Assembly (NCBI RefSeq): GCF_002259605.1
Contig: NZ_MWWR01000018.1
Coordinates: forward strand, 1 to 64,000
Origin: Pseudoscardovia radai
GTDB taxonomy: Bacteria > Actinomycetota > Actinomycetes > Actinomycetales > Bifidobacteriaceae
DNA length: 64,000 nucleotides
Direction: 5' to 3'
The position numbers were made by a program, and so were the translations under genes. The notes beneath the pieces were generated by a model. That model was not told the origin of the DNA. It saw only the letters and a list, made by a program, of their open reading frames with translations, and made no database searches. The number at the start of each line of letters is the position of its first letter. Positions within the stretch are counted from its first letter, which is position 1. This document shows positions 1-64,000 of this stretch, one piece after another.

Positions 1-549
1 CTTTCCCGCCGCCTTCCCCGCGGCCTTGGCGGCGGGCCCTCCGGCCCCTCCCGTCCGCGCGGCGTCGGCCGCGCCGGCGCGCACGGCGCGCCCCGTCACG
101 TCATCCATGGTCGGCTCCTCCAGTCCGCCGGGGTCCCGGCCCTCCAATCCTCTCACGGACCCCGCCGCCGGCGCCACCGGCACGCCGCCCGCCGCGGGAA
201 CCCGCCGCGACGGATCCGCACGGTCCACCCACTTGCGCAGCGTCCCGGGAGACGGATACCCCAGGCACCGGCACGTGCGCTGCACGCACCGGCCATGCGT
301 CAGGAAATGCTCCACCGCCGCGCGCCTGAGCCCCTCGGGATACCCGCCCGCCGGCGCCGGCACCCTCGCGGGCGCGACCCTGCCCGGCACGCCCCCGTAC
401 CTCTCCGACGCGTACCGGCGGTACCACGCGCGCACCGAATGCCGGCTCGCCGGATACCCCAGCTCCCGCACCACGGCCGTCGCGCTCCGGTCCAGCCGCT
501 CATACAACTCACACGCCCTGAGCCTCTGCTCCCGCGTATAACTAGCCAT
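1..549 (-). CDS. IS3-family-like transposase OrfA, helix-turn-helix protein (partial, runs off the window start)
   Basis: The leftward frame is open from an ATG at 549 to base 1, so the C-terminus lies outside the window. It opens MASYTREQRLRACELYERLD and holds two similar helix-turn-helix units, each with a GYP-S/R-H/T-VRAW or LRKW type recognition helix (about residues 15-45 and 75-110). This is the layout of IS3/IS150-type OrfA proteins, which bind the element's ends and make the active transposase by -1 frameshifting into OrfB. After residue 120 it becomes an Ala/Gly/Lys-rich tail, typical of the linker before the frameshift site. The integrase half is not visible, so intactness cannot be judged. 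Other HTH-only proteins are possible but less likely. Confidence 0.7.
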   Translation of the reverse strand, partial: MASYTREQRLRACELYERLDRSATAVVRELGYPASRHSVRAWYRRYASERYGGVPGRVAPARVPAPAGGYPEGLRRAAVEHFLTHGRCVQRTCRCLGYPSPGTLRKWVDRADPSRRVPAAGGVPVAPAAGSVRGLEGRDPGGLEEPTMDDVTGRAVRAGAADAARTGGAGGPAAKAAGKAAGK

Positions 550-597
550 GACGCCCTCCAGTCAAAAGTCCAAGAAAACGTCACCACCTCGGTATCA
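1..597 (-). mobile_element. Probable left end of an IS3-like insertion sequence
   Basis: The 48 bp upstream of the OrfA start, read on the minus strand, begin TGATACCGAGGTGGTGACG and run straight into the gene. IS3-family ends begin with TG and lie 30-60 bp before orfA, so the element's left tip is placed near 597. The other end and any target duplication lie outside the window, so this boundary is an inference. Confidence 0.4.
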
Positions 598-638
598 AGG
601 ACACGATGAGTATCTCCAATGGGGAGGGGTCGGACATC

Positions 639-836
639 ATGACGACCCGAGAGACTATCGGCAATTCGGAAATCTGCGATTCGCTGGACTCTTTCAACCA
701 CGCCCTGAGCGACAAAAAGAACAAATACGAATACCAGACGGGCAAATACATCGAGTTTCTCAGAACCGTGAAATCAAGCAGTGATGAGCTGGATTCCGAA
801 CTGCGAGATGGAATAGAGCAGGCTCTGAACCCCTAG
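639..836 (+). CDS. Small hypothetical helical protein (65 aa)
   Basis: No known family recognised. The chosen ATG at 639 follows a purine-rich GGGGAGGGG; an upstream ATG at 606 in the same frame lacks such a site. The protein is short, charged and predicted helical, with no signal peptide or membrane segment. Its last 26 residues (FLRTVKSSSDELDSELR and following) resemble the entire 27-residue product encoded at 3510-3593 (FLQTVTTGSDELDNQL), so the two are paralogues or one is a fragment of the other. It sits just beyond the IS end and before three genes of unknown function on the same strand, which suggests a mobile or accessory module. Function unknown. Confidence 0.45.
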   Translation: MTTRETIGNSEICDSLDSFNHALSDKKNKYEYQTGKYIEFLRTVKSSSDELDSELRDGIEQALNP

Positions 837-992
837 CCTCCCTCCACCTCCTTCTTGTGTTTCTGGATAGATTGCGTCGATTGGCCGGAGAACGGTCGAG
901 ATTGGAGTCCTGACGCCGCGTTCTCGGGACGTCTGCGCCGGTTTTGCCGGAGTCGAATCCCAGAGTGCCGTGGATCCGGGATTCGCAGAGTC

Positions 993-998
993 TATAAT
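993..998 (+). promoter_or_regulatory. Candidate -10 box TATAAT
   Basis: A perfect TATAAT stands 21 bp before the ATG at 1020. No good -35 hexamer is seen at 16-18 bp upstream. It would start the transcript for the three accessory genes that follow. Confidence 0.4.
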
Positions 999-1019
999 TC
1001 TCCTTGCCCCGTGTGCTCG

Positions 1020-1760
1020 ATGATGGAGATCCGCCGCGGTGGCGAAGAATATGAATCCGTTCTCGTGAGGTGGCAGGCGAAGATGATCTACACATTCAGG
1101 GACTGGGCTTCTTGCAAGTACGTGGGGAATCTGAAGAGGACGGTGCCTGTGTTCTGGGATCCCCGGCGTGGGATGTACGTCAAGGCGGTTCCTTATCCGC
1201 CGGGCACCGTCGATGCCGAGGGGAAGGTGGTGCCCCTCGCCACCGTGGATGACGAGAGGCACGGACGGATTTCGTCCCTGACGGCCTATCACAATGCGGA
1301 GCACAGGGAACAGCGCAGGAGTGTGCGCGCCCTTCGTGGCGCGCTCCTTTATTGTCTCCTGCTTTTTATCATAGTGGTGAGCTTCAAGGGGTCGCTGTTG
1401 CTGGTAGAGGTGATTGCTGGCATCGTCATAGGCATTGCCCTTGGTGTGTATTGCGGCTGGTGGTGGACCCGCGGATATCTCATCAAAGACAGCTATGTTT
1501 TCCCGGCCAGTGACAGGGAGGTTACGCTTGCCCTGATCGGCAGCAGGGATAAGTACCGTTTCGGTTCGTCGGCCCTGTACTGGTGCGGTCCGGTCATGTT
1601 GTTGTGTTGGCTCCTGCTCCTTGGCTTCGTTTTCTTTAACGGCAATAGTTCTTCTTTTAGCCCCGGGTTGGGGAAAATCTTGGCTGCCATCGGCATCACT
1701 ATCTTTGTGTTGACGGTAATCTATCTGGTCTACGCCCTCACCTACCAAGCGCACGCCTGA
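1020..1760 (+). CDS. Hypothetical membrane protein with four predicted TM segments
   Basis: Unrecognised family. From the ATG at 1020 (a second ATG follows at once; no clear ribosome site) it gives about 246 residues: a soluble N-terminal 95 residues with a Trp-rich part (FRDWASCKYVGNLKRTV), then hydrophobic segments at about 108-125, 128-147, 183-202 and 215-236. Between TM2 and TM3 is a short soluble loop. The layout N-soluble domain plus two TM hairpins is seen in many uncharacterised actinobacterial envelope proteins. It starts a run of three closely packed genes (1020-2839), the last two overlapping by four bases, so the three products probably act together at the membrane. The frame stays open upstream to 855 but that part has poor coding character. 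Confidence 0.55.
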   Translation: MMEIRRGGEEYESVLVRWQAKMIYTFRDWASCKYVGNLKRTVPVFWDPRRGMYVKAVPYPPGTVDAEGKVVPLATVDDERHGRISSLTAYHNAEHREQRRSVRALRGALLYCLLLFIIVVSFKGSLLLVEVIAGIVIGIALGVYCGWWWTRGYLIKDSYVFPASDREVTLALIGSRDKYRFGSSALYWCGPVMLLCWLLLLGFVFFNGNSSSFSPGLGKILAAIGITIFVLTVIYLVYALTYQAHA

Positions 1761-1772
1761 TAGGAGCGGATC

Positions 1773-2132
1773 ATGGGATGTCTGTTCATTACCCTTGTAT
1801 TTTTCCTGTTCTCTTTCCCTTGGTCGGTGATGACGTTCTTCCAGAATCATTATCTTTATCACCGGCGCGTGGATAGGCAGGTCATGCCGTATCTCGATAC
1901 TCTTGTGAGTCATGACCCGCTTTTGCGAAGGGGTGACGTCGGTCTTGATTCGCTTGACGGCTACAATCCCTATGATCCGGACTATGCCTATCTGAAGACG
2001 GATCCCTCCGGGACGGATTCCTCCGTGCCGACGCCGCCGGCATCGGTGCCTGCGGCGGGACCGGTCGCACTGCCCGGGGGCGGAGACGGGCGGGATGTGC
2101 CGGGTGGCACGTCCGCGGACGGTGCCGCATGA
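1773..2132 (+). CDS. Hypothetical membrane-anchored protein with acidic, Pro/Gly-rich tail (119 aa)
   Basis: Unrecognised. The start ATG at 1773 follows TAGGAGCGGATC, a reasonable ribosome site, 12 bp after the preceding gene. Residues 3-22 (CLFITLVFFLFSFPWSVMTF) form a single hydrophobic anchor; then comes an aromatic and basic patch, a stretch with Asp-Pro-Asp and Tyr repeats (DGYNPYDPDYAY) and a low-complexity Pro/Ala/Gly tail. The stop overlaps the next start as ATGA, a sign of translational coupling. Possibly a bitopic partner of the four-TM protein encoded just before it. No function can be assigned. Confidence 0.5.
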   Translation: MGCLFITLVFFLFSFPWSVMTFFQNHYLYHRRVDRQVMPYLDTLVSHDPLLRRGDVGLDSLDGYNPYDPDYAYLKTDPSGTDSSVPTPPASVPAAGPVALPGGGDGRDVPGGTSADGAA

Positions 2133-2839
2133 TTTTCGACCTAATCCAGACGTCGAAGTTTCTTTACGGGGGCGCGTTCGCCATCGTCGGCAAGGAGGGC
2201 GTGGTCGGTGACGCGAAGATGAAGTCGCCGATCACCGGTCTGCGGGCGGGCGATTCGGTGGATCTGCCGGAATGGTCGATCGGCTTCCGGCGCCACGCCA
2301 TACGCATGGCCCCCACGCACGCCCATGACTACGAGCGCAACGACGCGGAGATGCCGACGGATGTCTGCGCGGTGCAGGTGGACGGCGCCGCGAAGGGCGA
2401 GGTTTATCTCGCGCGCGTCCGCGAGCACCAGAAGAAGGCATTGCTGAATCTCATTCCGACCAGGTACCGGATTGCGCGCATGCGTTGCGCCGGGGTCACG
2501 TACAGTGTGTATCCCGCCGCGCCGCCGGAGCTTCCCCAGGGGTGGTGCGTTGCCTACTGCGTGTATGTGGGCGACATCCAGGTGGCGGAGGTGCGTGTGC
2601 CGAGTTATGTTCTCAACAACCTGTACAGGTACCGGATTTTCATCGGTGACGCCCCGGGTACGGTCGATGGCGACGATCTTGCGGTGGCTGCCGTCGTCAT
2701 TGGCTGTTATCTGCATCTGATGGATTACCGAGGCGAGGTCGTGACGGATGCGTCGTATGCCTTGGAAAGGCCGCGGATCACCGATAAGAGGCTGTTGTCG
2801 CGCTTCGACCCGGAGTTCGCGCCGCGCATCGCCCCATGA
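2129..2839 (+). CDS. Hypothetical soluble protein (236 aa)
   Basis: Unrecognised. Starts with the ATG of an ATGA overlap with the upstream gene, so it is translationally coupled. No signal peptide or membrane helix is evident. The sequence is rich in beta-type segments (YSVYPAAPPELPQGWCVAYCVYV) and has three cysteines but no familiar catalytic motif. Being third in a tight run with two membrane proteins suggests a shared complex or pathway. The gene is followed by the first hairpin-repeat array rather than by a normal terminator. It could be a conserved accessory-island protein; a structure prediction would be more telling than sequence alone. Confidence 0.5.
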   Translation: MIFDLIQTSKFLYGGAFAIVGKEGVVGDAKMKSPITGLRAGDSVDLPEWSIGFRRHAIRMAPTHAHDYERNDAEMPTDVCAVQVDGAAKGEVYLARVREHQKKALLNLIPTRYRIARMRCAGVTYSVYPAAPPELPQGWCVAYCVYVGDIQVAEVRVPSYVLNNLYRYRIFIGDAPGTVDGDDLAVAAVVIGCYLHLMDYRGEVVTDASYALERPRITDKRLLSRFDPEFAPRIAP

Positions 2840-2931
2840 GTCCCGCTGCACCGCGGTCGAAGGTGTGATTCCGTGCGCCTTCGGCGGGGTTGGCTCGCCC
2901 GATCTCGGTCTTTCCTTACCTAATCGGGGTC

Positions 2932-3177
2932 GAGGGTGCACGATTTTGCACCCTCAGCGGCGGTTACCTTGCTCAATTGTGGCTTTTCCCTACCTAATCC
3001 GCACCGAGGGTGCACGATGTTGCACCCTCGGCGGCGGAAAGGGTGGGTGCGGGGCTGTTTTGAGTGGGTAATCGCCTTCGAGGGTGCATGATTTTGCACC
3101 CTCGACCGCCAATAGGGCAGAGGGAGCCGTCGGCGGATGAGGCAATCCGCACCGAGGGTGCACAATCATGTACCCTC
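2932..3177. repeat. Family A hairpin array 1 (4 units, 74-bp period)
   Basis: Four cores start at 2932, 3006, 3080 and 3154, exactly 74 bp apart. Each is GAGGGTGCA, a 6-nt loop and TGCACCCTC (the last has TGTACCCTC), i.e. a perfect 9-bp stem. Linkers carry either C-rich or G-rich sequence. No open frame across the array has coding character. Confidence 0.9.
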
Positions 3178-3509
3178 GGCCGCAATTGGCGGCGTCATGT
3201 ATGTCGTGCACCTCTGTACGTCGTGGCCTCGCTCATCCGCCTCGCTCATCCGATCAATGCTCGGAATACTCTGTCGGAAGGGTGCTGGAGTAGCGAAGGT
3301 TCTCGAGGTCGTATTTCCACAGGCGTTCCTCGGCGCGAAGATCACGTAGGGTCATGGAGGTGGTGCACTGGTCCGTGTCCATCGTATGCCGTGCTTCTCG
3401 CCTTCGACCTGCTTGGCATGCAAGCGGAGCAGTATGCGAGGCACGCCACGCAATGCCTGCGTGACATGCGCGGCGGAACATCCGGAACATCCGATGCCGA
3501 GGAGGAGCA
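3178..3509. other. Degenerate region, probable gene remnants
   Basis: No intact gene is recognised. One rightward frame ends LLGMQAEQYARHATQCLRDM and stops in an ATGA overlap with the small gene at 3510, which looks like the tail of a genuine protein whose start is lost. On the other strand a frame ending at 3254 (TLRDLRAEERLWKYDLENLR) also has protein-like composition. Both lack a credible start and are read as decayed accessory genes. Confidence 0.35.
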
Positions 3510-3593
3510 ATGAACGATATCACTTTTCTCCAAACCGTGACGACCGGATCCGATGAGCTGGACAACCAGCTTGCACAGGCCTTGAATGAGTGA
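3510..3593 (+). CDS. Very small ORF (27 aa) related to the product at 639-836
   Basis: ATG at 3510 follows a strong GGAGGAG ribosome site at 3501-3507. The peptide MNDITFLQTVTTGSDELDNQ and seven more residues (TVTxGSDELDxxLxxALN core) matches the C-terminal 26 residues of the product at 639-836 at more than half of positions. The start overlaps the stop of an upstream, probably broken, reading frame. It may be a functional mini-protein (good ribosome site, conserved core) or the remnant of a duplicated gene. Function unknown. Confidence 0.4.
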   Translation: MNDITFLQTVTTGSDELDNQLAQALNE

Positions 3594-4135
3594 AGTCGCA
3601 ACGGCCGCTGCGCGCATGGGGCATGGCTGCACGGCGATTATTCATTAACCGCGGAAAGAAGGAAACGCTGGAGATGCGAATCCCTGGGCGGTTTTCTGTG
3701 GGGGGGGGGTATCGTATCTGGCGAGTGGATCCGTTTCGGATCGTGCTGTCTCATGCGCAACATCGCGGGAGTGTAGGGGATGCCGAGCGTGGCTCCGGTG
3801 GGTGTTCGCAGGGATGTGTGCGACGGCATGCAGGGCATGCGCGCGTCGGGCATCGTTCCGCTGCAGGATGCGGCGGAGGCGGTGCCCGTTTTCGTTACGC
3901 CTGGCTTCCGGTTTGGCCCACCCCTGGCCTCGGCTTGGTATCGAGCGGAGCCGGGGCGGATCTTCCCCGATAATGGCCGCCGTGAGCCTTCCCGGCACCA
4001 AGGACTGTAAGATGGAACGCAGCGATGCACAATCGCCCGGTCTTCTGCGTCGTTCCGGCGCAAGGCGGGACGGATGCGCGTGGTGAGCGTTTCGACAATG
4101 GGGAGGAGCGAGGGCTCCGAAAAGGAAGGACAGTC
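3594..4135. other. Intergenic region without a recognised gene, with a 10-G tract
   Basis: About 540 bp with no frame of convincing coding character. It includes a run of ten G residues (3700-3709) directly followed by TATCGTATC, similar to the ATCGTA motif found in other gaps of this window. The last 40 bp carry the ribosome site AAAGGAAGGA of the FHA gene. Confidence 0.5.
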
Positions 4136-4507
4136 ATGACTCAGGTGACCCCGAGGATGCCATTCGTGAATGCGGCACAGCCGAAGCTGGTGCTTCGTTT
4201 TTCCAACGGACGCGTCGCTTCGTTCGCGGGGCGCAACGTCGTCGGCCGTGTGAAGCCCGAGAAGGGAGCCGACTACACCGGGCATATCGTGCTTCGTGAC
4301 GACTCGCACGAGATTTCCCGCCAGCATTTCGAATTCGGCACGACCAGCAAGAACCGCGCATGGGTCATGGACCTGGGCTCTTCCAACGGCACATGGTTGA
4401 TTCACAGGGGTATGAGCATCGAGCTCAAGCCGAACGTCAAGGTGGTGGTTATCCCCGGCGATTCGATTCGCCTCGGGGCTTTCCATGCCGATGTCAGCAT
4501 CGCGTAA
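4136..4507 (+). CDS. FHA-domain protein (123 aa)
   Basis: Single forkhead-associated domain with the classical phosphothreonine-binding residues: GR in FAGRNVVGRVK, S-R-Q-H in HEISRQHFEFG, and SSNGT in DLGSSNGTWL. FHA domains bind phosphothreonine peptides made by Ser/Thr kinases such as PknB and often act in actinobacterial cell-wall or division control. There is no second domain, membrane segment or signal peptide, so it is a free-standing cytosolic adaptor. The start at 4136 is chosen because GGAAGGA lies 5-6 bp upstream; the frame is open further upstream without a ribosome site. It is transcribed alone, convergent with the M13 peptidase gene. The partner kinase is not in the window. Confidence 0.85.
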   Translation: MTQVTPRMPFVNAAQPKLVLRFSNGRVASFAGRNVVGRVKPEKGADYTGHIVLRDDSHEISRQHFEFGTTSKNRAWVMDLGSSNGTWLIHRGMSIELKPNVKVVVIPGDSIRLGAFHADVSIA

Positions 4508-4577
4508 CCGGTCGCAGTCCTAGGAGCCCTAGGCGCCGCGCGTGCCTTCCCGGTGGTGCCCTCCCGGTGGCCTGCGC

Positions 4578-4610
4578 GTCTGAGGCGGTGGGCTTCCCGC
4601 CGCCTCAGAC
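4578..4610. terminator. Bidirectional hairpin between convergent genes
   Basis: A perfect 11-12 bp stem, GTCTGAGGCGG with CCGCCTCAGAC and a 10-11 nt loop, sits between the convergent FHA and peptidase genes. There is no clear T-run on either side, so rho-independent activity is uncertain. Confidence 0.55.
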
Positions 4611-4630
4611 CGTTCGGGCGGTGCCCGGCT

Positions 4631-6748
4631 CTACCAGATTCTCACGCGGCGGTCGGGGTCGAGCCACATGGCGTCGCCCGGCGCGGTGCCGAAGGCCTCA
4701 TGGAAGAGGTCCACGTTGCGCACGATTCCGTTGACGCGGAACTCGGCGGGGGAATGCGGGTCGATCTGGAGGAACTGCTCGGCCAGCTCGTTGCGGATCT
4801 TGGTGCGCCAGATCTGCGCGTAGCTCAGGAAGAAACGCTGCAGGCCCGTGAACCCGTCCATCACCGGGGCGTGGGAGAGGGCCGCGCGCACGGAATCCAG
4901 GCCGCCGTCCGCCGCGCCGAGCGACAGCGCATACGCCTTGAGCGCGATGTTCACGCCGCCCAGGTCACCGATGTTCTCGCCGATCGTCAACGCGCCGTTC
5001 ACATGCGGCGCATCGTCGGGCCTGCCCTCCTCCTCGTATTTCTCGCGCAGCTGCAGCGGAACGAACGAATCGTATTGCTCGATCAGCGTATGCGTGCGCT
5101 GATCGAAATTCGCGCGGTCCTGCGCCGTCCACCAATCGTGCAGGCGTCCGTCGCCGTCGTATTTGCTGCCCTGGTCGTCGAAGCCGTGGCCGATCTCGTG
5201 GCCGATCACCGCGCCGATGCCGCCGTAGTTCGCGGCGTCCTCGGCCTCGGGGTCGAAGAACGGCGGCTGCAGGATGGCCGCGGGGAACACGATGACGTTC
5301 AGAGTCGGCTCGTAGTACGCGTTGACGGTCTGCGGCGTCATAAGCCACTCGTCCTTGTCGACGGGCGTGCCGGCCTTGCTCAGCTCGTAGCCGTTCTCGT
5401 AGCGGTTCGCGGCGCGCATGATGTCGACGAGCGAATCGCCGTCGGCGACGCCGAAGGCCGAATAGTCGCGCCAATGGTTCGTGTACCCGATCTTCGGCTC
5501 GAATTTGTCGAGCTTCTCCAGCGCCTTGCCCTTCGTCTCCTCGCCCAGCCAGTCGCTGGCCTGGATCGAGGCGCGGTAGGCGTCGATGAGGTTGGCCACG
5601 AGCCGCTCGACGCGCTTCTTCGATGATGCGGGGAAGTGGCGGCGCACGTACTCGCGTCCCACGTCCTCTCCGCACACGCCGTCGACGAGGCCCACGGCGC
5701 GGCGCCAGCGCTCGCGCTGCTCCGTGGTACCGTGCAGGGTTTTGCCGTAGAAGTCGAAATGCGCCTGGTCGAAGGCCTTGTTCAGGTACGTGGACCACCC
5801 GATGAGCTCGTGGACGCGGGCCCACAGCTTGAGGTCGTCGAGCGTGGCCTCGCGCCAGAACGCGGCGATGCCGGTGATGAAGCTCGGCTGGTGCACGATG
5901 GTGTGGGAGAGCACGGCGCGCAGGTCCAGCGGCATGGCGCTCGCGGCGGCGGAGGCATCGTAGGCCTTCTGCCAGGCGTCGAGCCACGGGTCGATGTCGA
6001 AGCCGTCGAGTTCGGAGAGCAGCCTGTCGGCGTCATAGGGGTTGTACGTCTTGTCTTCGTCGCGGGAGCTGACGTTGTCCCAGTGGTTCGCGGCGATGCG
6101 GGTCTCGACGGCGAGGAAGCGCCTGGCGTCGTCCATGGCCTCGGCGGGGCTGGGTGCGTAGCCGGCGAGATGCAGCATCTGCGCCACCATCGACACGTAG
6201 CTGGAGCGCACCGGGGCGAAGCGCTCCTCGCGGTAGTAGCCTTCGTCCGGCAGGCCGAGGCCCCCCTGGAACAGATGCACCACGTTCGTGCCCGCGTTGC
6301 CCGGGTCGGAGTAGATGGCGACGCCGATCATGCCGGGGCCGCCGGAAACGGACAGACCGCCGAGCACCGCGTGCAGCGCGGCCTTGCTCGGCGCGTTGTC
6401 GATGGCGTGCAGGTCGTCGACGATGGGTGAGATGCCTGCCTCTTCGAGCGCGGCGGTGTCGAGGAAGGCGTCGTAGACGGTGCGGGACAGCGTGCACGGC
6501 GCGTCGGGGTCCTCGAGGATCTCGCGCAGCTGCGCCTCGGCGTCCTCGCTGAGCTTGTTGAACGATCCGTAGCGTGCGTGGTCGGCGGGAAGCGCGTAGG
6601 CGTCGATCCACGGGCCGTTGACGTAGCGGTAGAAATCGGAGGTCGGCGCGATAACCGATGAGAAAGCGCTGGCATCGATGCCGGAGGTCTGTGCTGCGCT
6701 CTCCCCGGAACCGGGAGTGCGCGAGGGGGTCATGGCTGATGTTGTCAT
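4631..6748 (-). CDS. pepO: M13-family (neprilysin/PepO-type) zinc metallopeptidase, 705 aa
   Basis: Endopeptidase that cleaves peptides of limited size; the bacterial PepO members are mostly cytosolic. Diagnostic features are HEIGHGFDDQG at about residues 515-525 (two zinc His and catalytic Glu), the NAYYEPTLNVIVFP substrate-binding stretch just before it, and GENIGDLGGV after it, which supplies the third zinc ligand Glu. The N-terminal PTSDFYRYVNGPWID block is the usual M13 amino end. There is no signal peptide or N-terminal anchor, which supports a cytosolic enzyme that recycles imported peptides. Length is normal for the family. The start at 6748 is the first ATG; an internal ATG five codons later is possible. 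Transcribed alone. Confidence 0.93.
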   Translation of the reverse strand: MTTSAMTPSRTPGSGESAAQTSGIDASAFSSVIAPTSDFYRYVNGPWIDAYALPADHARYGSFNKLSEDAEAQLREILEDPDAPCTLSRTVYDAFLDTAALEEAGISPIVDDLHAIDNAPSKAALHAVLGGLSVSGGPGMIGVAIYSDPGNAGTNVVHLFQGGLGLPDEGYYREERFAPVRSSYVSMVAQMLHLAGYAPSPAEAMDDARRFLAVETRIAANHWDNVSSRDEDKTYNPYDADRLLSELDGFDIDPWLDAWQKAYDASAAASAMPLDLRAVLSHTIVHQPSFITGIAAFWREATLDDLKLWARVHELIGWSTYLNKAFDQAHFDFYGKTLHGTTEQRERWRRAVGLVDGVCGEDVGREYVRRHFPASSKKRVERLVANLIDAYRASIQASDWLGEETKGKALEKLDKFEPKIGYTNHWRDYSAFGVADGDSLVDIMRAANRYENGYELSKAGTPVDKDEWLMTPQTVNAYYEPTLNVIVFPAAILQPPFFDPEAEDAANYGGIGAVIGHEIGHGFDDQGSKYDGDGRLHDWWTAQDRANFDQRTHTLIEQYDSFVPLQLREKYEEEGRPDDAPHVNGALTIGENIGDLGGVNIALKAYALSLGAADGGLDSVRAALSHAPVMDGFTGLQRFFLSYAQIWRTKIRNELAEQFLQIDPHSPAEFRVNGIVRNVDLFHEAFGTAPGDAMWLDPDRRVRIW

Positions 6749-7010
6749 GACACCAGCCTAGCCCGTGGCCCGTTCATTCGCCGTCGTTTTCGTCCCATAC
6801 GGCAGTGATTGCGCCGAGCGCGAAGGACGGCGCCGTGCGGGCTGTTTCGCGGCTGCGGGGCGGTCGGGAGTTCGCGGGGCGCGGGTATTGTGGTATGGCC
6901 GCGGTTCGCGTGCGGGATGGCCGTGGCCTGATTCCGCCGGGGCATCGCGGGCGCAATCGTGAAAACCACAATCGTGGAGACAACAACGCAGAAGCGGACG
7001 GAGGAGGACG
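6749..7010. other. Divergent intergenic region pepO/mntP
   Basis: About 260 bp between divergently transcribed genes. I looked for a manganese riboswitch of the yybP-ykoY type before the exporter gene and did not see its conserved loops. The ribosome site GGAGGAGGA lies just before 7011. Confidence 0.4.
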
Positions 7011-7742
7011 ATGGAAGGTTTGCTCAGTGCTTATGTGTGGCTGCTGGCGCTGTCGGTGTCGATGGACACCTTCGCCATGTCGATGTCGCTGGGCCTGCGC
7101 GCGGGGCATGTTCCCGAGCGGGGCTACGTGCGCACGGCCGCGGCGTTCGCCGGCATGCAGACGCTGTTCCTGTGGCTCGGTTCGCTGATCGGTGACGCGG
7201 CGGCGCCCTTCGTCGGCGGCACGTCCTGGGTGGTGTGCGTGCTTCTGGCGGGAATCGGCGCGTGGATGATTCATGAGGCCCTCGAGGACGAGGACGAGGA
7301 TGAGGTGGACGAGCGCGCGGAATCCGAGCAGACTCAGCTCGAATCCGAGGACCTCGACCGCAAACTCGCCGCCGAGATGCGCGAATACGCGGACAGGAAG
7401 ACGGGGAACGCCGCCGACGCGGCCGCCGACGAGCGCATCGTGGAGCAGCTCAGCGGGGAGCGGGAGGCCGCATCGCTGCGCGTGCGCTCCACCTTCGCGT
7501 GGAAGGTGCTTCTCACGCTCGCCGTGGCCGAGAGCATCGACTCCCTCGGCATCGGTGCGACGCTCGGCCTCGGGCGCACGCCGATGGCATCGTATGTCAT
7601 CGCCATCTTTGCCATGACCGCGCTGTCATGCGTCCTCGGCCTGCTGTTGGGTGGCAAGCTGGGGGAGAAGTGGAAGAAAGGCGCCGGCGTTCTCGGAGGC
7701 ATCATCCTCATTCTTCTGGGCATCCGACAGGTTATCGCGTAG
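7011..7742 (+). CDS. mntP: MntP-like manganese efflux pump with long acidic loop
   Basis: Six-TM inner-membrane exporter of the MntP/YebN family, expected to expel Mn(II). Hallmark Asp-containing helices are present in both halves: ALSVSMDTFAMSMSLG (residues 12-27) and LAVAESIDSLGIGATLGLG (about 170-190), which are pseudo-symmetric. The notable feature is the central loop at about 85-155, which begins EALEDEDEDEVDERAES and is much longer and more acidic than in the E. coli protein; it could be a cytosolic metal sensor or sink. GGAGGAGGAC precedes the ATG. Transcribed alone, divergent from pepO. Family assignment is firm; substrate specificity is from family knowledge. Confidence 0.87.
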   Translation: MEGLLSAYVWLLALSVSMDTFAMSMSLGLRAGHVPERGYVRTAAAFAGMQTLFLWLGSLIGDAAAPFVGGTSWVVCVLLAGIGAWMIHEALEDEDEDEVDERAESEQTQLESEDLDRKLAAEMREYADRKTGNAADAAADERIVEQLSGEREAASLRVRSTFAWKVLLTLAVAESIDSLGIGATLGLGRTPMASYVIAIFAMTALSCVLGLLLGGKLGEKWKKGAGVLGGIILILLGIRQVIA

Positions 7743-7937
7743 AGCGCCGTGCCCGCCGCGCAGGCCGCGGTGGGCGTTATGCGCCGCAACGGCCGCCGGC
7801 GCGGTATCCTTGGCCTATGAGCGGCGCACCGGTCAGCATGGGGCGCCGCAGAAGCCTTGGAGCGGGGCCCGGCGCCGGACGGTCGAACGTACCCGGCGCC
7901 GCGCGGCCACCGCGAATCCGAAAGGAAGAAGAAAACA

Positions 7938-8747
7938 GTGATCGAGCTGAAGACCCAGGAAGAGATCAAGCAGATGCGTCCCGCGGGGAAGTTCGTCGGT
8001 GACATCCTGTCGCACCTGCGCGAGAGCACGAAGGTCGGCACGAATCTGCTGGAGATTGACGAATACGTGCACCAGCGCATCGCGGACCGCCAGGGGGCGG
8101 AATCGTGCTACGTCGACTACGCGCCCGACTTCGGCACGGGTCCGTTCAAGCATTGGATCTGCGTGTCGGTGAACGACGCGGTGCTGCACGGCGTTCCCTA
8201 CGATTACGACCTCAAGGACGGCGACCTCGTCTCGCTCGACCTTGCGGTGAGCGTCGACGGCTGGGTGGGCGACTCCGCCATCAGCTTCGTGGTCGGCAAG
8301 GCCGATCCCGAGGACGAGCGCATCATCAAGACCACCGAGGAATGCCTCAAGGCCGGCATCGGCCAGGCGTATGCGGGCAACCGCATCGGCGACATCTCCG
8401 CCGCCATCGGCGAGGTGGCGCACGAGAACGGCTACAGCGTGAACATGGAGTTCGGCGGCCACGGCGTGGGCCACCTCATGCACGGCGACCCGTTCGTGGT
8501 CAACGATGGCCGCGCCCATCACGGCTACAAGCTGCGCCCGGGCCTCGTCATCGCCATCGAGCCGTGGCTTATGCGCGGAACCGACGAGATCTACCAGGAT
8601 CCGAAGGACGGCTGGACCCTGCGCTCCGCAGACGGTTCGCGCGGCGCCCACACCGAGCACACGATCGCCATCACCGACGGCGATCCGATCATTCTGACGA
8701 GGCGCGAGGGATTCGACCCGGCGCTGCCCGAGGCGCTGCGCAAGTAG
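7938..8747 (+). CDS. map: Type I methionine aminopeptidase
   Basis: Cobalt/manganese-type dimetal hydrolase that removes initiator Met from nascent proteins. The five metal ligands are visible: Asp pair in SLDLAVSVDGWVGDSAISF, His in GGHGVGHLMHGDP, Glu in VIAIEPWLM, Glu in AHTEHTIAIT. Length of 269 residues is normal. The GTG at 7938 is taken as start because it follows AAAGGAAGAAG, and the protein then begins MIELKTQEEIKQMRPAG as in homologues; the open frame reaches back to 7857 without coding character. Unlike many actinobacteria, it is not next to adk/secY here, so it may be a second map copy or simply relocated. Confidence 0.95.
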   Translation: MIELKTQEEIKQMRPAGKFVGDILSHLRESTKVGTNLLEIDEYVHQRIADRQGAESCYVDYAPDFGTGPFKHWICVSVNDAVLHGVPYDYDLKDGDLVSLDLAVSVDGWVGDSAISFVVGKADPEDERIIKTTEECLKAGIGQAYAGNRIGDISAAIGEVAHENGYSVNMEFGGHGVGHLMHGDPFVVNDGRAHHGYKLRPGLVIAIEPWLMRGTDEIYQDPKDGWTLRSADGSRGAHTEHTIAITDGDPIILTRREGFDPALPEALRK

Positions 8748-8777
8748 GGCGGGGGCGACGGCGGTGTGGACCCGTCG

Positions 8778-8890
8778 TGGGCCCATGACGTGAGCCCACG
8801 TTGAGGGTCCATGTTGTGAGTCCATGTTGCGAGTCCATCGTGGGTCCATGTTGCGGGCCCATCGCAGCCATCGTGAGCCATTCGTAAGCC
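8778..8890. repeat. Degenerate 11-13 bp tandem repeat, consensus GTGRGYCCATGTT
   Basis: About eight imperfect copies lie in tandem between map and gltA, for example GTGAGTCCATGTT and GTGGGTCCATGTT. They occupy most of the gltA upstream region, ending about 80 bp before its start codon. Confidence 0.7.
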
Positions 8891-8903
8891 TTGCGGCCGT
8901 CGC

Positions 8904-8919
8904 CATCGTATATTTAAGG
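8904..8919 (+). promoter_or_regulatory. Candidate -10 region of gltA
   Basis: The string ATCGTATATTTAAGG is the only AT-rich patch between the tandem repeats and gltA and contains TATATT. It leaves a leader of roughly 50 nt. The -35 region would fall at the end of the tandem repeats. Confidence 0.35.
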
Positions 8920-8969
8920 GACACAACGCATAGCGAAGCGCAGGCGGGCGCTTCGCCGAAGGAGGAATC

Positions 8970-10265
8970 ATGGCGGAAGCCAAACTCGAGATCGACTCCG
9001 AGAAGTACACGCTGCCGCTTGTCGAGGCAACGAGCGGTGCCAACGGCATCGTCGTCTCCAGCTTGCGCAACGACAAATGGGTGACCCTCGACCCGGGGTT
9101 CCTGACCACCGCGCAGTGCGAGTCGAAGATCACCTTCATCGACGGCGCGAACTCCATCCTGCGCTACCGGGGATACCCGATCGAGCAGCTGTGCGAGCAT
9201 TCGAACTTCCTCGAGGTCGCGTACCTGCTGCGCTCCGGCGAGCTGCCGACGCAGGAGCAGTACGACGCCTTCCGGTCGTCCATCCTGCGCCGCACGATCA
9301 TCGGCGAGGAATTCCGCACCTTCATCGGATCCTTCCCGCGCAACGCGCATCCCATGAGCGTCCTTGCCTCCGCGGTCAACGCGCTTGCCGCGTATTACCC
9401 GGACACCACCGACATCAACGATCCCGACCAGCTCGACGAGGCGTCGGCCATCATCATGGCCAAGACGCGCACCATCGTCTCGCTGATCCTGCGCCGCCGT
9501 CGCGACCAGCCGCTGCTGTACGCGGATGTCTCGCAGGGCTACGTCGACGACTTCCTGCGCATGTGCTTCTCGATGCCGTACCAGAAGTTCGAATCCGACC
9601 CGCTGTACGTGGACGCGCTCGACAAGCTGTTCATCATCCACGCGGACCACGAGCAGAACTGCTCCACGTCCGTCGTGCGCATCGCCGGGTCGGCGCACGC
9701 CAACCTGTACGCGGCCGTCGCCGCCGGCATCAATGCGCTGTCCGGGCCGCTGCACGGTGGGGCGAACGAGGCCGTGCTGCGCCAGCTCGCCGAGATTCGC
9801 GACTCGGGCAAGACCGTGCGCCGCTTCGTCGATGATGCCAAGGCCGAGAAGCGCCGCATTTCCGGGCTCGGGCACCGCGTGTACAAGTCGTACGACCCGC
9901 GCGCGGCCATTGCGAAGAGCTACCTCGAGAAGATCATGAACCGGCCGGGTGCTTCGCATACCGGCGGCGTGGACGAGCAGCTGTTCGACATCGCGCTCGA
10001 GCTGGAGGATATTGCGCTCAACGACGAGTACTTCGTCTCGAGGCACCTGTACCCGAACGTGGATTTCTACACGGGCCTCATCTACCGCGCCATCGGGTTC
10101 GATCCCTCGATGTTCACCACGCTGTTCGCGCTCGGGCGCATCCCGGGCTGGATTGCGCAGTACCGCGAGATGCTCAACGACCCGATGACCAAGATCGGCC
10201 GTCCGCGCCAGGTCTACACCGGCGTTCCCGTGCGCGACTACGTTCCCATCTCCGAACGCGCGTAG
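8970..10265 (+). CDS. gltA: Citrate synthase
   Basis: Condenses acetyl-CoA with oxaloacetate. The 431-residue length and N-terminal beta domain are those of the type II (hexameric, NADH-sensitive) form. Catalytic blocks: SGPLHGGANEAVLRQL (His), GLGHRVYKSYDPRA (His and Arg) and NVDFYTGLIYRAIGF (Asp and the FYTG signature). In bifidobacteria the TCA cycle is incomplete and citrate synthase serves the branch to 2-oxoglutarate and glutamate. AAGGAGGAATC precedes the ATG. The gene is monocistronic and ends in a strong terminator. Confidence 0.96.
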   Translation: MAEAKLEIDSEKYTLPLVEATSGANGIVVSSLRNDKWVTLDPGFLTTAQCESKITFIDGANSILRYRGYPIEQLCEHSNFLEVAYLLRSGELPTQEQYDAFRSSILRRTIIGEEFRTFIGSFPRNAHPMSVLASAVNALAAYYPDTTDINDPDQLDEASAIIMAKTRTIVSLILRRRRDQPLLYADVSQGYVDDFLRMCFSMPYQKFESDPLYVDALDKLFIIHADHEQNCSTSVVRIAGSAHANLYAAVAAGINALSGPLHGGANEAVLRQLAEIRDSGKTVRRFVDDAKAEKRRISGLGHRVYKSYDPRAAIAKSYLEKIMNRPGASHTGGVDEQLFDIALELEDIALNDEYFVSRHLYPNVDFYTGLIYRAIGFDPSMFTTLFALGRIPGWIAQYREMLNDPMTKIGRPRQVYTGVPVRDYVPISERA

Positions 10266-10283
10266 CTGCGGGGTTCGCGTGGG

Positions 10284-10325
10284 CGCCTTAGGTGTGTGCG
10301 ACAGCGCACGCCTAAGGCGTTTTTC
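10284..10325 (+). terminator. Rho-independent terminator of gltA
   Basis: Stem CGCCTTAGGTGTGTGC with GCGCACGCCTAAGGCG, small loop, followed by TTTTT. It starts about 18 bp after the gltA stop codon. Confidence 0.9.
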
Positions 10326-10362
10326 GTGGGTTGGGTTCGGTTGGGTGGCCGGAATGGCGTTC

Positions 10363-10468
10363 GGCGGGTGTGGTGGCACCCGTTTAAGGCGGTTTTGGGT
10401 TAGTTATTGACGATTTTCCTGCTGAGATGCTGTTAGGCGGGTGTGGTGGCACCCGTTTAAGGCGGTTT
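10363..10468. repeat. Family C hairpin pair (2 units, 73 bp apart)
   Basis: A 33-bp sequence starting GGCGGGTGTGGTGGCACCCG and ending TTTAAGGCGGTTT occurs at 10363 and again, identical, at 10436. Its core CGGGTG-6 nt-CACCCG is a short hairpin. The spacing matches that of families A and B although the sequence differs. Confidence 0.85.
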
Positions 10469-10525
10469 GTCCCGGGCGGAGACGGTGGGGAGGGGATTGC
10501 GAGCCGGGTGCCCTGCCCATTCACG

Positions 10526-10607
10526 AACAATGTGATGGGTTGCGGACATTTTCGGGGGATTTTGCGCCTTTGCGGGTCCGTTTTTGTCCGTAAGGCATCA
10601 CATTGTT
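10526..10607. promoter_or_regulatory. Long interrupted inverted repeat, 12+6 bp stem
   Basis: AACAATGTGATG at 10526-10537 pairs with CATCACATTGTT at 10596-10607, and CGGACA at 10543-10548 pairs with TGTCCG at 10585-10590, with symmetric 5-nt internal loops and a 36-nt apical loop. It could be a cruciform operator pair or a structured RNA. AACAATGTG recurs at about 16226, 85 bp before gabT. Confidence 0.6.
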
Positions 10608-10723
10608 ATTGGGGGAGGGGGCGCGTGATTGGAGCCGGCCACGGAGCGGGCCGCGGTGCTCGATTGAGCGCGGTGTCCGGCATGTGGAACGATGCGCGGA
10701 GTGGTGCGCGCTGCTTCAATCGT

Positions 10724-10739
10724 GGGGGAATCGTATGCC
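10724..10739 (+). promoter_or_regulatory. GGGRAWATCGTATGCC motif copy 1
   Basis: GGGGGAATCGTATGCC, about 700 bp before the cytidylate-kinase-like gene. Matches the 16-bp motif also seen upstream of gabT and, inverted, before the peptide permease gene at 39603. Confidence 0.35.
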
Positions 10740-11345
10740 AAAGTTTTCGCACGCCTTTCCGACACCCTTCCATCGTTTTTTCATTCGGCCTTCCGAACCG
10801 CCTCACGCACCGCCTTCCGCCTCGCCTCGCGTCGCTGCACGGTGCAACGGATTCTCCCACATGCCCCGGCGCGAATGTTACGGGTATGTTCCGCGCGCGT
10901 AATCGGCGCATGAATGGAGCGCAACCACACGAAATCTTTCGCTTTTATAACAAAAGACAGATTTCACAGGTCCTTCACCGGTCCACAAGACCGCATCGGA
11001 TACGCGGAGTCTGAACGTACATCCAGGACGTGCGACGCCCCGGGGAATGTACGGAATCGGCAGGTCGGATGCCCGCGCGCCACTCCCATCAGGCGCTCGG
11101 GCGGCAGTCGTCGCATGGGCTCGGGAAGCAGGAAGCCAGGAAGTGGTGGCTTCGTGCGTTCCGGGTTTCCACGATTTCCCCGACGATCACGGCATGTGAC
11201 GCCACGCCACATACGTGGCACCGTCATGTGCAGCCACGCGCACCGCGACACGCGCTGCACCCGCGCATCGCGCAGCCGCGCGCACGCGCGCCACCCGCCG
11301 CCCCATCGTTCCCTTCGCACGCGACGGCAACAGAAAGAGGTTCGT

Positions 11346-11441
11346 ATGAGATTCGCAGTCAACGAGGCCGCGGCGCAGGACGGCTGTCCCGCCGGCGCCG
11401 GCCGACGAAACGCCGGCTCCGTCAGGGAGGCGACACGATGA
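11346..11441 (+). CDS. Small upstream ORF (31 aa), translationally coupled
   Basis: ATG at 11346 follows AAAGAGGTTCGT, a plausible ribosome site. The frame encodes 31 residues (MRFAVNEAAAQDGCPAGAGR and on) and its TGA overlaps the ATG of the kinase-like gene as ATGA. The peptide is rich in Ala, Gly and Arg and has no known family. It may serve as a coupling or sensing leader peptide for the operon, or encode a real micro-protein. The tight overlap is what argues against chance. Confidence 0.4.
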   Translation: MRFAVNEAAAQDGCPAGAGRRNAGSVREATR

Positions 11442-12040
11442 AGTTCAACCCCGACCACATCATCATCACCATCGGATGCGAATACGGCGCCGGCGGCCCG
11501 CAGATCGGCAAGATGCTCGCGGATGCGCTCGGCATCGAATACTACGACCGCGACCTCGTCGACAAGGTCGTCAACCAGCTGGGCGTCAGCCGCGGCCTCG
11601 TCGAACAGGCGGATCAGAAGACGAACGTCCAGTACGCGTTCGAGACATCGCTCGGCCCGCGCTACGCGAACCTCAGCAACCGCGTCATCTTCACCCAATC
11701 CGAGGTCATCAACGACCTTGCCGAGAAATCGTCGTGCGTTATCATCGGCCGCTCCGCCAACTACCTGCTGCGCGGCCGCGACGATGTTCTCGACGTGTTC
11801 CTCTACGCGCCGAAGGACGTGCGCATCGAATCCATCATGGAGCAGGACCACGTCGACGCGAAGAAGGCCAAGGAAATCGTGGAGTACAACGACGAGCTCA
11901 ACCACTCGCGCCACAAGTACATCACGGGAACCCACCGCGGCGACCGCTCACAGCGCGACCTGCTGCTCGACACCAGCCTGCTGGGGTGGGACAAGACGGC
12001 GAAATATCTGCTGACGCTCGTCGAGATGCTGGGCGAATGA
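11438..12040 (+). CDS. Cytidylate-kinase-like family protein
   Basis: P-loop kinase fold of the cytidylate_kin2 type: the N-terminus IIITIGCEYGAGGPQIGKML carries the G-x4-GG-x-I/S-GK phosphate-binding loop variant of that family. Next come LADALGIEYYDRDLVDKV and CVIIGRSANYLLRGRDDVLDVFL, both typical. At 200 residues it lacks the full CMP-binding insert of true Cmk, so its substrate is unknown. Members of this family are repeatedly found beside amino-acid permeases and fermentation genes, and here it is 18 bp upstream of the permease fusion, probably in one operon with it. A regulatory or small-molecule kinase role for the transport module is inferred. GGGAGGCGACACG precedes the start. Confidence 0.75.
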   Translation: MKFNPDHIIITIGCEYGAGGPQIGKMLADALGIEYYDRDLVDKVVNQLGVSRGLVEQADQKTNVQYAFETSLGPRYANLSNRVIFTQSEVINDLAEKSSCVIIGRSANYLLRGRDDVLDVFLYAPKDVRIESIMEQDHVDAKKAKEIVEYNDELNHSRHKYITGTHRGDRSQRDLLLDTSLLGWDKTAKYLLTLVEMLGE

Positions 12041-12058
12041 CGGAAGGGGAGTGAGAAC

Positions 12059-14824
12059 ATGACTGACAAAAAGGAATCGGACTTCGACAAGGTCTTTAAC
12101 GTCTGGGATATCCTCGTCATCGCCTTCGGCGCCATGATCGGATGGGCCTGGGTGGTCTCGAGCGGCGACTGGATCGACCGCGGCGGCGTGATCGGCGCCA
12201 TGCTCGGCTTCGGCCTGGGCGGCATCATGATCTTCTTCATCGGCCTGACCTACGCGGAGCTCACGCCCGCCATGCCGGACTGCGGCGGCGAGCACGTGTT
12301 CAGCTACCGCGCCATGGGCCCGACCGGATCGTTCGTGTGCACGTGGGCCATCATCCTCGGCTACGTGAGCGTCGTGTGCTTCGAGGCGTGCGCCCTGCCG
12401 ACGATCGTCACCTACCTGTTCCCGAGCTTCCTGCAGGGCTACCTGTATACGGTCGCGGGCTTCGACATCTACGCGTCGTGGCTCGCCGTGGCCATCATCA
12501 TGGCCATCTTCATCACGTATATCAACATCCGTGGCGCCAAGACGGCGGCCATCGTGCAGACCGTGCTCACCTGCATCATCGGCGGCGCGGGCATCCTGCT
12601 CGTCGTCGGCTCGGTGATCAGCGGCAGCCCGTCCAACCTCGATGGCCAGGTCTTCGTGGGCGACAACACGGGCAGCGTGCTCGGCAACATCCTGCGCGTG
12701 GCCATGATGACCCCGTTCTACTTCATCGGCTTCGACGTGATCCCGCAGGCGGCCGAGGAGATCAACGTGCCGCTGAAGAAGATCGCGAAGATGCTCCTTC
12801 TGTCGATCCTCCTCGCCGTGGCGTTCTACGTGCTCATCATCTTCGCCGTCGGCTACGTGCTCAGCCCCGACGCCATCGCGCAGTCCGAGAGCTCCGGCAG
12901 CGGCCTCGTGACCGCCGACGCCATGGCCCGCGCGTTCCACACCGACGTCATGGCGAAGGTGCTGATCATCGGCGGCCTGTGCGGCGTCCTGACATCGTGG
13001 AACTCCTTCATGATCGGCGGCAGCCGCGCCATGTACTCCATGGCCGAGTCCTACATGATCCCGCCGGTGTTCGGCAAGCTCTCCGCCAAGTACAAGACCC
13101 CGTGGGTGTCCATCGGCCTCATCGGCCTGCTCAGCTGCCTCGCGCCGCTGCTCGGCCGCAAGATGCTCGTGTGGATCGTCGACGCCGGCAACCTCGCCTG
13201 CTGCGTGGCCTACTGCATGGTGGCGATCTCCTTCGTGATCCTGCGCAGGAAGGCGCCGGACATGCCGCGTCCGTACAAGGTCAAGCACTACAAGTTCGTG
13301 GGCTTCATGGCCATCGCCATGTCCGGCTTCATGGTGATCATGTACTGCATCCCCGGCAGCGCGGCGGCCCTGGTGCCGACCGAGTGGGCGTTCGTCGGCG
13401 GTTGGGCGCTGCTCGGCGTGATCTTCTACTTCGCGTGCAAGGCGCGCTATGGCAAGAAGTTCGGCACGCTCGTCGAGGTTGCGAACGACGAGCTTGACAA
13501 GGACTACGCCCGTGAGCGCTCCGCCGCCGCATCCATCGCGGCGGGCGAAGCCGCGAAGGGCGCTGGTGCTGGTGCTGCGGCTGCGGCTGCAGCCAAGGCC
13601 AAGGGCAAGGTTTCCACGATTGACCAGGCCGAGGTCAGCGCCGCGGTGTCGGCCGTCACATCGGCCGCCGCCACCGCCGGCGAGCCCGTGGCCCGCACGT
13701 TCAGCTACTATGCGCCGGTCAACCTCACCTTCGGCGCCGGCACGCTGGCGAAAACCGGCGAGCTGGCCAAGCCGCTCGGGTCCAAGGCGCTTATCGTGAC
13801 CGGCCATTCCAGCGCCAAGAAAACCGGCGTGTATGACAAGGTCAACGATTCGCTCAAGGCCGCGGGCATCGCGACCGGCCTGTTCGACAAGGCGTCGGCC
13901 AACCCGCTGACGACGACGGTCGAGGAGGGCGCCCGCGTTGCGAAGGACGGCGGCTATGACATGGTCGTCGGCCTGGGCGGCGGCTCGGTGATGGACTGCG
14001 CCAAGGGCATCGCGTTCATGGCGAAGAACGATGGCGACGTCAACGATTACATCTACGGGCGCAAGTCCAGCGATGTGGCGCTGCCGCTTGTGCTCATCCC
14101 CACCACCTGCGGCTCCGGCTCCGAGGCCAACGGCTTCGCGGTGCTCACGAATCCGGAGAACGGCGACAAGAAGTCGCTCAGGTGCCCGGCCATCATGGCC
14201 AAGCGCTCCATCGTGGACCCCGAGGCCATGATGACCATGCCCAAGGGCCAGCTTGCGGCGGTCGGCTTCGACGCCTTCTGCCACTGCTTCGAGGCCTACA
14301 CGGCCAAGAACGCGCAGCCGTTCACCGATGCGCTCGCCCTGTACGCCATCCCGCTTATCCTCGACAGCCTGCCGCGCCTCGTCGCCGGCACGGGCACTCT
14401 CAAGGACTGGGAGAACATGTCGCAGGCGGCCACGATCGGCGGCCTTGTGATCGGCACGGCCGGCATCACCCTGACGCACGCCATGGAGCACCCGGTTTCC
14501 GGACTCAAGAACGTGACGCACGGCAGGGGCCTGGCGGCCATCGCGCCGACCGTGGTGGAGGCCACGTGGCAGGGCGACCGCTTCAAGTTCGGCAGGCTGG
14601 CGCGCCTCATGGGCGGTTACACCGCGGAGGACTGCGCCGAGAAGATCCGTGGCTTCGAGCGCAAGATCGGGCTCGAGGTGACGCTCAGCGAGCTGGGCAT
14701 CAGCGAGTCGGACATCCCGTGGCTCACGGAGAACGCCATGAAGGTCTCCCAGGCCAATATCGACAACACGCGCACCGAGATCGGCGCGGAGGATATCTCC
14801 GAGCTGTACCGCAAGGCGCTGTGA
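12059..14824 (+). CDS. Fusion protein: APC-family amino-acid permease + iron-type alcohol dehydrogenase (921 aa)
   Basis: Residues 1-475 are a 12-TM APC-superfamily transporter: VWDILVIAFGAMIGWAW is the GAMIGxG-type helix 1, and GLTYAELTPAMPDCGG is the usual helix 2 end. Residues about 480-545 are an Ala/Lys-rich linker. Residues 545-921 are a complete group III (iron-containing) alcohol dehydrogenase: NAD-binding GLGGGSVMDCAKG near 640 and metal ligands Asp738, His742, His807 and His821, spaced 4-65-14 as in the family. No stop or frameshift separates the halves, and GGGGAGTGAGAAC precedes the ATG. With GabT downstream, the likely route is uptake of GABA or a similar omega-amino acid and reduction of its semialdehyde at the membrane. 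Substrate is inferred; both domain calls are firm. Confidence 0.88.
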   Translation: MTDKKESDFDKVFNVWDILVIAFGAMIGWAWVVSSGDWIDRGGVIGAMLGFGLGGIMIFFIGLTYAELTPAMPDCGGEHVFSYRAMGPTGSFVCTWAIILGYVSVVCFEACALPTIVTYLFPSFLQGYLYTVAGFDIYASWLAVAIIMAIFITYINIRGAKTAAIVQTVLTCIIGGAGILLVVGSVISGSPSNLDGQVFVGDNTGSVLGNILRVAMMTPFYFIGFDVIPQAAEEINVPLKKIAKMLLLSILLAVAFYVLIIFAVGYVLSPDAIAQSESSGSGLVTADAMARAFHTDVMAKVLIIGGLCGVLTSWNSFMIGGSRAMYSMAESYMIPPVFGKLSAKYKTPWVSIGLIGLLSCLAPLLGRKMLVWIVDAGNLACCVAYCMVAISFVILRRKAPDMPRPYKVKHYKFVGFMAIAMSGFMVIMYCIPGSAAALVPTEWAFVGGWALLGVIFYFACKARYGKKFGTLVEVANDELDKDYARERSAAASIAAGEAAKGAGAGAAAAAAAKAKGKVSTIDQAEVSAAVSAVTSAAATAGEPVARTFSYYAPVNLTFGAGTLAKTGELAKPLGSKALIVTGHSSAKKTGVYDKVNDSLKAAGIATGLFDKASANPLTTTVEEGARVAKDGGYDMVVGLGGGSVMDCAKGIAFMAKNDGDVNDYIYGRKSSDVALPLVLIPTTCGSGSEANGFAVLTNPENGDKKSLRCPAIMAKRSIVDPEAMMTMPKGQLAAVGFDAFCHCFEAYTAKNAQPFTDALALYAIPLILDSLPRLVAGTGTLKDWENMSQAATIGGLVIGTAGITLTHAMEHPVSGLKNVTHGRGLAAIAPTVVEATWQGDRFKFGRLARLMGGYTAEDCAEKIRGFERKIGLEVTLSELGISESDIPWLTENAMKVSQANIDNTRTEIGAEDISELYRKAL

Positions 14825-15020
14825 GCGGTTGACCGGTGGCTGCGGGTTGTGGCCGTGGCTGCGGCTGCGGTGACCGGTTGACCGAATGAGGCGGCGGCCG
14901 TCGCGCGACGATGCATCTGCGTTCGTCGTGTGGCGGTCGCCGCTTTGTGCGCGGTGGCATCGTGACGGTGGCATCGTGACGGTGGCGAAATCGTATTTCT
15001 TCGGAACAAAGGAGAACCGA
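14825..15020. other. Intergenic region with short direct repeats before the GNAT gene
   Basis: Contains two copies of CGGTTGACCG (about 14827 and 14874), tandem GTGGCATCGTGACG repeats (14954-14981) and the motif variant GGCGAAATCGTATTTC at 14984-14999, just before the GNAT ribosome site. No terminator is evident after the fusion gene. Confidence 0.45.
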
Positions 15021-15452
15021 ATGCGTATCAAAGCAGCGGAACCGAACGATTTTCCCGAGGCGCTGCGCTTCATCCGCGCGCTGTGGGACTACAACGACTA
15101 CGAGGCCGGCCCCACGCGCGAGGTGTATGACCGCGTGCTCGCCGACGGGGAGAGCTTTGCGTTCTTTCTGCTCGACGATGGCGGGCGTTATGTGGGCATG
15201 TGCCACGGCGACTATTTCCAGACCTTCTGGATGTGCGGCCTGACGTGCTACGTCTCGAGCCTGATTGTGGATGAGCGCGAGCGCGGCAAAGGCTACGGCA
15301 CCATGATGCTCGACCATGCCCTCGAGCTGGCGCGGGCCCGCGGATGCCGCGCCGTGACCCTCGACTCCGGCCTGCCGCGCACCGCCGCGCATCGCTTCTA
15401 CGAAGGCTACGGTTTCGAGAAAAGCTGCTACGGCTTCGAGCTGAAGCTGTAG
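15021..15452 (+). CDS. GNAT-family N-acetyltransferase
   Basis: 143-residue single-domain acetyltransferase. The acetyl-CoA loop is VDERERGKGYGTMMLDHAL (R-G-K-G-Y-G, the Q/R-x-x-G-x-G/A signature) preceded by the beta-4 strand VSSLIV; motif B is HRFYEGYGFEKSCYGFEL, as usual for GNATs. The acceptor is unknown. AAAGGAGAACCG lies right before the ATG at 15021; the upstream open frame has no coding character. Its place between the permease fusion and the GabT-like gene hints at a role on an amine or amino acid handled by the same module, but it has its own gap on both sides and could be independent. Confidence 0.88.
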   Translation: MRIKAAEPNDFPEALRFIRALWDYNDYEAGPTREVYDRVLADGESFAFFLLDDGGRYVGMCHGDYFQTFWMCGLTCYVSSLIVDERERGKGYGTMMLDHALELARARGCRAVTLDSGLPRTAAHRFYEGYGFEKSCYGFELKL

Positions 15453-15527
15453 GCGGTGTGGGGCGGGGCTGGCGTGTGGCGCCGGTTACCTCTCCGGATC
15501 CCGGCCTGGATGCCCCTAACCGCTGTC

Positions 15528-15849
15528 GAGGGTGCACGGGATTGCACCCTCGGCGGGGATTACCCTCCTCAAACCCGCTCTCACTCCGCCTAACCGCGGT
15601 CGAGGGTGCACGATTGCGCACCCTCGGCGGGGATTACCCTCCTCAAACCCGCTCCACTCGCTCCTAACTACGGTTGAGGGTGCACAATTCTGCTCCCTCG
15701 GCGGGGATTGGGGGGCGGGAAGCGGGGTGTTGGGGGAGGCTATCTGCGCTTGAGGGTGCACGGGATTGTGCCCTCGGTGGCGGATGGGTTGCCTGGGTGT
15801 GGCTTTGGGCGGGGTAATTGCGGTTGAGGGTGCGTGATTCTGCTCCCTC
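15528..15849. repeat. Family A hairpin array 2 (5 units)
   Basis: Cores start at 15528, 15602, 15676, 15752 and 15826 (74, 74, 76, 74 bp). The first two have near-perfect stems; the later ones are decayed on the right arm (TGCTCCCTC, TGTGCCCTC). It fills the gap between the GNAT gene and the gabT leader. Confidence 0.88.
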
Positions 15850-16312
15850 GGTGGCGGTTAGACGCGGGAAGCGCCTGTGCATTGACCGCCACCATCAGGA
15901 AATCGTCGAACTCCGCTGGAAAACAGCGCCGCATACGAACATCGCAGAATCGTGTATCCGCGGCGGCGTTCACACAGCGGACGCCCGGCACCCGGCGCGA
16001 ACCGCGCGCACGCGGGGGAGAACGGGAAAATCGTATGCCTTCCGCGCAGCCGCCGGTACAGCGGAAAGCCTTGCGAACAGGCGCCTTCCGGGGGTCCTTC
16101 GAAGCCGCCGCCGCGCGCACGCCTCCGCGCCGTTACGACACAAATGTTTCGGGTAATTCACGCCTGTTTCGGCAAGGAAACGACACCGTTTCGGGGAGGC
16201 GCAGGGAGGGCAATGCGCGGGTGGTAACAATGTGCTTGTCAGAAAAACGGCGACGAAATCCGAAGGATCGCGCCACCGTGGTTGCGAAATCACAAATCAA
16301 GGAGATACAGCG
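15850..16312. other. gabT leader region
   Basis: About 460 bp without a supported gene. It holds GGGAAAATCGTATGCC at 16024-16039, a short dyad GAAACG-ACAC-CGTTTC at about 16178-16193, AACAATGTG near 16226 (shared with the inverted repeat at 10526) and the ribosome site AAGGAGATACAGCG. Together these suggest dedicated control of the aminotransferase gene. Confidence 0.45.
16024..16039 (+). promoter_or_regulatory. GGGRAWATCGTATGCC motif copy 2
   Basis: GGGAAAATCGTATGCC, 290 bp before gabT. It matches 14 of 16 positions in the copy at 10724 and, inverted, 15 of 16 in the copy at 39558. Confidence 0.4.
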
Positions 16313-17677
16313 ATGACATTGGCTGAAGAGATGCCTCAGATTATCACTGAAAGCGTTCCGGGACCCAAGACCCAGGAGTTCCTGAAGAAGCGCAACGAGA
16401 ATGTGCCCGCCGGCCTGTGCTCTTCGACGTATCCGATCTGCATCAAGCGTGGCGAGGGCGCCATGTTCGAGGACATCGACGGCAACAAGTTCCTTGATTG
16501 GGTCGGCGGCGTCGGCGTGCTCAACATCGGCTACTCCCGCCCGGAGCTCGTCAAGGCCGTGCAGGACCAGGCGACCAAGTACTTCCACACCATCTTCAAC
16601 GTAATCGGCCATGAGGGTTACGTGGAGCTGGCCGAGGGTCTGAACGAGACGATTCCGTGTCGCGGCGAGCACAAGAAGACCTACTTCGCCAACTCCGGCG
16701 CCGAGTGCGATGAGAACGCCATCAAGATCGCCAAGGCCTACACCGGTCGCCAGGGTGTCATCTGCTTCTCCGGTGCATTCCACGGCCGCACCAACCTCAC
16801 CATGGCCCTCACCGCAAAGAAGGCCTACTCCCGCGGCATGGGCCCGTTCCCGGCCGACATCGCCCGCGCGCCGTATCCGTATCTGTACCGCGCTCCGAAG
16901 GGTTACTCCGAGGAGGAGGCCATCCAGTACTTCGTCGACGGCCTGAACAAGGTGTTCGACCAGGGCATCCCGGCGAAGGAAGTCGCCTGCCTGCTCGTCG
17001 AGCCGCTGCAGGGCGAGGGCGGCTTCATCCCCGCGCCGATCGAATGGGTCAAGGCCGTGCGCAAGATCTGCGACGAGAACGGCATCCTGCTCATCGCAGA
17101 TGAGGTTCAGTGCGGCAACTGCCGCACCGGCAAGTACTTCGCATCCGAGTACTGGGCCGAGGCGGGCGCCGCTCCGGATATCGTGACCACCGCGAAGTCG
17201 CTGGCCGGCGGCATGCCGATCTCCGCCATCACGGGTCGCGACGAGGTCATGGACGCCGCGCCGGCCGGCACGATCGGCGGCACCTTCTGCGGCAACCCGC
17301 TGTCCTGCGCATCCGGCATCGCCGCGATGAAGATCTACAAGGAAGAGGACTTCCCGGCCAAGGCCCGCCACATCGGCGAGATGGTGACCGAGGGCTTCCA
17401 GACCATGGCGAAGAAGTACTCCGTCATCGGCGATATTCGTGGCCTCGGCGCCATGATCGGCGTGGAGTTCGTCAAGGACCGCGAGACCAAGGAGCCGGCG
17501 ACCGAGCTCGTCGCGCGCCTCATCCAGGAGGCGCTGCAGCGCGGCCTGCTCATGGAGTCCGCGGGCACCGCAAGCAACGTCGTGCGCTTCCTCGCGCCGC
17601 TCGTCATGACCGACGAGCAGACCAAGCGTGGCCTCGAGATCTTCGAGGAGTCGCTCAAGGCGGCGCTCGCCGAGTAA
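16313..17677 (+). CDS. gabT: Class III aminotransferase, 4-aminobutyrate aminotransferase-like
   Basis: PLP enzyme that moves an omega-amino group to 2-oxoglutarate; GABA would give succinate semialdehyde. Class III signatures: YFANSGAECDENAIKIAK (cofactor phosphate), CFSGAFHGRTNLTMALT (aromatic ring contact), LLIADEVQCGNCRTGKYF with Asp263, and TTAKSLAGGMPISAI with the Schiff-base Lys295. Total 454 residues, normal for GabT. Ornithine, acetylornithine or beta-alanine aminotransferase remain alternatives, but the nearby permease and iron-type dehydrogenase favour GABA. Codon choice is slightly different from neighbours, with more NNT and NNC mixing early in the gene, perhaps from high expression. 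Expressed alone; array 3 follows. Confidence 0.85.
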   Translation: MTLAEEMPQIITESVPGPKTQEFLKKRNENVPAGLCSSTYPICIKRGEGAMFEDIDGNKFLDWVGGVGVLNIGYSRPELVKAVQDQATKYFHTIFNVIGHEGYVELAEGLNETIPCRGEHKKTYFANSGAECDENAIKIAKAYTGRQGVICFSGAFHGRTNLTMALTAKKAYSRGMGPFPADIARAPYPYLYRAPKGYSEEEAIQYFVDGLNKVFDQGIPAKEVACLLVEPLQGEGGFIPAPIEWVKAVRKICDENGILLIADEVQCGNCRTGKYFASEYWAEAGAAPDIVTTAKSLAGGMPISAITGRDEVMDAAPAGTIGGTFCGNPLSCASGIAAMKIYKEEDFPAKARHIGEMVTEGFQTMAKKYSVIGDIRGLGAMIGVEFVKDRETKEPATELVARLIQEALQRGLLMESAGTASNVVRFLAPLVMTDEQTKRGLEIFEESLKAALAE

Positions 17678-17848
17678 GGCGCGGGTGCTGGGGCGGCGGC
17701 TGACATTACGATTTTCCCGCCGCACACGGCATCGCTGACCTGAACCGGCGTCGGCGGTCCATCACGATGATGGGCCCCGGCGCCGGTTTCCGCGTTTGGG
17801 GGAGGCGATCGATTCTCCGGTGCGCCTGGCGGGTCGGGGCGAACGGTC

Positions 17849-17946
17849 GAGGGTGCACGGGACTGCACCTTCGGTGGCGGTTAGGGCTATGGGGGGCGCC
17901 TGGCGGTGGGGTAATTGGGGTTGAGGGTGCGCGGGACTGCACCTTC
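17849..17946. repeat. Family A hairpin array 3 (2 units, 74-bp period)
   Basis: Cores start at 17849 and 17923. Right arms are TGCACCTTC, so the terminal two pairs are weakened. Lies between the convergent gabT and dapD genes. Confidence 0.85.
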
Positions 17947-18039
17947 GGTGGCGGTTAAGGCTCCGGGTGGCGCCTGGCGGTTATGTCACCGGGTGGGAGT
18001 GCGGCGGCCGGCGGGGCGGGATGACAGCGGGAGAATCGT

Positions 18040-18090
18040 GGAAAAGAAAAACGGTGCGTGCGGTATTCACTCAGGTACCGCACGCACCGT
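18040..18090 (-). terminator. Rho-independent terminator of dapD
   Basis: A perfect 15-bp stem (ACGGTGCGTGCGGTA and its complement, 18051-18065 with 18076-18090) with a 10-nt loop. On the minus strand it is followed by TTTTTCTTTTC, which makes it a textbook terminator for the leftward dapD gene. Confidence 0.92.
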
Positions 18091-18175
18091 CAGTGCCGCG
18101 ACCGCTGTCTGAACGGCAGCCCCAGCCCAAACCCAGGCCCAGACTCCAGCTCAAACCCGGCCCGAGCCTCGCAGC

Positions 18176-19165
18176 CTAGTTCTTATGCAGGTTCTCGTTC
18201 AGCTCGATGCCGGTCTTGCGATAGCGCGCCTCGATGCGGCCAGACACGGAGTTGCGGATGAAGAGGATGTTGTCCTTGCCGCTCAGATCCGCGCCCTTGA
18301 CCACCTCGAGCGGCTCGCCGGCCGCGGCCTTCGCCTTGTCCCAGATCGTCACCTTCGTGCCGGCGGTCACGTACAGGCCGGCCTCGACCACGCAGTTGTT
18401 GCCCAGCGAGATGCCGATGCCCGCGTTCGCGCCGAGCAGCGAATGCTCGCCGATCGAGTTGCGCAGCTTGCCGCCGCCCGACAGCGTGCCCATGATCGAC
18501 GCGCCGCCGCCGATGTCGGAGCCGTTGCCGACCACGACGCCCTGCGAGATGCGGCCCTCGACCATCGACACGCCGAGCGTGCCGGCGTTGAAGTTGACGA
18601 AGCCCTCGTGCATGACGGTCGTGCCCTCCGACAGATACGCGCCGAGACGCACGCGGTCGGCGTTGCCGATGCGCACGCCGGTGGGGACCACGTAGTCGAC
18701 CATGCGCGGCATTTTGTCGACGAGCATGACCTCCACGTTCGGCGCCGGCGCGCCCGCGAAGGCCTTGCCCGCGGCGGCCTGCACGTCGATCTTGCGCAGT
18801 GCGAAGTCCTCGATGGCGAACGGGCCGTAGTCGGTCCACACCACGTTGGTGAGCACGCCGAAGATGCCCTCGAGGTTCAGCGTGTTCGGCTTGGCCATGC
18901 GCATGCTCAGCAGGTGCAGGCGCAGGTAGGCGTCGGCGGCGTCGGCCGGGGCGGCGTCGAGGTCGCTCACCGTGAACACCGGCACGCGACGCACCCCGCG
19001 CGCGTCGGCCTCTTCATGCACCAGCGCGCCGAAGTTGTGGTTCGGGCGGTCGGCTTCGGACGGCGCCGCGCCCAGGGTGAGCTCTGGGTACCACACGTCG
19101 AGCGTCTTGCCCGCCGCGTCGATGCTGGCGAGGCCCCATCCCCATGCGATGCGTTCATCTGCCAT
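18176..19165 (-). CDS. dapD: 2,3,4,5-tetrahydropyridine-2,6-dicarboxylate N-succinyltransferase
   Basis: Succinyl-CoA-dependent step of the lysine/diaminopimelate pathway. The 329 residues match the actinobacterial DapD type (longer than the proteobacterial one). The C-terminal half is a left-handed beta helix built of hexapeptide turns: [54 protein letters not shown], then the loop [11 protein letters not shown] and [19 protein letters not shown]. The N-terminal domain is the actinobacterial alpha/beta cap. AAAAGGAGACATT precedes the ATG on the minus strand. Transcribed alone and leftward, away from prfB. Confidence 0.95.
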
Positions 19166-19194
19166 AATGTCTCCTTTTCTGTGCCGTTTTTCTG

Positions 19195-19290
19195 TGCCGT
19201 TGGTATTAGTTCTGCGCCGTTGGTGGCGTAGGCGTCGGCGGCTCTGCGCCGTCGGCGTTAGTTCTGCGCCGTCGGCGTCGGTTCTGCCGG
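19195..19290. repeat. Degenerate short tandem repeat (TTAGTTCTGCGCCGTYGGNG)
   Basis: Units beginning TTCTGTGCCGTT or TTCTGCGCCGTY recur at about 19177, 19190, 19209, 19240, 19263 and 19281, directly upstream of the dapD start on the minus strand, so they lie in its promoter or leader. Confidence 0.5.
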
Positions 19291-19430
19291 CGTCGCACCG
19301 CGGCTTGTTCGCTTAATCGTGAGTATATTACGGGCGTTGTTTCGCGGCCGCGACCGTCCGCGCGCGGATGATGGCGTTTCTGTTTGTCGGCTTTCTGTAC
19401 TTGTGCTGAGTTTCCCGTCCTTCGACGGTC

Positions 19431-19825
19431 GAGGGTGCACGATTGTGCTCCCTCGGTGCAGGTTACCCTTCTTGAACCCGGTCTTGCCCCGCCTAACTCT
19501 GGTCGAGGGTGCACGGTTGTGCACCCTCGGTGGGAGTTAGGGCGATGGAAGGCGCTGGTGGGGAGGTTAATCGGGGTTGAGGGTGCACGATGGTGCGCCT
19601 TCGGTGGCGGATAGGTGGGTGGAAGAGACTCTGGGATGGGGTGATTGGTGTTGAGGGTGCACGATGGTGCGCCTTCGGTGGCGGTTAGTGTGCCGGGAGG
19701 CGCCGATGGTGGGGGTAATCGGGGTTGAGGGTGCGCGATGGTGCGCCTTCGGTGGGGGGTTGGGGTGCCGATTGGGGTTTGGCGGTGGGGTAATCGGGGT
19801 CGAGGGTGCAGTGTTGTGCGCCTTC
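19431..19825. repeat. Family A hairpin array 4 (6 units, strict 74-bp period)
   Basis: Cores start at 19431, 19505, 19579, 19653, 19727 and 19802. The second has a perfect stem; others have TGCGCCTTC right arms. Located between divergent dapD and prfB. Confidence 0.9.
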
Positions 19826-19932
19826 GGTGGCGGTTAGGTCGATGGGAGGCGCCGACGAGACCGGCCGACGGCGGGCGAGGTGGGGAAATCGTGATGGAAC
19901 CCCGCTCCGCGTGCATGGTAGGCGGTTCCCTG

Positions 19933-19947
19933 TATGGTATAGAGACG
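19933..19947 (+). promoter_or_regulatory. -10 box of prfB, probably leaderless transcript
   Basis: TATGGT at 19933-19938 stands 8 bp before the GTG start of prfB, so transcription would begin at or next to the start codon. No ribosome site is present. Confidence 0.5.
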
Positions 19948-21083
19948 TGGCAGACTATGACTTTACTCAGGATTTGAACGAGACCAAGGCGAAATTCGAC
20001 ATGATCGCCAAGGCCGTCGACATGGACGCACTGGCCAAGTCCGTCAAGGCCCTCGCGGCGGAGGCGAGCGCGCCGGGGCTGTGGGATGACCAGGAGAACG
20101 CCCAGCGCGTGACGAGCCGGTTCTCCGCGGCGGAATCCCAGCTCAAGCGCCTCACCAACGCGCAGCGCAGGATCGAGGACGTCGAGACGCTGTACGAGCT
20201 CGGCTCCGAGGAAGACGACAAGGACACCTGCAACGAGGCCATCGAATCGCTCAAGCAGCTCAACAAGGACCTCGCCGACATGGAGATCCAGACGCTGATG
20301 GACGGCGAATACGATGAACGCGCCGCCGTCGTCACGATCCGCTCCGGCGCCGGCGGCGTCGACGCGGCCGACTGGGCGCAGATGCTCCTGCGCATGTACC
20401 TGCGCTGGGCCGAGCGCCACGGCTACAAGACCAAGATCCTCGACACCTCCTACGCCGAGGAGGCGGGCATCAAGTCCGCCACGTTCCAGGTCGACGAGCC
20501 GTACGCCTACGGCCGCCTGTCGGTCGAGGGCGGCACCCACCGCCTCGTGCGCATCTCGCCGTTCGACAACCAGGGCCGCCGCCAGACGAGCTTCGCCGCC
20601 GTCGAGGTGCTCCCGCTCGTCGCCGCGACCGACCACATCGACATCCCCGACTCCGACATCCGCGTCGACACCTTCCAGGCGCACGGCCCCGGCGGCCAGG
20701 GCGTGAACACCACGTATTCCGCGGTGCGCATCACCCACCTTCCCACTGGCCTCGTCGTGTCGATGCAGGACGAACGCAGCCAGATCCAGAACCGCGCCGC
20801 CGCCATGGCCGTCCTCCAGTCGCGCCTTCTCGTCCTCAAGCATGAGGAGGAGGCCAAGCGCAAGAAGGAGCTCGCCGGCGACATCAAGGCCAGCTGGGGC
20901 GACCAGATGCGCTCCTACGTGCTGCACCCCTACCAGATGGTCAAGGACCTGCGCACGGGCTACGAGACGTCCGACACCCAGGGCGTTTTCGACGGCGACA
21001 TCGACGCGTTCATCGACGCCGGCATCCGCTGGCGCCACCAGGAACGCCGCAAGGCGAAGGAGGAGGCCGCGCAGGCCGAGTAG
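19947..21083 (+). CDS. prfB: Peptide chain release factor 2
   Basis: RF2 ends translation at UGA and UAA. The peptidyl-hydrolase GGQ motif is in [20 protein letters not shown], and the coiled N-terminal domain reads [20 protein letters not shown]. The stop-recognition tripeptide region lies in [25 protein letters not shown]. Start taken at GTG 19947 because the protein then begins as other actinobacterial RF2s (ADYDFTQDL) and a -10 box sits directly upstream. The gene is one continuous frame: the autoregulatory +1 frameshift at an early UGA found in E. coli prfB is absent. It precedes ftsE, the common actinobacterial order prfB-ftsE-ftsX. Confidence 0.95.
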
Positions 21084-21289
21084 GCCGCGTGGCGTGAAGG
21101 CGGGCGGGGCGCCGGGAAGGCATACGATGGCCCCGTCGGTTTTCGACGATTTCCCGTTCGACGATTTCCGATAATTCATCCCCGGTTCGCCGGGACCGAT
21201 AACCGGCCCGGCGACACCTCCGGCCCATCCGGCACACCCCGGCCCCTCCGGCACAGGCATCCACGCCAGGAATCAGAAAGAGCGTAACC
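21084..21289. other. prfB-ftsE spacer with direct repeats
   Basis: Contains GGCATACGATGG at 21119-21130 and two copies of TCGACGATTTCC (about 21145 and 21159), then the short hairpin CCCGGTTCGCCGGG. A promoter for ftsE is not obvious. Confidence 0.4.
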
Positions 21290-22705
21290 ATGGCATTGAT
21301 CAGCCTCGAGCATGTGACGAAAAGATACAAGGGCTCGCCCCGCCCGGCCCTTGACGACGTGACGGTCTCCATCGACCGCGGCGACTTCGTGTTCCTCGTG
21401 GGCGCGTCCGGCGCGGGCAAGTCCACGTTCCTCAGCCTGCTCCTGCGCGAGGAGTCGGCCACGTCCGGCGAGATTCGCGTGGCGGGCCACGACCTGCGCC
21501 GCCTCCCGAACCGCAGGGTGCCGGAGTACCGCCGCGAGATCGGCTTCGTGTTCCAGGACTACAAGCTGCTCATGAACAAGACGGTGCGCGAGAACGTGGC
21601 CTTCGCCCTCGAGGTCATCGGCATGCGGCGCTCGCAGATCGGCCCGCGCGTGGACCGCGCGCTGAAGGACGTGGGCCTCGAGTCGAAGGCCGACAAACGC
21701 CCGAACGAGCTGTCCGGCGGCGAGATGCAGCGCGTCTCCATCGCCCGCGCCTACGTGAACCAGCCGAAGATCATCCTCGCCGACGAGCCCACCGGCAACC
21801 TCGACCCGACCACGTCGGTTGGCATCATGCGCGTGTTCAACGCCATCAACCTGACGGGCACCACGGTGGTCATGGCCACGCATAACGAGGAAATCGTGAA
21901 CTCGATGGGCCGCCGCGTGCTCGAGCTCAACGAAGGCCGCCTCGTGCGCGACGAGCTCAACGGCAAATACGATTCCGCCCGCTACTTCCCGGATGCGCAG
22001 GCCGAGCGCGACGCCGCCCTCGACGATGGCGCCGGCACGCCCGCATCCGAGGACTCCAAGGCCTCGAGGCGCGCCGAGCGCGAGACCGTTCGCCTGACGG
22101 ATCCGAAATCCGCCGCCGACCGCGACATCGAGACGCTCGAGCAGACCATCCATTCGGGCAGCACCGGCGTGTACGGCAAGGCCTTCGAGAACATCGAAGA
22201 CACACTGACATGGGGCAAGGGCCTGCCGCTCGAAGAGCTGCGCAAGCACGAGCTTGTCGATGATTTCGACGCGCCGCAGGGCGCGGATAAGGGCGCCCAG
22301 AGCCCGGCCGCCGCGAAGGCAGCCGACGGTGACGCCGCGGATGCGAAGTTCCGTCCGAGCTCCGCCGATACGCGCTCCGCCGATACGATGGCCATCGCGC
22401 GGGATGAGCAGGCGGCCGGAACGCAGACGGAGGAATTGTCTGCCGCTGCCGCACAAACCGCCGCCGCAACCGCTGCAACCGCATCCGCCGTCGCGCCGCC
22501 CGCGCCGTCGGAGCCGACCGACGCCTCGCATGTCGACTCGCTGGCCGAGCTCGTGCGCGGCACCGCCAAGGAAACCGCCCGCACCGCCGGGCTCCCCGTC
22601 CCGCCGCCGCCCGCGCCGCCGGCTCCGCCGGCCGCCCGTACCGCCGACCCGCGCGCCACCGATCCTCGTACCACCGACCCCCGCTCCGAAGAAGGGACGA
22701 ACTGA
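21290..22705 (+). CDS. ftsE: Cell division ABC ATPase FtsE with long C-terminal extension
   Basis: ATPase of the FtsEX complex, which couples cytokinesis to peptidoglycan hydrolase activation. Residues 1-225 are a normal ABC domain: Walker [10 protein letters not shown], signature [14 protein letters not shown], Walker [14 protein letters not shown]-loop MATHNEEIV. The remaining ~245 residues are an unusual cytosolic tail: a charged part ([21 protein letters not shown]), a conserved-looking segment ([32 protein letters not shown]) and a Pro/Ala/Thr/Asp tail with [16 protein letters not shown] repeats. Typical FtsE is about 230 residues. The tail could dock divisome or DivIVA-like partners. 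CAGAAAGAGCGTAACC precedes the ATG; ftsX follows at once. Confidence 0.93.
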
Positions 22706-22706
22706 C

Positions 22707-23630
22707 ATGCATTTCCGTTTCGTGATGTCCGAGACCTGGGCAGGTCTCAAGCGCAACGGCACGATGATCGTCTCCGTGCTGCTTGTGACCTTCATCTCCT
22801 TCCTTTTCATCGGCGCATCCTCGCTGCTCCAGCAGCAGGTGTCGAAGGCGAAGGGCGATTGGTATGACAAGGTCGAGGTGGTCGTGTGGCTGTGCCCTGA
22901 CGGCACGAGCCAGTCGGCGAACTGCTCCGCCGGAACCGCTGCCACCACCCAGCAGATCAACGACCTGCAGCAGGTGATTCAGAACGAGCTGGCGGACCAG
23001 GTCTCGCAGGTCACGTTCATGAGCAAGGAGCAGTTCTACCAGGACCAGTTCCTCAAGCAGTACCCCAACGGCGTGTACCAGGGCCGCACGCTGACCGCCG
23101 ACGACATGCAGGACTCCCTGTGGCTCAAGCTCTCCGACCCGTCGAAGTACGAGGTCGTCTCCGAAGTGCTCTCGGGCCGCGAAGGCGTGGAGGAGGTGGT
23201 CGACGAGCGGCAGATCTTCGAGCCCGTGTTCTCGGTGCTCAACCGTCTGACCGCCGTGTCTCTGGCGCTGGCCGTGGTCATGGTGGTGGTCGCCGTCATG
23301 CTGACGGCTATGACGATTCGCATGTCCGCGGAGTCGCGCAAGGAGGAGGTCGAGATCATGCGCCTGGTGGGCGCGTCGAACTGGACCATACGATTGCCGT
23401 TCGTGCTCGAGGGAGTGTTCGCCTCGCTGCTGGGATCGGTGCTGTCGTGCGTGGCGCTCGGCGCCATCGTGCATACCTTCGTGACGAACTGGCTCGCGAA
23501 CTCGATCACGTGGATGCCGTTCATCACGGTGCGCGACGTGCTGGTGCTCTCGCCGTTCCTCATCATCGGCTCGGTGGTGCTGTCGGCGCTGTCGTCGTCG
23601 ATTTCGCTGCGCCGCTACCTGAAGGTGTGA
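22707..23630 (+). CDS. ftsX: Cell division membrane protein FtsX
   Basis: Partner of FtsE. Topology is that of FtsX: TM1 at about 19-42 (GTMIVSVLLVTFISFLFIGA), a large extracellular loop of about 140 residues that contacts the hydrolase, then three TM segments from about 178 (LTAVSLALAVVMVVVAVML, VLEGVFASLLGSVLSCVALG and VLSPFLIIGSVVLSALSS). The loop holds two Cys (WLCPDGTSQSANCSAG) that could form a disulfide outside the membrane. SRKEEVEIMRLVGASNWTIRLPF is the conserved cytosolic coupling segment. Starts 1 bp after the ftsE stop; GAAGGGACGAAC is the ribosome site. Confidence 0.95.
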   Translation: MHFRFVMSETWAGLKRNGTMIVSVLLVTFISFLFIGASSLLQQQVSKAKGDWYDKVEVVVWLCPDGTSQSANCSAGTAATTQQINDLQQVIQNELADQVSQVTFMSKEQFYQDQFLKQYPNGVYQGRTLTADDMQDSLWLKLSDPSKYEVVSEVLSGREGVEEVVDERQIFEPVFSVLNRLTAVSLALAVVMVVVAVMLTAMTIRMSAESRKEEVEIMRLVGASNWTIRLPFVLEGVFASLLGSVLSCVALGAIVHTFVTNWLANSITWMPFITVRDVLVLSPFLIIGSVVLSALSSSISLRRYLKV

Positions 23631-23684
23631 TGCCCGGCGAGCCCCGCTCCCAGAGACATCTGCTATGGTGTGATGTACCAAACG

Positions 23685-23711
23685 AGCCGTCGGCGCAGAC
23701 GTGTGCCGACG
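23685..23711 (+). promoter_or_regulatory. Leader hairpin and promoter of the CHAP hydrolase gene
   Basis: CCGTCGGC (23685-23692) and GCCGACGG (23704-23711) form an 8-bp stem just before the ribosome site ACAGGAAGGAC. Upstream, CTATGGTGTG offers a -10 (TATGGT, about 23663), so the hydrolase gene may have its own promoter as well as reading from ftsEX. Confidence 0.45.
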
Positions 23712-23729
23712 GGACAGGAAGGACAATAC

Positions 23730-25163
23730 ATGAGGAAAGCACGACACCTGCGTATCGTGACGTCCATGGCTGTTGCCGCGGCGCTGTGCGTTCCGATGGG
23801 CATGATGATGCCCGCGCCGGCCGCCCAGGCGGTCGACAAAAGCCAGATCGCCCAGGCCCAGGCCGACGCTACGTCGAGCCAGCAGCGCGAAGCCGAGCTG
23901 AGGGCTCAGCTGGCCGGCGTCCAGCAGGATCTCGCCGACAAAATCGTGGCGCTGGACAGCCTGACGAACGATCAGATCCCCGCCGCGCAAGCCAAGGTGA
24001 CGCAGGCCAACACCGACGCCGCCACCGCGCAGCAGGAGGCCGACAGCGCGCAGAGCCGCCTCGAAGCCGCCCAGAAGGACGCAGCCGACCTGCAGCAGCA
24101 GATCGAACAGACCGGCGCCGATTATGACGACGCCCGCGCCGCCGTGGCGCAGACCGCCCGCGAATCCATGCACGGATCATCGAGTTCCGCCATCATGGGC
24201 GTGGTGACGAACTCCACATCCACCTCCGACTTCATCAGCTCCATGCAGTCTCAGGATGCGCTGAGCCGTACCGAGGCCAACGCCGCGTCCGACGCCGCCA
24301 ACAGCCTGAGCACGTCGCAGAACCGCTCCGAGCGTCTCGCCGCCATCGAGCAGGAGGTCGAGCAGCTCAAGGTGGAGGCCGACCAGAAGGCACAGGCCGC
24401 GCAGCAGGCCGCCACCGAGGCCCAGGCCGAGCGTGATGCGCTTGACGCGCTGCGCCAGCAGGGCGAGGAAGAGCGCGCGTCGCTCGAGTCGCAGGTCTCC
24501 TCGCTGCAGACCCAGGCCGCGCAGCAGGCCGCCCAGACCGTGCTGCTCGAGTCCCAGATCGATTCGTTCAACCGTCAGTACGCCGCGCAGCAGGCCGCCG
24601 CCGCCTCGCAGGTATCGGGCGGCCCGCAGGGCTCCACGACGCCGTCCGGCAGCAATGCGTCGTCGAACTCCGGTGCCTCGAATTCCAACCCCGGCCGCAA
24701 CACGAACTCCGGGTCGTCGAACCCCGCCCCGTCGAACCCTGCCCCGTCGAACCCCGGCCCTTCCAATTCGGGCAGCTCCAACTCCGGCGGTTCCAGCGGC
24801 GGCCAGGGCACGAGCAACGGCGACGTGGGCAACCGCTACGCCGCGGGCCAGTGCACGTGGTATGCCTACGAGCGCCGCAGGCAGATGGGCATCGGCACGC
24901 CGAGCTTCCTCGGCAACGGCGGCCAATGGTGGCAGACCGCGCCGCGTTACGGTCTACGCGTCGACCACACGCCGCAGGTGGGCGCCGCCATCTCGTTCCT
25001 GCCCGGACAGGCCGGTGCCGACGGCACCTATGGCCATGTAGGTGTGGTCGAGGCCGTGTACTCCGGCTCCATCCTCATTTCGGAAAGCAACTGGCTTGGC
25101 GTTCTCTATGCCGCGCATTACCGCACGCTGAGCAACCCGGGACAGTACTGGTACGTGCATTGA
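23730..25163 (+). CDS. Secreted coiled-coil CHAP-domain peptidoglycan hydrolase (PcsB/RipC-like)
   Basis: Likely FtsX-activated cell-wall amidase or endopeptidase. Signal peptide at 1-36 ending PAPAAQAVD; coiled coil at about 37-300, rich in Gln/Ala heptads, comparable to the FtsX-contacting coil of PcsB; Ser/Asn/Pro-rich linker at about 310-370 with NPAPSNPAPSNPGPSN repeats; C-terminal CHAP domain with Cys in YAAGQCTWYAYERR, His in GTYGHVGVVEAVY and Asn in ILISESNWLG as catalytic residues. 477 residues in total. The start is the ATG at 23730, after AGGAAGGAC. Position straight after ftsE-ftsX supports the pairing strongly. A terminator follows. Confidence 0.92.
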   Translation: MRKARHLRIVTSMAVAAALCVPMGMMMPAPAAQAVDKSQIAQAQADATSSQQREAELRAQLAGVQQDLADKIVALDSLTNDQIPAAQAKVTQANTDAATAQQEADSAQSRLEAAQKDAADLQQQIEQTGADYDDARAAVAQTARESMHGSSSSAIMGVVTNSTSTSDFISSMQSQDALSRTEANAASDAANSLSTSQNRSERLAAIEQEVEQLKVEADQKAQAAQQAATEAQAERDALDALRQQGEEERASLESQVSSLQTQAAQQAAQTVLLESQIDSFNRQYAAQQAAAASQVSGGPQGSTTPSGSNASSNSGASNSNPGRNTNSGSSNPAPSNPAPSNPGPSNSGSSNSGGSSGGQGTSNGDVGNRYAAGQCTWYAYERRRQMGIGTPSFLGNGGQWWQTAPRYGLRVDHTPQVGAAISFLPGQAGADGTYGHVGVVEAVYSGSILISESNWLGVLYAAHYRTLSNPGQYWYVH

Positions 25164-25232
25164 TCCCGGTCACCGGACCGATTATCCGGTGCAGGACCTG
25201 CAGATTCGGCCTTCCGCGTCCGCGGTCCATGA

Positions 25233-25260
25233 ACGCCGCCCCCGTCCGGGGCGGCGTTTT
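25233..25260 (+). terminator. Rho-independent terminator after the ftsEX-hydrolase genes
   Basis: ACGCCGCCCC and GGGGCGGCGT form a perfect 10-bp stem with a 5-nt loop followed by TTTTGC. Confidence 0.9.
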
Positions 25261-25378
25261 GCTATTGTGGCAAGGTGCTGCGCCGGGATCCGCCCGGCGT
25301 ATCGTATGGTTCCGCGTCGCGTGGCGTTGCCCGCGCTTCGGAATCGTATGAAACCCAACCACCGAGGAGGTGAACGCA

Positions 25379-25867
25379 ATGGCATCACAGAAGAAAAACG
25401 AGGCGAATATCGTCACCAACCGTCGCGCGCGCCACGATTACGAGATCGAGGACACCTACGAGGCGGGCCTGGCGCTGACCGGAACCGAGGTCAAGAGCCT
25501 GAGGGAAGGCCGCGCATCGCTCGCGGAGGCGTTCGTCTCCATTGATCGCCGCGGCGAGGTGTGGCTCGAGAACGCCAACATCCCCGAATACCTCAACGGC
25601 ACGTGGACGAACCACGCGCCCAAGCGCAAGCGCAAGCTCCTGCTGCACGCGCAGCAGATAGCCAAGCTTTCGCGCCAGATCGAAGCCAAGGGCTACACCA
25701 TCGTTCCGCTCGACCTGCATTTCAACGAGGACGGCCGCGTCAAGGCCACGATCGCCCTCGCCCGCGGCAAGAAGGAATACGACAAGCGCCAGAGTCTGCG
25801 CGAGGCGCAGGACAAGCGCGACGCCCTGCGCGCCATGCGCGCCCGTAACCTGAGGGGCATACGCTGA
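25379..25867 (+). CDS. smpB: SsrA-binding protein SmpB
   Basis: Binds tmRNA and carries it to stalled ribosomes for trans-translation. The core reads NRRARHDYEIEDTYEAGLALTGTEVKSLREGRASL, followed by ENANIPEYLNGTWTNHAPKRKRKLLLH, and the basic C-terminal tail ends KRDALRAMRARNLRGIR, all as in SmpB. 162 residues. The ATG at 25379 is preferred over the GTG at 25370 because the ideal ribosome site GAGGAGG ends 8 nt before the ATG and would overlap the GTG. The tmRNA gene itself is not seen in the window. Confidence 0.96.
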   Translation: MASQKKNEANIVTNRRARHDYEIEDTYEAGLALTGTEVKSLREGRASLAEAFVSIDRRGEVWLENANIPEYLNGTWTNHAPKRKRKLLLHAQQIAKLSRQIEAKGYTIVPLDLHFNEDGRVKATIALARGKKEYDKRQSLREAQDKRDALRAMRARNLRGIR

Positions 25868-25955
25868 GGCGGTCGGCCTCGCATAGAAGAAGCCGCGCGG
25901 CGACGCATGGCGCATTCAGCGCCGTGCCGCACCACGCGGCATGAGAAGGAGTGAC

Positions 25956-26876
25956 ATGCGCGCAAAACCTGCCAAGCGCGTCGCCGCGGCCGTTCTTGCC
26001 GCGGCACTGGCCCTGTTCGGCTGCGCCGCGTGCGGAACGTCGGACGGTCTGGACGACCAGGCGAAATCGATCGACCTGTCGAATGTGACGAAGAACGATG
26101 AGATCGCCGCTTTGCTTCCCGAATCCGTCGCTGGCGACGGGGTGCTGACGATCGGAAGCGAGACGACGTTCCCGCCCGCCGAGTTCCTCACCGAAGACAA
26201 CAAGACGGCCATCGGGTACGAGATGGACCTCGCGAAGGCCCTGGGCGCCGTGCTTGGGCTCGAGGTGGAGGTGCAGTCGTCGTCGTTCGATTCGATCATC
26301 CCCGCCGTGGGAAGCAAATACGACATCGGCATGTCGGGATTCACCATCACCGCCGAACGTGAGAAAAGCGTCAACTTCGTGAGCATCTACACGGCCGGCA
26401 TGGTCTACGTGGTGCAGAAGGGCAACCCCACGGGCATCGATCCCACGGCGCAGTACGGCCTGTGCGGACGCAAGGTGGCCGTGCAGACGGCCACGGCCGA
26501 GGAGGACGAGGTCACCGAGATCAACGAGGAATGCGTGGCGGCGGGCCAGCCGTCCATCGACATCCAGCCGTACGCGGGGCAGACCTCCGTGGCAACGGCC
26601 GTGGTCTCCGGCAAAGCCGACGTGATGGACGTGGATTCTACGGTCGGCGACTACGCGGTGCGTCAGACGGGCGACAAGCTCGAGACGATCGGCGGTATGC
26701 ACGGTGTGGCGCCGCAGGGCATCGTGGTGGCGAAGGATGACACGGCCACGGCCGAGGCTCTCCGCCAGGCCATGCAGCAGCTTATAGACGACGGCACGTA
26801 TATGAGGATCCTCGAGGCATGGGGCGTGGAGTCCGGCGCCATCGAGACATCCGAGATCAACCCCGAGGTGGAATAG
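25956..26876 (+). CDS. Amino-acid ABC transporter substrate-binding lipoprotein (family 3)
   Basis: Extracytoplasmic binding protein for a polar amino acid. Lipoprotein signal with lipobox ALFGC (Cys about residue 22). The SBP_bac_3 pattern is present: GVLTIGSETTFPPAEFLTEDN, GYEMDLAKALGAVLGLEVEV, FDSIIPAVGSKYDIGMSGFTIT and REKSVNFVSIY. 306 residues. The ATG at 25956 is chosen because GAAGGAG lies 5 nt upstream; the in-frame ATG at 25941 lacks one. First gene of a three-gene operon with permease and ATPase on its heels. Substrate within the family (His, Gln, Arg, Cys and others) cannot be read from the sequence. Confidence 0.93.
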   Translation: MRAKPAKRVAAAVLAAALALFGCAACGTSDGLDDQAKSIDLSNVTKNDEIAALLPESVAGDGVLTIGSETTFPPAEFLTEDNKTAIGYEMDLAKALGAVLGLEVEVQSSSFDSIIPAVGSKYDIGMSGFTITAEREKSVNFVSIYTAGMVYVVQKGNPTGIDPTAQYGLCGRKVAVQTATAEEDEVTEINEECVAAGQPSIDIQPYAGQTSVATAVVSGKADVMDVDSTVGDYAVRQTGDKLETIGGMHGVAPQGIVVAKDDTATAEALRQAMQQLIDDGTYMRILEAWGVESGAIETSEINPEVE

Positions 26877-26877
26877 A

Positions 26878-27846
26878 ATGAAGAAGAGCAAGCAACAGGA
26901 ACCCGATATCCCCAACAAGATCGACGCCTTGCCACAGCGCCGCCCGGGGCCCATCGTGGCGGCCGTCATCGTCGCGATCCTCGCGGCGCAGTTCATCCAC
27001 ATGCTCGTCACGAACGAGAACTTCGAGTGGAACGTCGTGTGGACGTATCTGTTCAACGAGCATGTGCTCAGCGGCGTGGGCTGGACGCTGATCCTCACGG
27101 TGGCGTCGATGGTCATCGCCATCGTGCTCGCCGTGGCGCTCGCCATCATGCGCAAATCGTCGAACCCCGTGCTGCGCGGCGTCAGCTGGTTCTACATCTG
27201 GTTCTTCCGCGGAACCCCTGTGTACACGCAGCTCGTGTTCTGGGGCCTGATCTCCGTGCTCATGCCGAAGCTGAGCCTCGGCATCCCGTTCGGCCCCGAG
27301 TTCTGGAGCTGGAACACGGCCGACGTGTTCACGGCCAGCCGCGCGGCCATCATCGGCCTGGCGCTTAACGAGGCCGCGTATCTGGCGGAAATCGTGCGCG
27401 CGGGCCTCGAGGCCGTCGACCCCGGCCAGCGCGAGGCGGCAGAGGCCCTCGGCATGAAGCCGAGCCTCATCATGCGCCGCATCATCCTGCCGCAGGCCAT
27501 GCGCATCATCATCCCGCCCACCGGCAACGAGGTCATCGGCATGCTCAAGACCACCTCGCTTGTGCTGGCCGTGCCGTTCACGCTGGAGCTGCAGTACGTC
27601 ACGACCACGCTCGCGAACCGCGTGTACAAGCCGATCCCGCTGCTGCTTGTGGCGGCCATCTGGTACCTCGTCATCACGTCCATCCTCATGGTGGTGCAGT
27701 CCAAGCTCGAGAAGCATTTCGGCAAGGGCTTTGACATCCGCGGCGGCGTGGAGCAGTTCGACCCGGCCGACGCCACCGAGACGAAGCGCACCAAGGCCAG
27801 TGCCGAGGACCGCCAGGACGTGCAGATGATCGGCCTCAACGCGTAG
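26878..27846 (+). CDS. Amino-acid ABC transporter permease (HisMQ/GlnP type)
   Basis: Inner-membrane permease with one TM near the N-terminus (IVAAVIVAILAAQFIHMLV) and four further segments. The EAA coupling loop is EAAYLAEIVRAGLEAVDPGQREAAEALGMKP, and WFYIWFFRGTPVYTQLVFWG is the conserved opening of the family. The 322 residues include a charged cytosolic C-terminal tail of about 45 residues. Starts 1 bp after the stop of the binding-protein gene. Only one permease gene is present, so the transporter probably works as a homodimer. Confidence 0.93.
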   Translation: MKKSKQQEPDIPNKIDALPQRRPGPIVAAVIVAILAAQFIHMLVTNENFEWNVVWTYLFNEHVLSGVGWTLILTVASMVIAIVLAVALAIMRKSSNPVLRGVSWFYIWFFRGTPVYTQLVFWGLISVLMPKLSLGIPFGPEFWSWNTADVFTASRAAIIGLALNEAAYLAEIVRAGLEAVDPGQREAAEALGMKPSLIMRRIILPQAMRIIIPPTGNEVIGMLKTTSLVLAVPFTLELQYVTTTLANRVYKPIPLLLVAAIWYLVITSILMVVQSKLEKHFGKGFDIRGGVEQFDPADATETKRTKASAEDRQDVQMIGLNA

Positions 27847-27861
27847 GGGGAGGACAGACGA

Positions 27862-28683
27862 ATGACTGAGAAGACTGAGACAATCGCGAAGAACGCTAAG
27901 ACCAACGATGCCGCCCGTCCGGCCATCGACATCCGCGAGGTGCACAAGGCCTTCGGCTCGCTGCATGTGCTCAAGGGCGTGAGCCTGACCGTGATGCCCG
28001 GCACCGTCACCGTGATCCTCGGGCCCTCCGGCTCGGGCAAGTCCACGCTGCTGCGCATGATCAACCAGCTCGAGACCGTCTCCGGCGGCGAGATCTACGT
28101 GGACGGCCAGCTCCAGGGCTACAAGCACGAGATGCACCGCGGGCAGGACCGCCTGCGCCGCATGAGCGACCACGAGATCGCCGAGCAGCGCTCCCGCATC
28201 GGCATGGTGTTCCAGCGCTTCAACCTGTTCCCGCACAAAACCGTGCTCGAGAACGTCATGGAGGCGCCCGTGCACGTCAAGGGCATGTCTAAGGCCGACG
28301 CCAAGGCCGAGGCGGTCAAGGACCTCACGCGCGTGGGCATGCAGAACCGCCTGGGGCATTACCCGTCGGAGCTCTCCGGCGGCCAGCAACAGCGCGTGGC
28401 CATCGCCCGCGCCATCGCCATGCACCCCGACATCATGCTGTTCGACGAGCCGACCTCGGCCCTCGACCCCGAGCTCGTGGGCGAGGTGCTCAATGTCATC
28501 CGCGGCCTGGCGGACGATGGCATGACGATGGTCGTGGTGACCCATGAGATCGCCTTCGCGCGCGAGGTAGCCGACCAGGTGGTGTTTATGGACGGCGGCG
28601 TGGTGGTCGAGAAGGGCGGCCCGGAGATCATCGACAATCCGGAAAGCCCGCGCTTCCGGTCCTTCCTCGCGTCCGTGCTTTAA
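27862..28683 (+). CDS. Amino-acid ABC transporter ATP-binding protein (GlnQ type)
   Basis: ATPase of the preceding transporter. Walker [14 protein letters not shown]-loop [17 protein letters not shown] (typical wording of polar amino-acid ATPases), signature [14 protein letters not shown], Walker [20 protein letters not shown]-loop [15 protein letters not shown]. An N-terminal extension of about 20 residues precedes the domain ([20 protein letters not shown]). Starts 15 bp after the permease gene with GGGGGAGGACAG as ribosome site. Followed by a terminator-like hairpin. Confidence 0.95.
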
Positions 28684-28721
28684 GAGAGGGCGCGTTCTGG
28701 CCGGGCGCGACGCCTTTGCGA

Positions 28722-28760
28722 ATGCCGTCGGTTCCGTTGTGGAACCGGCGGCATCGTGTT
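28722..28760 (+). terminator. Terminator of the amino-acid transporter operon
   Basis: ATGCCGTCGGTTCC (28722-28735) pairs with GGAACCGGCGGCAT (28741-28754) through one G-T wobble, with a 5-nt loop; then CGTGTTTTCC. Confidence 0.75.
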
Positions 28761-28767
28761 TTCCGGC

Positions 28768-28825
28768 GGGGAAATCGTGTTTCTGGGCGGGCGTTCCTGT
28801 GCAGGCAGGGAAAATCGTGTTTCCC
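28768..28825. promoter_or_regulatory. Pair of ATCGTG motifs, one an 18-bp palindrome
   Basis: GGGGAAATCGTGTTTC at 28768-28783 and the near-perfect palindrome GGGAAAATCGTGTTTCCC at 28808-28825, 40 bp apart, upstream of glmS. A third partial copy, ATCGTGTTTTCC, trails the terminator at 28753. Confidence 0.45.
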
Positions 28826-28915
28826 CAAGCCCCGGACCCGCTGCCGACACGCGCGGGGCGTGGAGGTTCGGCGCGTTCACGGCACCGATCGCGCCGTGTC
28901 GCCACGGATGTCCTA

Positions 28916-28929
28916 TACAATCGCAAGCA
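28916..28929 (+). promoter_or_regulatory. -10 box of glmS, probably leaderless transcript
   Basis: TACAAT at 28916-28921 stands 7 bp before the ATG of glmS, and no ribosome site is present between them, so the transcript probably starts on the A of the start codon. Confidence 0.5.
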
Positions 28930-30815
28930 TGTGCGGAATCGTAGGATACGCGGGACCCGCTCCCGCCAATGCAAAGCCTTTGGAAGTGTGCCTGCAGGGC
29001 CTCAAGCGTCTGGAATACCGCGGATACGATTCCGCCGGCGTCGCGCTTGCCGCGCCCGGCATGGACACCGTGGTCTTCAGGAAGAAGGCGGGGCGCCTCG
29101 ACAACCTCGTCAAGGAGACGCAGCGCAGCCCCATGCCCGACGCGACCGTCGGCATCGGCCACACGCGCTGGGCCACGAACGGCGCGCCGAGCGACGTCAA
29201 CGCACACCCGCATATCTCGCAGGACGGCAAGATCGCGCTGATCCACAACGGCATCATCGAGAACGCCGCGCAGCTCAAGTTCGAGCTGCAGGCCGAGGGC
29301 TACTCCTTCAGCTCCGGCACCGACACCGAGGTCGCCGCCAAGCTGCTCGGGAAAATCGCCAACCAGGTCATCGACGAAACCGGCACGCCCGACCTCTTCG
29401 AGGCGCTGCGCCGCGTCTCGCGCATGTTGTCCGGCGCCTTCACGCTGCTTGCGGTTGACGTGCGCCAGCCCGATATCGTGGTCGGTTCGCGCCACGATTC
29501 GCCGCTCGTCGTGGGCCTCGGCGACGGCGAGAACTTCCTGGGCTCCGACGTCGCCGCGTTCGTGGCCTACACCAAGAACGCGCTCGAGCTCGGCCAGGAC
29601 GAGGCCGTGTGCATCAGCGCCGGCAGCGTGACCGTCACCGATTTCGACGGCAACCCCGTCGAGGCCAAGCCGTTCACCGTGGACTGGGACGCCTCCGCCT
29701 CCGAGAAGGGCGGCTGGGATTCGTTCATGGACAAGGAGATCCACGAGGACCCGGAGGCCGTGCGCAACACGCTGCTCGGGCGCGTGGACCTCGACGGGCG
29801 GCTCAACCTCGACGAGCTGCATATCGACGAGAACGCGTTCAAGTCCATCGACAAAATCATCGTGGTGGCCTGCGGAACCGCATCGTACGCGGGAATCGTG
29901 GCCAAATACGCGATCGAGCACTGGGTGCGCATCCCGGTCGAGGTGGAACTCGCCAGCGAATTCCGCTACCGCGACCCGATCCTCACGCCGCGCACGCTCG
30001 TCGTCGCCATCTCGCAGTCCGGCGAGACCATGGATACGCTGATGGCGCTGCGCCACGCGCGCGAGCAGGGCTCGAAGGTGCTCGCCATCTGCAACACGCA
30101 GGGCAGCTCCATCCCGCGCGAATCCGACGCCGTGCTGTACACGCACGCCGGCCCGGAGATCGCCGTCGCCTCTACGAAGGCCTTCCTTGCGCAGATCACC
30201 GCCGCCTACCTGCTCGGCCTGTACCTGGCGCAGACCAAAGGCACCATGTACCGCGACGAGATCGGCAACACGCTTGAGGCGCTGTCGCAGATGCCCGAGA
30301 AGATCCAGTGGGTGCTCGACACGCAGCCGCAGACGATCCACGACACCGCGCGGCGCATGGTCGACGCCCATTCCTTCCTCTTCCTGGGCCGGCACGTGGG
30401 GTACCCGATTGCGCTCGAGGGCGCGCTCAAGCTCAAGGAGATCGCGTACACCTTTACCGAGGGATTCGCCGCGGGCGAGCTCAAGCACGGGCCGATTGCG
30501 CTGGTGGACGAGGGCGAGCCGGTGGTGGTGATCGTGCCGCCGGCGCGCGGGCGCAACATTCTGCACGCAAAGGTGATGAGCGCCATCGAGGAGGTGCAGG
30601 CGCGCGGTGCCTTCACGATTGCCGTGGCCGAGGAGGGCGACGAGGACGTGGCGCAGAAGGCCGACGTGGTGTTCTGGCGTCCCGAGTGCCCGACGCTGAT
30701 GAGCCCGCTCGTGGATGTGGTGCCGCTGCAGCTGTTCGCCATGGACATGGCGATGCTCAAGCATTACGACGTCGACAAGCCGCGCAATCTCGCCAAATCG
30801 GTGACCGTGGAGTAG
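28929..30815 (+). CDS. glmS: Glutamine-fructose-6-phosphate aminotransferase (isomerizing)
   Basis: First committed step to UDP-GlcNAc for peptidoglycan. The start is fixed by the N-terminal nucleophile: ATG then TGC, giving MCGIVGYAGPAPANAKPLEV, where Cys becomes residue 1 after Met removal. The glutaminase domain has HTRWATNGAPSDVNAHPH and the NGIIEN motif; the two SIS isomerase domains follow (VACGTASYAGIVAKYAIEHW, SQSGETMDTLMALRHA, and KEIAYTFTEGFAAGELKHGP). 628 residues, normal length, ending KPRNLAKSVTVE. No glmS ribozyme is seen upstream, and a leaderless transcript would exclude one. Confidence 0.97.
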   Translation: MCGIVGYAGPAPANAKPLEVCLQGLKRLEYRGYDSAGVALAAPGMDTVVFRKKAGRLDNLVKETQRSPMPDATVGIGHTRWATNGAPSDVNAHPHISQDGKIALIHNGIIENAAQLKFELQAEGYSFSSGTDTEVAAKLLGKIANQVIDETGTPDLFEALRRVSRMLSGAFTLLAVDVRQPDIVVGSRHDSPLVVGLGDGENFLGSDVAAFVAYTKNALELGQDEAVCISAGSVTVTDFDGNPVEAKPFTVDWDASASEKGGWDSFMDKEIHEDPEAVRNTLLGRVDLDGRLNLDELHIDENAFKSIDKIIVVACGTASYAGIVAKYAIEHWVRIPVEVELASEFRYRDPILTPRTLVVAISQSGETMDTLMALRHAREQGSKVLAICNTQGSSIPRESDAVLYTHAGPEIAVASTKAFLAQITAAYLLGLYLAQTKGTMYRDEIGNTLEALSQMPEKIQWVLDTQPQTIHDTARRMVDAHSFLFLGRHVGYPIALEGALKLKEIAYTFTEGFAAGELKHGPIALVDEGEPVVVIVPPARGRNILHAKVMSAIEEVQARGAFTIAVAEEGDEDVAQKADVVFWRPECPTLMSPLVDVVPLQLFAMDMAMLKHYDVDKPRNLAKSVTVE

Positions 30816-30881
30816 TCGAGAGGGGCTGGGGCGCGCTGGCGCGACGGCGGGGCGGCGCGACGGCCTGGCCTAATCGGGGTC

Positions 30882-31863
30882 GAGGGTGCACGGAATTGCA
30901 CCCTCGACCCCAATTACTCTGCACAATCCCGGCTTTTCCCTGCCTAATCGGGGTCGAAGGTGCACGATGTTGCGCCTTCGGTGCGGGTTAGCCCATCTTT
31001 CCTTGGTCGATTCCTCCCTATCCCCGGTCGAGGGTGCACGATTTTGCACCCTCGGCGTGGGTTGGGTGGGGAGAAGGGGTGGCGGGGAAGGGTTATTGCG
31101 GTCGAGGGTGCGGGAATTGCTCCTTCGGTGGCGGTTAGAGGAGGAAAAGGGCTGTCAAGGCGAGGTATTTGGGGTCGAGGGTGCACAATCTTGCACCCTC
31201 GGTGCTGATTGCCTCACATTTCCTCAGCTTTTTTGCGCTAACGGTGGTCGAGGGTGCACGGAATTGCACCCTGGGTGCCGGTTACCCCGCTTAATTCCGG
31301 CTTTCCCCACCTATTCCCGTTCGAGGGTGTACGATTTTGCACCTTCGACGCGGGTTATCCCGTCTTTCTCTGGCCGATACCGCCCTAATCGGGGTCGAGG
31401 GTGCATGATTGTGCTCCCTAGCGCGGGTTGAGTAGGGAAGAGGGCTGTTGGGGTGGGGTATCTGGGGTCGAGGGTGCAGGGAATTGCTCCTTCGGTGGCG
31501 GTTAGAGGAGGAAAAGGGCTGTCAAGGCGGGGTATTTGGGGTTGAGGGTGCACGATGTTGCACCTTGGGTGCCGGTTACCTTGCCCGATCCCGGCTTTTC
31601 CTGGCCTAATTGGGGTCGAGGGTGCACGGAATTGCACCCTCGGCGTGGGTTGGGTGGGGAGAAGGGGTGGTGGGGAAGGGTAATCGTGGTTGAGGGTGCA
31701 CGATTGTGCTCCCTCGGCGTGGGTTGGGCGGGGAAAAAGGGTGGTGGGGAAGGGTTATTGCGGTCGAGGGTACATGATGTTGCACCTTGGGTGGCGGGTA
31801 CCTTGCCCGATCCCGGCTTTTCCTGACCTAATCGGGGTCGAGGGTGCACGATGTTGCGCCTTC
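30882..31863. repeat. Family A hairpin array 5 (14 units, 73-74 bp period)
   Basis: Cores start at 30882, 30956, 31030, 31104, 31177, 31250, 31323, 31397, 31470, 31544, 31618, 31692, 31766 and 31840. Stems range from perfect (30882, 31030, 31177, 31618) to decayed. Linkers share array-specific wording, for example CCCGGCTTTTCCYKRCCTAA and GGGGAGAAGGGGTGG. Confidence 0.92.
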
Positions 31864-32001
31864 GGTGGCGGGTAGGAGAGGACAGGGGATTGGGAAGGGT
31901 CGCAGAATGGGAAACGGCCCACATAGTGAACTTGGCGCGTCGCCCCGGCGATCCCATACGATGAATAGCGCGCTTCGGGAGTACGGCGGGCGGACGGAAG
32001 G

Positions 32002-32018
32002 GTGGTGTCGCACACCAC
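32002..32018. promoter_or_regulatory. 17-bp palindrome, possible operator
   Basis: GTGGTGT-CGC-ACACCAC is a perfect 7-bp dyad about 30 bp upstream of the candidate -35 box of the nnrD fusion gene. Confidence 0.4.
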
Positions 32019-32049
32019 GGTGTGAATTTGAGATGAACGCGTCATCTTC

Positions 32050-32077
32050 TTGACGTGGAGAGGGGGTAGGGTAGGAA
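32050..32077 (+). promoter_or_regulatory. Candidate promoter of the nnrD fusion gene
   Basis: TTGACG (32050-32055), a 16-bp spacer and TAGGAA (32072-32077). The -35 is good, the -10 weak. The leader would be about 65 nt. Confidence 0.4.
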
Positions 32078-32148
32078 ACAGATTCCTAAACTGTATGCAT
32101 GTATGCGCATAAGCGCTGCACCAATGAATGGAGAGGGAGAGACAGTTT

Positions 32149-34350
32149 ATGCAGTGGGATTTGCAATGTGCTGGAACAGTTCTCCACGTCCCGGGACTGA
32201 AGGATTCCAAGTACACGCGTGGCGTGGTTGCTTTCGTCACGGGATCGGAGCGATACCCGGGTGCCGCGCTGCTCGGCGTGTCGGCCGCCACTCAGACGGG
32301 CGCCGGCTACGTGCGCTACGTGGGTCCGCGCCGCTGCGAGGACGCGATCCTTGCCGCGCATCCCGAGGTCGTGTTCGGCGAGGGAACGGCGAACGCCTGG
32401 GTCGTGGGCTCGGGCATGGACAGCGCCATCGCCGAATCGGGCCGCCGCACGCTTATCCTGTCGCTGCTGCCCGGCTCCCTCGTCACCAAGGACCGCGGCC
32501 GTGACGGCGCCATGCCGTTCATCGTCATGGACGCCGGCGCCCTCGGTGCGTTCTACACCGCCGCGAAGTCCGCGCCGGATTCGCCGGTTATCGCGCGCAC
32601 CGTCATCACGCCGCATTCCGGCGAGGCCGCCGCGCTCGCACGCGCACTGGGCTACGACGTGCACCACGGCGAGGTCGAATCGTCTCCCCGCATCTGGGCG
32701 CAGATCCTTGCCGACCGCCTCGGCTGCGTATGCGTGCTCAAGGGCTCCGACACCGTCATCGCCACCGCCAACCGCCCGGGCGACCTGCTCGAATACACGC
32801 AGGGCACGCATTGGCTCGCCACCGCCGGCACGGGCGACGTGCTCGCCGGCGTCATCGGCACCATCGTGGCGCAGAACGCCGCACGCATCGACGCGGGTGA
32901 GCTCACCCTCGCGCAGGCCGCGGCGACGGGCGTCGCGCTGCATGGCCTCGCGGGCGCGCTCGCGGCACACGATGCCATGGCCGTGTGCGCCATGGGACTC
33001 CTCCCGTTCATGGTCACCACCAACGGCGGTCCGATCAACGCCTCCGACGTCGTCTCCTGCCTGCCGCTTGCATACGAGACGATTGCCAACCCCAACGAGG
33101 GAACGTACGCGCGCATCCGCGCCATCATCGATCCGACCGGCGAGATCGAGCGCAAGTACCGCGCGCTGTTCGCGCCTGCGGAGCCCGAACCCGCCGCCGG
33201 CCAGTTCGGTAAGCCCGGCCAGGGCGGTGCGCCCGCCGGCTGGCCCGCCGCACCGCAGGACGGCGGCGCCGCAAACCCTCCGTCTGACGGTCGCGTGGTC
33301 CCGGACTTCGGTACGCCCGCCCGCCCGACCGTCGTCGCGTGGGCCGGATCCGGCCGCATCGTGATCCCCGGCTCGCAGGCGCGTCCTGCGTCCGCGCTCG
33401 AGGAAACCGCCGCTCCCTCCGCCTCCGCCGTGGCATCCGGCTCCGGCCGCATCGCGGTGCCCGGCTCGCAGGCCCCGAAGGCCGCGAAGGGCGGTTCCGG
33501 CCGCATTGCAGTTCCGGGTTCCCAGGCGCCGAAGGGTGGTTCTGGCCGCATTGCCGTTCCTGGCTCGCAGGCTCCCAAGGGTGGCTCGGGCCGCATTGCC
33601 GTTCCTGGCTCGCAGGCTCCCAAGGGCGGCTCCGGTCGCATCGCCGTTCCGGGCGCGCAGGCCGCGAAGGCGGCCAAGGGCGGTTCGGGCCGCATCGCGG
33701 TGCCCGGCGCCCAGGCCCCGAAGGCCGCGCCCGCTCCCGCCAAGCCGGCGGCGCCCGCCGTGCGCAAGGGTGGTTCGGGCCGCGTGTCCGTGCCCGGTTC
33801 GCAGGTGGTGGATGTGTTCTCGTCCACGATTCGCACGCTGCCCGGCAAGGGCGGCTCCGGCCGCGTGTCCATCCCCGGCTCCCAGATCCGCACGTTCACG
33901 CACGAGCGCTATGTGATCCCCGCCCCGGGTGCCGGCGCTCCGTATGCCGCCTCGCAGGACGGCGCCCCGTTCGGTGCGGCCGAGCGCTTCGTGCCCGGTT
34001 CCTTCGCCCCGGATGCCGCGCAGTTTGGCACGTCTGATGCCGCGGGCGCCGTCGCGCAGCCCCAGGCGCAGCAGCCTGCGCCCGAACCCGCTCCGGCCCC
34101 GGTTCCGCCCAAGCCGCTTCCAAACGTCGTGACGGAGGAACAGCAGGACGACGGCACCGTCGACATCGTGGTGCCCATCCGCTCCGCCGCCGATCCCGCC
34201 GCGGCCCCCGTCAGCGTCTCGCGTTCGCGCTCGCGCGTGTACGATCCGAACGGAGACGCGCTGCGCCCGCTCACCCCGCCGGCCATGAAGAAGCCCGGCG
34301 CCGATCCCAAGGCTGCCGACGCGGCCGCCGGCGAGGCCGAAGGCAAGTGA
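32149..34350 (+). CDS. nnrD: ADP-dependent NAD(P)H-hydrate dehydratase fused to a nine-fold SGRI-repeat tail (733 aa)
   Basis: Residues 1 to about 340 are a ribokinase-fold NAD(P)HX dehydratase, which repairs hydrated NAD(P)H: YTRGVVAFVTGSERYPGAALLG, RTVITPHSGEAAALARALGY and LATAGTGDVLAGVIGTIVA (catalytic GTGD) are diagnostic. No epimerase (YjeF_N) half is attached. From about 340 on is a low-complexity tail with nine copies of G-S-G-R-I/V-x-V/I-P-G-S/A-Q (about 400-575), most spaced by APKGG, followed by a Pro/Ala-rich stretch and a C-terminal segment with DGTVDIVVPIRS and SVSRSRSRVYDPNG. ATG 32149 follows GAGAGGGAGAG; an ATG at 32128 lacks a site. The tail's role is unknown. rluA overlaps the stop. 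Confidence 0.88.
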   Translation: MQWDLQCAGTVLHVPGLKDSKYTRGVVAFVTGSERYPGAALLGVSAATQTGAGYVRYVGPRRCEDAILAAHPEVVFGEGTANAWVVGSGMDSAIAESGRRTLILSLLPGSLVTKDRGRDGAMPFIVMDAGALGAFYTAAKSAPDSPVIARTVITPHSGEAAALARALGYDVHHGEVESSPRIWAQILADRLGCVCVLKGSDTVIATANRPGDLLEYTQGTHWLATAGTGDVLAGVIGTIVAQNAARIDAGELTLAQAAATGVALHGLAGALAAHDAMAVCAMGLLPFMVTTNGGPINASDVVSCLPLAYETIANPNEGTYARIRAIIDPTGEIERKYRALFAPAEPEPAAGQFGKPGQGGAPAGWPAAPQDGGAANPPSDGRVVPDFGTPARPTVVAWAGSGRIVIPGSQARPASALEETAAPSASAVASGSGRIAVPGSQAPKAAKGGSGRIAVPGSQAPKGGSGRIAVPGSQAPKGGSGRIAVPGSQAPKGGSGRIAVPGAQAAKAAKGGSGRIAVPGAQAPKAAPAPAKPAAPAVRKGGSGRVSVPGSQVVDVFSSTIRTLPGKGGSGRVSIPGSQIRTFTHERYVIPAPGAGAPYAASQDGAPFGAAERFVPGSFAPDAAQFGTSDAAGAVAQPQAQQPAPEPAPAPVPPKPLPNVVTEEQQDDGTVDIVVPIRSAADPAAAPVSVSRSRSRVYDPNGDALRPLTPPAMKKPGADPKAADAAAGEAEGK

Positions 34351-35312
34351 CCTCCGGCCATCACCGCTGGGTGGTGAGCGAACCTGACGTTCCCGACGAT
34401 ATCGGCATTCTCTATGAGGATGCCGATATCGTCGTTCTGGACAAGCCTCACCTGCTGCCCACCATGCCGCGCGGCATGTGGTACCGCCACACCGCGCTGA
34501 TGCGCCTGCGCGAGATGTACGGCGACGATGCCATCGTGCCCGCGCACCGCCTCGACCGCGCCACGGCGGGCGTTGTGGTTTTCGTGCGCACGCCTGCGCT
34601 GCGCGGCGCGTTCCAGACGCTGTTCCAGGAGCGCCGCGTGCGCAAGGTGTACGAGTGCATCGCGCCCTGCGCGCCCGTGCGCCTGCAGCGGCGCGGCGCG
34701 GTCGGCGGCGTGCGCGAGGCGGCGGAAAGCGAAGGGTCCACGATGGCGTCGCCGAGACGAGGAAGATCACCGCACGAGCCGGTTCTTCCGCCTGTGCGCG
34801 ACATCGTGGCGCAGGCGCGGCGCGTGCCGTCGATCGCCGACATCCCCGGCGTGCGCCTCGGGCCTGTGGGAATCGTGACGCCGCTTGACCCGCCGCGCGC
34901 GTTCCCGTTGATGCGTCGCTCGCATATCACGAAGCTGCGCGGTGTGCTCCAGGCCTTCGAGGAGCCGGGCGAGACGAATGCGGTGAGCGTCATCGGTCTG
35001 TGCGACGACCAGACCGCCGTGCGTCGGCGTGACGAGACAGGGGAGCGGGTGGCGCTCGCGCCCCTGGGATTGCGGGCGTATCGCTTGGAGCCGCGGACCG
35101 GGAAAACGCACCAGTTGCGCGTGCACATGGCCGCGCTGGGGCTGCCGATTCTCGGCGACGATATGTATCCGCGCGTGCTGGATCCTGGTCGGGGAGACCT
35201 TGACGATTCCGCCGCGCCGCCCCTTCAGCTCGTTGCGCGCGAGCTGCGCTTCTCCGACCCGCGCGACGGAACGCCCCGGGTTTTCCGCAGCCGCATTCCC
35301 CTCGCGGTGTGA
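34347..35312 (+). CDS. RluA-family RNA pseudouridine synthase
   Basis: Isomerises uridine to pseudouridine in rRNA or tRNA. Catalytic Asp lies in AHRLDRATAGVVVFVRT (motif HRLDxxTSG), and the C-terminal KTHQLRVHMAALGLPILGDDMYP block is the other family signature. The central part has an insertion relative to short RluA members (LQRRGAVGGVREAAESEGST and following). No S4 RNA-binding domain. Begins with GTG at 34347 inside the GTGA overlap with the nnrD fusion stop, so translation is coupled. The exact target site cannot be stated. Confidence 0.9.
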   Translation: MTSGHHRWVVSEPDVPDDIGILYEDADIVVLDKPHLLPTMPRGMWYRHTALMRLREMYGDDAIVPAHRLDRATAGVVVFVRTPALRGAFQTLFQERRVRKVYECIAPCAPVRLQRRGAVGGVREAAESEGSTMASPRRGRSPHEPVLPPVRDIVAQARRVPSIADIPGVRLGPVGIVTPLDPPRAFPLMRRSHITKLRGVLQAFEEPGETNAVSVIGLCDDQTAVRRRDETGERVALAPLGLRAYRLEPRTGKTHQLRVHMAALGLPILGDDMYPRVLDPGRGDLDDSAAPPLQLVARELRFSDPRDGTPRVFRSRIPLAV

Positions 35313-35391
35313 GGTGTTGCGATGCGGCGGGGCCGGCGTCGCGCCATCGTCGCTTTCCTTCGCTCGCCGCCGCAACATCGTCGCATTCGCC

Positions 35392-35405
35392 TACACTGAG
35401 CGTAT
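35392..35405 (+). promoter_or_regulatory. -10 box for a leaderless transcript upstream of coaX
   Basis: TACACT at 35392-35397 stands 6 bp before the ATG at 35404, which opens a small ORF that runs into coaX. Confidence 0.4.
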
Positions 35406-35547
35406 GCCGACCGGGCAGCGTATGCGCGCTCGAGCCGGGCCCGCACCAGCCGCGTCGCACGGAGCGCGCCAGTCGCGCAGCCGCGCCGCCTCGCGCCGCA
35501 GTCGCAACCGCCGTAGTTGCAGCATCCGAAGCAGGGAGGACACATGA
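35404..35547 (+). CDS. Arg-rich small ORF (47 aa) coupled to coaX
   Basis: The frame begins MPTGQRMRARAGPAPAASHG and continues RSRAASRRSRNRRS, with more than a quarter Arg. Its TGA overlaps the coaX ATG as ATGA, and a -10 box sits right before its ATG, so it would be translated from a leaderless message and hand ribosomes to coaX. The composition is consistent with chance in GC-rich DNA, but the placement argues for a leader ORF. It could sense arginyl-tRNA or simply couple translation. Confidence 0.35.
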   Translation: MPTGQRMRARAGPAPAASHGARQSRSRAASRRSRNRRSCSIRSREDT

Positions 35548-36332
35548 TCGTCGCAGTGGACATCGGCAATACGAATATCGTCCTGGGATTCATCGAGGAT
35601 GACGAAATCGTCGCCACCTACCGCATCTCCACCCAGTCCACGCACACGGCCGACGAATACGGCCTCATGCTTGTGCAGTTCCTCGCCATGAGTGGGTACA
35701 AGACCAAGGACGTCGACGGCGTCATCATCTGCTCCGTCGTGCCGCAGGTCATGCACTCGTTCCGCGCGAGCATCGTGAACTTCTTCGGCATCGACCCGAT
35801 GATCGTAGGGCCGGGCGTCAAAACCGGCGTGAACCTGCGCATCGACGACCCCAAGACCATGGGGACCGACTGCATCGTCAACTGCGTGGCGTCGTATTAC
35901 CTTTACGATGGCGCGAGCCTCGTCATCGATATGGGCACGGCGACCACCTTCAACTACATCGACGCCGACGCCAACATCCGCATGTGCGTCATCGCGCCGG
36001 GCATGCAGACCTCCGCGCATGCGCTTGCGGGCGACACGGCGCAGTTGCCGAACGTGGAGATTGCGCGCCCCGCGTGCGGCATCATGGCCACGAACACGGT
36101 GGCGTCGATCCAGTCGGGGCTGTATTACGCGGCGCTCGGCGGGCTGGAGAAAACCGTGGAGGTGTGCCACGAGCAGATCGGCGCGCCGTTCACCGTGGTG
36201 GCGACCGGCGGATTCTCCAACCTGTTCAAAGGGCAGACCGACGCGATTGACGTTTTCGACCCGGACCTCATCTTCCGTGGGATGAACCTCATCTACAAGC
36301 GCCAGAAGCAGCGTCCCCGCCGCCGCGAGTAG
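35544..36332 (+). CDS. coaX: Type III pantothenate kinase
   Basis: Phosphorylates pantothenate, the first step of coenzyme A synthesis. ASKHA-fold motifs: VAVDIGNTNIVLGF (phosphate 1), VIDMGTATTFNYIDAD (phosphate 2) and VVATGGFSNLF. Substrate region APGMQTSAHALAGDTAQLPNVE matches CoaX. 262 residues; the type needs a monovalent cation and is not inhibited by CoA. ATG 35544 follows CAGGGAGGACAC; an upstream TTG gives nine unsupported residues. Followed by array 6 with no ordinary terminator. Confidence 0.94.
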   Translation: MIVAVDIGNTNIVLGFIEDDEIVATYRISTQSTHTADEYGLMLVQFLAMSGYKTKDVDGVIICSVVPQVMHSFRASIVNFFGIDPMIVGPGVKTGVNLRIDDPKTMGTDCIVNCVASYYLYDGASLVIDMGTATTFNYIDADANIRMCVIAPGMQTSAHALAGDTAQLPNVEIARPACGIMATNTVASIQSGLYYAALGGLEKTVEVCHEQIGAPFTVVATGGFSNLFKGQTDAIDVFDPDLIFRGMNLIYKRQKQRPRRRE

Positions 36333-36342
36333 CGCGGTGTCG

Positions 36343-37482
36343 AGGGTGCGCTCCTTCGGTGGCGGTTGCTTCTGGGGCGGTTACCTGTCCGGTTTCCCTA
36401 TTCTGATGCCCTATTCCCGGTCGAGGGTGCACGGTTGTGCGCCTTCGGTGGCGGTTACTTGTCCGATTCCCCCAATCCGCAGCCCTAATCCCGGTCGAGG
36501 GTGCACGGTTGTGCTTCTTTGATGGCGGTTAGGCGCGGTGTCGGCGGCTGTGTGGGTTGTAGTTGGGGTCGAGGGTGCACAAAAGTGCTCCCTCGGTGGC
36601 GGTTGCATGTCCGGTTTCCCCGATTTGGTGCCTTAACCCGGGTCGAGGGTGCATGATGGTGCTCCCTCGGTGGCGGTTATGGCGGTGTGGGGCTGTGTTG
36701 GTGGAGGTAATTGGGGTTGAGGGTGCAGGGTTGTGCTCCCTCGGTGGCGGTTGCCTGTCCGATTGGCTCTTTCCTAGGCCCTAACTCCGGTCGAGGGTGC
36801 ACGGGAGTGCTCCTTCGGTGGCGGTTGCCTATCCGATTTCCTCTTTTCCGGGCTCTAATCCCGGTCGAGGGTGCACGGTTGTGCTCCTTCGGTGGCGGTT
36901 ACCTGTCCGATTTCCCCAATCCGCAGCCCTAATCCCGGTCGAGGGTGCACGGTTGTGCTCCTTCGGTGGCAGTTAGGGTGGCGTGAGGCCGTGTTGGTTG
37001 GGGTAGTTGGGGTCGAGGGTGCAAGGTTGTGCGCCTTCGATGGCGGTTAGGGCAGCGGAGGGGCGTTTTCGTTGGGGTAATTGGGGTCGAGGGTGCACGG
37101 GAGTGCTCCTTCGGTGGCGGTTGCCTGTCCGATTTCCCCAATCCGCAGCCCTAATCCCGGTCGAGGGTGCACGGGAGTGCTCCTTCGGTGGCGGTTACCT
37201 ATCCGATTTCCCCAATCCGCAGCCCTAATCCCGGTCGAGGGTGCACGGTTGTGCTCCCTCGGTGGCAGTTAGAGTGGTGGAGGGGTGTTTTGGCTGGGGT
37301 AATTGGGGTTGAGGGTGCACGATGGTGCGCCCTCGGTGGCGGTTACTTGTCCGGTTGGCTCTTTCCTGGGCCCTAACTCCGGTTGAGGGTGCAGGGTTGT
37401 GCTCCCTCGGTGGTGGTTAGGGCAGCGGAGGGGTGTGTTGGCTGAGGTAATCGTGGTCGAGGGTGCACGATGATGCGCTCTG
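36343..37482. repeat. Family A hairpin array 6 (16 units, 74-bp period)
   Basis: Cores start at 36343, 36423 and then every 74 bp through 36497, 36571, 36645, 36719, 36793, 36867, 36941, 37015, 37089, 37163, 37237, 37311, 37385 and 37459. The first is shortened. Most right arms are TGCTCCTTC or TGCTCCCTC, so inner stems are decayed while outer arms (CCGCAGCCCTAA against TTAGGGCAGCGG) still pair. Linkers are of C-rich (CCTGTCCGATTTCCCCAATC) or G-rich form. Confidence 0.92.
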
Positions 37483-37525
37483 GATGCGGAGTGGGCGTCG
37501 GGAGGCGTTCATCCGGTCGGAAGCG

Positions 37526-37613
37526 TATAGTGTGGCTCGTCCTGACTGACAGCGCGGCGACGCCTGTGAACAAGAACCGGACGAGACTGCATACAGCTTG
37601 TATCGGTGTTCAC
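37526..37613 (+). promoter_or_regulatory. Promoter and structured leader of the peptide transporter operon
   Basis: TATAGT at 37526-37531 is a good -10. Downstream GTGAACA (37566-37572) pairs with TGTTCAC (37607-37613), enclosing ATAC-AGCTT-GTAT (about 37591-37603). This could be a leader RNA structure or an operator; no known riboswitch is recognised. Confidence 0.4.
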
Positions 37614-37668
37614 GCAGAAGGCGCGGCGACGCATAAGGATCGGCGCATGCGCCGGGAATAGAGAGAAT

Positions 37669-39471
37669 ATGAGCACAGACAACAAGTCGGAATCGTCGGC
37701 CACCCCATCGACCGCAGAATCATCGACCGCAGAATCATCAGACACCGCATCGTCGGCGACCGCGCAGAAGCAGGGCGGCACGCAGACACCCGCGGCATCG
37801 TCGAAACCCGCCACCGGCTCGCTCGACGCAAGCCTCAGCGCGAAGGCCAAGAAGACCAAGAAACCCGCCGGCGCCGGCACCGCCGGCGCATCCGCAACCT
37901 CCGCAACCACCACCGCCTCCGTCACCCGCCGCAACCGCATCATCGCCATCGTGGCGCTGGTGGTCGTCATCGCGGTCGTGGCGGTGTTCCTCATCGCGCG
38001 CCGAGGCACCAACGTCAACTCCGGCACCAACCCCAACGCCAACGCAGCCGCCACCGTCCCCGTCGACGACGCCGAGATCACCATCGGCATGGTCCTGTCG
38101 CCGACGAACCTCGACATCCGCACGCAGTCGGGCTCGTCGCTCGACCAGCTGCTCATCGGCAACGTGTACGAACCACTCGTCTCGCGCGACGAGAACAACG
38201 CGGTACAGCCCGGCCTCGCCTCGAGCTGGGACGTCTCCGACGACGGCACGGTCTACACCTTCCACCTCAACTCCGGCATCACCTTCTCGAACGGCGACGC
38301 CCTGGACGCCGATGACGTGGCATGGTCCATCAGCGAGCTCGAAAACAACCAGTACAAGGACTACGACGCCATCGCCAACTACGAGTCCGTCGAGGCCGTG
38401 GACTCCGACACCGTGCGCCTGACGCTGTCGGCCCCGTATTCGCAGCTGCTGTGGAACCTCACTGGCCGCGCCGGCCTCGTGTTCGACCAGGACGCCAGCT
38501 ATGACGCCAAGACGCAGGCCATCGGCTCCGGCCCGTACCTGCTCGAGAAGTTCACCGCCAACGATTCCGCGCAGCTGACCGCCAACAAGGACTACTGGGG
38601 CGCGAACAAGGCGCAGATCGGCACAGTCACCATCAAGTACTACAGCGACGCGAACGCCGCCATCAACGCCATCCGCTCCGGCGACATCCAGACCCTCTCC
38701 GGCTTCGACTACACGCAGGTCTCCCCGCTCAAGGACGAGGGCTTCAACGTCGAGGCCGGCGACGACACCGACAAGATGGTGCTCGCCTTCAACAACGCGC
38801 GCTCGCCGCTTAACGACATCCGCGTGCGCCAGGCCATCCGCTACGCCATCGACGAGGACGACATCATCGCCGCGCGCGGTGGCGTGGACACGGCGCTCGG
38901 CGGCCCGATCCCGAGCCTCGACCCCGGCTACGAGGACCTCGCCGACCTGTACCCGCATGACGTCGACAAGGCCAAGGAGCTCCTGTCCGAAGCCGGCTAC
39001 GGCGCCGACAACCCGCTCAAGATCACGCTGACCTACGCGAACATCTACTCCAGCGAGATCGGCGACGCGCTGACGAGCCAGCTCGCCGACGCGGGCATCG
39101 AGCTCACCGTCAACCAGGTGGAGTTCAGCACGTGGCTGTCGGACGTGTACACGAACCACGATTACGACCTGTCGCTCGTCGACCATAACGAAAGCCACGA
39201 CTTCGGCCAGTGGGCGAATCCCGACTACTACTACGGCTACGACAACGCGCAGGTGCAGGAGGACTACACGAAGGCGCTCGCGTCCACCGACGAGAGCGAA
39301 ACCGACAGCCTGCTCGCCCAAGCCGCGCGCCAGGTCTCCGAGGACGCCGCCGCCGACTGGCTGTTCAACTTCCGCGTGGTGAGCGTGTGGAGCGGCAAGG
39401 TGCAGGGCTTCCCGGTAAACATGAACCAGGCGTACCTGCCGCTGTGGCAGATCTCGCTGCTGCAGGGCTAA
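37669..39471 (+). CDS. Peptide-type ABC transporter substrate-binding protein with cytosolic tail and TM anchor
   Basis: Family 5 (DppA/OppA) binding protein for peptides or similar. The core starts near residue 140 with ITIGMVLSPTNLDIRTQSG and has NVYEPLVSRDENNAVQPGLA, WDVSDDGTVYTFHLNSGITFSNGD and VRQAIRYAIDEDDI, all diagnostic. It is not a lipoprotein: instead residues 1-105 are a Ser/Thr/Ala/Lys-rich cytosolic segment and 106-125 (RIIAIVALVVVIAVVAVFLIA) a single TM anchor. The start ATG at 37669 follows AATAGAGAGAAT. 601 residues. First gene of a five-gene operon. The anchoring style is unusual for the family but seen in some actinobacteria. Confidence 0.9.
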   Translation: MSTDNKSESSATPSTAESSTAESSDTASSATAQKQGGTQTPAASSKPATGSLDASLSAKAKKTKKPAGAGTAGASATSATTTASVTRRNRIIAIVALVVVIAVVAVFLIARRGTNVNSGTNPNANAAATVPVDDAEITIGMVLSPTNLDIRTQSGSSLDQLLIGNVYEPLVSRDENNAVQPGLASSWDVSDDGTVYTFHLNSGITFSNGDALDADDVAWSISELENNQYKDYDAIANYESVEAVDSDTVRLTLSAPYSQLLWNLTGRAGLVFDQDASYDAKTQAIGSGPYLLEKFTANDSAQLTANKDYWGANKAQIGTVTIKYYSDANAAINAIRSGDIQTLSGFDYTQVSPLKDEGFNVEAGDDTDKMVLAFNNARSPLNDIRVRQAIRYAIDEDDIIAARGGVDTALGGPIPSLDPGYEDLADLYPHDVDKAKELLSEAGYGADNPLKITLTYANIYSSEIGDALTSQLADAGIELTVNQVEFSTWLSDVYTNHDYDLSLVDHNESHDFGQWANPDYYYGYDNAQVQEDYTKALASTDESETDSLLAQAARQVSEDAAADWLFNFRVVSVWSGKVQGFPVNMNQAYLPLWQISLLQG

Positions 39472-39557
39472 GGTCCGGCGCATAGGGCAGGGGCAGCCGC
39501 GTGAGGCTGTGCCGCGCGGGGTTGTGCAAACAGCGCCGCGCGGGGCAGGGTAGCCGC

Positions 39558-39575
39558 GGCATACGATATTCCCGG
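39558..39575 (-). promoter_or_regulatory. GGGRAWATCGTATGCC motif copy 3 (inverted)
   Basis: GGCATACGATATTCCCGG lies 28 bp before the dppB-type start, in the 130-bp gap between the binding-protein gene and the permease genes. Confidence 0.4.
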
Positions 39576-39602
39576 CGCCGCACCGCGCCCGGAAGGAGCA
39601 CC

Positions 39603-40628
39603 ATGACATTCGTCCTCAAACGATGCGCGGCCTTCGTCGTCGCGCTCATCGTGCAATCCGCGGCGATCTTCGTCTGCCTGCGGATCCTTCCGGGCGACCT
39701 CGCGATGGTCGTCGGCGGCACGAGCTCCACGCCCGAACAGGTGGCGCGCATCCGCCAGCAGCTCGGGCTCGACCAACCGTATCCGGTCCAGTACTGGAAC
39801 TGGCTCAGCGGCATCCTGCACGGAGACCTTGGCACCGCACAGCTCAGCGGCGCCTCGGTGGCCGGCGAGATAGCCGACCGGCTCCAGGTCACGCTGCCGC
39901 TGGCCCTGATGGGGCTCGCCGTGGCGCTTGCCATCGGTCTGCCGCTCGGTGTGCTGTCGGTGACGTCCCGTTCCGCGCGCGTGCGGCGCGGCCTGCAGAT
40001 CGCGGCCATCGTGGCAGGGTCCATTCCCGCGCTGTGGGGCGGACTCCTGCTCATCATGCTTCTCGGGCGCGGCGTCGGGCTTCTTGGTGTGCTGCCGTCG
40101 CAGGGCTTCCCGGTGCGCGGCTGGCACGCCTTCGGGCGCGCGCTGTCGTCGCTTGCGCTGCCCGCGTTGTCGGTGGGCATCATCGCGGGCGCCGAATTCA
40201 TGCGCTACACGCGCTCGGCGTTGCTCGAGGTGCGCGACTCCGACTACCTCGCGCAGGCCATGGCGTGCGGCATGACGCGCGCGCAGGCCGTGCGCACGGT
40301 GGGGCTGCGTCTGGCCGCGCCGCAGATCGTGTCGGTCGCCGGCCTCACCTTCGCCGGCATGCTGACCGGCGTCATCGTGGTGGAGAACCTCTTCGCGCTG
40401 CCGGGCCTCGCGACGCTGCTCATGGACGACCTGGGCAACCGCGACCTGCTTGCCGTGCAGTCGGAGCTCCTCGTCCTCACCGCGTTCTTCCTGTTCATGG
40501 GTCTTGTGGTCGACCTCGTGCACCACGCGCTTGACCCGCGTCTCAAGGCCGCGGCGTCCGGCGGCGCGGATGGCGCGGATGGCGTTGCCGATGGTACGGA
40601 TGGTGCTCGGAAGGAGGGAACACGATGA
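39603..40628 (+). CDS. Peptide ABC transporter permease, DppB type
   Basis: First permease of the operon. Six TM segments; TM1 begins LKRCAAFVVALIVQSAAIFVCL. The FxxRILPGDLA and QLGLDQPYPVQYWNWLSGILHGDLG blocks are family signatures, and the EAA loop is LEVRDSDYLAQAMACGMTRAQAVRTVGLRLAAPQ. The C-terminal tail after residue 320 is a short Ala/Asp/Gly repeat (GGADGADGVADGTDGA). The ATG at 39603 follows GAAGGAGCACC. It overlaps the next gene by four bases. Confidence 0.92.
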   Translation: MTFVLKRCAAFVVALIVQSAAIFVCLRILPGDLAMVVGGTSSTPEQVARIRQQLGLDQPYPVQYWNWLSGILHGDLGTAQLSGASVAGEIADRLQVTLPLALMGLAVALAIGLPLGVLSVTSRSARVRRGLQIAAIVAGSIPALWGGLLLIMLLGRGVGLLGVLPSQGFPVRGWHAFGRALSSLALPALSVGIIAGAEFMRYTRSALLEVRDSDYLAQAMACGMTRAQAVRTVGLRLAAPQIVSVAGLTFAGMLTGVIVVENLFALPGLATLLMDDLGNRDLLAVQSELLVLTAFFLFMGLVVDLVHHALDPRLKAAASGGADGADGVADGTDGARKEGTR

Positions 40629-41677
40629 CAGGGAACACGACATCCCCTTCGAACCGCGGCTTCGCGCCCCGCGCCCCGCGCGGACGCCTCCGCGGCGCAC
40701 GCATCGTGCTGTCGTCGCTATGGCATCGCGCGGACGGCGCCTATGCGCTTGTCGTGATCGGACTGTGGCTTGCGGTCAGCCTCGTGTCGCTTGTCTGGAC
40801 GCCGCATCCGCTGCTCGAAGCCAGCGGACGCAACGCGTGGGCGGCGCCGAGCGCAGCGCACCCGATGGGCACCGATGGTGCCGGGCATGATTTGCTCAGC
40901 TGGCTGATGCGCGGCTCGCTCACCGAACTCGAGGTGGTCGTGCTTGTGGTGCTGTGCACGGCCGTGTTCGGGCTCCTGGGCATCTGGGCCTCCGTCGGAC
41001 GCCGCGCGGGCGCGGGGCGCGGGTCGCGCGCCTGGATGGTGTGCGTCGACACTCTGATCGCCGTGCCCACCGTGCTCGTCGCCATGCTTGTGTCGGTGCC
41101 GCTGGGGACGTCGATCGCCGTCATCGTGGTGGCCTGCACCTTCGCGTATTCGCTGAGCATCGTGCGCGTCACCCGGCCCGTCGCCCAGCTCGCGGCCACG
41201 TCGCAGTACGTCGAGGCGGCGCGCAGTTATGGCGTGGGGGAGGCGCGCGTGTTCTTCGGACACGTGGTGCCCGCCATCGCGCCGACCATGGCTGTGCAGC
41301 TGAGCCTGTCGGCCGGAACCGCGATTCTTGCGGAATCCGGCCTGACATACCTCGGCATCGGCATTCCCGCCGGCGTGCCATCTTGGGGGCGCAGCCTCGC
41401 CAATTGCGCAAAGCTCATCAGCGTGTATCCGCTCACCGTCATCTGGCCGGGACTGATCATCACGATGGTCGTGGTGGCGCTCAACCTCCTGGGCGACGCG
41501 CTGCGCGACTGCGCCGACCCCGTTGTCAACGCCGATCTGCGGCGCGATGGCGCGGCGGACGATGACCGGTCCGCATCCGACATGGCCGCCGCCGAATCAT
41601 CCACAAGGGAGCAGGAGCTCACAGGGGAGCGGATGCCTGCACAGGAAGGGGAATCCCATGAGCCTCATCGTGCATGA
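40625..41677 (+). CDS. Peptide ABC transporter permease, DppC type
   Basis: Second permease. Starts in an ATGA overlap with dppB. HPMGTDGAGHDLLSWLMRGS is the DppC signature (GTDxxGRD), and the EAA loop is VEAARSYGVGEARVFFGHVVPAIAPTM. TMs at about 38-58, 98-118, 135-160, 205-225 and 260-285. The C-terminal tail of about 50 residues is charged and includes the ribosome site of the next gene, which it overlaps by 20 bp. Confidence 0.92.
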   Translation: MTGNTTSPSNRGFAPRAPRGRLRGARIVLSSLWHRADGAYALVVIGLWLAVSLVSLVWTPHPLLEASGRNAWAAPSAAHPMGTDGAGHDLLSWLMRGSLTELEVVVLVVLCTAVFGLLGIWASVGRRAGAGRGSRAWMVCVDTLIAVPTVLVAMLVSVPLGTSIAVIVVACTFAYSLSIVRVTRPVAQLAATSQYVEAARSYGVGEARVFFGHVVPAIAPTMAVQLSLSAGTAILAESGLTYLGIGIPAGVPSWGRSLANCAKLISVYPLTVIWPGLIITMVVVALNLLGDALRDCADPVVNADLRRDGAADDDRSASDMAAAESSTREQELTGERMPAQEGESHEPHRA

Positions 41678-42461
41678 CCTGACCGTCGATGTCGCGGCAC
41701 GCGGCCGGCGCGCGCCTGCACGGCCCATCGTACGCGGCGTCGATCTGCGCGTCGACGATGGCGAGCGCGTCGGCCTCGTCGGGCCGTCGGGCTCGGGCAA
41801 ATCCATGGTGTCGCGCGCCATCCTCGGAATCCTGCCGCCGCATCTGACGGCCGGCGGGTCCGTTCTGCTTGGCGACACGCAGATGATCGGCGCCGATGAG
41901 AACATCGCTGCGTCGATGCGTGGAAGCTATACGGGCGCCGTGTTCCAGAACCCCGCCGCCGCGTTGAACCCCGTGCGCACCGTGGGGCAGTCCATTGCGC
42001 TGCCGCTGCGTTTGCACTACGAGTTGGATCGCGACGAGATCCGCGAACGTGTGCTGCGTCAGATGCGCGCGGTGGAGCTGCCGGAGCGCCTGGAATCGGC
42101 GTACCCGCACGAGCTGTCGGGCGGACAGCGCCAGCGCGTTGCCATCGCGGCCGCGCTCGTCACGTCGCCGCGCCTCATCATCGCGGACGAGCCGACCACG
42201 GCGCTCGACGCCGTCGTGCAGCGTCGCATCGTGGACCTGCTGGTATCGCTTGTCGATGACCTCGGTTCGTCGCTTCTGTTCATCACCCACGATTTCGCGG
42301 TTCTCAAGCGCGCCACCACGCGCTGCTACGTGATGGAGGCCGGGCGGATCGTGGAGGAGGGCGCCACGGAGGCTCTGCTGCATGATGCGCGGCATGCCGT
42401 GACGCAGTCGCTTGTCGAGGCGGCGACCGCGCTGTCGCTGCGCGGGGGAGAGGAGGCCTGA
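41658..42461 (+). CDS. Peptide ABC transporter ATPase, DppD type
   Basis: Walker [15 protein letters not shown]-loop VFQNPAAALNPVRTVGQS, signature LSGGQRQRVAIAAA, Walker B LIIADEPTTALDAVVQRR, H-loop FITHDFAVL. The start at 41658 follows GGAAGGGGAATCCC and lies inside the dppC gene end. The protein lacks the C-terminal iron-sulfur or oligopeptide_C extension of classical DppD (267 residues against about 330), so it is a compact form. Pairs with the next ATPase as a heterodimer. Confidence 0.92.
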   Translation: MSLIVHDLTVDVAARGRRAPARPIVRGVDLRVDDGERVGLVGPSGSGKSMVSRAILGILPPHLTAGGSVLLGDTQMIGADENIAASMRGSYTGAVFQNPAAALNPVRTVGQSIALPLRLHYELDRDEIRERVLRQMRAVELPERLESAYPHELSGGQRQRVAIAAALVTSPRLIIADEPTTALDAVVQRRIVDLLVSLVDDLGSSLLFITHDFAVLKRATTRCYVMEAGRIVEEGATEALLHDARHAVTQSLVEAATALSLRGGEEA

Positions 42462-43354
42462 TGGGATCGGTGCATGAGGATGCGGCATCGCATGGCGTCG
42501 GCGTGCCGGTGCTCGAGGTGCGGCATGTCGTGAAGACTTTCTCCGGTGGGCGTGGCGTCGGGCATGCCACGTCGCACGATGCGCCGCGCGCCGTGGACGA
42601 TGTGAGCTTCGCGGTGGCGGCCGGCGAGTCGCTTGCCGTCATCGGCGAATCCGGTTCAGGAAAAACAACCGTCACCCGTATCGCCTTCGGCCTTCTGTCG
42701 CCGGACTCGGGCGACGTGCTGTTCCGCGGCGAATCCGTGGATGCGACCCGGCGCCATCGTGGTGTGCCGCGGCCTGGTACGCTGCGGCACGGCGTGCCGC
42801 GGCGAGATGTCGCAACCGCCGATGCGCGACGGGAACTGCGCCTTGGCAGCGGCATCGTGTTCCAGGACCCCTTCGCCTCCCTCGACCCGCGCTGGCGCAT
42901 CCGGCGCAGCGTCGCCGAACCCCTGACGGCGCGCGGCATCGGGCGCACCGATGCCTTGGCGCGCGCGGACGGGGCGTTGCGCTCCGTGGGGCTCGACCCC
43001 ACGCTGTTCGGCGAACGGTACCCGCAGGATCTTTCCGGCGGTCAGGCGCAGCGCGCGGCGATCGCCCGGGCGCTGGTCACGAGGCCGCGCATCCTGCTCG
43101 CCGATGAGCCGATGAGCGCCATCGACGTGACCTCGCGCATCCAGATATTGGATACCTTCCGTGCCATCCGTGCCGCGGATCCGTCGATGGCCATGGTCGT
43201 GGTGCTGCACGATCTGGGAATCGTGCGCATGATCGCCGACCGCGTGCTCGTGATGCACGATGGGCGCATCGTGGAATCCGGAACGGTGGACGCCGTGCTC
43301 ACCGCGCCGCGCGACCCCTACACCCGCACCCTCGTCGCCGCCGCCACGATGTAG
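42461..43354 (+). CDS. Peptide ABC transporter ATPase, DppF type
   Basis: Second ATPase of the operon. Walker A GESGSGKTTVTRI, Q-loop VFQDPFASLDPRWRIRRSV, signature LSGGQAQRAAIARA, Walker B ILLADEPMSAIDVTSRI (Met-Ser where Thr-Ser is usual), H-loop VVVLHDLGIVRMI. An insertion of about 30 residues between Walker A and the Q-loop (RHRGVPRPGTLRHGVPRRD) is unusual and Arg-rich. The ATG overlaps the dppD stop by one base. It ends the operon. Downstream is the cysteine-regulated gene set with its own promoter. Confidence 0.9.
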   Translation: MGSVHEDAASHGVGVPVLEVRHVVKTFSGGRGVGHATSHDAPRAVDDVSFAVAAGESLAVIGESGSGKTTVTRIAFGLLSPDSGDVLFRGESVDATRRHRGVPRPGTLRHGVPRRDVATADARRELRLGSGIVFQDPFASLDPRWRIRRSVAEPLTARGIGRTDALARADGALRSVGLDPTLFGERYPQDLSGGQAQRAAIARALVTRPRILLADEPMSAIDVTSRIQILDTFRAIRAADPSMAMVVVLHDLGIVRMIADRVLVMHDGRIVESGTVDAVLTAPRDPYTRTLVAAATM

Positions 43355-43411
43355 CGGTCCACCTCTTTCCGCGCGATTCTCTCCGGATCGATAGCCTTGG
43401 TTTCGGATATG

Positions 43412-43441
43412 TTAACGGGGGCGGGAATCATGTGGTATAGT
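43412..43441 (+). promoter_or_regulatory. Promoter of the transsulfuration operon
   Basis: TTAACG (43412-43417), 18-bp spacer, TATAGT (43436-43441). Transcription would start at about 43448, one base before the leader-peptide ATG, so the leader is probably translated leaderless. Confidence 0.6.
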
Positions 43442-43448
43442 CGCAATT

Positions 43449-43481
43449 ATGAAGTTCAATTTCTCGTGTTGTTGTCGCTAA
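43449..43481 (+). CDS. Cysteine leader peptide MKFNFSCCCR
   Basis: A 10-codon ORF with three consecutive TGT Cys codons near its end, followed by TAA, directly downstream of a -10 box and upstream of the cystathionine beta-synthase and gamma-lyase genes. Poly-Cys leader ORFs are known to control cysteine genes in other actinobacteria such as mycobacteria. Ribosomes would stall at the TGT codons when cysteinyl-tRNA is scarce and change the folding of the RNA behind. The chance of CCC in a leader this well placed is small, so the call is fairly firm despite the short length. Confidence 0.75.
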   Translation: MKFNFSCCCR

Positions 43482-43550
43482 CGACGCCAGCCGGTGGCTG
43501 TGCGTCGCGTGACGCATACCAGAATTGAACGATGTCTTACCCGATCGGGT
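43454..43550 (+). promoter_or_regulatory. Attenuator-type RNA with mutually exclusive stems
   Basis: Stem P1: GTTCAATT (43454-43461, within the leader ORF) with AATTGAAC (43523-43530). Inside: CGACGC (43482-43487) can pair with GCGTCG (43502-43507), closing over AGCC-GGT-GGCT (43489-43499); alternatively TGCGTC (43501-43506) pairs with GACGCA (43511-43516). The two use the same GCGTC bases, so only one can form. ACCCGATCGGGT at 43539-43550 is a further palindrome. A ribosome stalled on the Cys codons at 43467-43475 would break P1. No known SAM riboswitch pattern is seen. Confidence 0.65.
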
Positions 43551-43774
43551 TTCATCTCCTGACAGCGAATCCGCACCCATCCGAGGCGGAATTCGGAATT
43601 CAGGCACTCTTATATGCGCGGCGACTGCCAGCCTTACACGCACGGCGAACGGACTCCATCATCGTCGGGCCTTGGGGACCGCCGATGGGCGCGGATCGCG
43701 GATTGCATGTCGCGCTTCGCACCACCCGTCACAGACCATAAACTTGAACCAGGAAAACAGGTAAGGCACATATC
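43551..43774. other. Leader downstream of the attenuator
   Basis: About 220 nt of untranslated leader before the first structural gene. No stem ending in a T-run is evident, so control could be at translation or by rho rather than by an intrinsic terminator. AGGTAAGGCACATATC holds the ribosome site. Confidence 0.4.
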
Positions 43775-44845
43775 ATGAAGATCGCACAGAAGGTCACGGA
43801 TCTCATCGGCAACACCCCGCTCGTCGAGCTGCACAAGGTCACGGAGGGCATCGATGCCCGCATCGTGGTGAAGGTGGAGTACTTCAACCCCGGCGGCTCG
43901 AGCAAGGACCGCATCGCGGAGCGCATCATCGACGCGGCGGAGCGCGAGGGCAAGCTTCAACCCGGCGGTACCATCGTGGAACCCACGAGCGGCAACACGG
44001 GCGTCGGCCTCGCGCTCGTCGCCCAGCAGCGCGGATACCATGCGGTATTCGTGGTGCCCGAGAAGGTGAACGAAGACAAGCGCGCGGTGCTGCGCTCCTA
44101 CGGCGCCACCGTGGTGGTGACCCCGAACGTCGAGCCCGACGACCCGCGTTCCTACTACAACGTTTCCGACCGCCTCGCCGAACTCATCCCCGGCGGCTTC
44201 AAGCCCAACCAGTACTTCAACTCCAACGGCCCCGAAAGCCACTATCGCACCACCGGCCCGGAGATCTGGCGCGACACCGACGGCAAGGTCACGCATTTCG
44301 TGGCAGGCATGGGCACCTGCGGCACGATGATGGGCACGAGCAAATACCTCAAGGAGGTGTCGAACGGCGCGGTACGCGCCATCGGCGCCGATCCGGACGG
44401 CTCGATCTTCTCGAATCCGCAGGATGTGCACGGCTACAAGGTGGAGGGCGTCGGCGAGGACTTCTACCCGGGCATCTATGACCCCTCGCTCGTCGACGGC
44501 TTCTACCATGTCTCCGACCTCGAGGCCTTCGCCATGTCCCGCCGCCTGTCGCGCGAGGAGGGCCTGCTCGTGGGCGGCTCCAGCGGCATGGCCGTGGCCG
44601 GCGCACTGAAGATGGCGAAGGCGGAGAAGCTGACGAAGGACGACCTCGTGGTCGTGCTCCTTCCTGATTCCGGCCGCAGCTACATGTCGACGATTTTCAA
44701 CGACCAGTGGCTGGAGGCCAACGGCTTCGGCAAGATCCTCAACGACGAGAAGGCCGCGCTCGGCGACGACGACTCGCAGCGGACCATCGACAACACGATC
44801 GCTCAGGTGCTGGCGGACGCGAACGCCCGGGCGGCGGCGAAGTGA
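43775..44845 (+). CDS. cbs: Cystathionine beta-synthase (no CBS regulatory domain)
   Basis: PLP enzyme joining homocysteine and serine to cystathionine. The fold is that of the CBS/cysteine synthase family: EYFNPGGSSKDRIAER with the PLP Lys, EPTSGNTGVGLALVAQQRGY and GTCGTMMGTSKYLKE. Several blocks match CBS better than O-acetylserine sulfhydrylase: GADPDGSIFSNPQD, YKVEGVGEDFYPGIYD and LPDSGRSYMSTIFNDQWLEANGF. 356 residues with no C-terminal CBS domain pair. It would often be annotated cysK. First gene behind the poly-Cys leader, followed 92 bp later by cystathionine gamma-lyase, a pairing that supports reverse transsulfuration. Confidence 0.88.
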   Translation: MKIAQKVTDLIGNTPLVELHKVTEGIDARIVVKVEYFNPGGSSKDRIAERIIDAAEREGKLQPGGTIVEPTSGNTGVGLALVAQQRGYHAVFVVPEKVNEDKRAVLRSYGATVVVTPNVEPDDPRSYYNVSDRLAELIPGGFKPNQYFNSNGPESHYRTTGPEIWRDTDGKVTHFVAGMGTCGTMMGTSKYLKEVSNGAVRAIGADPDGSIFSNPQDVHGYKVEGVGEDFYPGIYDPSLVDGFYHVSDLEAFAMSRRLSREEGLLVGGSSGMAVAGALKMAKAEKLTKDDLVVVLLPDSGRSYMSTIFNDQWLEANGFGKILNDEKAALGDDDSQRTIDNTIAQVLADANARAAAK

Positions 44846-44937
44846 CGGCTCGCACGCCATCGCATCGTATTCCATAGCGCAACCCCCATAGCGCGACAAC
44901 CATCGCAGACGTACAACAACACACGTAAGGACAGACC

Positions 44938-46122
44938 ATGACCACCGATTTCTCCCAGGACGCCATCGCAACCCGCGCCATCCACGCCGGCCAGGAGCCG
45001 GATCCCACGACGGGCGCCGTCGTGCCGCCGATCTACATGACGAGCACCTTCAAGCAGCCGCATGTGGGCCAGCCGGTCAACGGCTATGACTACAGCCGCT
45101 CCATCAACCCCACGCGCAACGTGTTCGACGAGCAGCTCGCCGCCATCGAGGGTGCGAAGCACGCGCTCGCGTTCTCCTCGGGCCTGGCCGCCATCGATGT
45201 GCTGCTGCGCTCCGTGCTCAGGCCGGGAGACCGCGTCATGCTGGGCAACGATGTGTACGGCGGCACCTACCGCCTCCTCTCGAAGGTGTTCGTTCCGTGG
45301 GGCGTGAACATCACCACCGTCGACGTGTCCGACCTCGCCGCCGTGAACAAGGCGCTGAACTCCGAAAGCTTCGCCCTGATCTGGATCGAGACGCCGTCCA
45401 ACCCGCTGCTTGCCGTCACCGACATCGCGGCGACCGCGGCCATCGCCCACGAGCACGGCATGACCGTCGTGGTCGACAACACCTTCGCCTCGCCCGCCCT
45501 GCAGCATCCGCTCGAGCTGGGCGCCGACGTGGTGGCGTACTCCACCACCAAGTACATCGGCGGCCACTCCGACGTGGTGGGCGGCGCTCTGGTGCTCAAC
45601 GATGACGAACTGGCCGAGAAGTTCGCGTTCCTGCAGAACTCCGCCGGCGCCGTGCCGTCCCCGTTCGACTCCTGGATCCAGATCCGCGGCCTGAAGACCC
45701 TGCCGCTGCGCATGCAGCGTCACTCCGAGAACGCCCTGGCCATCGCCCGGCACCTCGAGGAGCTCAAGAACAAGGGCGAGGGCATCGAGCAGGTGTGGTA
45801 CCCGGGTCTCGAATCGCATCCGGGCCATGACATCGCGGCACGCCAGATGCACGGCGGCTTCGGCGGTATGATTTCCGTGCAGCTGAGCGGCGGCAAGGCG
45901 GCGGCGCTGAAATTCGCCGAGTCCACGCGCCTGTTCACGCTGGCCGAGTCGCTGGGCGGCGTCGAATCCCTGATCGAGCATCCGGCCGCCATGACGCACG
46001 CCTCCGTGTCCGGCACGAGCAACGAGGTGCCCGACAACCTCGTGCGCATCTCCGTGGGCATCGAGGACGTCAACGACCTCATCGCAGACCTCGACCAGGC
46101 CCTCGCCGCCGCAACGAAGTAA
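44938..46122 (+). CDS. mccB: Cystathionine gamma-lyase / gamma-synthase family enzyme
   Basis: Cys/Met metabolism PLP enzyme, 394 residues. YSRSINPTRNVFDEQLAAIEG, SSGLAAIDVLLRSVLRPGDRV, WIETPSNPLLAVTDI, VVDNTFASPALQHPLELGADVV and YSTTKYIGGHSDVVGG (PLP Lys in STTKY) are the family blocks. Sequence alone hardly separates gamma-lyase from gamma-synthase, but its partner cystathionine beta-synthase and the Cys leader favour the lyase, which releases cysteine, ammonia and 2-oxobutyrate. CGTAAGGACAGACC precedes the ATG. Same operon as the preceding gene. Confidence 0.9.
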   Translation: MTTDFSQDAIATRAIHAGQEPDPTTGAVVPPIYMTSTFKQPHVGQPVNGYDYSRSINPTRNVFDEQLAAIEGAKHALAFSSGLAAIDVLLRSVLRPGDRVMLGNDVYGGTYRLLSKVFVPWGVNITTVDVSDLAAVNKALNSESFALIWIETPSNPLLAVTDIAATAAIAHEHGMTVVVDNTFASPALQHPLELGADVVAYSTTKYIGGHSDVVGGALVLNDDELAEKFAFLQNSAGAVPSPFDSWIQIRGLKTLPLRMQRHSENALAIARHLEELKNKGEGIEQVWYPGLESHPGHDIAARQMHGGFGGMISVQLSGGKAAALKFAESTRLFTLAESLGGVESLIEHPAAMTHASVSGTSNEVPDNLVRISVGIEDVNDLIADLDQALAAATK

Positions 46123-46176
46123 GGCGCCGCGCCGTATGCCGGCGACGGCCGTGCGCCGATGACGGAAGGGACGTGC

Positions 46177-48168
46177 ATGGACGGGCAGACCACACCGCAG
46201 GCCGGGAACGCGCGGCAGACCGCGGCGCCGCCGCGCGAAAGCCGGGTCGGCGGCATCGACAAGGCCCGGCGCGTGCTCAAGCGCGTCTACGGCTACGATT
46301 CCTTCCGCTCCGGCCAGGAGGACGTCATCTCCTCGATCCTCGGACGCCATGACACCGTGGCCATCATGCCGACCGGCGCCGGAAAATCCCTGTGCTACCA
46401 GATCCCGGCGCTGATGCTCGCCGGGGTCATGGGCGGCCCCGGCATCGGCATGAGCATCGTTATCTCGCCGCTGAAATCGTTGATGAGAGACCAGGTCTCG
46501 GCGCTCCAGGCCGTCGGCGTCAGCGCCAGCTACCTCAATTCCTCCCTCGCCCCCGAGGACGAGGCGCGCGTCATGGCCGACATCGCGCATCACCGCGTCA
46601 CCCTGCTCTACTGCGCGCCCGAGCGCCTCGTGCGCCGCGACTTCCGCGAACTCATCGCCGCCACGCCCGTGGCCTTGGTCGCCGTCGACGAGGCGCATTG
46701 CGTCAGCCAGTGGGGCCACGATTTCCGCCCCGAGTACCGGCAGATCCGCGACTTCCTCGAGACCTGCACGCCCCGCGCCGTCGTCGCGGCCTTCACGGCC
46801 ACCGCCACCGAGCATGTGCGCGAGGATATCGTCAGCGCCCTCGGTCTGCGCGACCCCGCGCAGTTCAAGACCTCCTTCGACCGTCCGAACCTGTGGTTCG
46901 GCACGAAGAAGCTGCCCCGCCGCGCCAAGGACGACTGGATCGTCTCCTTCGCCCGTGACCACGCCGACCAGTCGGGAATCGTGTACTGCGCCTCGCGCCG
47001 TGAAACCGAGGAACTCGCCGACGCCCTCGCGCAGGCCGGCATCAATGCGGCCGCCTACCACGCGGGTCTTCCCGACGAGCGCCGCAGCGCCGTGCAGGAC
47101 GCCTTCATCGACGACGACATCCGCGTCATCGTGGCGACGAACGCCTTCGGCATGGGCATCGACAAGCCCGACGTGCGCTACGTGCTGCACCACAACATGC
47201 CTTCGAGCATCGAGGAATACTACCAGGAGGCGGGCCGCGCCGGCCGCGACGGCGACCCCGGACGCTGCATGCTGCTATGGAACGACGGAGATGTGTCGTT
47301 CCGCACGCGCCAGATCGACAACACCGACCGCGAGGGTGACATGCCCGACGCCGACCGCCAGATGCTGCGCACGTCACGGCACGACCTGCTCAACGCCATG
47401 ATCGGCTACTGCGGCACCACCGGCTGCCTGCGCGCCTCGCTGCTCGGGTATTTCGGCGAGACGGCGCCGCGCGAATGCGGCAACTGCTCGAACTGCGACG
47501 GCGAATTCGAATCGGTCGACGTGACGCGCGAGGCGGTGCAGGTCATGCGGTGCGTGCAGGACCTGGGCCAGCGGGTGGGCAAGGGCACGGTGGCGTCGGT
47601 GTTGCACGGCGCGCAGTCCGAGGCCGTGGCGAAGCGCGGCTACGACCGGGCGCCGTCCTACGGGGCGCTGCGGTCGAGCTCGCTGCCTTTCGTCAAGGAC
47701 GTGATCGCGCAGATGGTGGCCGACGGGTATCTGGCGGTGCATATGAGCAACGGCGCGTATCCCGTGCTCGTGTTCGGGCCGCGCGCGGACGATGCGGCGC
47801 GCGGGGACTTCCACTACGAGATCAAGCGCGAGGCCGCGCATACCGGCTCCGGCGGCTCCGGACGCGGTTCGGGCTCCGGCTGGCGCGACGGCGGGATGTA
47901 CGGCGCCTCCTCGCGCGTCGAGACTGCGAAACTCAGCGACCCGGAGCTGTTCGACCGGTTGCGCGAGCTGCGCTCCGCCATCGCGAAGGAAAGCGGCAAG
48001 CCGCCGTATATGGTGTTCAACGACCGCTCCCTGCGCGAGATGGCCGAGCTCAAGCCGACCGACGCCGACGCGTTCCTCGCCATCAACGGCGTGGGCGAAC
48101 GCAAGCTCGAGGCCTACGGCGAGCGCTTCATGGAGGCCATTCGCGGCTACATGGCCGACAAAGGCTGA
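46177..48168 (+). CDS. recQ: ATP-dependent DNA helicase RecQ
   Basis: 3'-5' helicase in recombination repair. Motifs: GYDSFRSGQEDVISSIL (motif 0), MPTGAGKSLCYQIP (I), DEAHCVSQWGHDFRPEY (II), FTATATEHVREDI (III), TNAFGMGIDKPDVRYVLH (V) and QEAGRAGRDGDPG (VI). Zinc-binding Cys are in CGTTGCLRASLLGYF and CGNCSNCDG; a winged helix follows and an HRDC domain ends the protein (ELFDRLRELRSAIAKESGKPPYMVF). A Gly/Ser linker (GSGGSGRGSGSG) joins the last two. ATG 46177 is taken since GGAAGGGACGTGC precedes it; the ATG at 46159 has no site. 663 residues. Confidence 0.95.
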   Translation: MDGQTTPQAGNARQTAAPPRESRVGGIDKARRVLKRVYGYDSFRSGQEDVISSILGRHDTVAIMPTGAGKSLCYQIPALMLAGVMGGPGIGMSIVISPLKSLMRDQVSALQAVGVSASYLNSSLAPEDEARVMADIAHHRVTLLYCAPERLVRRDFRELIAATPVALVAVDEAHCVSQWGHDFRPEYRQIRDFLETCTPRAVVAAFTATATEHVREDIVSALGLRDPAQFKTSFDRPNLWFGTKKLPRRAKDDWIVSFARDHADQSGIVYCASRRETEELADALAQAGINAAAYHAGLPDERRSAVQDAFIDDDIRVIVATNAFGMGIDKPDVRYVLHHNMPSSIEEYYQEAGRAGRDGDPGRCMLLWNDGDVSFRTRQIDNTDREGDMPDADRQMLRTSRHDLLNAMIGYCGTTGCLRASLLGYFGETAPRECGNCSNCDGEFESVDVTREAVQVMRCVQDLGQRVGKGTVASVLHGAQSEAVAKRGYDRAPSYGALRSSSLPFVKDVIAQMVADGYLAVHMSNGAYPVLVFGPRADDAARGDFHYEIKREAAHTGSGGSGRGSGSGWRDGGMYGASSRVETAKLSDPELFDRLRELRSAIAKESGKPPYMVFNDRSLREMAELKPTDADAFLAINGVGERKLEAYGERFMEAIRGYMADKG

Positions 48169-48377
48169 CGATGGTGCGGGGCTGACGATGGCGCGGGCGG
48201 CGGCACCGCGAGGAGCCGGCGGCACGGGGCTGATGGCGGCGCGGGGCAGCGGCACGGGTTATAGCGATTCCCGATAGCCTTCCGGCGTGGCAGGCCGCGC
48301 CGGGCGGAATAATGGACACAGAAACGATTCCACCGAATTCATGCGGGCGGCATGCGGCCGCCCGGAAAGGAGAACAC

Positions 48378-48899
48378 ATGGCCCAGGGCACGGATACCGC
48401 GCAGACGAACCAGGCCGATAACAAGCCGGTTCCCGAGAGCTTCACCCTCGACCACACCACGGTCAAGGCGCCGTACGTGCGCCTCATCGACGTGGAGCAG
48501 GGGCCGAAGGGCGACGAGATCTCGAACTTCGACCTGCGCCTCGTGCAGCCGAACGAGAACGCCATCCCCACCGGCGGCCTGCATACGATCGAGCACACGA
48601 TCGCCGTGACGCTGCGCGAACGCATCCCCGGCTACATCGACTGCTCCCCGTTCGGCTGCCGCACGGGCTTCCACCTGCTGGCATGGGGCCGTCCCACGCC
48701 GCACGACGTGGCCGTCGCGCTCAAGGAGTCGCTCGAGTTCATTGCGTACAAGGCCACGTGGGACGATGTCCCGGCGCATGACATCAAGAGCTGCGGCAAC
48801 TACCGCGACCATTCGTTGTTCACGGCCAAGGAGTGGGCCAAGAAGATCCTTGACGAGGGCATCAGCGCCGACGCCTGGGACCGTTCGCAGGTCGTCTGA
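48378..48899 (+). CDS. luxS: S-ribosylhomocysteine lyase (LuxS)
   Basis: Splits S-ribosylhomocysteine into homocysteine and DPD, the precursor of autoinducer-2. Metal ligands are the HTIEH motif ([14 protein letters not shown]) and Cys in [10 protein letters not shown]; catalytic Cys is in [15 protein letters not shown]. 173 residues. ATG 48378 follows AAAGGAGAACAC. The homocysteine produced is the substrate of the cystathionine beta-synthase encoded 3.5 kb upstream, so this region groups methyl-cycle recycling with cysteine synthesis; recQ lies between by common bifidobacterial order. Confidence 0.96.
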
Positions 48900-49006
48900 C
48901 GCGTTCGGCGTGTCCGGAACGCATGCGATGCGTCCGGTGCGCGCGAGCGCCCGGTGTGTCCGGTGCGTCCGACATGTGGCCGGGAAGGTCCGGCATATGG
49001 TCTGCG

Positions 49007-49029
49007 CGGCGGCGGGTTTCCCGCCGCCG
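49007..49029 (+). terminator. Hairpin, probable luxS terminator
   Basis: GCGGCGGG-TTT-CCCGCCGC is a perfect 8-bp stem followed by GTTTGTGCTTCC. It lies about 110 bp after luxS. Confidence 0.5.
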
Positions 49030-49080
49030 TTTGTGCTTCCTGCGGCGGAACGCGGAGCTCGGCAGGGAGCCCGGCAAGGA

Positions 49081-49238
49081 GTTCAAAAGGGAAGTTCAAC
49101 GATGGCTCTGCTGCGCAGTTCAATGGCAGACGATAGTTCAAAATCGGAGTTCAAAATCGTGATGTATTCGGGTTCAATTTCGACACGCCCGGCATCGGCT
49201 GTCAGGGAATCCGGAAAATTCCTTCGGGAAAAGTTCAA
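49081..49238 (+). repeat. Seven GTTCAA repeats upstream of alr
   Basis: GTTCAA occurs at 49081, 49094, 49118, 49136, 49149, 49172 and 49233, all on the + strand. Several continue as GTTCAAAATCG. Such a cluster of direct repeats in a 160-bp promoter region suggests a multi-site binding platform. Confidence 0.6.
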
Positions 49239-49277
49239 AATCGGGCGTGTTTCACATAAGCATCATGCACGGCGCGG

Positions 49278-49290
49278 CACAATAGAGACA
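49278..49290 (+). promoter_or_regulatory. -10 box of alr, probably leaderless
   Basis: CACAAT at 49278-49283 lies 6 bp before the alr ATG, with no ribosome site between. Confidence 0.4.
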
Positions 49291-50645
49291 TGACTTTGAA
49301 CGCGGCGCCGCAGTGGCGCATCTCTGGTGAGCAAGGACAACGGAATTACGAGCGCGCACTCAGGAGGTATCCGGCGCAGGCGATCGTCGACCTCAAGGCG
49401 TTGCGCGACAACATGGCGCATCTGGTCGATGTGGTCGGCGGCCCGAACTCCGGCACCGCCGTCATGGGCGTCGTCAAGGCGGACGCCTACGGTCACGGCC
49501 TGGTGCCCGCGGCGCTCGCGGCCCTCGCCGGCGGCGCCACATGGCTGGGAACGGCGCAGTCGCACGAGGCGCTCGTGCTGCGCAAGGCCGGCATCGGCCC
49601 GGACCGCGCGCATATCCTCACCTGGCTGTACAACGGCGCCGAGGCGCCTTTCGGCGAGCTCATCGAGAACGACATCGACATCTCCGTCGGCTCCCTCGAC
49701 GGCATCGACGCCGTCGCCGCGGCGGCCCGCACCATCGGCCGTCCCGCGCGCGTGCACGTCAAGGTCGACTCCGGCTTCGGCCGCAACGGCTTCACGCCGC
49801 AGATCTTCGACGCCGCGCTCGCCAAGCTCACCCGTTACGCCTCCGAGGGCGTCCTTGACATCGTGGGGCAGTGGAGCCACCTCGCCGTGGCGGATATGCC
49901 GTCGAACGAGGAATTCGTCGCCGCCACCGACGCCCAGGTCGAGAACTTCAAGGCCTTCACCGCACGCATGGAGAAGGCCGGCATTCCGCCGCGCATCCGC
50001 CACCTCGCCAACACCGCCGCCACGTTGAACCGTCCGGAGATCCACTTCGAGCTCACCCGCCCCGGCGTGGGCCTGTACGGCTACGAGCCCGACCCCGACA
50101 TGGGCGAGCCCTCCGACTGGGGCCTCACGCCTGCCATGACGCTGCAGGCGCAGCTGGGCACCGTCAAGGACGTCGAGGCCGGCCACGGCATCTCCTACGG
50201 TCGCACCTACCTCGCCGAGGAAGACACCTCCACCGCCGTCATGCCCGTGGGATACGCCGACGGCATCCATCGCTCGGCCTCCGGCTTCAACACCGCCGGT
50301 GCCAAGGGAATCGTGCATCTGGGCGGCCCCGTGCGCCTCATGACCGTCGACGGACCGCGCATCGTGCGTGTCTCGGGTCGCGTGTGCATGGACCAGTGCG
50401 TGCTCGACCTGCGCGGCAAGGCCAGCGAACTGGGCGTGCGCGAAGGCGACACCGTGGTGCTGTTCGGCCCCGGCCGCGGCGAGGTCTACGCCGAGCCGAC
50501 CGCCGACGACTGGGCGCGCGCCGCCGACACCATCAGCTACGAGATCTTCACCTGCCTGCGCAACCGCATCCCGCGCCTGTATCTCAACGCCGACGTGCTG
50601 CCCGAGGCCGACCGCGCGATGCTCGACCCGGAGAGCGTCCTGTGA
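49290..50645 (+). CDS. alr: Alanine racemase
   Basis: Makes D-alanine for peptidoglycan. The PLP Lys lies in MGVVKADAYGHGLVPAAL near residue 62; the N-terminal TIM-barrel continues VKVDSGFGRNGF and AMTLQAQLGTVKDVEAGHGISYGRTY, and the C-terminal beta domain has VRVSGRVCMDQCVLDL, where the second catalytic Tyr region and MDQ are usual. 451 residues, which is longer than E. coli Alr because of an N-terminal extension and a loop near 330-350. The ATG at 49290 is supported by the close -10 box. The stop overlaps dgt. Confidence 0.95.
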   Translation: MTLNAAPQWRISGEQGQRNYERALRRYPAQAIVDLKALRDNMAHLVDVVGGPNSGTAVMGVVKADAYGHGLVPAALAALAGGATWLGTAQSHEALVLRKAGIGPDRAHILTWLYNGAEAPFGELIENDIDISVGSLDGIDAVAAAARTIGRPARVHVKVDSGFGRNGFTPQIFDAALAKLTRYASEGVLDIVGQWSHLAVADMPSNEEFVAATDAQVENFKAFTARMEKAGIPPRIRHLANTAATLNRPEIHFELTRPGVGLYGYEPDPDMGEPSDWGLTPAMTLQAQLGTVKDVEAGHGISYGRTYLAEEDTSTAVMPVGYADGIHRSASGFNTAGAKGIVHLGGPVRLMTVDGPRIVRVSGRVCMDQCVLDLRGKASELGVREGDTVVLFGPGRGEVYAEPTADDWARAADTISYEIFTCLRNRIPRLYLNADVLPEADRAMLDPESVL

Positions 50646-51973
50646 CCGCGGGCGGTGCGCCCATGCACGCGTCGGCGTTCACCGACGCGTTCGAAGGCAT
50701 GATCGGACGCGACGGCGAGGTGATCCCCGCCGGCCGCGGCTATGCCATCGACGACATGGAGCGATGGGTTCCCGAATCGAGGAAATCCCAGCAGCGCACC
50801 GCCTTTCAGCGCGACCGGGCGCGCCTGACGCATTCCAGCGCCCTGCGCCGCCTCGGCGCCAAAACGCAGGTTCTGGTGGCCGGAACCGACGATTTCGCCC
50901 GCACGCGCCTGACCCATACCCTCGAGGTGGCGCAGATCGGCCGGCAGATCGCCACCGTGCTGGGCTGCGACCCCGACGTGGTCGACTGCGCCTGCCTCGC
51001 GCATGACCTCGGCCACCCGCCGTTCGGGCACAATGGCGAGGCCGAGCTGGCCCGCATCGCCGACCCGATCGGCGGATTCGAGGGCAACGCGCAGACCCTG
51101 CGCCTGCTCACGCGACTGGAACCCAAGGTGTTCCGCGCCGACGGGCGCTCGGCCGGCCTCAACCTCACTCGCGCCTGCCTTGACGCCGCCGTCAAGTACC
51201 CGTGGGACCTCGCACGGGCCCGCGAGCGCGGCACGCGCAAGTTCTGCGTCTACCCCGAGGAGCGCGAGGTCTTCGCCTGGCTGCGCCGCGGGGCGCCCGG
51301 CGAACGGCTGTCGGTCGAGGCGCAGGTCATGGATCTGTCGGACGACATCGCCTATTCCGTCCACGATGTGGAGGATGCCATCGTCATCGGCGCCTTCGAG
51401 CCCGCGTCCATGGCCGATCCGCGCATCGTGGAGGCCGTCATCGACGAGACGCGGGCATGGTACGGGCCGGCCTGGGACCCTGGCCTGCTCGAGGACGCCG
51501 TGGGGCGCCTGCGCGACGACGGCGTGTTCGCCGGCGGTTTCGACGGCTCGCGCCGCAGTCTCGCGCGGCTGAAGAACCTGACGTCCGACCTCATCGGGCG
51601 TTTCGCCGGCGCCGTCGAACGTGCCACGCGCGATACGCACGGACCCGGTCCGCTGACGCGCTACGGCGCCTCGCTCGTCATTCCGGAGGGCACCGCGTAC
51701 GAGATCATGGCGCTCAAGGGCGTGGCCGTGCATTTCGTGATGGCGCCGCGCGCCGCCGAGCCGCTGCATGAACGCCAGCGGCGTATCATCGCCGACCTCG
51801 TCGACGTGTTCATGGAGCGTTCGCCCCAGCCGCATCCCGCGCTCGCCCCCGTTTTCCTCGACGATTGGCGCCGCGCCGGAGATGACGGCGCGCGTCTGCG
51901 TGTGGCCGTGGATCAGGTGGCGAGTCTGACCGACATCCGCGCTGTGGATCTGCACGACACGCTGTGCGGGTAG
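50642..51973 (+). CDS. dgt: Deoxyguanosinetriphosphate triphosphohydrolase-like protein
   Basis: HD-domain dNTPase that splits dGTP or other dNTPs to nucleoside and triphosphate. Metal ligands: TRLTHTLEVAQIGRQ (first His) and CLAHDLGHPPFGHNGE (HD pair). FEGNAQTLRLLTRLEPKV and MDLSDDIAYSVHDVEDAI are other Dgt-family blocks. 443 residues, typical of the actinobacterial form. The GTG at 50642 overlaps the alr stop (GTGA), so it is coupled; an internal ATG eight codons on is an alternative. It precedes dnaG, the usual actinobacterial order dgt-dnaG. Confidence 0.93.
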   Translation: MTAGGAPMHASAFTDAFEGMIGRDGEVIPAGRGYAIDDMERWVPESRKSQQRTAFQRDRARLTHSSALRRLGAKTQVLVAGTDDFARTRLTHTLEVAQIGRQIATVLGCDPDVVDCACLAHDLGHPPFGHNGEAELARIADPIGGFEGNAQTLRLLTRLEPKVFRADGRSAGLNLTRACLDAAVKYPWDLARARERGTRKFCVYPEEREVFAWLRRGAPGERLSVEAQVMDLSDDIAYSVHDVEDAIVIGAFEPASMADPRIVEAVIDETRAWYGPAWDPGLLEDAVGRLRDDGVFAGGFDGSRRSLARLKNLTSDLIGRFAGAVERATRDTHGPGPLTRYGASLVIPEGTAYEIMALKGVAVHFVMAPRAAEPLHERQRRIIADLVDVFMERSPQPHPALAPVFLDDWRRAGDDGARLRVAVDQVASLTDIRAVDLHDTLCG

Positions 51974-52158
51974 GGCGCGGCACGGGTCGCGCGGCGCGGG
52001 TCAAGCGCGTGGTCGCGCGGCGTTCGCCTGCTGCGAGAGAGTCCCGCCTCGCCGCGCCTGTGGGTAAGCTATCCGTACGGGATGGCTTGCGCGGCGGCGC
52101 CATCGTGTATTTTCCCTGACGCGCGCCGCACCGCACGCCGACATAAGAAGGAGGACGC

Positions 52159-54192
52159 ATGGCCGGGTTCGTGGTCAAGGAGGATATCGAGAAGGTCCGC
52201 GACATGGCGAACCTGTATGACATCGTCTCCGACGACGTGACGCTGAAATCCAGCGGTTCGCAGTACACGGGCCTGTGCCCGTTCCACGACGAGAAGACAC
52301 CGAGCTTCTTCGTCAACCCCTCGAACGGCTTCTGGCACTGCTTCGGCTGCGGCAAGAGCGGCGACGTCTTCGACTACGTGCAGGAGAGGGAGGGCGTCGA
52401 CTTCCGCGAGGCCCTCGAAATCGTGGCGGACCGCTACCACTACGAACTGCATTACGAGGACCGCTCCACCGGCAAGCGCAAGCCGAACGCGGGCGTTACG
52501 CGCAGCCGGCTGCTCGAGGCATGCGCCGAGGCGCAGAAATTCTTCGTCTCCCAGCTCACCAGCAAGGACGCGCTCAAGGCGCGCCAGCTGCTCGACGGGC
52601 GCAAGTTCCAGCGCGCCGACTGCGAGCGCTTCGGCTGCGGATACGCGCCGCGCGGCGGGTCCGAGCTCGTGCGGTACCTGTCGTCGAAAGGCTTCACGAT
52701 CGACGAGATGGTCGGCGCGGGGCTGGCGCGCATGGGCACGAACGGGCCCTACGACTACTTCCGCGGCCGCGTGACCTGGCCGATCCGAGACACGACGGGG
52801 CGCACGCTTGGCTTCGGCGCGCGCAAGCTGTTCGACGACGACCGCATCGGCGCCAAGTACATCAACACGCCGGACACGAAGCTGTACCACAAGAACCAGG
52901 TGCTGTACGGCATCGACATGGCCAAGGAGTCCATCCGCAAGACGCACCAGATCGTGATCGTGGAAGGCTACACCGATGTCATGGCGTGCCATCTGTCGGG
53001 CGTGACCACGGCCGTGGCGACCTGCGGCACCGCGTTCGGCGAGGAGCATGCGAAGATCGCGCGCCGCCTCATCGCCGACGAGAAGCTCGGCGGGCTGCAT
53101 CTGGTGGGGCCCATGCGCCGCTCGCGCATTGTGTTCACCTTCGACGGCGATTCGGCGGGGCAGAAGGCCGCGCTGCACGCCTTCGGCCTCGACGGGCAGT
53201 TCCTCACGCAGGCCTTCGTCGCCGTGGCGCATGACGGGCTCGACCCGTGCGACCTGCGCATCCAGGACGGGGAGGACGCCGTGCGCAGCCTGATCGCCGA
53301 CGCGCGTCCGCTCTACGATTTCGTGATCGACACGGTGGTGGACCGCTTCGACACGCAGTACGCCGCCGGCAAGGTGGGCGCCGAGCGGGCCGTGGCGCCG
53401 ATCATCGCGCAGATTCGCGACGTTTCGCTGCAACACCAGTACACGCGTCAGACCGCGGGGCATATCGGCGTGCCCATTGATGACCTCAACGCCGCCGTGA
53501 TCCGCGAGCGGGCGCGTCTGGGCGTGCGCGACGAGGACATCTACGCGCAGCCGCCGCAGCGGCAGCCGATGTCGCAGCGCCAGGCTCAGCTCGATGCCGC
53601 GCAGCGGTACGCCGTGGCGCGCTCCAACGCCGAGAACCAGCACTACTGGCGTGTGGACGACACCGTGTTCATGACCGAGCAGCAGTTCATGGGCGTGGTG
53701 GTGCAGATTCCGCGCGCGTTCGACCCCACGCAGTTCGGCAACATCACCGAGCGATGCTTCCTCACCCCCGTGTTTCGCAGCCTGTTCCAGGCGCTTGAGG
53801 TGGCGGGCGGGCTGCCGGCGCCCGACGCGCAGATGACCCAGAGCGCGTGGGTCGGCTCCCTCGTGCAGGCGGCCGGGCCCGAGCTCGCGCCGGTGGTGCA
53901 GGAGCTGGCGGCCATGCCGCTGCCGCTGTCGGTGGATCCGCAGGCGGCCGACGCCGCGCAGGAGGGCGTGGCTCCGCTGCGGTCGCCCAGCCAGCAGGAG
54001 GCCAGCTACGCCAGGCAGCTGCTGGTCAACCTTCTCGACGCCGACTGCATGCGCCGCATCGCCCAGATCCGCTCGCGCATGAAGATGCTCCCCGAAGGTG
54101 ACGAGAAGTTCCGGCTCCTGGGCGAGATCTCCCGCATTGAGCAGAACCGCAAGCAGATCCAGGACTTCGTCTTCAACTCCAGCGTCCGGTGA
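52159..54192 (+). CDS. dnaG: DNA primase
   Basis: Makes RNA primers for replication. N-terminal CHC2 zinc finger CPFHDEKTPSFFVNP and CFGCGKSGDVFDYV; RNA polymerase domain with TFEGGYAPRGGSE-like lid (CGYAPRGGSELVRYL); TOPRIM core VIVEGYTDVMACHLSGV and FTFDGDSAGQKAALHAF with catalytic acidic residues. The C-terminal part (about 440-677) is the helicase-binding domain, here Gln/Ala-rich. 677 residues. GAAGGAGGACGC precedes the ATG; TAAGCTATC about 90 bp upstream could be the -10. Confidence 0.96.
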   Translation: MAGFVVKEDIEKVRDMANLYDIVSDDVTLKSSGSQYTGLCPFHDEKTPSFFVNPSNGFWHCFGCGKSGDVFDYVQEREGVDFREALEIVADRYHYELHYEDRSTGKRKPNAGVTRSRLLEACAEAQKFFVSQLTSKDALKARQLLDGRKFQRADCERFGCGYAPRGGSELVRYLSSKGFTIDEMVGAGLARMGTNGPYDYFRGRVTWPIRDTTGRTLGFGARKLFDDDRIGAKYINTPDTKLYHKNQVLYGIDMAKESIRKTHQIVIVEGYTDVMACHLSGVTTAVATCGTAFGEEHAKIARRLIADEKLGGLHLVGPMRRSRIVFTFDGDSAGQKAALHAFGLDGQFLTQAFVAVAHDGLDPCDLRIQDGEDAVRSLIADARPLYDFVIDTVVDRFDTQYAAGKVGAERAVAPIIAQIRDVSLQHQYTRQTAGHIGVPIDDLNAAVIRERARLGVRDEDIYAQPPQRQPMSQRQAQLDAAQRYAVARSNAENQHYWRVDDTVFMTEQQFMGVVVQIPRAFDPTQFGNITERCFLTPVFRSLFQALEVAGGLPAPDAQMTQSAWVGSLVQAAGPELAPVVQELAAMPLPLSVDPQAADAAQEGVAPLRSPSQQEASYARQLLVNLLDADCMRRIAQIRSRMKMLPEGDEKFRLLGEISRIEQNRKQIQDFVFNSSVR

Positions 54193-54240
54193 CGCGGGGG
54201 CGGTGAGCGGCGCGGGCGGCGCTGCGCGGGCGCGAGTGAC

Positions 54241-54627
54241 TTCGTGGTGAGGATTCTTCGCCATGAAGGGTTGGTTTTGGTGTGGGTGGGTGGTTTTGCG
54301 TCGGGAATGGCGGTTCGTGGCGAGGATTGTTCGCCATGAAAGATGATTTTTCGTCTCGGCGGGTGTTTTGGCGCTCGGCGGGCGGTTCGTGGCGAGGATT
54401 CTTCGCCACGAGGGTTGGTTTTGGTTCGGGCTGGCTGGTTTGTGTCGGAATTGTTGGTTCGTGGCGAGGATTGTTCGCCATGAGAGGTGATTTTTTGTCT
54501 CGGCGGGTGTTTTGGCGCTTGGCGGGTGGTTCGTGGCGAGGATTGTTTGCCATGAAGGTTTGGTTTGGCCTGGAGTGCCGGTTTTCTCCTACGATTGGGC
54601 GCTCGTGGCGAGGATTCTTCGCCATGA
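54241..54627. repeat. Family B hairpin array 1 (6 units, 72-73 bp period)
   Basis: Cores start at 54241, 54314, 54386, 54458, 54530 and 54602. Core: TTCGTGGCGA, 7-nt loop (GGATTGT or GGATTCT), TCGCCATGAA, a 10-bp stem with one mismatch. Linkers are of three recurring types, one with TTTTTGTCTCGGCGGGTGTT, one with TTCGGGCTGGCTGGTTTGTG, one with GTTTTCTCCTACGATT. Confidence 0.92.
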
Positions 54628-54741
54628 AAGGGCAATCGCAAGAATGGGGCGATGGGCGGGATGACGTGCGCAGAGTCCGGTTCGCTTTCGGAGACGGGAA
54701 CATCGTGGATATTCATGAACCGAACAGAAGAGCTACTGGAA

Positions 54742-54791
54742 TTATCCACAAGTTGCGCGAGTGCGGCGTGTTGTTGCGACGGTTGTCCACA
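54742..54791 (+). promoter_or_regulatory. Two DnaA-box-like sites
   Basis: TTATCCACA at 54742-54750 is the perfect DnaA-box consensus and TTGTCCACA at 54783-54791 is the common high-GC actinobacterial form, same orientation, 41 bp apart. They lie 50-100 bp before the nuclease gene. Confidence 0.55.
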
Positions 54792-54840
54792 ATGGGCGGA
54801 GGCGCGGAGTGTCGGATTCGCGATTCCATATCGTGACCGT

Positions 54841-55809
54841 ATGACAGAACTCATTCAATCTCGATTGCTCAGGAAATCGCAACATTATACGTTCGAGACC
54901 GACGAGGTCCGTCTCATCAAAGTCCGTGGCGAAACCCTCGCGCGTTGCAAGGAGTTGCAGCAGCATGTGGCGAAGCCCCTGGTGTTCGCGTTGGACACTG
55001 CGCTGAAACTCCAATGCATCGATGTACCGAGTTCCTTTGATTCGCAGGATCTCTCTGTTGTGGCCACGTCCCGGTCGGAACGCCGGCGAATCAACGGGGT
55101 CAGGTGCACCGAGTGGTCATATGCCTTGCAGACGGTGACGCGAGACGGCGTCGAATGCGTGGCGCCGGGCACCACCTGGCTGATGGCGGCTCGTTTCCTC
55201 GATCTGCATGACCTTGTGCTGCTTGGAGATGCCATGATGCGTCGCAGTGACCAGATTCGCGTGTTGCAACCCAGCATTTTCAGGACATTGTGCGATGACA
55301 TCGAAGCCGAACTCGCTACGCGGAAAAGGCGGGCTCCCGTGGGATTCCGTAATTGCCGGCGCGCCTTGTGGCTGATGCGGGCGAATACGGATTCCTTCAT
55401 GGAGTCGCAATTGCGCTTGGCGCTGGTCAGTCATGGATTGCCGTGTCCGGAAGTGAACCATCAGGTGACGTGTACCGGGGCGGACGGGAAGCAGCGCTGT
55501 TTCTATCTGGATCTCGCCTATCCGGAGGTCAAGGTAGCGGTTGAATACGACGGAAGACAGCATGCGGACAATTGGGAGTATGACCAGGCGCGTATCCGTG
55601 CGCTTGACAATGCTCAATGGCTTCGACTCGGTGTTTTCCGACCGGATTTGGCGAATGATGCGAGGAGAATGGAGATTGCCAAGGCCGTTGCCGAGCGGAT
55701 GGAGCGGCGTTGCCGGACGAAGGTTCCGGTGCGCGATCCGTTGCCGCTGCATCGGATAGCCGACCGGTGGCGGCGAAAGGCGGAAGCGGCGAAGGCGCCG
55801 GAACGCTGA
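54841..55809 (+). CDS. DUF559/AbiEi-like protein with PD-(D/E)XK endonuclease domain
   Basis: 322 residues. The N-terminal two thirds resemble the AbiEi-like regulators common in actinobacteria: GVECVAPGTTWLMAARFLDLHDLVLLGDAMMRR is their typical central block. The C-terminal DUF559 (Vsr-like) domain has RCFYLDLAYPEVKVAVEYDGRQHADNWEYDQARIRALDN in pieces: Asp in YLDLAYP and Glu in VEYDGRQHA as PD-(D/E)XK acids. The ATG at 54841 is taken; no clear ribosome site is present and the frame is open further upstream. It stands alone, bracketed by family B arrays on both sides. Cognate toxin or target is unknown. Codon use is less GC-biased than in dnaG, which suggests transfer. Confidence 0.75.
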   Translation: MTELIQSRLLRKSQHYTFETDEVRLIKVRGETLARCKELQQHVAKPLVFALDTALKLQCIDVPSSFDSQDLSVVATSRSERRRINGVRCTEWSYALQTVTRDGVECVAPGTTWLMAARFLDLHDLVLLGDAMMRRSDQIRVLQPSIFRTLCDDIEAELATRKRRAPVGFRNCRRALWLMRANTDSFMESQLRLALVSHGLPCPEVNHQVTCTGADGKQRCFYLDLAYPEVKVAVEYDGRQHADNWEYDQARIRALDNAQWLRLGVFRPDLANDARRMEIAKAVAERMERRCRTKVPVRDPLPLHRIADRWRRKAEAAKAPER

Positions 55810-56218
55810 TGATTTTGTGGCGTTGCCGGGGCCGAGTGTGTTTTGGCGCTCGGTGGGCGGCTCGTGGTGAGGATCCTTCGCCATGAAGGGTTGGTTTTGG
55901 TTCGGGCTGGCTGGTTTGTGTCGGAATTGTTGGTTCGTGGTGAGGATTCTTCGCCATGAAGGCTTGGTTTGGCTTGGAGTGCCGGTTTTCTCCTACGATT
56001 AGGCGTTCGTGGTGAGGATTGTTCGCCATGAGGGGTGGTTTTCCGTTCCGGTGGGTGCTTTGGCGCTCGGCGGGCGGTTCGTGGTGAGGATTGTTCGCCA
56101 TGAAGGCTTGGTTTGGTTCGGAGTGCCGGTTTTCTCCTACGATTGGGCGTTCGTGGTGAGGATTGTTCGCCGTAAACCGCCCGCCGGCGCGAGGGCGTGG
56201 GCGGGCGGGGGAGTCGGG
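55810..56218. other. Intergenic region with family B array 2
   Basis: From the nuclease stop to the tRNA gene. The first 50 bp carry a decayed linker (GTGTTTTGGCGCTCGGTGGG), so the array begins right at the gene end. The last 40 bp are a G/C-rich spacer before the tRNA 3' end. No gene seen. Confidence 0.55.
55861..56176. repeat. Family B hairpin array 2 (5 units, 72-73 bp period)
   Basis: Cores start at 55861, 55934, 56006, 56078 and 56150, in the same orientation as array 1. They read TTCGTGGTGA on the left arm, so the stem has a further G-T-type pair compared with array 1. The same three linker types recur. Confidence 0.92.
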
Positions 56219-56292
56219 TGCCCCAGGCCGGATTCGAACCGGCGACCTCCGACTTAGAAGGACGTTGCTCTATCCAACTGAGCTACTGGGGC
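56219..56292 (-). tRNA. tRNA-Arg (anticodon UCU)
   Basis: Cloverleaf on the minus strand: acceptor GCCCCAG/CTGGGGC, D-arm GCTCAGTTGGATAGAGC, anticodon loop CTTCTAA, T-arm GCCGG-TTCGAAT-CCGGC, discriminator A. CCA is not encoded. The anticodon stem ACGTC/GTCGG has only three Watson-Crick pairs out of five (A-G at the base and U-U in the middle), which is unusual. Confidence 0.93.
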
Positions 56293-56435
56293 GGCGGAGC
56301 GGTCATCGCTCCACATGGCATTGTACTCACAGCACGCGGATTCGTCATCGTGCGCCCCGTCGTCGCGCGTCGCCGCCGTCATCCAACCCGGCACCGACGT
56401 CGAAGCCGCCGCTCCCCGCAATCCCACCCGTCGCG

Positions 56436-56441
56436 TAGACT
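56436..56441 (+). promoter_or_regulatory. Candidate -10 box of purE
   Basis: TAGACT, giving a short leader of about 40 nt to the purE ATG at 56490. A GTG at 56451 in frame would be an alternative leaderless start. Confidence 0.4.
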
Positions 56442-56489
56442 GGGAAAGTCGTGACCCGCAAAGGATGCGGGACCGGCGATGGAGGAAAA

Positions 56490-56987
56490 ATGCCTGAGAA
56501 CAAGCCGCTTGTTGCCGTCGTCATGGGCTCGTCGAGCGATTGGGAGACCATGAAGCACGCCTGCGAGATTCTCGATCGTTTCGAGGTGCCGTATATGAAG
56601 CAGGTGATCTCCGCCCACCGCACGCCCGAACTCATGGCCGACTTCGCCCATGGCGCGCGCAGCAATGGACTGCATGTCATCATCGCCGGCGCGGGTGGCG
56701 CCGCGCATCTGCCGGGCATGATCGCCGCGCAGACCACGCTTCCGGTTATCGGCGTCCCCGTGCGCTCCCACGCGCTGTCCGGCTGGGATTCGCTTCTGTC
56801 CATCGTGCAGATGCCCGGCGGCATCCCCGTCGCCACCACCGCGGTCGGCAACTCCGGCGCCACGAACGCGGGTCTGCTCGCGGTCCAGATTCTGTCGACC
56901 ACCGACGAGCGCCTTGCTCAGGCCCTTGCTGATTACCGCAACGAGCTCAAGGAGAAGGTCGCGAAGTCGAACGAGGAGCTCGTCTGA
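56490..56987 (+). CDS. purE: N5-carboxyaminoimidazole ribonucleotide mutase
   Basis: Converts N5-CAIR to CAIR in purine synthesis, working with PurK. Class I PurE signature [24 protein letters not shown], then [13 protein letters not shown] and [26 protein letters not shown]. 165 residues. ATG 56490 follows GGAGGAAAA; the GTG at 56451 is in the same frame and would add 13 residues. purK lies 385 bp downstream on the same strand. Confidence 0.96.
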
Positions 56988-57372
56988 AATCTGGCGCGAA
57001 AGGCGTCGGAAGGCCGCGCTTGGGTTTCCGGCGTCGTGCCCTGCGCGCCGCGAGGGCATACGATGCCTCCGCTCCGCTTTTTGCGGCGGAAAGGCATACG
57101 ATGGCGCCGCCGCAATGTGGTCCGACCCCATTCGCCATCCGTCGCCGGAAGTGTCGTCTTGCTCACAGAGGCGCGTTCACCGCGGCGCGGTGGGTAAGAT
57201 AGGTGCGCGACAGCGGACGCCGTTCCCGGTGCCGCATGCCGCAAGACACTGCAGGGCCCAGACACAGGCCCCGGACACAGGGGCCCAGACCCCGCAAGAC
57301 ACAAGACCCGATACCGACCTCAGACAGACCGGCTCGCCCGCGCGGGCCGGGCGAGCCGACAAAGGAAGCGCG
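56988..57372. other. purE-purK spacer
   Basis: About 385 bp without a gene. It has two GGCATACGATG motifs (57055-57065 and 57093-57104) flanking an imperfect hairpin (TCCGCTCCGC-TTTTT-GCGGCGGA), a TAAGAT at about 57193 that could be a purK -10, and a CAGACACAGG-like low-complexity stretch (57240-57310). The upstream open frame of purK through this gap lacks coding character. Confidence 0.5.
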
Positions 57373-58584
57373 ATGAGCAAGCTGAAGATGCTGCAACCCG
57401 GATCCACCATCGGAATCGTGGGAGGAGGGCAGCTCGGCCAGATGATGGCCCTGTCCGCGAAATACATGGGCTTCCGCATCGGCGTGCTCGACCCGACGCC
57501 CGACTGCCCGGCCGCGCAGGTGGGAGACTGGCAGATCGTGGCGGATTACGACGATGACGCGGCCATCCGCCGCCTCGCCGAACGCAGCGACGCGCTGACC
57601 TACGAATTCGAGAACGTGGACGCCGACGCGCTCGACACCGTGCGCGACATCACCGAGATCCCGCAGGGAACCGACCTCCTGCGCGTGACGCAGGACCGCA
57701 TCCAGGAGAAAACCTTCATCAACAGTCACGGCATCGGCACCGCTCCGTGGCGCCCGGTCAACAGCATCGACGACCTGCGCGCGGCGGTCGCCGAGCTCGG
57801 CCTGCCCGCCGTGCTCAAGACGACGCGCGGCGGATACGATGGCCACGGCCAGTTCGTGCTGCGCACGCCCGAGGACATCGACATCGTGGCGACGACGAGG
57901 CCGTGGGGCCCCGCGCCAGCGGCTGACTCCGCCGAAACCGCCGCCAACACCGCCGCCACCCAGGCCTTCGCCCCGTCGATCCTCGAGGGCTTCGTCGACT
58001 TCGCCTACGAGGCTTCCATTCTCGTGAGCGGCAATGGCGAGCAGTTCGTCACCTTCCCGGTGGTGCGCAACGTGCACCGCAACAACATCCTGCATATGAC
58101 GATCGCCCCGGCCGAACACGCCGTGGACCCGGACTCCCGGCTCTCCCGCGAGGCACGCGACCTTGCGCTGCGCCTGGCCGAGGGCTTCGGCCTCGCCGGA
58201 ACGCTCGCCATCGAGCTGTTCGTGCTCAAGGACGGAGGCGTGCTCGTCAACGAGCTCGCACCGCGCCCGCATAACTCCGGGCATTACACCATCGAGGCGT
58301 GCTCCATCGACCAGTTCGAGGCGCATATCCGCGGCATCGCCGGATGGCCGCTGCCCGAGCCGCGCCTGCTGAGCCCCGCCGTCATGGTGAACGTGCTCGG
58401 CCAGCATGTGGCGCCGACGCGCGCGCTCATCGGCTCGCATCCCGAGTGGTTCACGCATGATTACGGCAAGTCCGAGGTGCGCCATGACCGCAAGATGGGC
58501 CATATCACGGTTCTGACCGACGATACGGCGGCGACGGCGGCCGCGCTCGAGGCCACGGGCTGCTGGGACGACCTGCGCGCGTAA
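57373..58584 (+). CDS. purK: N5-carboxyaminoimidazole ribonucleotide synthetase
   Basis: ATP-grasp ligase that makes N5-CAIR from AIR, ATP and bicarbonate. IGIVGGGQLGQMMALSAKYMGFRI is the N-terminal PurK signature; VLKTTRGGYDGHGQFVL is the ATP-grasp loop and VLVNELAPRPHNSGHYTIEACS the metal-binding end. 404 residues; an Ala/Thr-rich insert of about 25 residues near 185-205 (ADSAETAANTAATQA) is not usual. ATG 57373 follows AAAGGAAGCGCG. Confidence 0.96.
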   Translation: MSKLKMLQPGSTIGIVGGGQLGQMMALSAKYMGFRIGVLDPTPDCPAAQVGDWQIVADYDDDAAIRRLAERSDALTYEFENVDADALDTVRDITEIPQGTDLLRVTQDRIQEKTFINSHGIGTAPWRPVNSIDDLRAAVAELGLPAVLKTTRGGYDGHGQFVLRTPEDIDIVATTRPWGPAPAADSAETAANTAATQAFAPSILEGFVDFAYEASILVSGNGEQFVTFPVVRNVHRNNILHMTIAPAEHAVDPDSRLSREARDLALRLAEGFGLAGTLAIELFVLKDGGVLVNELAPRPHNSGHYTIEACSIDQFEAHIRGIAGWPLPEPRLLSPAVMVNVLGQHVAPTRALIGSHPEWFTHDYGKSEVRHDRKMGHITVLTDDTAATAAALEATGCWDDLRA

Positions 58585-58707
58585 CGATGTGCCGGGCTCG
58601 TCCGTTCGACGAGGGGACGGGCGCGCCGGCCGATACGCGCCGATCGAAGACGCCAACCGGCGACAGGCGAGCGCAGACACGCCACCGACGAGAAAGCGAG
58701 GGAGGAT

Positions 58708-59190
58708 ATGGCTGCGGGGAAAAGCCGCCACACCGAGCAGAAGGACGCCATCATCCAGGCGATGCGCGAGGCGAACGATTTCGTCTCGGCCTCCGACCTG
58801 TATGCGCTGCTGCGCGAGAAGGGCCGGCCGATTGGCCTGGCCACGGTCTACCGCCAGCTCAACTCCCTGGCGCAGTCCGGCTCCGCCGACACCATCTCCA
58901 TGGGCGGGCGCCAGATGTACCGCCTGTGCGACGAAACGCCGAAGCACCACCATCACCTCGTGTGCGAAGGCTGCGGGAAAACGGTGGAGATAGAGCCGCC
59001 CGACGGCGAGTGGATGCGTTCGATTGCCAAGGAGAACGGCTTCACGATCTCCCGCCATGTGCTCGAGGTCTTCGGCCTGTGCTCCGACTGCCAGGCGCGG
59101 CGCGGGGATCTGCGCCGCGAGGCGCTCGCCGAGGCCAAGGAGAAGGCGAGGCCGCAGAGGAAAGCGGAGACAAAGGACCGCGGCGAGTAA
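58708..59190 (+). CDS. zur: Fur-family metalloregulator, probably Zur
   Basis: Winged-helix repressor: AIIQAMREANDFVSASDLYALLREKGRPIGLATVYRQLNSL is the DNA-binding part, then HHHHLVCEGCGKTVEI and LCSDCQARR give the two CxxC structural zinc pairs. 160 residues with a charged C-terminal tail. Fur, Zur and Mur are hard to tell apart, but the next gene, convergent, encodes a zinc-type binding lipoprotein whose promoter carries a 15-bp palindrome, which favours Zur. GAGGGAGGAT precedes the ATG at 58708. Confidence 0.85.
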   Translation: MAAGKSRHTEQKDAIIQAMREANDFVSASDLYALLREKGRPIGLATVYRQLNSLAQSGSADTISMGGRQMYRLCDETPKHHHHLVCEGCGKTVEIEPPDGEWMRSIAKENGFTISRHVLEVFGLCSDCQARRGDLRREALAEAKEKARPQRKAETKDRGE

Positions 59191-59195
59191 AACGA

Positions 59196-59250
59196 TTGCA
59201 AAAACAACGATGGCGCCGGCCCTCCCGAACGGGGAAGCCGGCGCCATCGT
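59196..59250 (-). terminator. Rho-independent terminator of the zinc-binding lipoprotein gene
   Basis: A perfect 14-bp stem ACGATGGCGCCGGC (59207-59220) with GCCGGCGCCATCGT (59237-59250). On the minus strand it is followed by TGTTTTTG. It may also serve the convergent regulator gene. Confidence 0.85.
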
Positions 59251-59330
59251 ATGCGCATATGCCGTGGCGCGGCGGCGCCATCGTGTTGCCATGCCGCGCG
59301 GCGCAGAGCGCTTGGCGCGGCAGGCGGCCG

Positions 59331-60284
59331 TTACTCGCTCGCGCTTGCAGAGGCGCTCGCGCTGGAGCTCGACGGAATCGTCATCATCAGCGACGCGGCG
59401 AGCATATTGATCCAGTCGAGCACATTCGACACCTCGGAGGGCATCGATTCGGTCACGTGGAAGATGCTGATCTTCGAATTCTGGCCCGCGGAATCGAGAT
59501 TCGTCGCGATGTCGCTTGTCTCGGAATCGTTGACCACCAGCACGTCCACCTGCTTGTTCTGCACGATCTGCGTCATCTCGTCGATGTCCTGCGCGGAGGG
59601 CTCGCTTTCATTGGCCGTGGCGTTCTTGAAGCCCTCGGGCGTCTTGTCGATCATGCCGAGGTCGTCGAGCAGATACTGCGCCACGCTTTCGGTGGCGACG
59701 TAGGTGCGGCCGTTCGTCTCCTGCTTGACGATGTCGAGGGATTGCTTGAGCGAATCGTAGGCCTTCGTCCATGCGGCGTAGTTCGTGTCATAGTCGGAGG
59801 AATGCGCGGAATCGCTGGCCTTCAGCGCGTCGAGCACGGCGGAGGCGGTTTTGTCGATGGCGTCGACGGAGAACCACAGATGCGGGTTCGCTCCCTCCTG
59901 CACGTTCATGAGGTCGGCCACGTTGATCACCGTGGTGTCGGTGTCGTCGGCCAGGGCGTTGACGGCCCACGAATCGTAGCCGGCGCCGTTCACGATGGCG
60001 ATGTCGGCGCCCGTCAGGTTCGCCACGTCCTGGGTGGTGGGCTCGTATTCGTGCGAGGTGGTGCCGCTGGAACTGGTCACGACGGATGTGACGGACACAT
60101 CGTCCCCGCCGATCTTGGCGGCCACGGAGCCCCACTGCGAGATGCTGGCGACGACGCTGACCTTGGAGCCATCGGATGACGAAGCGTCGCCGGACGACGA
60201 TGACGACGAGCCGCATCCGGCGAGGGGGACGGCGATGACCGCACCGGCCGTGAGGGCCGCGATGATCCTGTGACGACGAAGCAT
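59331..60284 (-). CDS. Zinc/manganese-type ABC substrate-binding lipoprotein (ZnuA/TroA family), orphan
   Basis: Extracytoplasmic metal-binding protein. Lipobox VPLAGC (Cys about residue 24), Ser-rich linker, then family blocks: VVASISQWGSVAAKIGGDD, SHEYEPTTQDVANLTGADIAIVNGAGYDSW, ANPHLWFSVDAIDKTASAV and STATESVAQYLLDDLGM-type segment (YVATESVAQYLL). Metal His are in TTSHEYEPT and NPHLWF. The C-terminus is a Ser/Ala tail. The start at 60284 follows CAAGGAGACCT on the minus strand. No permease or ATPase gene is adjacent, so it must use a transporter encoded elsewhere. Confidence 0.88.
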   Translation of the reverse strand: MLRRHRIIAALTAGAVIAVPLAGCGSSSSSSGDASSSDGSKVSVVASISQWGSVAAKIGGDDVSVTSVVTSSSGTTSHEYEPTTQDVANLTGADIAIVNGAGYDSWAVNALADDTDTTVINVADLMNVQEGANPHLWFSVDAIDKTASAVLDALKASDSAHSSDYDTNYAAWTKAYDSLKQSLDIVKQETNGRTYVATESVAQYLLDDLGMIDKTPEGFKNATANESEPSAQDIDEMTQIVQNKQVDVLVVNDSETSDIATNLDSAGQNSKISIFHVTESMPSEVSNVLDWINMLAASLMMTIPSSSSASASASASE

Positions 60285-60348
60285 AGGTCTCCTTGTCTGC
60301 GCGGCCTGTGGCCCGCGCTGAAAATTCCTGCGAATCCGAAACGTAAAG

Positions 60349-60363
60349 TGAGAAACGTTCTCA
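60349..60363. promoter_or_regulatory. Candidate Zur/Fur operator TGAGAA-ACG-TTCTCA
   Basis: A perfect 6-bp dyad with 3-bp centre, 65 bp before the lipoprotein start. On the minus strand CATTATTGAG just upstream offers a -10 (TATTGA or CATTAT), so the site overlaps the promoter. Confidence 0.6.
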
Positions 60364-60450
60364 ATAATGGTTAGTGTACACGATGGGGCGAACAGCGCAA
60401 GCGTGGCGGAAGTTCGCAGAGGGACAGGCACCCCGGAACGCGCACCCCGG

Positions 60451-60490
60451 AATGACAAAGGGCGGCGGCCCCATCGTGGTGCCGCCGCCC
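60451..60490 (-). terminator. Hairpin, probable terminator of the purF-purM-purD run
   Basis: GGGCGGCGGC (60460-60469) with GCCGCCGCCC (60481-60490), 11-nt loop. On the minus strand it is followed by TTTGTCATT, a short T-run. Confidence 0.65.
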
Positions 60491-60518
60491 CATGCTGCGG
60501 GATGGCGTTCGGTTGCCG

Positions 60519-61841
60519 TCAGGCGGTGGTCCGGGCCGTCTGTGCAGCCGCCTCCGCCGCGGCGCGCTCGGCAGGAAGGCCCTTGGCGCCGATATCGTGG
60601 CGGTAGAAGTAGCCGGTGGTCTGCGCGGCGTCCATGATCTTGTAGACCTTCTTCTGCGCATCCGCGATGGAATCGCCCACGGTCTCGACAAGCAGCACGC
60701 GGCCGCCGTCGGACACCAGACCGTCCTCGGTGCTCGCGACGCCCGCGTAATACACATGCGCGTCCGGGTCGCCCGACAGGTCGAACCTCGGCACCGCGAA
60801 GCCGGTCTGCGGCTTGACGGGGTAGCCGTTCGACGCAAGCACGACGCCGAGCGTGGTGCGGTGCTCGTCCCACGTGAAGGTCGGCGTGCCGCCGTCGAGA
60901 ATCACCTTGATGGCCTCGCCCAGGTCGCTCGTGAGCTTGGGGAGCACGACCTCGGTCTCGGGGTCGCCGAATCGTGCGTTGAACTCGATCACCTTCGGGC
61001 CGTCGGCCGTGGCGATGAGGCCCGCGTACAGGATGCCCGTGAACGGATAGCCCTCATCCACCATGGCCTGGGTGACGGGGCGCACGATGGTCTCGATGGC
61101 CTCGTCCACCACGGACTGCGGAATCTGCGGGACGGGGGAGTAGGCGCCCATGCCGCCCGTGTTCGGGCCCTTGTCGCCGTCGTAGGCGCGCTTGTGGTCC
61201 TGCGAGATCGGCATGGCCCAGAACTCGTTGCCGCGCACGAAGCTCATCAGCGAGAACTCCTGGCCCTCCAGGAACTGCTCGATGACGACGGAGGAGCCGG
61301 CGGCGCCGAAGCGGTGGCCGACGAAGATATCGTCGAGGGCCTGGTAGGCGGTGTCGAGGTCCATCGCGACGGTCACGCCCTTGCCGGCGGCCAGGCCGTC
61401 GGCCTTGACTACGATCGGCGCACCCTGCTCGGCCACATAGGCTTTGGCTTCCTCGAGCGAGGAGAAGGAGCGGTAGGTGGCGGTCGGCACGTTGTGGCGC
61501 GCCATGAGCTCCTTCGCGAAGGTCTTGGAACCCTCGATCTGGGCGGCGGCCTTGGACGGGCCGAAGGCCTTGATGCCCGCAGCCTCGAAGGCATCCACGA
61601 TTCCGTCGATCAGCGGGGCCTCGGGGCCGACGAAGACAAAGTCGACGCCGTTCTGCTTCGCGAAATCGATAAGAGCGGCCTGATTCTGCTGCGACAGACG
61701 GACCGTGGTGATGCCGTCCGCGGCCATGCCGGGGTTGCCCGGCGCGACGAACACCTCGTCGACGCTCGCGCCCTTGAGGAACGTGTGGGCGATGACGTGC
61801 TCGCGCGCACCGGAACCGATGACCAGAACCTTGAGACCCAT
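60519..61841 (-). CDS. purD: Phosphoribosylamine-glycine ligase
   Basis: Second step of purine synthesis, joining phosphoribosylamine with glycine. KVLVIGSGAREHVIAHTFLKG is the N-terminal signature (GxGGREHA variant), GPEAPLIDGIVDAFEAAGI the hinge block, VVKADGLAAGKGVTVAMD the ATP-grasp loop and VIEFNARFGDPETEVVLPKL the metal-binding motif (RFGDPEx). 440 residues. Third in the leftward run purF-purM-purD; starts about 100 bp after purM with GGAAAGGCACAAA before the ATG. Confidence 0.97.
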   Translation of the reverse strand: MGLKVLVIGSGAREHVIAHTFLKGASVDEVFVAPGNPGMAADGITTVRLSQQNQAALIDFAKQNGVDFVFVGPEAPLIDGIVDAFEAAGIKAFGPSKAAAQIEGSKTFAKELMARHNVPTATYRSFSSLEEAKAYVAEQGAPIVVKADGLAAGKGVTVAMDLDTAYQALDDIFVGHRFGAAGSSVVIEQFLEGQEFSLMSFVRGNEFWAMPISQDHKRAYDGDKGPNTGGMGAYSPVPQIPQSVVDEAIETIVRPVTQAMVDEGYPFTGILYAGLIATADGPKVIEFNARFGDPETEVVLPKLTSDLGEAIKVILDGGTPTFTWDEHRTTLGVVLASNGYPVKPQTGFAVPRFDLSGDPDAHVYYAGVASTEDGLVSDGGRVLLVETVGDSIADAQKKVYKIMDAAQTTGYFYRHDIGAKGLPAERAAAEAAAQTARTTA

Positions 61842-61938
61842 TTTGTGCCTTTCCCGGGGCCCCGAACGGTTCGGCCGACCCCGACATCCGTATGCCGCCG
61901 GTCGGTGTCATGGCCGCCGCGGCATGTGCTGTGACGGT

Positions 61939-62982
61939 TTACTTGGTGGTGAAGACGACCCTGTCGTCGCCTGCCTGCTTGACGATCGAGCCGATGACGT
62001 AGGCCTTCTCGTCGTGCTCGGAGAGCAGGGACATCGTTTCGTCGAGACGGGCGGGGTCGATGGCGAGAACCATGCCGATGCCCATGTTGAAGATGTTGTA
62101 CATCTCCATGTGGTCGACGGAGCCGGCCTTCTCGATGACGTCGAAGATCGGCAGGACGGGCCACGCGCCCAGTGTGATGGACGCGGCCAGGCCCTCGGGA
62201 ATCATGCGAGGGATGTTCTCGATGAAGCCGCCGCCCGTGATATGCGCCACGCCCTTGACAACGCCCGCCTTGAACAGAGGCTTCAGGGTCTTGACGTAGA
62301 TCTTCGTAGGCTCCAGAAGCGTCTCGCCGAGCGTCTTGTCGCCCAGCTCGGGGAGTTTGGCGTTGATCGCATAGCCGGCCTGCTCGAACAGGGCCTTGCG
62401 CACGAGGGAGAAGCCGTTGGAGTGGACGCCGGTCGACGGCAGGCCGACGAGCACGTCGCCTTCCTTGATGCCCGAGCCGTCCACGATCTTGCCTTTCTCC
62501 ACGACGCCCACCGTGAAGCCGGCGAGGTCGTATTCGTCGGGATCGTACATGCCCGGCATCTCGGCCGTCTCGCCGCCCACGAGCGCGGCGTCGGACTGCA
62601 CGCAGCCGTCGGCCACGCCGGAGACGACCTGCTCGAGCAGGGCCGGGTCGTTCTTGCCGCAGGCGATGTAGTCGAGGAAGAACAGGGGCTCGGCGCCGCA
62701 CGCGGCGATGTCGTTGACGCACATGGCCACGCAGTCGATGCCGATCGTGTCATGCTTGCCGACCATCTTCGCGACCATGAGCTTGGTGCCCACGCCGTCC
62801 GTGCCGGAAATCAGCACCGGCTCCTTGTAGCCGAGCGAGGCGAGGTCGAAAAGGCCGCCGAAGCCGCCGATTCCTCCCATGACGCCCGGACGGTTCGTGC
62901 GGGCGACATGGGACTTGATGCGCTTGACGACCTCGTATCCGGCCTCGACGCTCACGCCGGCGTTCTCATATGCTGTGGGCAT
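61939..62982 (-). CDS. purM: Phosphoribosylformylglycinamidine cyclo-ligase
   Basis: Makes AIR, the substrate of Pur[26 protein letters not shown] is the typical start, [33 protein letters not shown] the ATP/metal block, [11 protein letters not shown] and [16 protein letters not shown] further signatures. 347 residues. AACAGGAGAAGCA precedes the ATG on the minus strand. Second in the purF-purM-purD run, 134 bp after purF. Confidence 0.97.
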
Positions 62983-63116
62983 TGCTTCTCCTGTTGTTCC
63001 TTCCGCGGCTGTGCGCGGCTGTAACGGAAACCTTGCGTTTCCCTAGTCTACTTGTCTATGGGGCTGTGCTGTGGGGGCCGTGTTTACGGGCGGCCCCTCG
63101 CCGCGCCTACCAGCGC

Positions 63117-64000
63117 CTACTCGGCGACCGAGATCCTCGAGTCGGTGTGGGTGCCCTCCTCAGCGTCCTGCAGCGCGTGCTGCGCGGTGGTGAACGCGGT
63201 GGTGCTGTACTCGTTGCCGACGTAGTGGCTGTCTTCGCGGGCGAAGCGCGTCAGGCGGGCGCGGTCTTCGGCGGAGATCGAGGCGAGGAATTCCTGCTCG
63301 TAATCGTCGAGGCTCGTGGGGTAGTCGCCGTTGAAATACGCGACGCACAGGCCGCCGTAGGGCGCGTCGGCCTTCATGCCGATCGTTTCCACCAGGCCTT
63401 CGAGTGAGAGGAACGCCAGCGAATCGGCGCCGATGTACTCGCGGATCTCCTCGACCGACTTATGCGCGGCGATGAGCTCGGAGGTGCGCGAGATGTCGAT
63501 GCCGTAGTAGCACGGGTAGCGCAGCGGCGGGGAGGCGATGCGCATATGCACCTCGGAGGCGCCGGCCTCGCGCAGAAGCTGCACGATGCGGCGCGACGTG
63601 GTGCCGCGCACGATGGAATCGTCGATCACGATGACGCGCTTGCCCTTGACGACGCCGCGCACGGCCGACAGCTTCATGCGCACGCCCTGCTCGCGCAGCT
63701 CCTGCGTGGGCTGGATGAACGTGCGGGCCACGTACTGGTTCTTGACCAGGCCCATCTCGTTGGGAATGCCGCTGGCCTCGGAGTAGCCGGAGGCGGCCGA
63801 GAGCGAGGAGTTCGGCACGGCCACCACCATGTCGGCGTCGACAGGCGCCTCCTGGGCGAGGCGGGCGCCGGCGCGCTTGCGGGTGGAATGCACGTTGATG
63901 CCGTCGATGTTGGAATCGGGGCGGGCGAAGTAGATGAACTCCATCGAGCAGACGGCCTTCTGCGTGTGCTCGGTGTATTTCTCGATGCGGTAGCCCGAAT
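63117..64000 (-). CDS. purF: Amidophosphoribosyltransferase (C-terminal part; start beyond the window)
   Basis: Committed step of purine synthesis. The frame is open to base 64000, so only about 295 C-terminal residues are seen. The PRTase domain has [21 protein letters not shown] (PRPP-binding loop), [36 protein letters not shown] before it, and a Cys in [15 protein letters not shown] that is one of the iron-sulfur ligands of the B. subtilis-type enzyme; [11 protein letters not shown] follows. First gene of the leftward purine run. Confidence 0.96.

Follow-up and report, generated by a model that had tools for sequence, protein, structure and literature searches.

REP hairpins carry at their foot a conserved tetranucleotide of the GTAG or GGAG type. 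Plasmid iterons and centromere-like arrays are helically phased direct repeats of a protein site, each confined to one locus close to rep or par genes. For P. fluorescens SBW25, Bertels & Rainey (2011; PMC3116915) describe REP doublets at 71 and 110 bp, GI-GIII tandem arrays at 72 and 112 bp, and two tandem arrays of 12 REPs, with arrays that point forward in one region of the genome and run in reverse in another; the REPINs of this strain, as presented there, are tied to RAYT genes and are mostly singlets. For BIMEs, Nunvar et al. (2010; PMC2817692) give alternating REP orientation, inter-REP segments that vary substantially in length in Stenotrophomonas, and strong binding of gyrase reported for E. 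coli BIME-2.

The family A repeats of Pseudoscardovia radai work like REP/BIME tandem arrays, yet miss two defining features of those elements. They resemble the tandem REPs and REPINs of SBW25 in being extragenic palindromic units at fixed distances, with a direction that holds region by region; unlike them, they are found in Actinobacteria, keep to a single 74-bp step, reach up to 24 units in the longest arrays, have divergent linkers and come without a Y1 match in three of four genomes. The BIME-type clusters described for E. coli (BIME-2), Stenotrophomonas and Xanthomonas are likewise high-copy intergenic palindromes, and their length varies among strains (PMC2817692); unlike these, 436 of 453 family A units point the same way as their array and the linkers are near one length. 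Family A thus shares with REP, BIME and REPIN elements its high-copy imperfect palindromes in the gaps between predicted genes, and does not share their alternating (inverted) orientation within a cluster: any unit of opposite sign occurs in 10 of 69 arrays, clearly so in four of these. The foot of the hairpin, going by column counts alone, reads G/C-T-A-A and not GTAG. Like iterons and centromere-like arrays, family A directly repeats a putative site with helically phased spacing; unlike them, it is dispersed among gaps, in the window often adjoining housekeeping genes.

Family A arrays in the window

The window, the whole stretch of 64,000 nt analysed here, holds 48 family A units in six intergenic arrays, all on the + strand. 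A scan for the core allowing up to five mismatches gave 47 matches, of which 46 were kept, in six clusters (2859-3177, 15528-15849, 17849-17946, 19431-19825, 30882-31863 and 36423-37482); the match at 30547 was left out of the count, being solitary and within a predicted gene (28986-30815). Two decayed units were added to the scan, one near 31104, which the covariance model also found, and one near 36342. Cores with three mismatches or fewer number 44 in the window, against a mean of 0.07 (maximum 1) in 100 dinucleotide-preserving shuffles. The original prediction was of 47 units in six intergenic arrays with a strict period of about 74 bp. The scan and shuffles bear out the arrays and the period, and the total becomes 48 with a decayed unit at 2859 that precedes 2932, where the prediction began. 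Steps between window units are 73-76 bp, most commonly 74 bp, and the single 80-bp step that had been reported was reproduced, being made by the decayed unit near 36342.

Array 1 (2847..3189; five units, the first decayed) begins 7 bp past the stop of a + strand gene at 2129-2839 that has no Pfam match. Array 2 (15516..15862, five units) is flanked by two + strand genes, one for a GNAT acetyltransferase and the other for a class-III aminotransferase. Array 3 (17837..17959, two units) occupies a convergent gap between that class-III aminotransferase gene (+) and a THDPS-like succinyltransferase gene (-). Array 4 (19419..19838, six units) lies in a divergent gap between the THDPS-like gene (-) and a peptide chain release factor gene (+). 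Array 5 (30870..31876) is downstream of a glutamine amidotransferase/SIS (GlmS-like) gene (+), while the start of array 6 (36333..37495) is marked by the stop codon of a + strand gene for a type III pantothenate kinase. The 14 and 16 units predicted for these last two are reached with the decayed unit near 31104, in which the loop is shortened, and that near 36342, the first of array 6. All arrays lie outside genes, as had been claimed, where genes are those predicted by our own simple caller; a Pfam family was obtained for nine of the ten window genes submitted from beside the arrays.

Spacing, direction and base pairing

Each unit consists of a 46-bp palindromic core and a 28-bp linker. Outer arms such as CCGCAGCCCTAA and TTAGGGCAGCGG had been thought to pair beyond the core, but they belong to it for TAA/TTA alone, and their pairing was not supported. 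Linker sequence is very different among arrays and linker length is nearly constant. Over all 384 family A steps, 284 are of 74 bp, 373 of 71-76 bp and 11 of 83-147 bp; P. suis and UBA2724 together have eight steps of 83-113 bp. With the 11 steps above 80 bp excluded, the 373 steps of 71-76 bp have a mean of 73.87 bp (sd 0.56), which over seven turns is 10.55 bp per turn; neighbours would therefore be separated by about seven helical turns and point to almost the same side of the helix.

With the same exclusion, linkers of the same class are 0.42 identical between arrays, against 0.37 when shuffled, and 0.54-0.60 identical within an array, so that some of the equal lengths can be put down to duplication. 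Linkers are either purine- or pyrimidine-biased, and they recur inside an array. The idea that the pyrimidine-rich and purine-rich linkers are one linker inverted was dropped, reverse-complement identity being 0.392 within arrays (n=137) and 0.394 between arrays of the P. radai genome. In array-free orthologous intergenic DNA, indels open at a rate of 0.096 per substitution, as measured in 17 alignments from the 17 of 38 array-free gap pairs that are more than 60% identical. A simple simulation at this rate, with indel sizes of our own choosing, gave a probability of equal linker length of 0.10-0.31, against 0.61 observed, or 0.575 if the 11 long steps are taken as unequal.

Array direction follows the leading strand, as inferred from GC3 skew, in 46 of 56 testable arrays and in 37 of the 40 with |r| >= 0.02, counts that include orthologous arrays, which are not independent. 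Nine of the ten that disagree have |r| <=0.031, and the other, C4:55454 of P. suis, has 0.063. The G/T-rich strand of an array is usually the leading strand, and on that strand changes of A/C to G/T are the commoner departures from the palindrome (2247 vs 1154). The G+T content of the cores reaches 0.62, against 0.54 in array-free intergenic sequence taken from the same regions (40 arrays, |r| >= 0.02), and it is this excess that led us to reject a mutation artefact alone as the source of polarity; base-composition skew may contribute to polarity without explaining all of it. Convergent and divergent gaps stand at 18:13 for arrays and 15:39 for array-free gaps (Fisher p 0.010).

The hairpin had been put forward as a conserved feature, and covariation in its favour was not found in the 46 window units or in 425 units of four genomes. 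The window units are 86.8% paired, against 87.3% when shuffled, and compensatory base-pair changes among the 425 distinct units show no excess over shuffles (WC+GU z = -1.3) once 19 misregistered units of 451 are removed by their dissimilarity to the consensus arms, a filter that could also discard compensated units. Of 35 pairs with both bases changed in the retained units, 26 can still pair. Selection on the hairpin, considered from an excess of inner-stem pairing, was rejected: the excess vanished without the 19 units, and sliding the partners two columns gave the same excess. Because no compensatory changes were found, conservation of the DNA sequence and of its spacing is a better fit than conservation of an RNA hairpin; conservation of the core without covariation could instead come from a recent common origin. 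Rfam returned one tRNA and no other match in the window, with two sub-threshold matches in array 6; the exact core pattern was absent from viral contigs, plasmids gave no match for array 6, and searches of the open-access literature likewise turned up nothing. The description of a REP/BIME-like element with an unusually strict period and no catalogued match therefore holds. Arrays of G-quadruplexes were rejected, since + strand motifs compared with shuffles gave no consistent excess (20 vs 13.0 in G000, 6 vs 10.8 in P. suis and 0 vs 2.8 in UBA2724).

Distribution and other families

Pseudoscardovia, of the Bifidobacteriaceae, is a gut bacterium that has been little studied. A search of related genomes with a covariance model, as had been proposed, found genuine arrays in Pseudoscardovia only: family A is present in all four genomes of the genus examined, and four of the 55 other relatives searched had one weak match each. 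The covariance searches scored no more than 150 candidates in each genome, or 102 in the search of the relatives, and unit counts per genome from this model are to be read as "at least". Other genera were sampled over 400 kb of four genomes at a tandem-repeat score >=120. The exact palindrome occurs in 33 contig stretches, six in Pseudoscardovia and 27 outside, the latter counted by palindrome alone and not by array. The P. radai genome has 170 units in the stretches read, in about 30 dispersed arrays with decayed repeats among them, and genome-wide pattern matches number 118 forward and 65 reverse, with some palindromes counted on both strands.

Copy number per array, the other comparison proposed, proved variable at loci common to genomes. 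One locus shows a clean difference of one unit with flanks otherwise near-identical, and a shared locus has 2 vs 23 units. In UBA2724, two units stand at the place of array 3, as in the window, and two separated units at that of array 4, against six in the window. Selection was considered and set aside for the conserved locus C35:23135. There, a stretch of about 1.5 kb that includes a SUKH-family gene shows 97-100% identity along much of its extent among three species, and this suggests recent transfer.

Family B has a core unrelated to that of family A and is organised alike, with a step of 72 bp in 75 of 88 cases. In the window it forms two + strand arrays, at 54242..54627 (six units, steps of 73, 72, 72, 72 and 72 bp) and 55862..56175 (five units, steps of 73, 72, 72 and 72 bp). 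Its linkers are less free, with an identity between arrays of 0.44 against 0.31 when shuffled. Families A and B run in the same direction on six of the seven contigs known to carry both, the exception being C12 (A on + at 26.5 kb, B on - at 211.5 kb). Family C is represented by a + strand pair at 10365..10468, its units 73 bp apart, and by three units on contig C9 of P. radai. A strict search for hairpin runs gave no further families; these came from repeated 11-mer lags. The steps are 74 bp in family A, 72 in B, 73 in C, 71-72 in D and 70-72 in E, and the values in B to E mean that families other than A fit a phasing of 10.5 bp per turn only approximately.

Possible origin and function of the arrays

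It is possible, though somewhat unlikely, that the arrays are a selfish or neutral satellite without host function, amplified by fork slippage and unequal crossing-over, rarely transferred, and held to one unit length by homologous exchange. The whole-unit difference between near-identical flanks, the locus with 2 vs 23 units, the higher-order periods of 148, 222, 296 and 367 bp seen in the repeats, the greater linker identity within arrays than between them and the location in gaps, convergent ones being favoured, all agree with this. However, one length is kept despite near-random linker identity between arrays, when homology-dependent exchange should homogenise sequence too, and polarity in two unrelated families is not explained by a satellite model alone. 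Alternatively, the arrays could be mobile elements of the REPIN/BIME type, non-autonomous ones whose single-stranded hairpins would be copied off the lagging-strand template by a Y1 (IS200/RAYT-like) transposase, since lost or supplied in trans. Transposition of IS200/IS605 is coupled to the lagging strand, and the units are palindromic, intergenic, of high copy number and mostly polarised with replication; in addition, stem mismatches on the would-be lagging-strand template are G.T rather than A.C (1860 against 304 cells), although this excess may stem from base-composition skew. A cognate RAYT (Y1_Tnp, PF01797) was unmatched in three of the four array-bearing genomes (G000, G002 and G003, assemblies 82-92% complete). 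The one match in P. suis looks like an ordinary IS605-type element because it adjoins an OrfB_IS605 gene, and the closest array on its contig, among the matches listed, is more than 150 kb away. We consider such an origin rather unlikely.

Action at the RNA level, with the units as 3'-UTR hairpins by which the upstream gene's transcript is stabilised or terminated, appears quite improbable. It would suit the 23 of 69 arrays that begin <=100 bp past the stop of a codirectional gene, the enrichment of convergent and depletion of divergent gaps, the weakly negative skew r of three arrays with own-direction genes on both sides, and the one-sided stem changes, most of which are G.U-compatible on the + strand. 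Yet 13 of the 57 arrays with both flanks known lie between divergent genes and five of 57 are antisense to both neighbours, contexts for which a strict 3'-UTR element was rejected; array 4 itself is in a divergent gap, and both genes beside it are Pfam-matched on those strands. No excess of covariation was found either, and RNA hairpins have no need of a 74-bp ruler. CRISPR arrays have a palindromic repeat with a constant-length spacer, and family A has the same layout, with spacers of variable sequence. Cas1 was found in two of the four array-bearing genomes (G000 and G003), but was unmatched in the array-rich though incomplete assemblies of P. suis and UBA2724. Unlike those of CRISPR arrays, the spacers are biased in composition and recur within arrays, and the arrays, partly decayed, are dispersed by the dozen. 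A CRISPR-like origin is barely conceivable.

The reading that we tentatively prefer is of genus-specific, replication-polarised and spacing-constrained intergenic arrays that act at the level of DNA, perhaps as phased protein sites. The 46-bp palindromic element would most simply be a symmetric putative protein site, next to a 28-bp spacer whose length is kept far better than its sequence, and successive sites, about seven turns apart, would present nearly one face of the helix. Arrays would gain and lose whole units, and their direction would be tied to replication, with the G/T-rich strand usually leading. By analogy with BIME-2, we infer that a chromosome-organising or topology protein, such as gyrase or a nucleoid protein, may read the phased sites, and that polarity may either serve replication or result from it. 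No candidate for this reader was found, and we know of no protein for family A arrays. A wider proposal, which we regard as unlikely, is a genus-specific system of chromosome architecture in which the unrelated families A to E independently obey rulers of about seven turns, A and B mostly keep one direction per replication arm, and one or more putative dedicated DNA-binding proteins use that direction, for example in orienting segregation or absorbing supercoils.

If the preferred reading of phased, polarised DNA sites is true, the arrays would serve as a natural assay of the reasons for which palindromic repeats in bacteria hold fixed distances. Spacing and polarity would be separable from sequence here, the spacers being divergent and their length held to about 1 bp, and other unrelated families would behave alike, two of them mostly running in the direction of replication. 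With three of four genomes giving no match to a REP-type transposase, this may bear on whether such repeats are left over from transposition, represent satellites or serve chromosome proteins as sites.

Composition and spacing of the arrays

Family A cores with at most three mismatches occur 44 times in the window against 0.07 expected and cluster at steps of 73-76 bp, most commonly 74, which confirms the six intergenic arrays of the original prediction. Its count of 47 took in nearly all units and missed a decayed one at 2859. A scan at up to five mismatches also gave 47 matches, from which a lone match at 30547, within a gene, was left out; adding the decayed units near 31104 and 36342 brings the window total to 48. 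The covariance model of the unit (R1) came from 46 window units aligned over 49 columns. Repeats of 45 and 54 bp at 33487-33725 lie within an ORF carrying an NAD(P)H-hydrate dehydratase domain, and are probably a repetitive stretch of that protein.

Using a position matrix with a threshold that gives no match in reversed sequence, we found 453 units in the stretches fetched. The palindromic consensus of 291 units is 46 bp long, the units having been oriented by replication strand only, with symmetry by construction. Steps between neighbouring units (n = 384) were 74 bp in 284 cases, 73 bp in 62, 75 bp in 18 and 71, 72 or 76 bp in nine. The 11 longer ones comprised eight of 83-113 bp and three of 146-147 bp, each of which fits one missed unit. 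Linkers are purine-rich or pyrimidine-rich and 28 nt long in 284 of the 373 short steps, and their identity within a class is 0.54-0.60 within arrays and 0.42 between arrays, compared with 0.37 when shuffled. Pairs of equal length make up 61% of those observed (57.5% with long steps scored as unequal), whereas only 10-31% were equal in simulations at 0.5-1.5 substitutions per site, which used a measured indel rate and assumed indel sizes. The rate, 0.096 indel openings per substitution (44 to 456), came from array-free orthologous intergenic DNA in the 17 of 38 gap pairs that were more than 60% identical. Linker length was therefore either held during sequence drift or set by a ruler when units were created.

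The view of the unit as a conserved hairpin was not supported. Pairing in window units was not above that of shuffles. The 444 distinct units from the four genomes did give a positive signal, but controls slid by two columns equalled it. Without the 19 units that departed from the consensus arms the excess was gone (z = -1.3, 425 distinct units). This filter may also discard compensated units; among the units that passed it, pairing is kept in 26 of 35 pairs with both bases changed. We see no sign of a hairpin under selection. Stem mismatches on the + strand are G.U in 1860 cells and A.C in 304, but a like bias to G and T shows up column by column, which needs no pairing.

Distribution, turnover and neighbouring repeat families

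Related genomes were searched, as the original prediction had proposed, and family A was present in all four Pseudoscardovia genomes covered, with at least seven matches in the fourth (G003). The same search of 55 others gave no match in 51 and one weak match in each of four. P. suis DSM 24744 and Bifidobacteriaceae bacterium UBA2724 account for six of the 33 stretches matched in a palindrome pattern scan. A scan of 400 kb from four other genomes in this taxonomic family gave one tandem repeat above the score floor among those with periods of at least 40 bp; its period is 98 bp. Contigs of UBA2724 (C5, C6, C9, C12) and G003 (C70) end in or near family A arrays, so the number of units is probably underestimated in draft assemblies.

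Unit number differs at shared loci, a comparison also proposed at the outset: two units adjoin a 448-codon gene in P. radai and 23 in P. suis, with counts elsewhere of 6 vs 5 and 3 vs 2 vs 3. Ten units at C35:4565 have no counterpart in P. suis, where the same genes flank a gap of about 220 bp. Three species have nearly identical long flanks at C35:23135, where P. suis is exactly one unit short, differing by 74 bp from UBA2724 and by 73 bp from P. radai. A segment of about 1.5 kb here (C35:23070-24560, about 3170-4660 of stretch L089; also L105 and L114), which includes a SUKH-family (SMI1_KNR4) gene, shows 97-100% identity across the three species for much of its extent, and this near-identity makes its recent transfer likely.

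Family A aside, lags of repeated 11-mers in gaps form a group at 71-74 bp, and further common lags are 30-32, 36, 84 and 95 bp. Family B, unrelated to A in sequence, forms palindromic tandem arrays of strict 72-bp step at 54242-54627 and 55862-56175, and the ORF between them matches DUF559 below the cut-off. Its pattern has 128 matches in P. radai (52 forward, 76 reverse), four in UBA2724 and none in P. suis or G003. Steps in the stretches read (n = 88) were 72 bp in 75 cases, 73 bp in nine, 71 bp in two and double in two. Family B linkers share an identity of 0.44 between arrays against 0.31 when shuffled, and are therefore less free than those of family A. Three smaller families have few units each, in stretches picked around family A arrays and hence a non-random sample: C (10365-10468, and L078 from C9:30155 of P. 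radai onward; 73-bp step), D (L101, P. suis C1:718885 and 720063; palindromic, 71-72 bp, and in the stretches read confined to P. suis) and E (L116, UBA2724 C9:21702; a set of three, with steps of 72 and 70 bp). MITE-like elements, about 85 bp long and carrying inverted ends around AACAATGTGATGG, lie at about 10526-10608 of the window and about 21190-21276 of C6 (L077). P. suis has an irregular tandem family (L104, C4:120411 and 137398) built around ATGTGTGAGTGGCGGCTGGCACATT and repeating at 84, 117 and 201 bp, and in L090 (C35:51098-51372) there is a tandem repeat of about 95 bp that is rich in purines.

Orientation to replication and genes

Nearly all family A units (436 of 453) run in the direction of their array. 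The leading strand was inferred around each array from third-position GC skew, comparing genes on the two strands (measure r); for 13 of the 69 arrays one strand carried too few genes to give an estimate. In 46 of 56 arrays, and in 37 of 40 at |r| >= 0.02, the direction is that of the inferred leading strand; the nominal p of 1e-6 is too small because orthologous arrays were counted separately. Among the ten exceptions, |r| does not exceed 0.031 in nine, and the one at P. suis C4:55454 is clear (0.063). No contig of P. radai carries family A arrays in both directions (31 arrays, nine contigs); P. suis C1 and C4 and UBA2724 C10 do. Family B is mixed on none of 15 contigs, among the 100 of 128 matches listed, nor, by array majority, on any of the 12 contigs with its 26 arrays in the stretches read. 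The two families share a direction on six common contigs (C6, C9, C10, C31, C32 and C33), and the seventh, C12, is discordant, with A (+) at 26.5 kb and B (-) at 211.5 kb.

Where both neighbours lie within 800 bp (57 arrays), 21 arrays follow both genes, 18 are in convergent and 13 in divergent gaps, and five are antisense to both. In array-free gaps of at least 250 bp near arrays, oriented by the leading strand, the corresponding counts are 63, 15, 39 and 24. The shift from divergent to convergent (Fisher p 0.010) means that arrays tend to keep away from gene starts but are not confined to 3' ends; in 23 of 69 the start is at most 100 bp from the stop codon of a gene that runs the same way, and window array 4 (19419..19838) is flanked by divergent genes that both have Pfam matches on those strands. 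Of the five opposing both neighbours, four have a skew estimate and all of these follow the inferred leading strand. As counter-cases, r is negative (-0.009 to -0.031) for three arrays oriented like both their neighbours.

Relation to REP elements and possible function

The nearest known kind is the REP/BIME/REPIN elements. Passages on SBW25 in PMC3116915 give REP spacings of 71, 72, 110 and 112 bp and tandem arrays of 12 REPs, with a direction that reverses from one side of the genome to the other, and PMC2817692 defines BIMEs, with their link to RAYT and the binding of gyrase by BIME-2. The description of family A as REP/BIME-like holds in that it works like a REP array; it is not classed as one, however, because two defining features fail. 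No RAYT-type transposase match was found in three of the four genus genomes, and the units do not alternate. In P. suis the sole Y1 protein adjoins OrfB_IS605. We found no description of these arrays in the results of open-access literature searches.

Tentatively, and well short of probable, we favour a reading of the arrays as phased palindromic sites with replication polarity at the DNA level, ranking below it a satellite, then mobile hairpins, then RNA. Its weak point is that each family has its own ruler, since B, D and E step at 70-72 bp and not at 7 x 10.5. The discordant contig C12, the long steps and the within-array identity of linkers weigh too little to shift these odds. As phased sites, the family A arrays would act as DNA, through a conserved palindromic site, a repeat of about seven helical turns and replication polarity.

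Follow-up and report, generated by a model that had tools for sequence, protein, structure and literature searches.

An amino acid permease fused to an iron-type alcohol dehydrogenase in Pseudoscardovia radai and other gut anaerobes: a candidate module for reductive use of GABA or a close analogue

The locus and the two halves of the fusion

The window, the whole stretch analyzed here, comprises the first 64,000 nucleotides of contig NZ_MWWR01000018.1 of Pseudoscardovia radai and contains one gene that encodes both an amino acid transporter and an alcohol dehydrogenase (ADH). That gene and the features around it are as follows.

11438..12040, plus strand: cytidylate-kinase-like gene (PF13189, E 4e-47; start codon set by eye), 18 bp ahead of the fusion gene
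12059..14824, plus strand: permease-dehydrogenase fusion gene, 921 aa (one frame; Pfam AA_permease_2, Fe-ADH, and ADH_Fe_C; orthologs in the same frame)
12059..13447, plus strand: APC amino acid permease half, residues 1-463, with 12 predicted transmembrane (TM) helices (Pfam match at 13-446, PDB relatives, hydropathy)
13448..13699, plus strand: Ala-rich linker, approximately residues 464-547 (composition, alignments, low pLDDT)
13700..14821, plus strand: iron-type ADH half, residues 548-921 (Pfam, motifs, AlphaFold2, Foldseek)
15021..15452, plus strand: GNAT acetyltransferase (Pfam), seen only in the Pseudoscardovia/B. thermophilum group
16310..17677, plus strand: GabT-like class III aminotransferase (PF00202, E 3e-117; E. 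coli GabT is the best PDB match)
2932-3177, 15528-15849, 19431-19825, 30882-31863, and 36423-37482: palindrome arrays (pattern count in the window)

The frame at 12059-14824 on the plus strand runs through 921 codons from ATG to TGA with no break and is preceded by a Shine-Dalgarno-like sequence. There is no strong internal start ahead of the ADH half, the one candidate, GTG codon 530, having a weak purine stretch. Pfam matches are nearly full length for AA_permease_2 (residues 13-446, E 2e-37), Fe-ADH (residues 553-721, E 4e-51), and ADH_Fe_C (residues 733-921, E 1e-39). Alanine makes up 45% of residues 490-545, and the linker stretch (470-547) ranges from 40 to 78 aa across orthologs. Both halves are under purifying selection (dN/dS 0.05-0.30), with the linker looser. 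Pfam, hydropathy, and composition thus bear out the initial annotation, which had described a single 921-codon frame with a 12-TM APC permease, an Ala-rich linker, and an iron-type ADH.

The permease half belongs to the APC superfamily (PF13520, 129 bits against a cut-off of 27, residues 13-446); hydropathy gives 12 peaks within residues 15-462, and its PDB relatives are the APC transporters 5oqt and 6f34 (E 3e-25). The ADH half carries both domains of the iron-containing alcohol dehydrogenase family (PF00465/PF25137), the NAD motif GGGSxxD at 640-646, and the Asp-His-His-His site, so that the ligands named earlier, Asp738, His742, His807, and His821, are all in place. It does not belong with AdhE, since a permease stands where AdhE would have its N-terminal CoA-acylating aldehyde dehydrogenase domain. 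In an AlphaFold2 model of the whole fusion, the linker and permease half are poorly modeled, with permease pLDDT below 50 in many stretches, while the ADH half has pLDDT mostly of 75-94 and matches iron-type ADHs with a Foldseek TM-score on the target of about 0.8-0.9.

Judged by profile scores, both halves are typical of their Pfam families, and neither reaches a specific equivalog. The permease half scores 56 of 678 bits on the GabP GABA permease equivalog (TIGR01773). The ADH half misses every NCBIfam equivalog cut-off, including those for 4-hydroxybutyrate dehydrogenase (NF058672, 181 of 500 bits) and the sulfoacetaldehyde reductase SarD (NF050025, 186 of 700 bits); the nearest model is ErcA, an ADH-like regulatory protein (NF041833, 235 of 550 bits), and this too is far under its cut-off.

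Downstream of the fusion, at a distance of 1.5 kb, is gabT. Its product aligns over its full length with E. coli GabT (1sf2, E 7e-109) and carries the catalytic Lys and the substrate residues of a GABA aminotransferase: R141, E211, K268, and R398 are kept and I50 is replaced by V, positions whose functional meaning is known for the family. On the GABA aminotransferase equivalog (TIGR00700) it scores 475 of 506.65 bits, below the cut-off. The cytidylate-kinase-like gene is a near-constant neighbor of this permease across phyla, found in most related loci.

A 24-bp palindrome, GAGGGTGCA-N6-TGCnCCCTC, forms the five arrays in the window, repeated mostly every 74 bp; it has 62 matches (both strands counted) versus 0.01 expected. 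One array sits between the GNAT gene and gabT, and gabT may therefore not be cotranscribed with the fusion.

Spread, ancestry, and the Megasphaera variant

Of 188 Bifidobacteriaceae genomes, 13 carry the fused frame. Its Bifidobacterium carriers are B. apri, B. boum, B. thermophilum, B. merycicum, B. pongonis, B. erythrocebi, and B. moukalabense; the three sampled genus mates of the window genome all have it as well (82-93% identity). Outside this family, we found it in at least 14 of 397 sampled Lachnospiraceae genomes (counted as frames longer than 880 aa carrying both halves), in 5 of 17 Megasphaera-family genomes, and in 1 of 397 genomes of the Coriobacteriales order. The search in other genomes proposed earlier therefore returned more than 30 independent genomes, and the fusion is real, not an assembly error. 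The initial annotation had called such a fusion rare; uncommon it is, but it recurs among gut anaerobes. Viral contigs yielded no relative of the fusion, and plasmids no full-length fusion, the sole plasmid record spanning most of the query being one from Ilyobacter with three separate genes.

The bifidobacterial fusions form two groups. A tree built from 26 intact fusions places group 1 (Pseudoscardovia, B. thermophilum, and their relatives) with one Lachnospiraceae set and group 2 (B. merycicum and its relatives) with another; uniting the bifidobacterial fusions in one clade is rejected (AU p 6e-5). Apparently, then, Lachnospiraceae passed the fusion to bifidobacteria two or more times, at least once to each group. 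The groups also differ in their aminotransferases. Group 1 has GabT orthologs (92-100%) and lacks the ArgD-like aminotransferase AmtB; group 2 has AmtB, 76-77% identical to a Lachnospiraceae reference, and lacks the GabT ortholog. More broadly, AmtB, which is ArgD-like and not GabT-like, occurs in B. merycicum-group, Lachnospiraceae, and Megasphaera genomes, and GabT in Pseudoscardovia/B. thermophilum. A class III aminotransferase of one kind, the other, or both stands beside the permease in nearly every locus with enough flank. The commonest order is AmtB, the cytidylate-kinase-like gene, permease, and ADH; one Lachnospiraceae locus (L174) runs from AmtB through the kinase-like gene and the fusion to GabT, with about 0.17 kb between the last two.

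In most Lachnospiraceae loci with an unfused permease, an ADH gene of another type (ADH II) follows. In the ADH tree, all fused dehydrogenases, those of Megasphaera included, form one clade (100/97) together with an unfused gene (ADH type I) from the locus L059, apart from both the ADH II genes and the hydroxybutyrate dehydrogenases. This one clade makes a single origin of the permease-ADH pairing the simplest account. We had considered two separate fusion events, for the intact and the Megasphaera dehydrogenases, which are only about 32% identical, and rejected them given that the Megasphaera half falls inside the same clade, although long branches make its exact position there unsure. The permease tree, which held one misread row (L114) and was used only loosely, would allow later fission or replacement of the fused halves.

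The Megasphaera fusions gave the most unexpected result of the analysis. Frame and predicted fold are kept in all five (L038 9992-12610, L039, L061, L114, and L115), as are the linker and the beginning of the ADH half, and all five have lost the four metal ligands and the NAD motif. Asp738 is replaced by T or A, His742 by Q, E, or K, His807 by E, A, or K, and His821 by P, D, or Y, while GGGS has become GGND, GGNT, or GGSE. Between the more distant species, the ADH half is 36-43% identical and the permease half 84-85%; in close pairs, dN/dS of the ADH half is 0.11-0.19. A model of this half has the Fe-ADH fold (pTM 0.81, Foldseek TM 0.7-0.8), a prediction to be read with caution given that the AlphaFold2 input alignment included intact relatives. 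To judge from these substitutions, the Megasphaera ADH half is a fused pseudo-dehydrogenase, which suggests that the fused domain can serve a noncatalytic purpose, perhaps transporter pairing or sensing. If these halves are as dead as their residues imply, catalysis would not be the sole reason for keeping the fusion everywhere, and they offer a natural experiment on noncatalytic roles of a fused enzyme. One of the five genomes (L061) has an unfused and a fused permease copy about 2 kb apart (6275-7831 and 10001-12571).

A candidate route and its alternatives

On balance, we think it probable that the fusion is a membrane-anchored module through which an omega-amino acid is used reductively, GABA (4-aminobutyrate) or a close analogue being the likeliest substrate. 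To judge from its family and gene neighbors, the permease half would take in the amino acid; a separate class III aminotransferase, GabT in the window genome and AmtB in relatives, would pass its amino group on to 2-oxoglutarate, so that glutamate and a semialdehyde form. The ADH half, which the Ala-rich linker would keep at the cytoplasmic face, would then reduce the semialdehyde with NAD(P)H to a hydroxy acid, for example, 4-hydroxybutyrate, which would probably be excreted. The cell would gain nitrogen, re-oxidize NADH, and clear a reactive aldehyde where the substrate enters. The ADH half would probably dimerize via its N-terminal strands, as its relatives do, and so pair two permeases.

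The initial annotation had already proposed that the dehydrogenase acts on an aldehyde derived from the amino acid taken up. The constancy of the class III aminotransferase neighbor makes that a good guess, but we infer the substrate, the direction of the reaction, excretion, and any advantage of tethering enzyme to importer. The suggestion of GABA and succinate semialdehyde is reasonable: gabT lies near the fusion both in the window (1.5 kb) and in L174, and permeases homologous to this one share operons with gabT and a hydroxybutyrate dehydrogenase. Ilyobacter has the permease, gabT, and 4-hydroxybutyrate dehydrogenase as separate genes, a Eubacteriaceae MAG (L083) has separate gabT, hydroxybutyrate dehydrogenase (hbd), and permease genes, and L059 carries permease, gabT, and ADH type I one after another as separate genes. 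Regeneration of NAD+, also proposed earlier, would follow from the known chemistry of iron-type ADHs. On a Klebsiella plasmid, a class III aminotransferase is paired with an ADH that shares 42% identity with the window ADH half. The initial annotation did not include the logic of the neighboring aminotransferase, the distribution among gut bacteria, or the Megasphaera fusions whose ADH half is, by sequence, catalytically dead.

The conventional fermentation of GABA via 4-hydroxybutyryl-CoA can be set aside for this organism, as its genome (about 92% complete) holds no candidate for 4-hydroxybutyryl-CoA dehydratase of the HpaB family; a hydroxy acid would thus probably leave the cell. One aldehyde dehydrogenase of the host, closest to succinate semialdehyde dehydrogenase (SSADH) though under the cut-off, makes an oxidative branch possible for the semialdehyde. 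Several results count against a GABA module: the window GabT and the ADH half both score below curated equivalog cut-offs, the Megasphaera fusions are without ligands, and glutamate decarboxylase was found in no sampled group 1 genome. It is encoded in all six group 2 bifidobacterial genomes, a link that kinship alone could explain. Two of the fusion-bearing bifidobacteria, B. merycicum and B. moukalabense, are listed as carrying GadB/GadC, the genes for making GABA (PMC7445748).

A different substrate handled by the same mechanism is possible, if clearly the less probable reading: taurine, beta-alanine, or 5-aminovalerate would be turned into isethionate, 3-hydroxypropionate, or 5-hydroxyvalerate. 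AmtB resembles ArgD rather than GabT and may act on another amino acid, given that some Lachnospiraceae with gabT and hbd (L058) also have AmtB-permease-ADH II as a seemingly separate module. Among structures, Cvir-Hbd2 comes closest to the hbd enzymes found in sister operons, and TauF of B. kashiwanohense, a metal ADH, reduces sulfoacetaldehyde within a taurine transamination cluster (PMC6616044). In L066 (9926-15475), a 62% permease homologue adjoins genes that by eye resemble D-proline reductase subunits and a proline racemase, hinting at 5-aminovalerate or proline as the substrate in that branch. However, GabT-type aminotransferases and hydroxybutyrate dehydrogenases recur beside this permease family, and the ADH half has a low SarD score (186 of 700 bits) and only 26% identity to TauF (6jko).

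The Megasphaera fusions raise the question of whether the ADH half is mainly regulatory or dimerizing, so that binding of NAD(H) or aldehyde, or the pairing of transporters, would gate uptake and catalysis would be secondary. The loss of ligands and GGGS in all five while frame, linker, and predicted fold persist fits such a role, as does the low dN/dS of close pairs despite the divergence between species, and the nearest profile model, ErcA, though far under its cut-off, is that of a regulatory protein. Yet the four ligands and the NAD motif are identical in all 26 non-Megasphaera fusions checked, as expected only if catalysis matters, and most Lachnospiraceae loci keep a dedicated ADH gene after the unfused permease; we regard a mainly regulatory half as distinctly unlikely. 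One can also envision, with somewhat less reluctance though still as an unlikely case, a catalytic ADH half that doubles as a redox- or aldehyde-sensing gate of the importer; in Megasphaera only sensing or pairing would remain, as a pseudo-enzyme that regulates its transporter covalently.

Antiporters such as GadC belong to the APC transporters, and the Fe-ADH reaction is reversible. It is conceivable, but very improbable, that the ADH works oxidatively or that the permease is an exchanger, bringing in an amino acid and releasing hydroxy acid or glutamate, with the ADH setting the exchange. Without an HpaB-family candidate in the genome, any hydroxy acid made would have to leave, which would suit an exchanger; sequence evidence for exchange is absent, and fermenting bifidobacteria need to re-oxidize NADH rather than to make more of it. 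Finally, a sequencing or assembly artifact joining two genes has a negligible chance: relatives do have adjacent unfused permease and ADH genes, but the same unbroken frame in more than 30 independent genomes, isolates included, with differing linkers, rules out both a frameshift artifact and a chance fusion.

Should the GABA-type reductive module prove correct, it would be a compact, testable case linking uptake to metabolism in gut bacteria, probably a route that consumes GABA or similar amino acids and excretes a hydroxy acid.

Comparison with known systems

Transporter-enzyme fusions are a known kind of protein; an importer covalently tied to a redox enzyme of the same pathway is seldom reported. 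Among open-licence papers, we found no description of a permease-ADH fusion, and searches there on the conversion of GABA to 4-hydroxybutyrate in gut bacteria yielded nothing useful. Fusions of SulP transporters with carbonic anhydrase link a secondary transporter to an enzyme on the cytoplasmic side whose substrate is related. These resemble the present gene in joining transporter to enzyme but involve unrelated families and no redox step.

Unfused Lachnospiraceae pairs, for example in Blautia (L040) and Fusicatenibacter (L048), have AmtB, the cytidylate-kinase-like gene, a permease about 70% identical, and an Fe-ADH directly downstream of it. They differ in that the genes are separate and the dehydrogenase is an ADH II from another clade, about 33% identical.

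In chemistry, the proposed route resembles taurine nitrogen assimilation in B. kashiwanohense, which uses an aminotransferase and a metal-dependent ADH (PMC6616044). There, in the TauF cluster, an omega-amino compound is transaminated for nitrogen, the aldehyde is reduced by the ADH, and the hydroxy compound is thought to be excreted (PMC6616044). TauF differs in being a free soluble dimer with Gln for one His ligand (PMC6616044), has no fused transporter, and is about 26% identical to the ADH half.

All three functions also occur in the operon of Ilyobacter polytropus (NC_014633.1 731544-735599), with a homologous permease of 53% identity, a GabT of 44%, and an iron-type ADH. Unlike in the fusion, these are three separate genes, and the hydroxybutyrate dehydrogenase belongs to another ADH subfamily (24%).

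Follow-up and report, generated by a model that had tools for sequence, protein, structure and literature searches.

A putative cysteine-sensing leader and RNA relay ahead of cbs in Pseudoscardovia radai and other Bifidobacteriaceae

How might a ten-residue open reading frame (ORF) with three adjacent cysteine codons govern the genes behind it? This question is raised by the window analysed here (i.e., a stretch of 64,000 nt from Pseudoscardovia radai), in which such an ORF precedes, on the forward strand, a gene for a cystathionine beta-synthase-like PLP enzyme (cbs; 43775-44845, PF00291). The first-pass annotation of this DNA had proposed a poly-cysteine leader peptide and an attenuator controlling reverse transsulfuration.

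The ORF and hairpin ahead of cbs

The cbs product has NCBIfam TIGR01137 as its best match in that collection (471.5 bits, under the cutoff of 510). Since its alignment spans only positions 1-329 of the 457-position NCBIfam cystathionine beta-synthase model, it is without the C-terminal part of that model, and PF00291 is its only Pfam match. Behind cbs, and on the same strand, lie a cgl/metB-like gene for a PLP enzyme of Cys/Met metabolism (cgl; 44938-46122, PF01053, with NCBIfam NF005871 above its cutoff) and subsequently recQ and luxS (together 46159-48899; luxS encodes S-ribosylhomocysteine lyase). The poly-Cys leader is placed in front of cysteine/sulfur genes (cbs, then cgl). On its other side, the gene of an ABC transporter ATPase has its end at 43354.

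A promoter-like sequence (43412-43441, forward strand) consists of TTAACG, an 18-nt spacer and a TG-extended TATAGT box (43436-43441), and one such site was present at the leader against 0.3 expected in shuffled sequences. The box is separated by 7 nt from the ATG of the leader ORF (43449-43481, forward strand; ATG AAG TTC AAT TTC TCG TGT TGT TGT CGC TAA), which encodes MKFNFSCCCR and is of the leaderless type. Because of this promoter spacing, transcription would begin at the leader AUG or within about 1 nt of it.

Most of the leader ORF is part of a hairpin. The three TGT codons (43467-43475) lie within the 5' arm of its outer stem (43454-43478), and an inner hairpin (43482-43507; -18.2 kcal/mol alone) follows immediately 3' of the leader stop codon. 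The 3' side of the hairpin extends from 43496 to 43530, with 43511-43530 pairing with the 5' arm, and all of these elements are on the forward strand. More specifically, the inner stem pairs CGACGC (43482-43487) with GCGTCG (43502-43507), a competing stem pairs TGCGTC (43501-43506) with GACGCA (43511-43516), and a closing stem pairs GTTCAATT (43454-43461) with AATTGAAC (43523-43530). The RNA from 43442 to 43560 folds at -47.4 kcal/mol, compared to -30.8 +/- 3.6 kcal/mol for its shuffles (z -4.57), none of the 200 shuffles being as good. The ORF behind its TATAGT box and each of the stems described in the first-pass annotation, including the closing stem with its left arm in the leader ORF, were thus found in place, although the range that had been assigned to them (43449-43550) proved too short, since the functional element runs to the cbs start at 43775.

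The pattern TGYTGYTGY followed by 0-6 nt and TRA occurs 34 times in the P. radai genome. Among the 30 of these loci that were examined, the cbs leader was the sole short ORF (with an ATG, GTG or TTG start) behind a TANNNT box, and no further copies of the leader were found among them. Rfam covariance models matched only a tRNA in the window, and an Rfam search of five loci returned only an implausible sub-threshold miRNA match.

Distribution of the leader

A search for cbs across 189 Bifidobacteriaceae genomes matched 97 of them, from which 99 cbs upstream regions were taken. A Cys leader, i.e., a counterpart of the P. radai ORF, was present upstream of cbs at 97 of these 99 loci, corresponding to 96 of the 97 genomes with cbs. 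A strict scan for at least three adjacent Cys codons accounted for 92 of the 99, and manual reading added another five (L102, L115, L117, L138 and L151). The leader was not found at L114 and L119. One contig (G039:C1) has two cbs copies, L118 and L119, about 2.5 kb apart, with a leader before the first only.

Leader peptides mostly read M-x(3)-S-CCC(C)-R-stop, with a run of three to five Cys codons near the stop codon at the 97 loci that is interrupted in only one of them (L151, CCRCC). Among these Cys codons, TGT (294) is far commoner than TGC (20), whereas ten window ORFs have 6 TGT and 52 TGC. In 64 of the 92 scanned leaders the distance from the end of the box TGNTANNNT to the leader ATG is exactly 7 nt; it is 6, 8 or 10 nt in 10, and the box is absent in 18. 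A distance of 7 nt matches the expectation for a leaderless mRNA and argues for a leaderless-type start of the poly-Cys ORF. The spacer between leader and cbs measures 182-459 nt in most relatives (293 nt from the leader stop codon in P. radai). At L137, L140 and L159 the leader lies 83-109 nt before cbs and the usual 3' arm is missing, which perhaps represents a shorter, simpler form of the switch.

Poly-Cys leaders were also encountered elsewhere. Twenty places in relatives that match a Cys-Cys-Cys-Arg-stop pattern were read, two of which (L189 and L190) turned out to be the cbs leaders of G097 and G112, located further upstream. Two others, L177 (G073:C4) and L178 (G081:C1), contain a second leader (MNFVLCCCR* and MNFMLCCCR*, respectively), which lies on the reverse strand close to base 980, has TGTGCTACCGT in front of it and is followed after roughly 300 nt by a gene for an SDF-family (PF00375) symporter that, we presume, could serve cystine uptake. 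These two cases possibly indicate that some bifidobacteria have a regulon of Cys leaders. The remaining pattern places look like chance matches. Finally, many cbs genes of Cryobacterium (Microbacteriaceae) carry GTG-started leaders about 95-112 nt upstream (e.g., VPVHSSCCCCR*; loci L042-L044, L049-L051, L053, L055, L058 and L061), and the arrangement therefore extends beyond the Bifidobacteriaceae.

Competing helices between leader and cbs

About 130 nt downstream of the P. radai leader lies a block, AUGCGCGGCGACUGCCAGCCUUAC (43614-43637, forward strand), that includes an anti-Shine-Dalgarno (anti-SD) sequence, GCCUUAC (43631-43637). This sequence is complementary to the Shine-Dalgarno (SD) region of cbs, GUAAGGC (43761-43767, forward strand), over 7 bp (-12.0 kcal/mol). 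As far as CAGCC, the same block can also pair with the 3' side of the leader hairpin, where GGCUG (43496-43500), GUCGC (43504-43508) and CGCAU (43513-43517) are the segments involved; the energy of this pairing is -27.0 to -28.4 kcal/mol in four Pseudoscardovia and -28.4 kcal/mol in P. radai. There are thus three competing helices, i.e., 5' arm:3' arm, 3' arm:anti-SD block and anti-SD:SD.

In an alignment of the upstream regions (UTRs) of these four Pseudoscardovia (the window and three other genomes of the genus), columns were identical at 27/33 positions in the leader ORF, 51/53 in the inner hairpin and 3' arm, 21/24 in the block (43614-43637) and 17/21 from the SD to the ATG, compared to 20/79 and 17/119 in the spacers flanking the block. 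The layout is therefore one of conserved hairpin, variable spacer, conserved block, variable spacer and conserved SD. In other clades, both strands of the SD:anti-SD pairing have changed and still match each other, as in GAAACG/CGUUUC, GAUAACGAG/CUCGUUAUU, AUGAGAC/GUCUCAU, GGAACC/GGUUCC, CGAGACG/CGUCUCG and AAGGACU/AGUCCUU. Moreover, the 3' arm differs according to how many Cys codons there are and which third base they have: CAAC stands just 5' of a GCAU-type motif in 13 of 22 leaders with at least four Cys codons and TGT as the third, compared to 1 of 13 with TGC as the third and 5 of 52 with three Cys codons.

RNAalifold yielded no consensus pairs on a MAFFT alignment (A1) of 59 of the 77 distinct sequences, probably because three- and four-Cys leaders put the arms out of register, and this consensus was replaced by folding of single sequences and by a swap test. 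In the latter, own partners were compared with swapped ones over 54 UTR clusters and 5000 permutations, the clustering removing close relatives while deeper relatedness remains. Own partners scored better for 5' arm x 3' arm (-21.03 vs. -18.19), for 3' arm x UTR (-40.85 vs. -34.66) and for the SD x UTR stem score (16.18 vs. 13.55), with none of the 5000 permutations as extreme in any of these three comparisons. No excess of own pairing was seen in control pairings of the 3' arm with coding sequence (P 0.50) or upstream DNA (P 0.43), of the SD with coding sequence (P 0.65), upstream DNA (P 0.12) or reversed UTR (P 0.53), or of the 5' arm with reversed 3' arm (P 0.14) or UTR (P 0.85). In the 3' arm x reversed UTR control, own partners did have an advantage, if a smaller one (-32.91 vs. 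-31.31, i.e., -1.6; P 0.0006), and part of the 3' arm signal is therefore base composition. Of 85 single sequences, 28 had an anti-SD that beat its shuffles (p<0.05), 15 had a 40-nt arm duplex past z -2, and 41, against 23.5 expected, had an overlap between these segments. Since the single-sequence signals are weaker, the case for a relay rests on comparison, in which all three helices co-evolve.

The first-pass proposal had been open to refutation by a lack of conservation of the leader or its stems, and it survived: the leader recurs throughout the family and the stems co-evolve. A Cys-sensing leader before cbs-cgl is strongly supported at the sequence level by the S-CCC(C)-R-stop peptide, the leaderless-type spacing and a structure that co-evolves with the Cys codons, and we infer that the cysteinyl-tRNA level would directly set cbs and cgl expression. 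What the term attenuator had lacked was a named output, and this would be an anti-SD/SD relay acting on translation and extending 230 nt past the range of the first-pass annotation. No intrinsic terminator was found in this region of the window.

We consider a cysteine-responsive translational attenuator, operating as a three-helix relay, to be the probable mechanism. With ample Cys-tRNA, the ribosome would clear the leader and the hairpin would close (-38.7 kcal/mol), leaving the anti-SD block free to cover the SD (-12.0 kcal/mol) and switching cbs off, together with cgl via coupling or polarity. With scarce Cys-tRNA, a ribosome stalled on UGU UGU UGU would block the outer stem, and the freed 3' side, at -28.4 kcal/mol compared to -18.2 kcal/mol for an inner hairpin on its own, could capture the anti-SD block while the SD is still to be transcribed, in which case the SD would stay open and cbs would be translated.

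This scheme was modelled by barring pairing in the leader up to 12 nt beyond the A-site base. Two of the 92 leaders (L127 and L162) were left out as their cbs start codon was not found. For the anti-SD, which was picked by SD complementarity alone, transcripts were cut just past it; 20 of the remaining 90 loci gave no row, either because the 3' arm was unrecognisable, the search range was too short or no stem scored >=13 at -175 to -70. With a stall at the first Cys codon (Cys1), the cost of opening the anti-SD changed by a mean of +3.37 kcal/mol (53 of 70 up, 5 down), and for cluster representatives by 2.93 (34 of 44 up, 2 down), compared to +0.07 for 397 control segments (65 up, 48 down) and -0.06 to 0.82 for the best pseudo-anti-SD in four shuffles of the UTRs. 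In full UTRs, the SD became cheaper to open with the same stall in 59 of 90 cases and costlier in 10. Among the 85 usable for shuffling, 56 went down and 8 up (mean -1.53 vs. -0.13 to -0.34 in shuffles), and the unstalled SD was more closed than in shuffles (5.50 vs. 3.56). Five of the 90 are without a recognisable 3' arm (L137, L140, L149, L153 and L159; spacers of 83-205 nt), and here the stall lowered SD opening in three and raised it in two.

For P. radai, a Cys1 stall on the cut transcript increased the arm:block pairs from 0.4 to 19.7 and reduced the outer-stem pairs from 20.2 to 0. At full-length equilibrium the same stall raised P(anti-SD:SD) from 0.71 to 0.98, and this value fell only with Cys3 in the A site (0.03) or with the ribosome at the Arg (0.01) or stop codon (0.03). 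At the Pseudoscardovia loci L002 and L004 it was at least 0.91 in every ribosome state, and at L003 it fell only at Arg (0.44) and stop (0.70). Full-length equilibrium folding with a Cys1 stall thus did not open the SD in any of the four Pseudoscardovia. A ribosome-binding site covered by structure that a stall would relieve is indicated family-wide by folding and co-evolution; within Pseudoscardovia the cut transcripts point to it, and the full-length ones, folded to equilibrium with the stall at Cys1, do not. Because this stall leaves the SD closed at equilibrium, the switch in Pseudoscardovia must be kinetic, i.e., co-transcriptional. The model would need an arm:block helix that forms before the SD is transcribed and then persists, which is plausible for a helix of 18-20 pairs.

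Extended to the whole family, the reading becomes that of a kinetic RNA relay in which the 3' arm has two roles, closing over the Cys codons and imitating a Shine-Dalgarno sequence, and could catch the anti-SD ahead of the appearance of the real SD. Each mRNA would then commit to on or off during transcription, by the position of one ribosome on three or four Cys codons. On this wider claim our judgement is evenly divided.

Alternative readings and known systems

The long spacer between leader and cbs in most relatives would also suit Rho-dependent transcription attenuation, in which the ribosome on the leader decides on Rho loading in the 293-nt stretch before cbs, as was proposed for the Bifidobacterium longum cbs leader in the part of Seliverstov et al. 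2005 (PMC1262725) consulted here. Since this mechanism does not predict co-evolving SD:anti-SD and 3' arm:anti-SD pairing, we regard it as unlikely to be the main device, although Rho termination may be a secondary effect on untranslated cbs that is compatible with the relay. An intrinsic terminator serving classical transcription attenuation of the trp/his operon type would account for a leader peptide and competing hairpins, and a terminator-like site does occur in the UTR of 11 of 90 relatives vs. 3 of 90 mononucleotide-shuffled UTRs. Nevertheless, there is none in the other 79, and no site with a G+C hairpin and U run was found in the window between 43300 and 43800, which makes this reading very improbable.

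The main role of the hairpin could instead lie in the stability of the mRNA or in the leader's own translation, with a signal other than cysteine. A closed hairpin, whose 5' arm takes in most of the leader ORF, would indeed hinder leaderless initiation, but the run of three to five Cys codons and the placement before a cysteine-synthesis gene would then be left unexplained, and we think this quite unlikely. Ten-codon ORFs are common, and yet a chance pairing of ORF and hairpin is refuted by conservation at 97 of 99 loci, and the fold z of -4.57 also speaks against it, leaving it scarcely credible.

In erm-type translational attenuation (cf. the ermC leader), a stalled ribosome frees a sequestered SD through competing stems. 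The relay resembles it in that a leader-stalled ribosome and competing stems would free the SD, and differs in its signal, which is an antibiotic-stalled ribosome for erm and is proposed to be a starved codon in Pseudoscardovia.

Closer relatives are found among Cys-rich leaders. Such leaders have been reported before cbs of B. longum and before cys operons of mycobacteria and Propionibacterium acnes, and, in the consulted part of that report, the mycobacterial regions are described as having no conserved hairpins able to be terminators, and the B. longum leader as having no other attenuator elements, its mode of regulation being left open with Rho as a suggestion (Seliverstov et al. 2005, PMC1262725). 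With the same gene and the same kind of leader ORF, the P. radai element is the Pseudoscardovia counterpart of the B. longum one. Compared to that prediction as far as consulted, a hairpin, an anti-SD block and an SD pairing are now identified across Bifidobacteriaceae. The regulation of cysteine synthesis from methionine in bifidobacteria was left open in 2005, and the relay would supply the missing attenuator parts and pinpoint bases for mutation, i.e., the Cys codons, the 3' arm, the anti-SD and the SD. A search of the literature by title and the start of the abstract, with thin coverage of subscription journals, found no mechanism for the bifidobacterial Cys leader beyond the work of 2005 and 2020, and the relay is undescribed as far as these searches show.

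The 2020 work concerns cysteine-responsive attenuation by poly-Cys leaderless ORFs in Mycobacterium smegmatis (Canestrari et al. 2020, Mol Microbiol 114:93), a system known here from citing passages. According to these, it shares with the present element a leaderless ORF, adjacent Cys codons and sulfur genes behind them, and translation of the downstream gene depends on the speed of the ribosome through the Cys codons, as is likewise proposed here. Taxon and gene are different (cbs of Bifidobacteriaceae), and the present proposal has an explicit long-range relay, with an anti-SD about 75-165 nt before cbs that would be captured by the 3' arm. The relay suggests that translational cysteine attenuation reaches beyond mycobacteria, including the symporter leader in two relatives. 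The leader before cbs corresponds to a known prediction, and the relay is best read as a variant of the mycobacterial poly-Cys attenuators.
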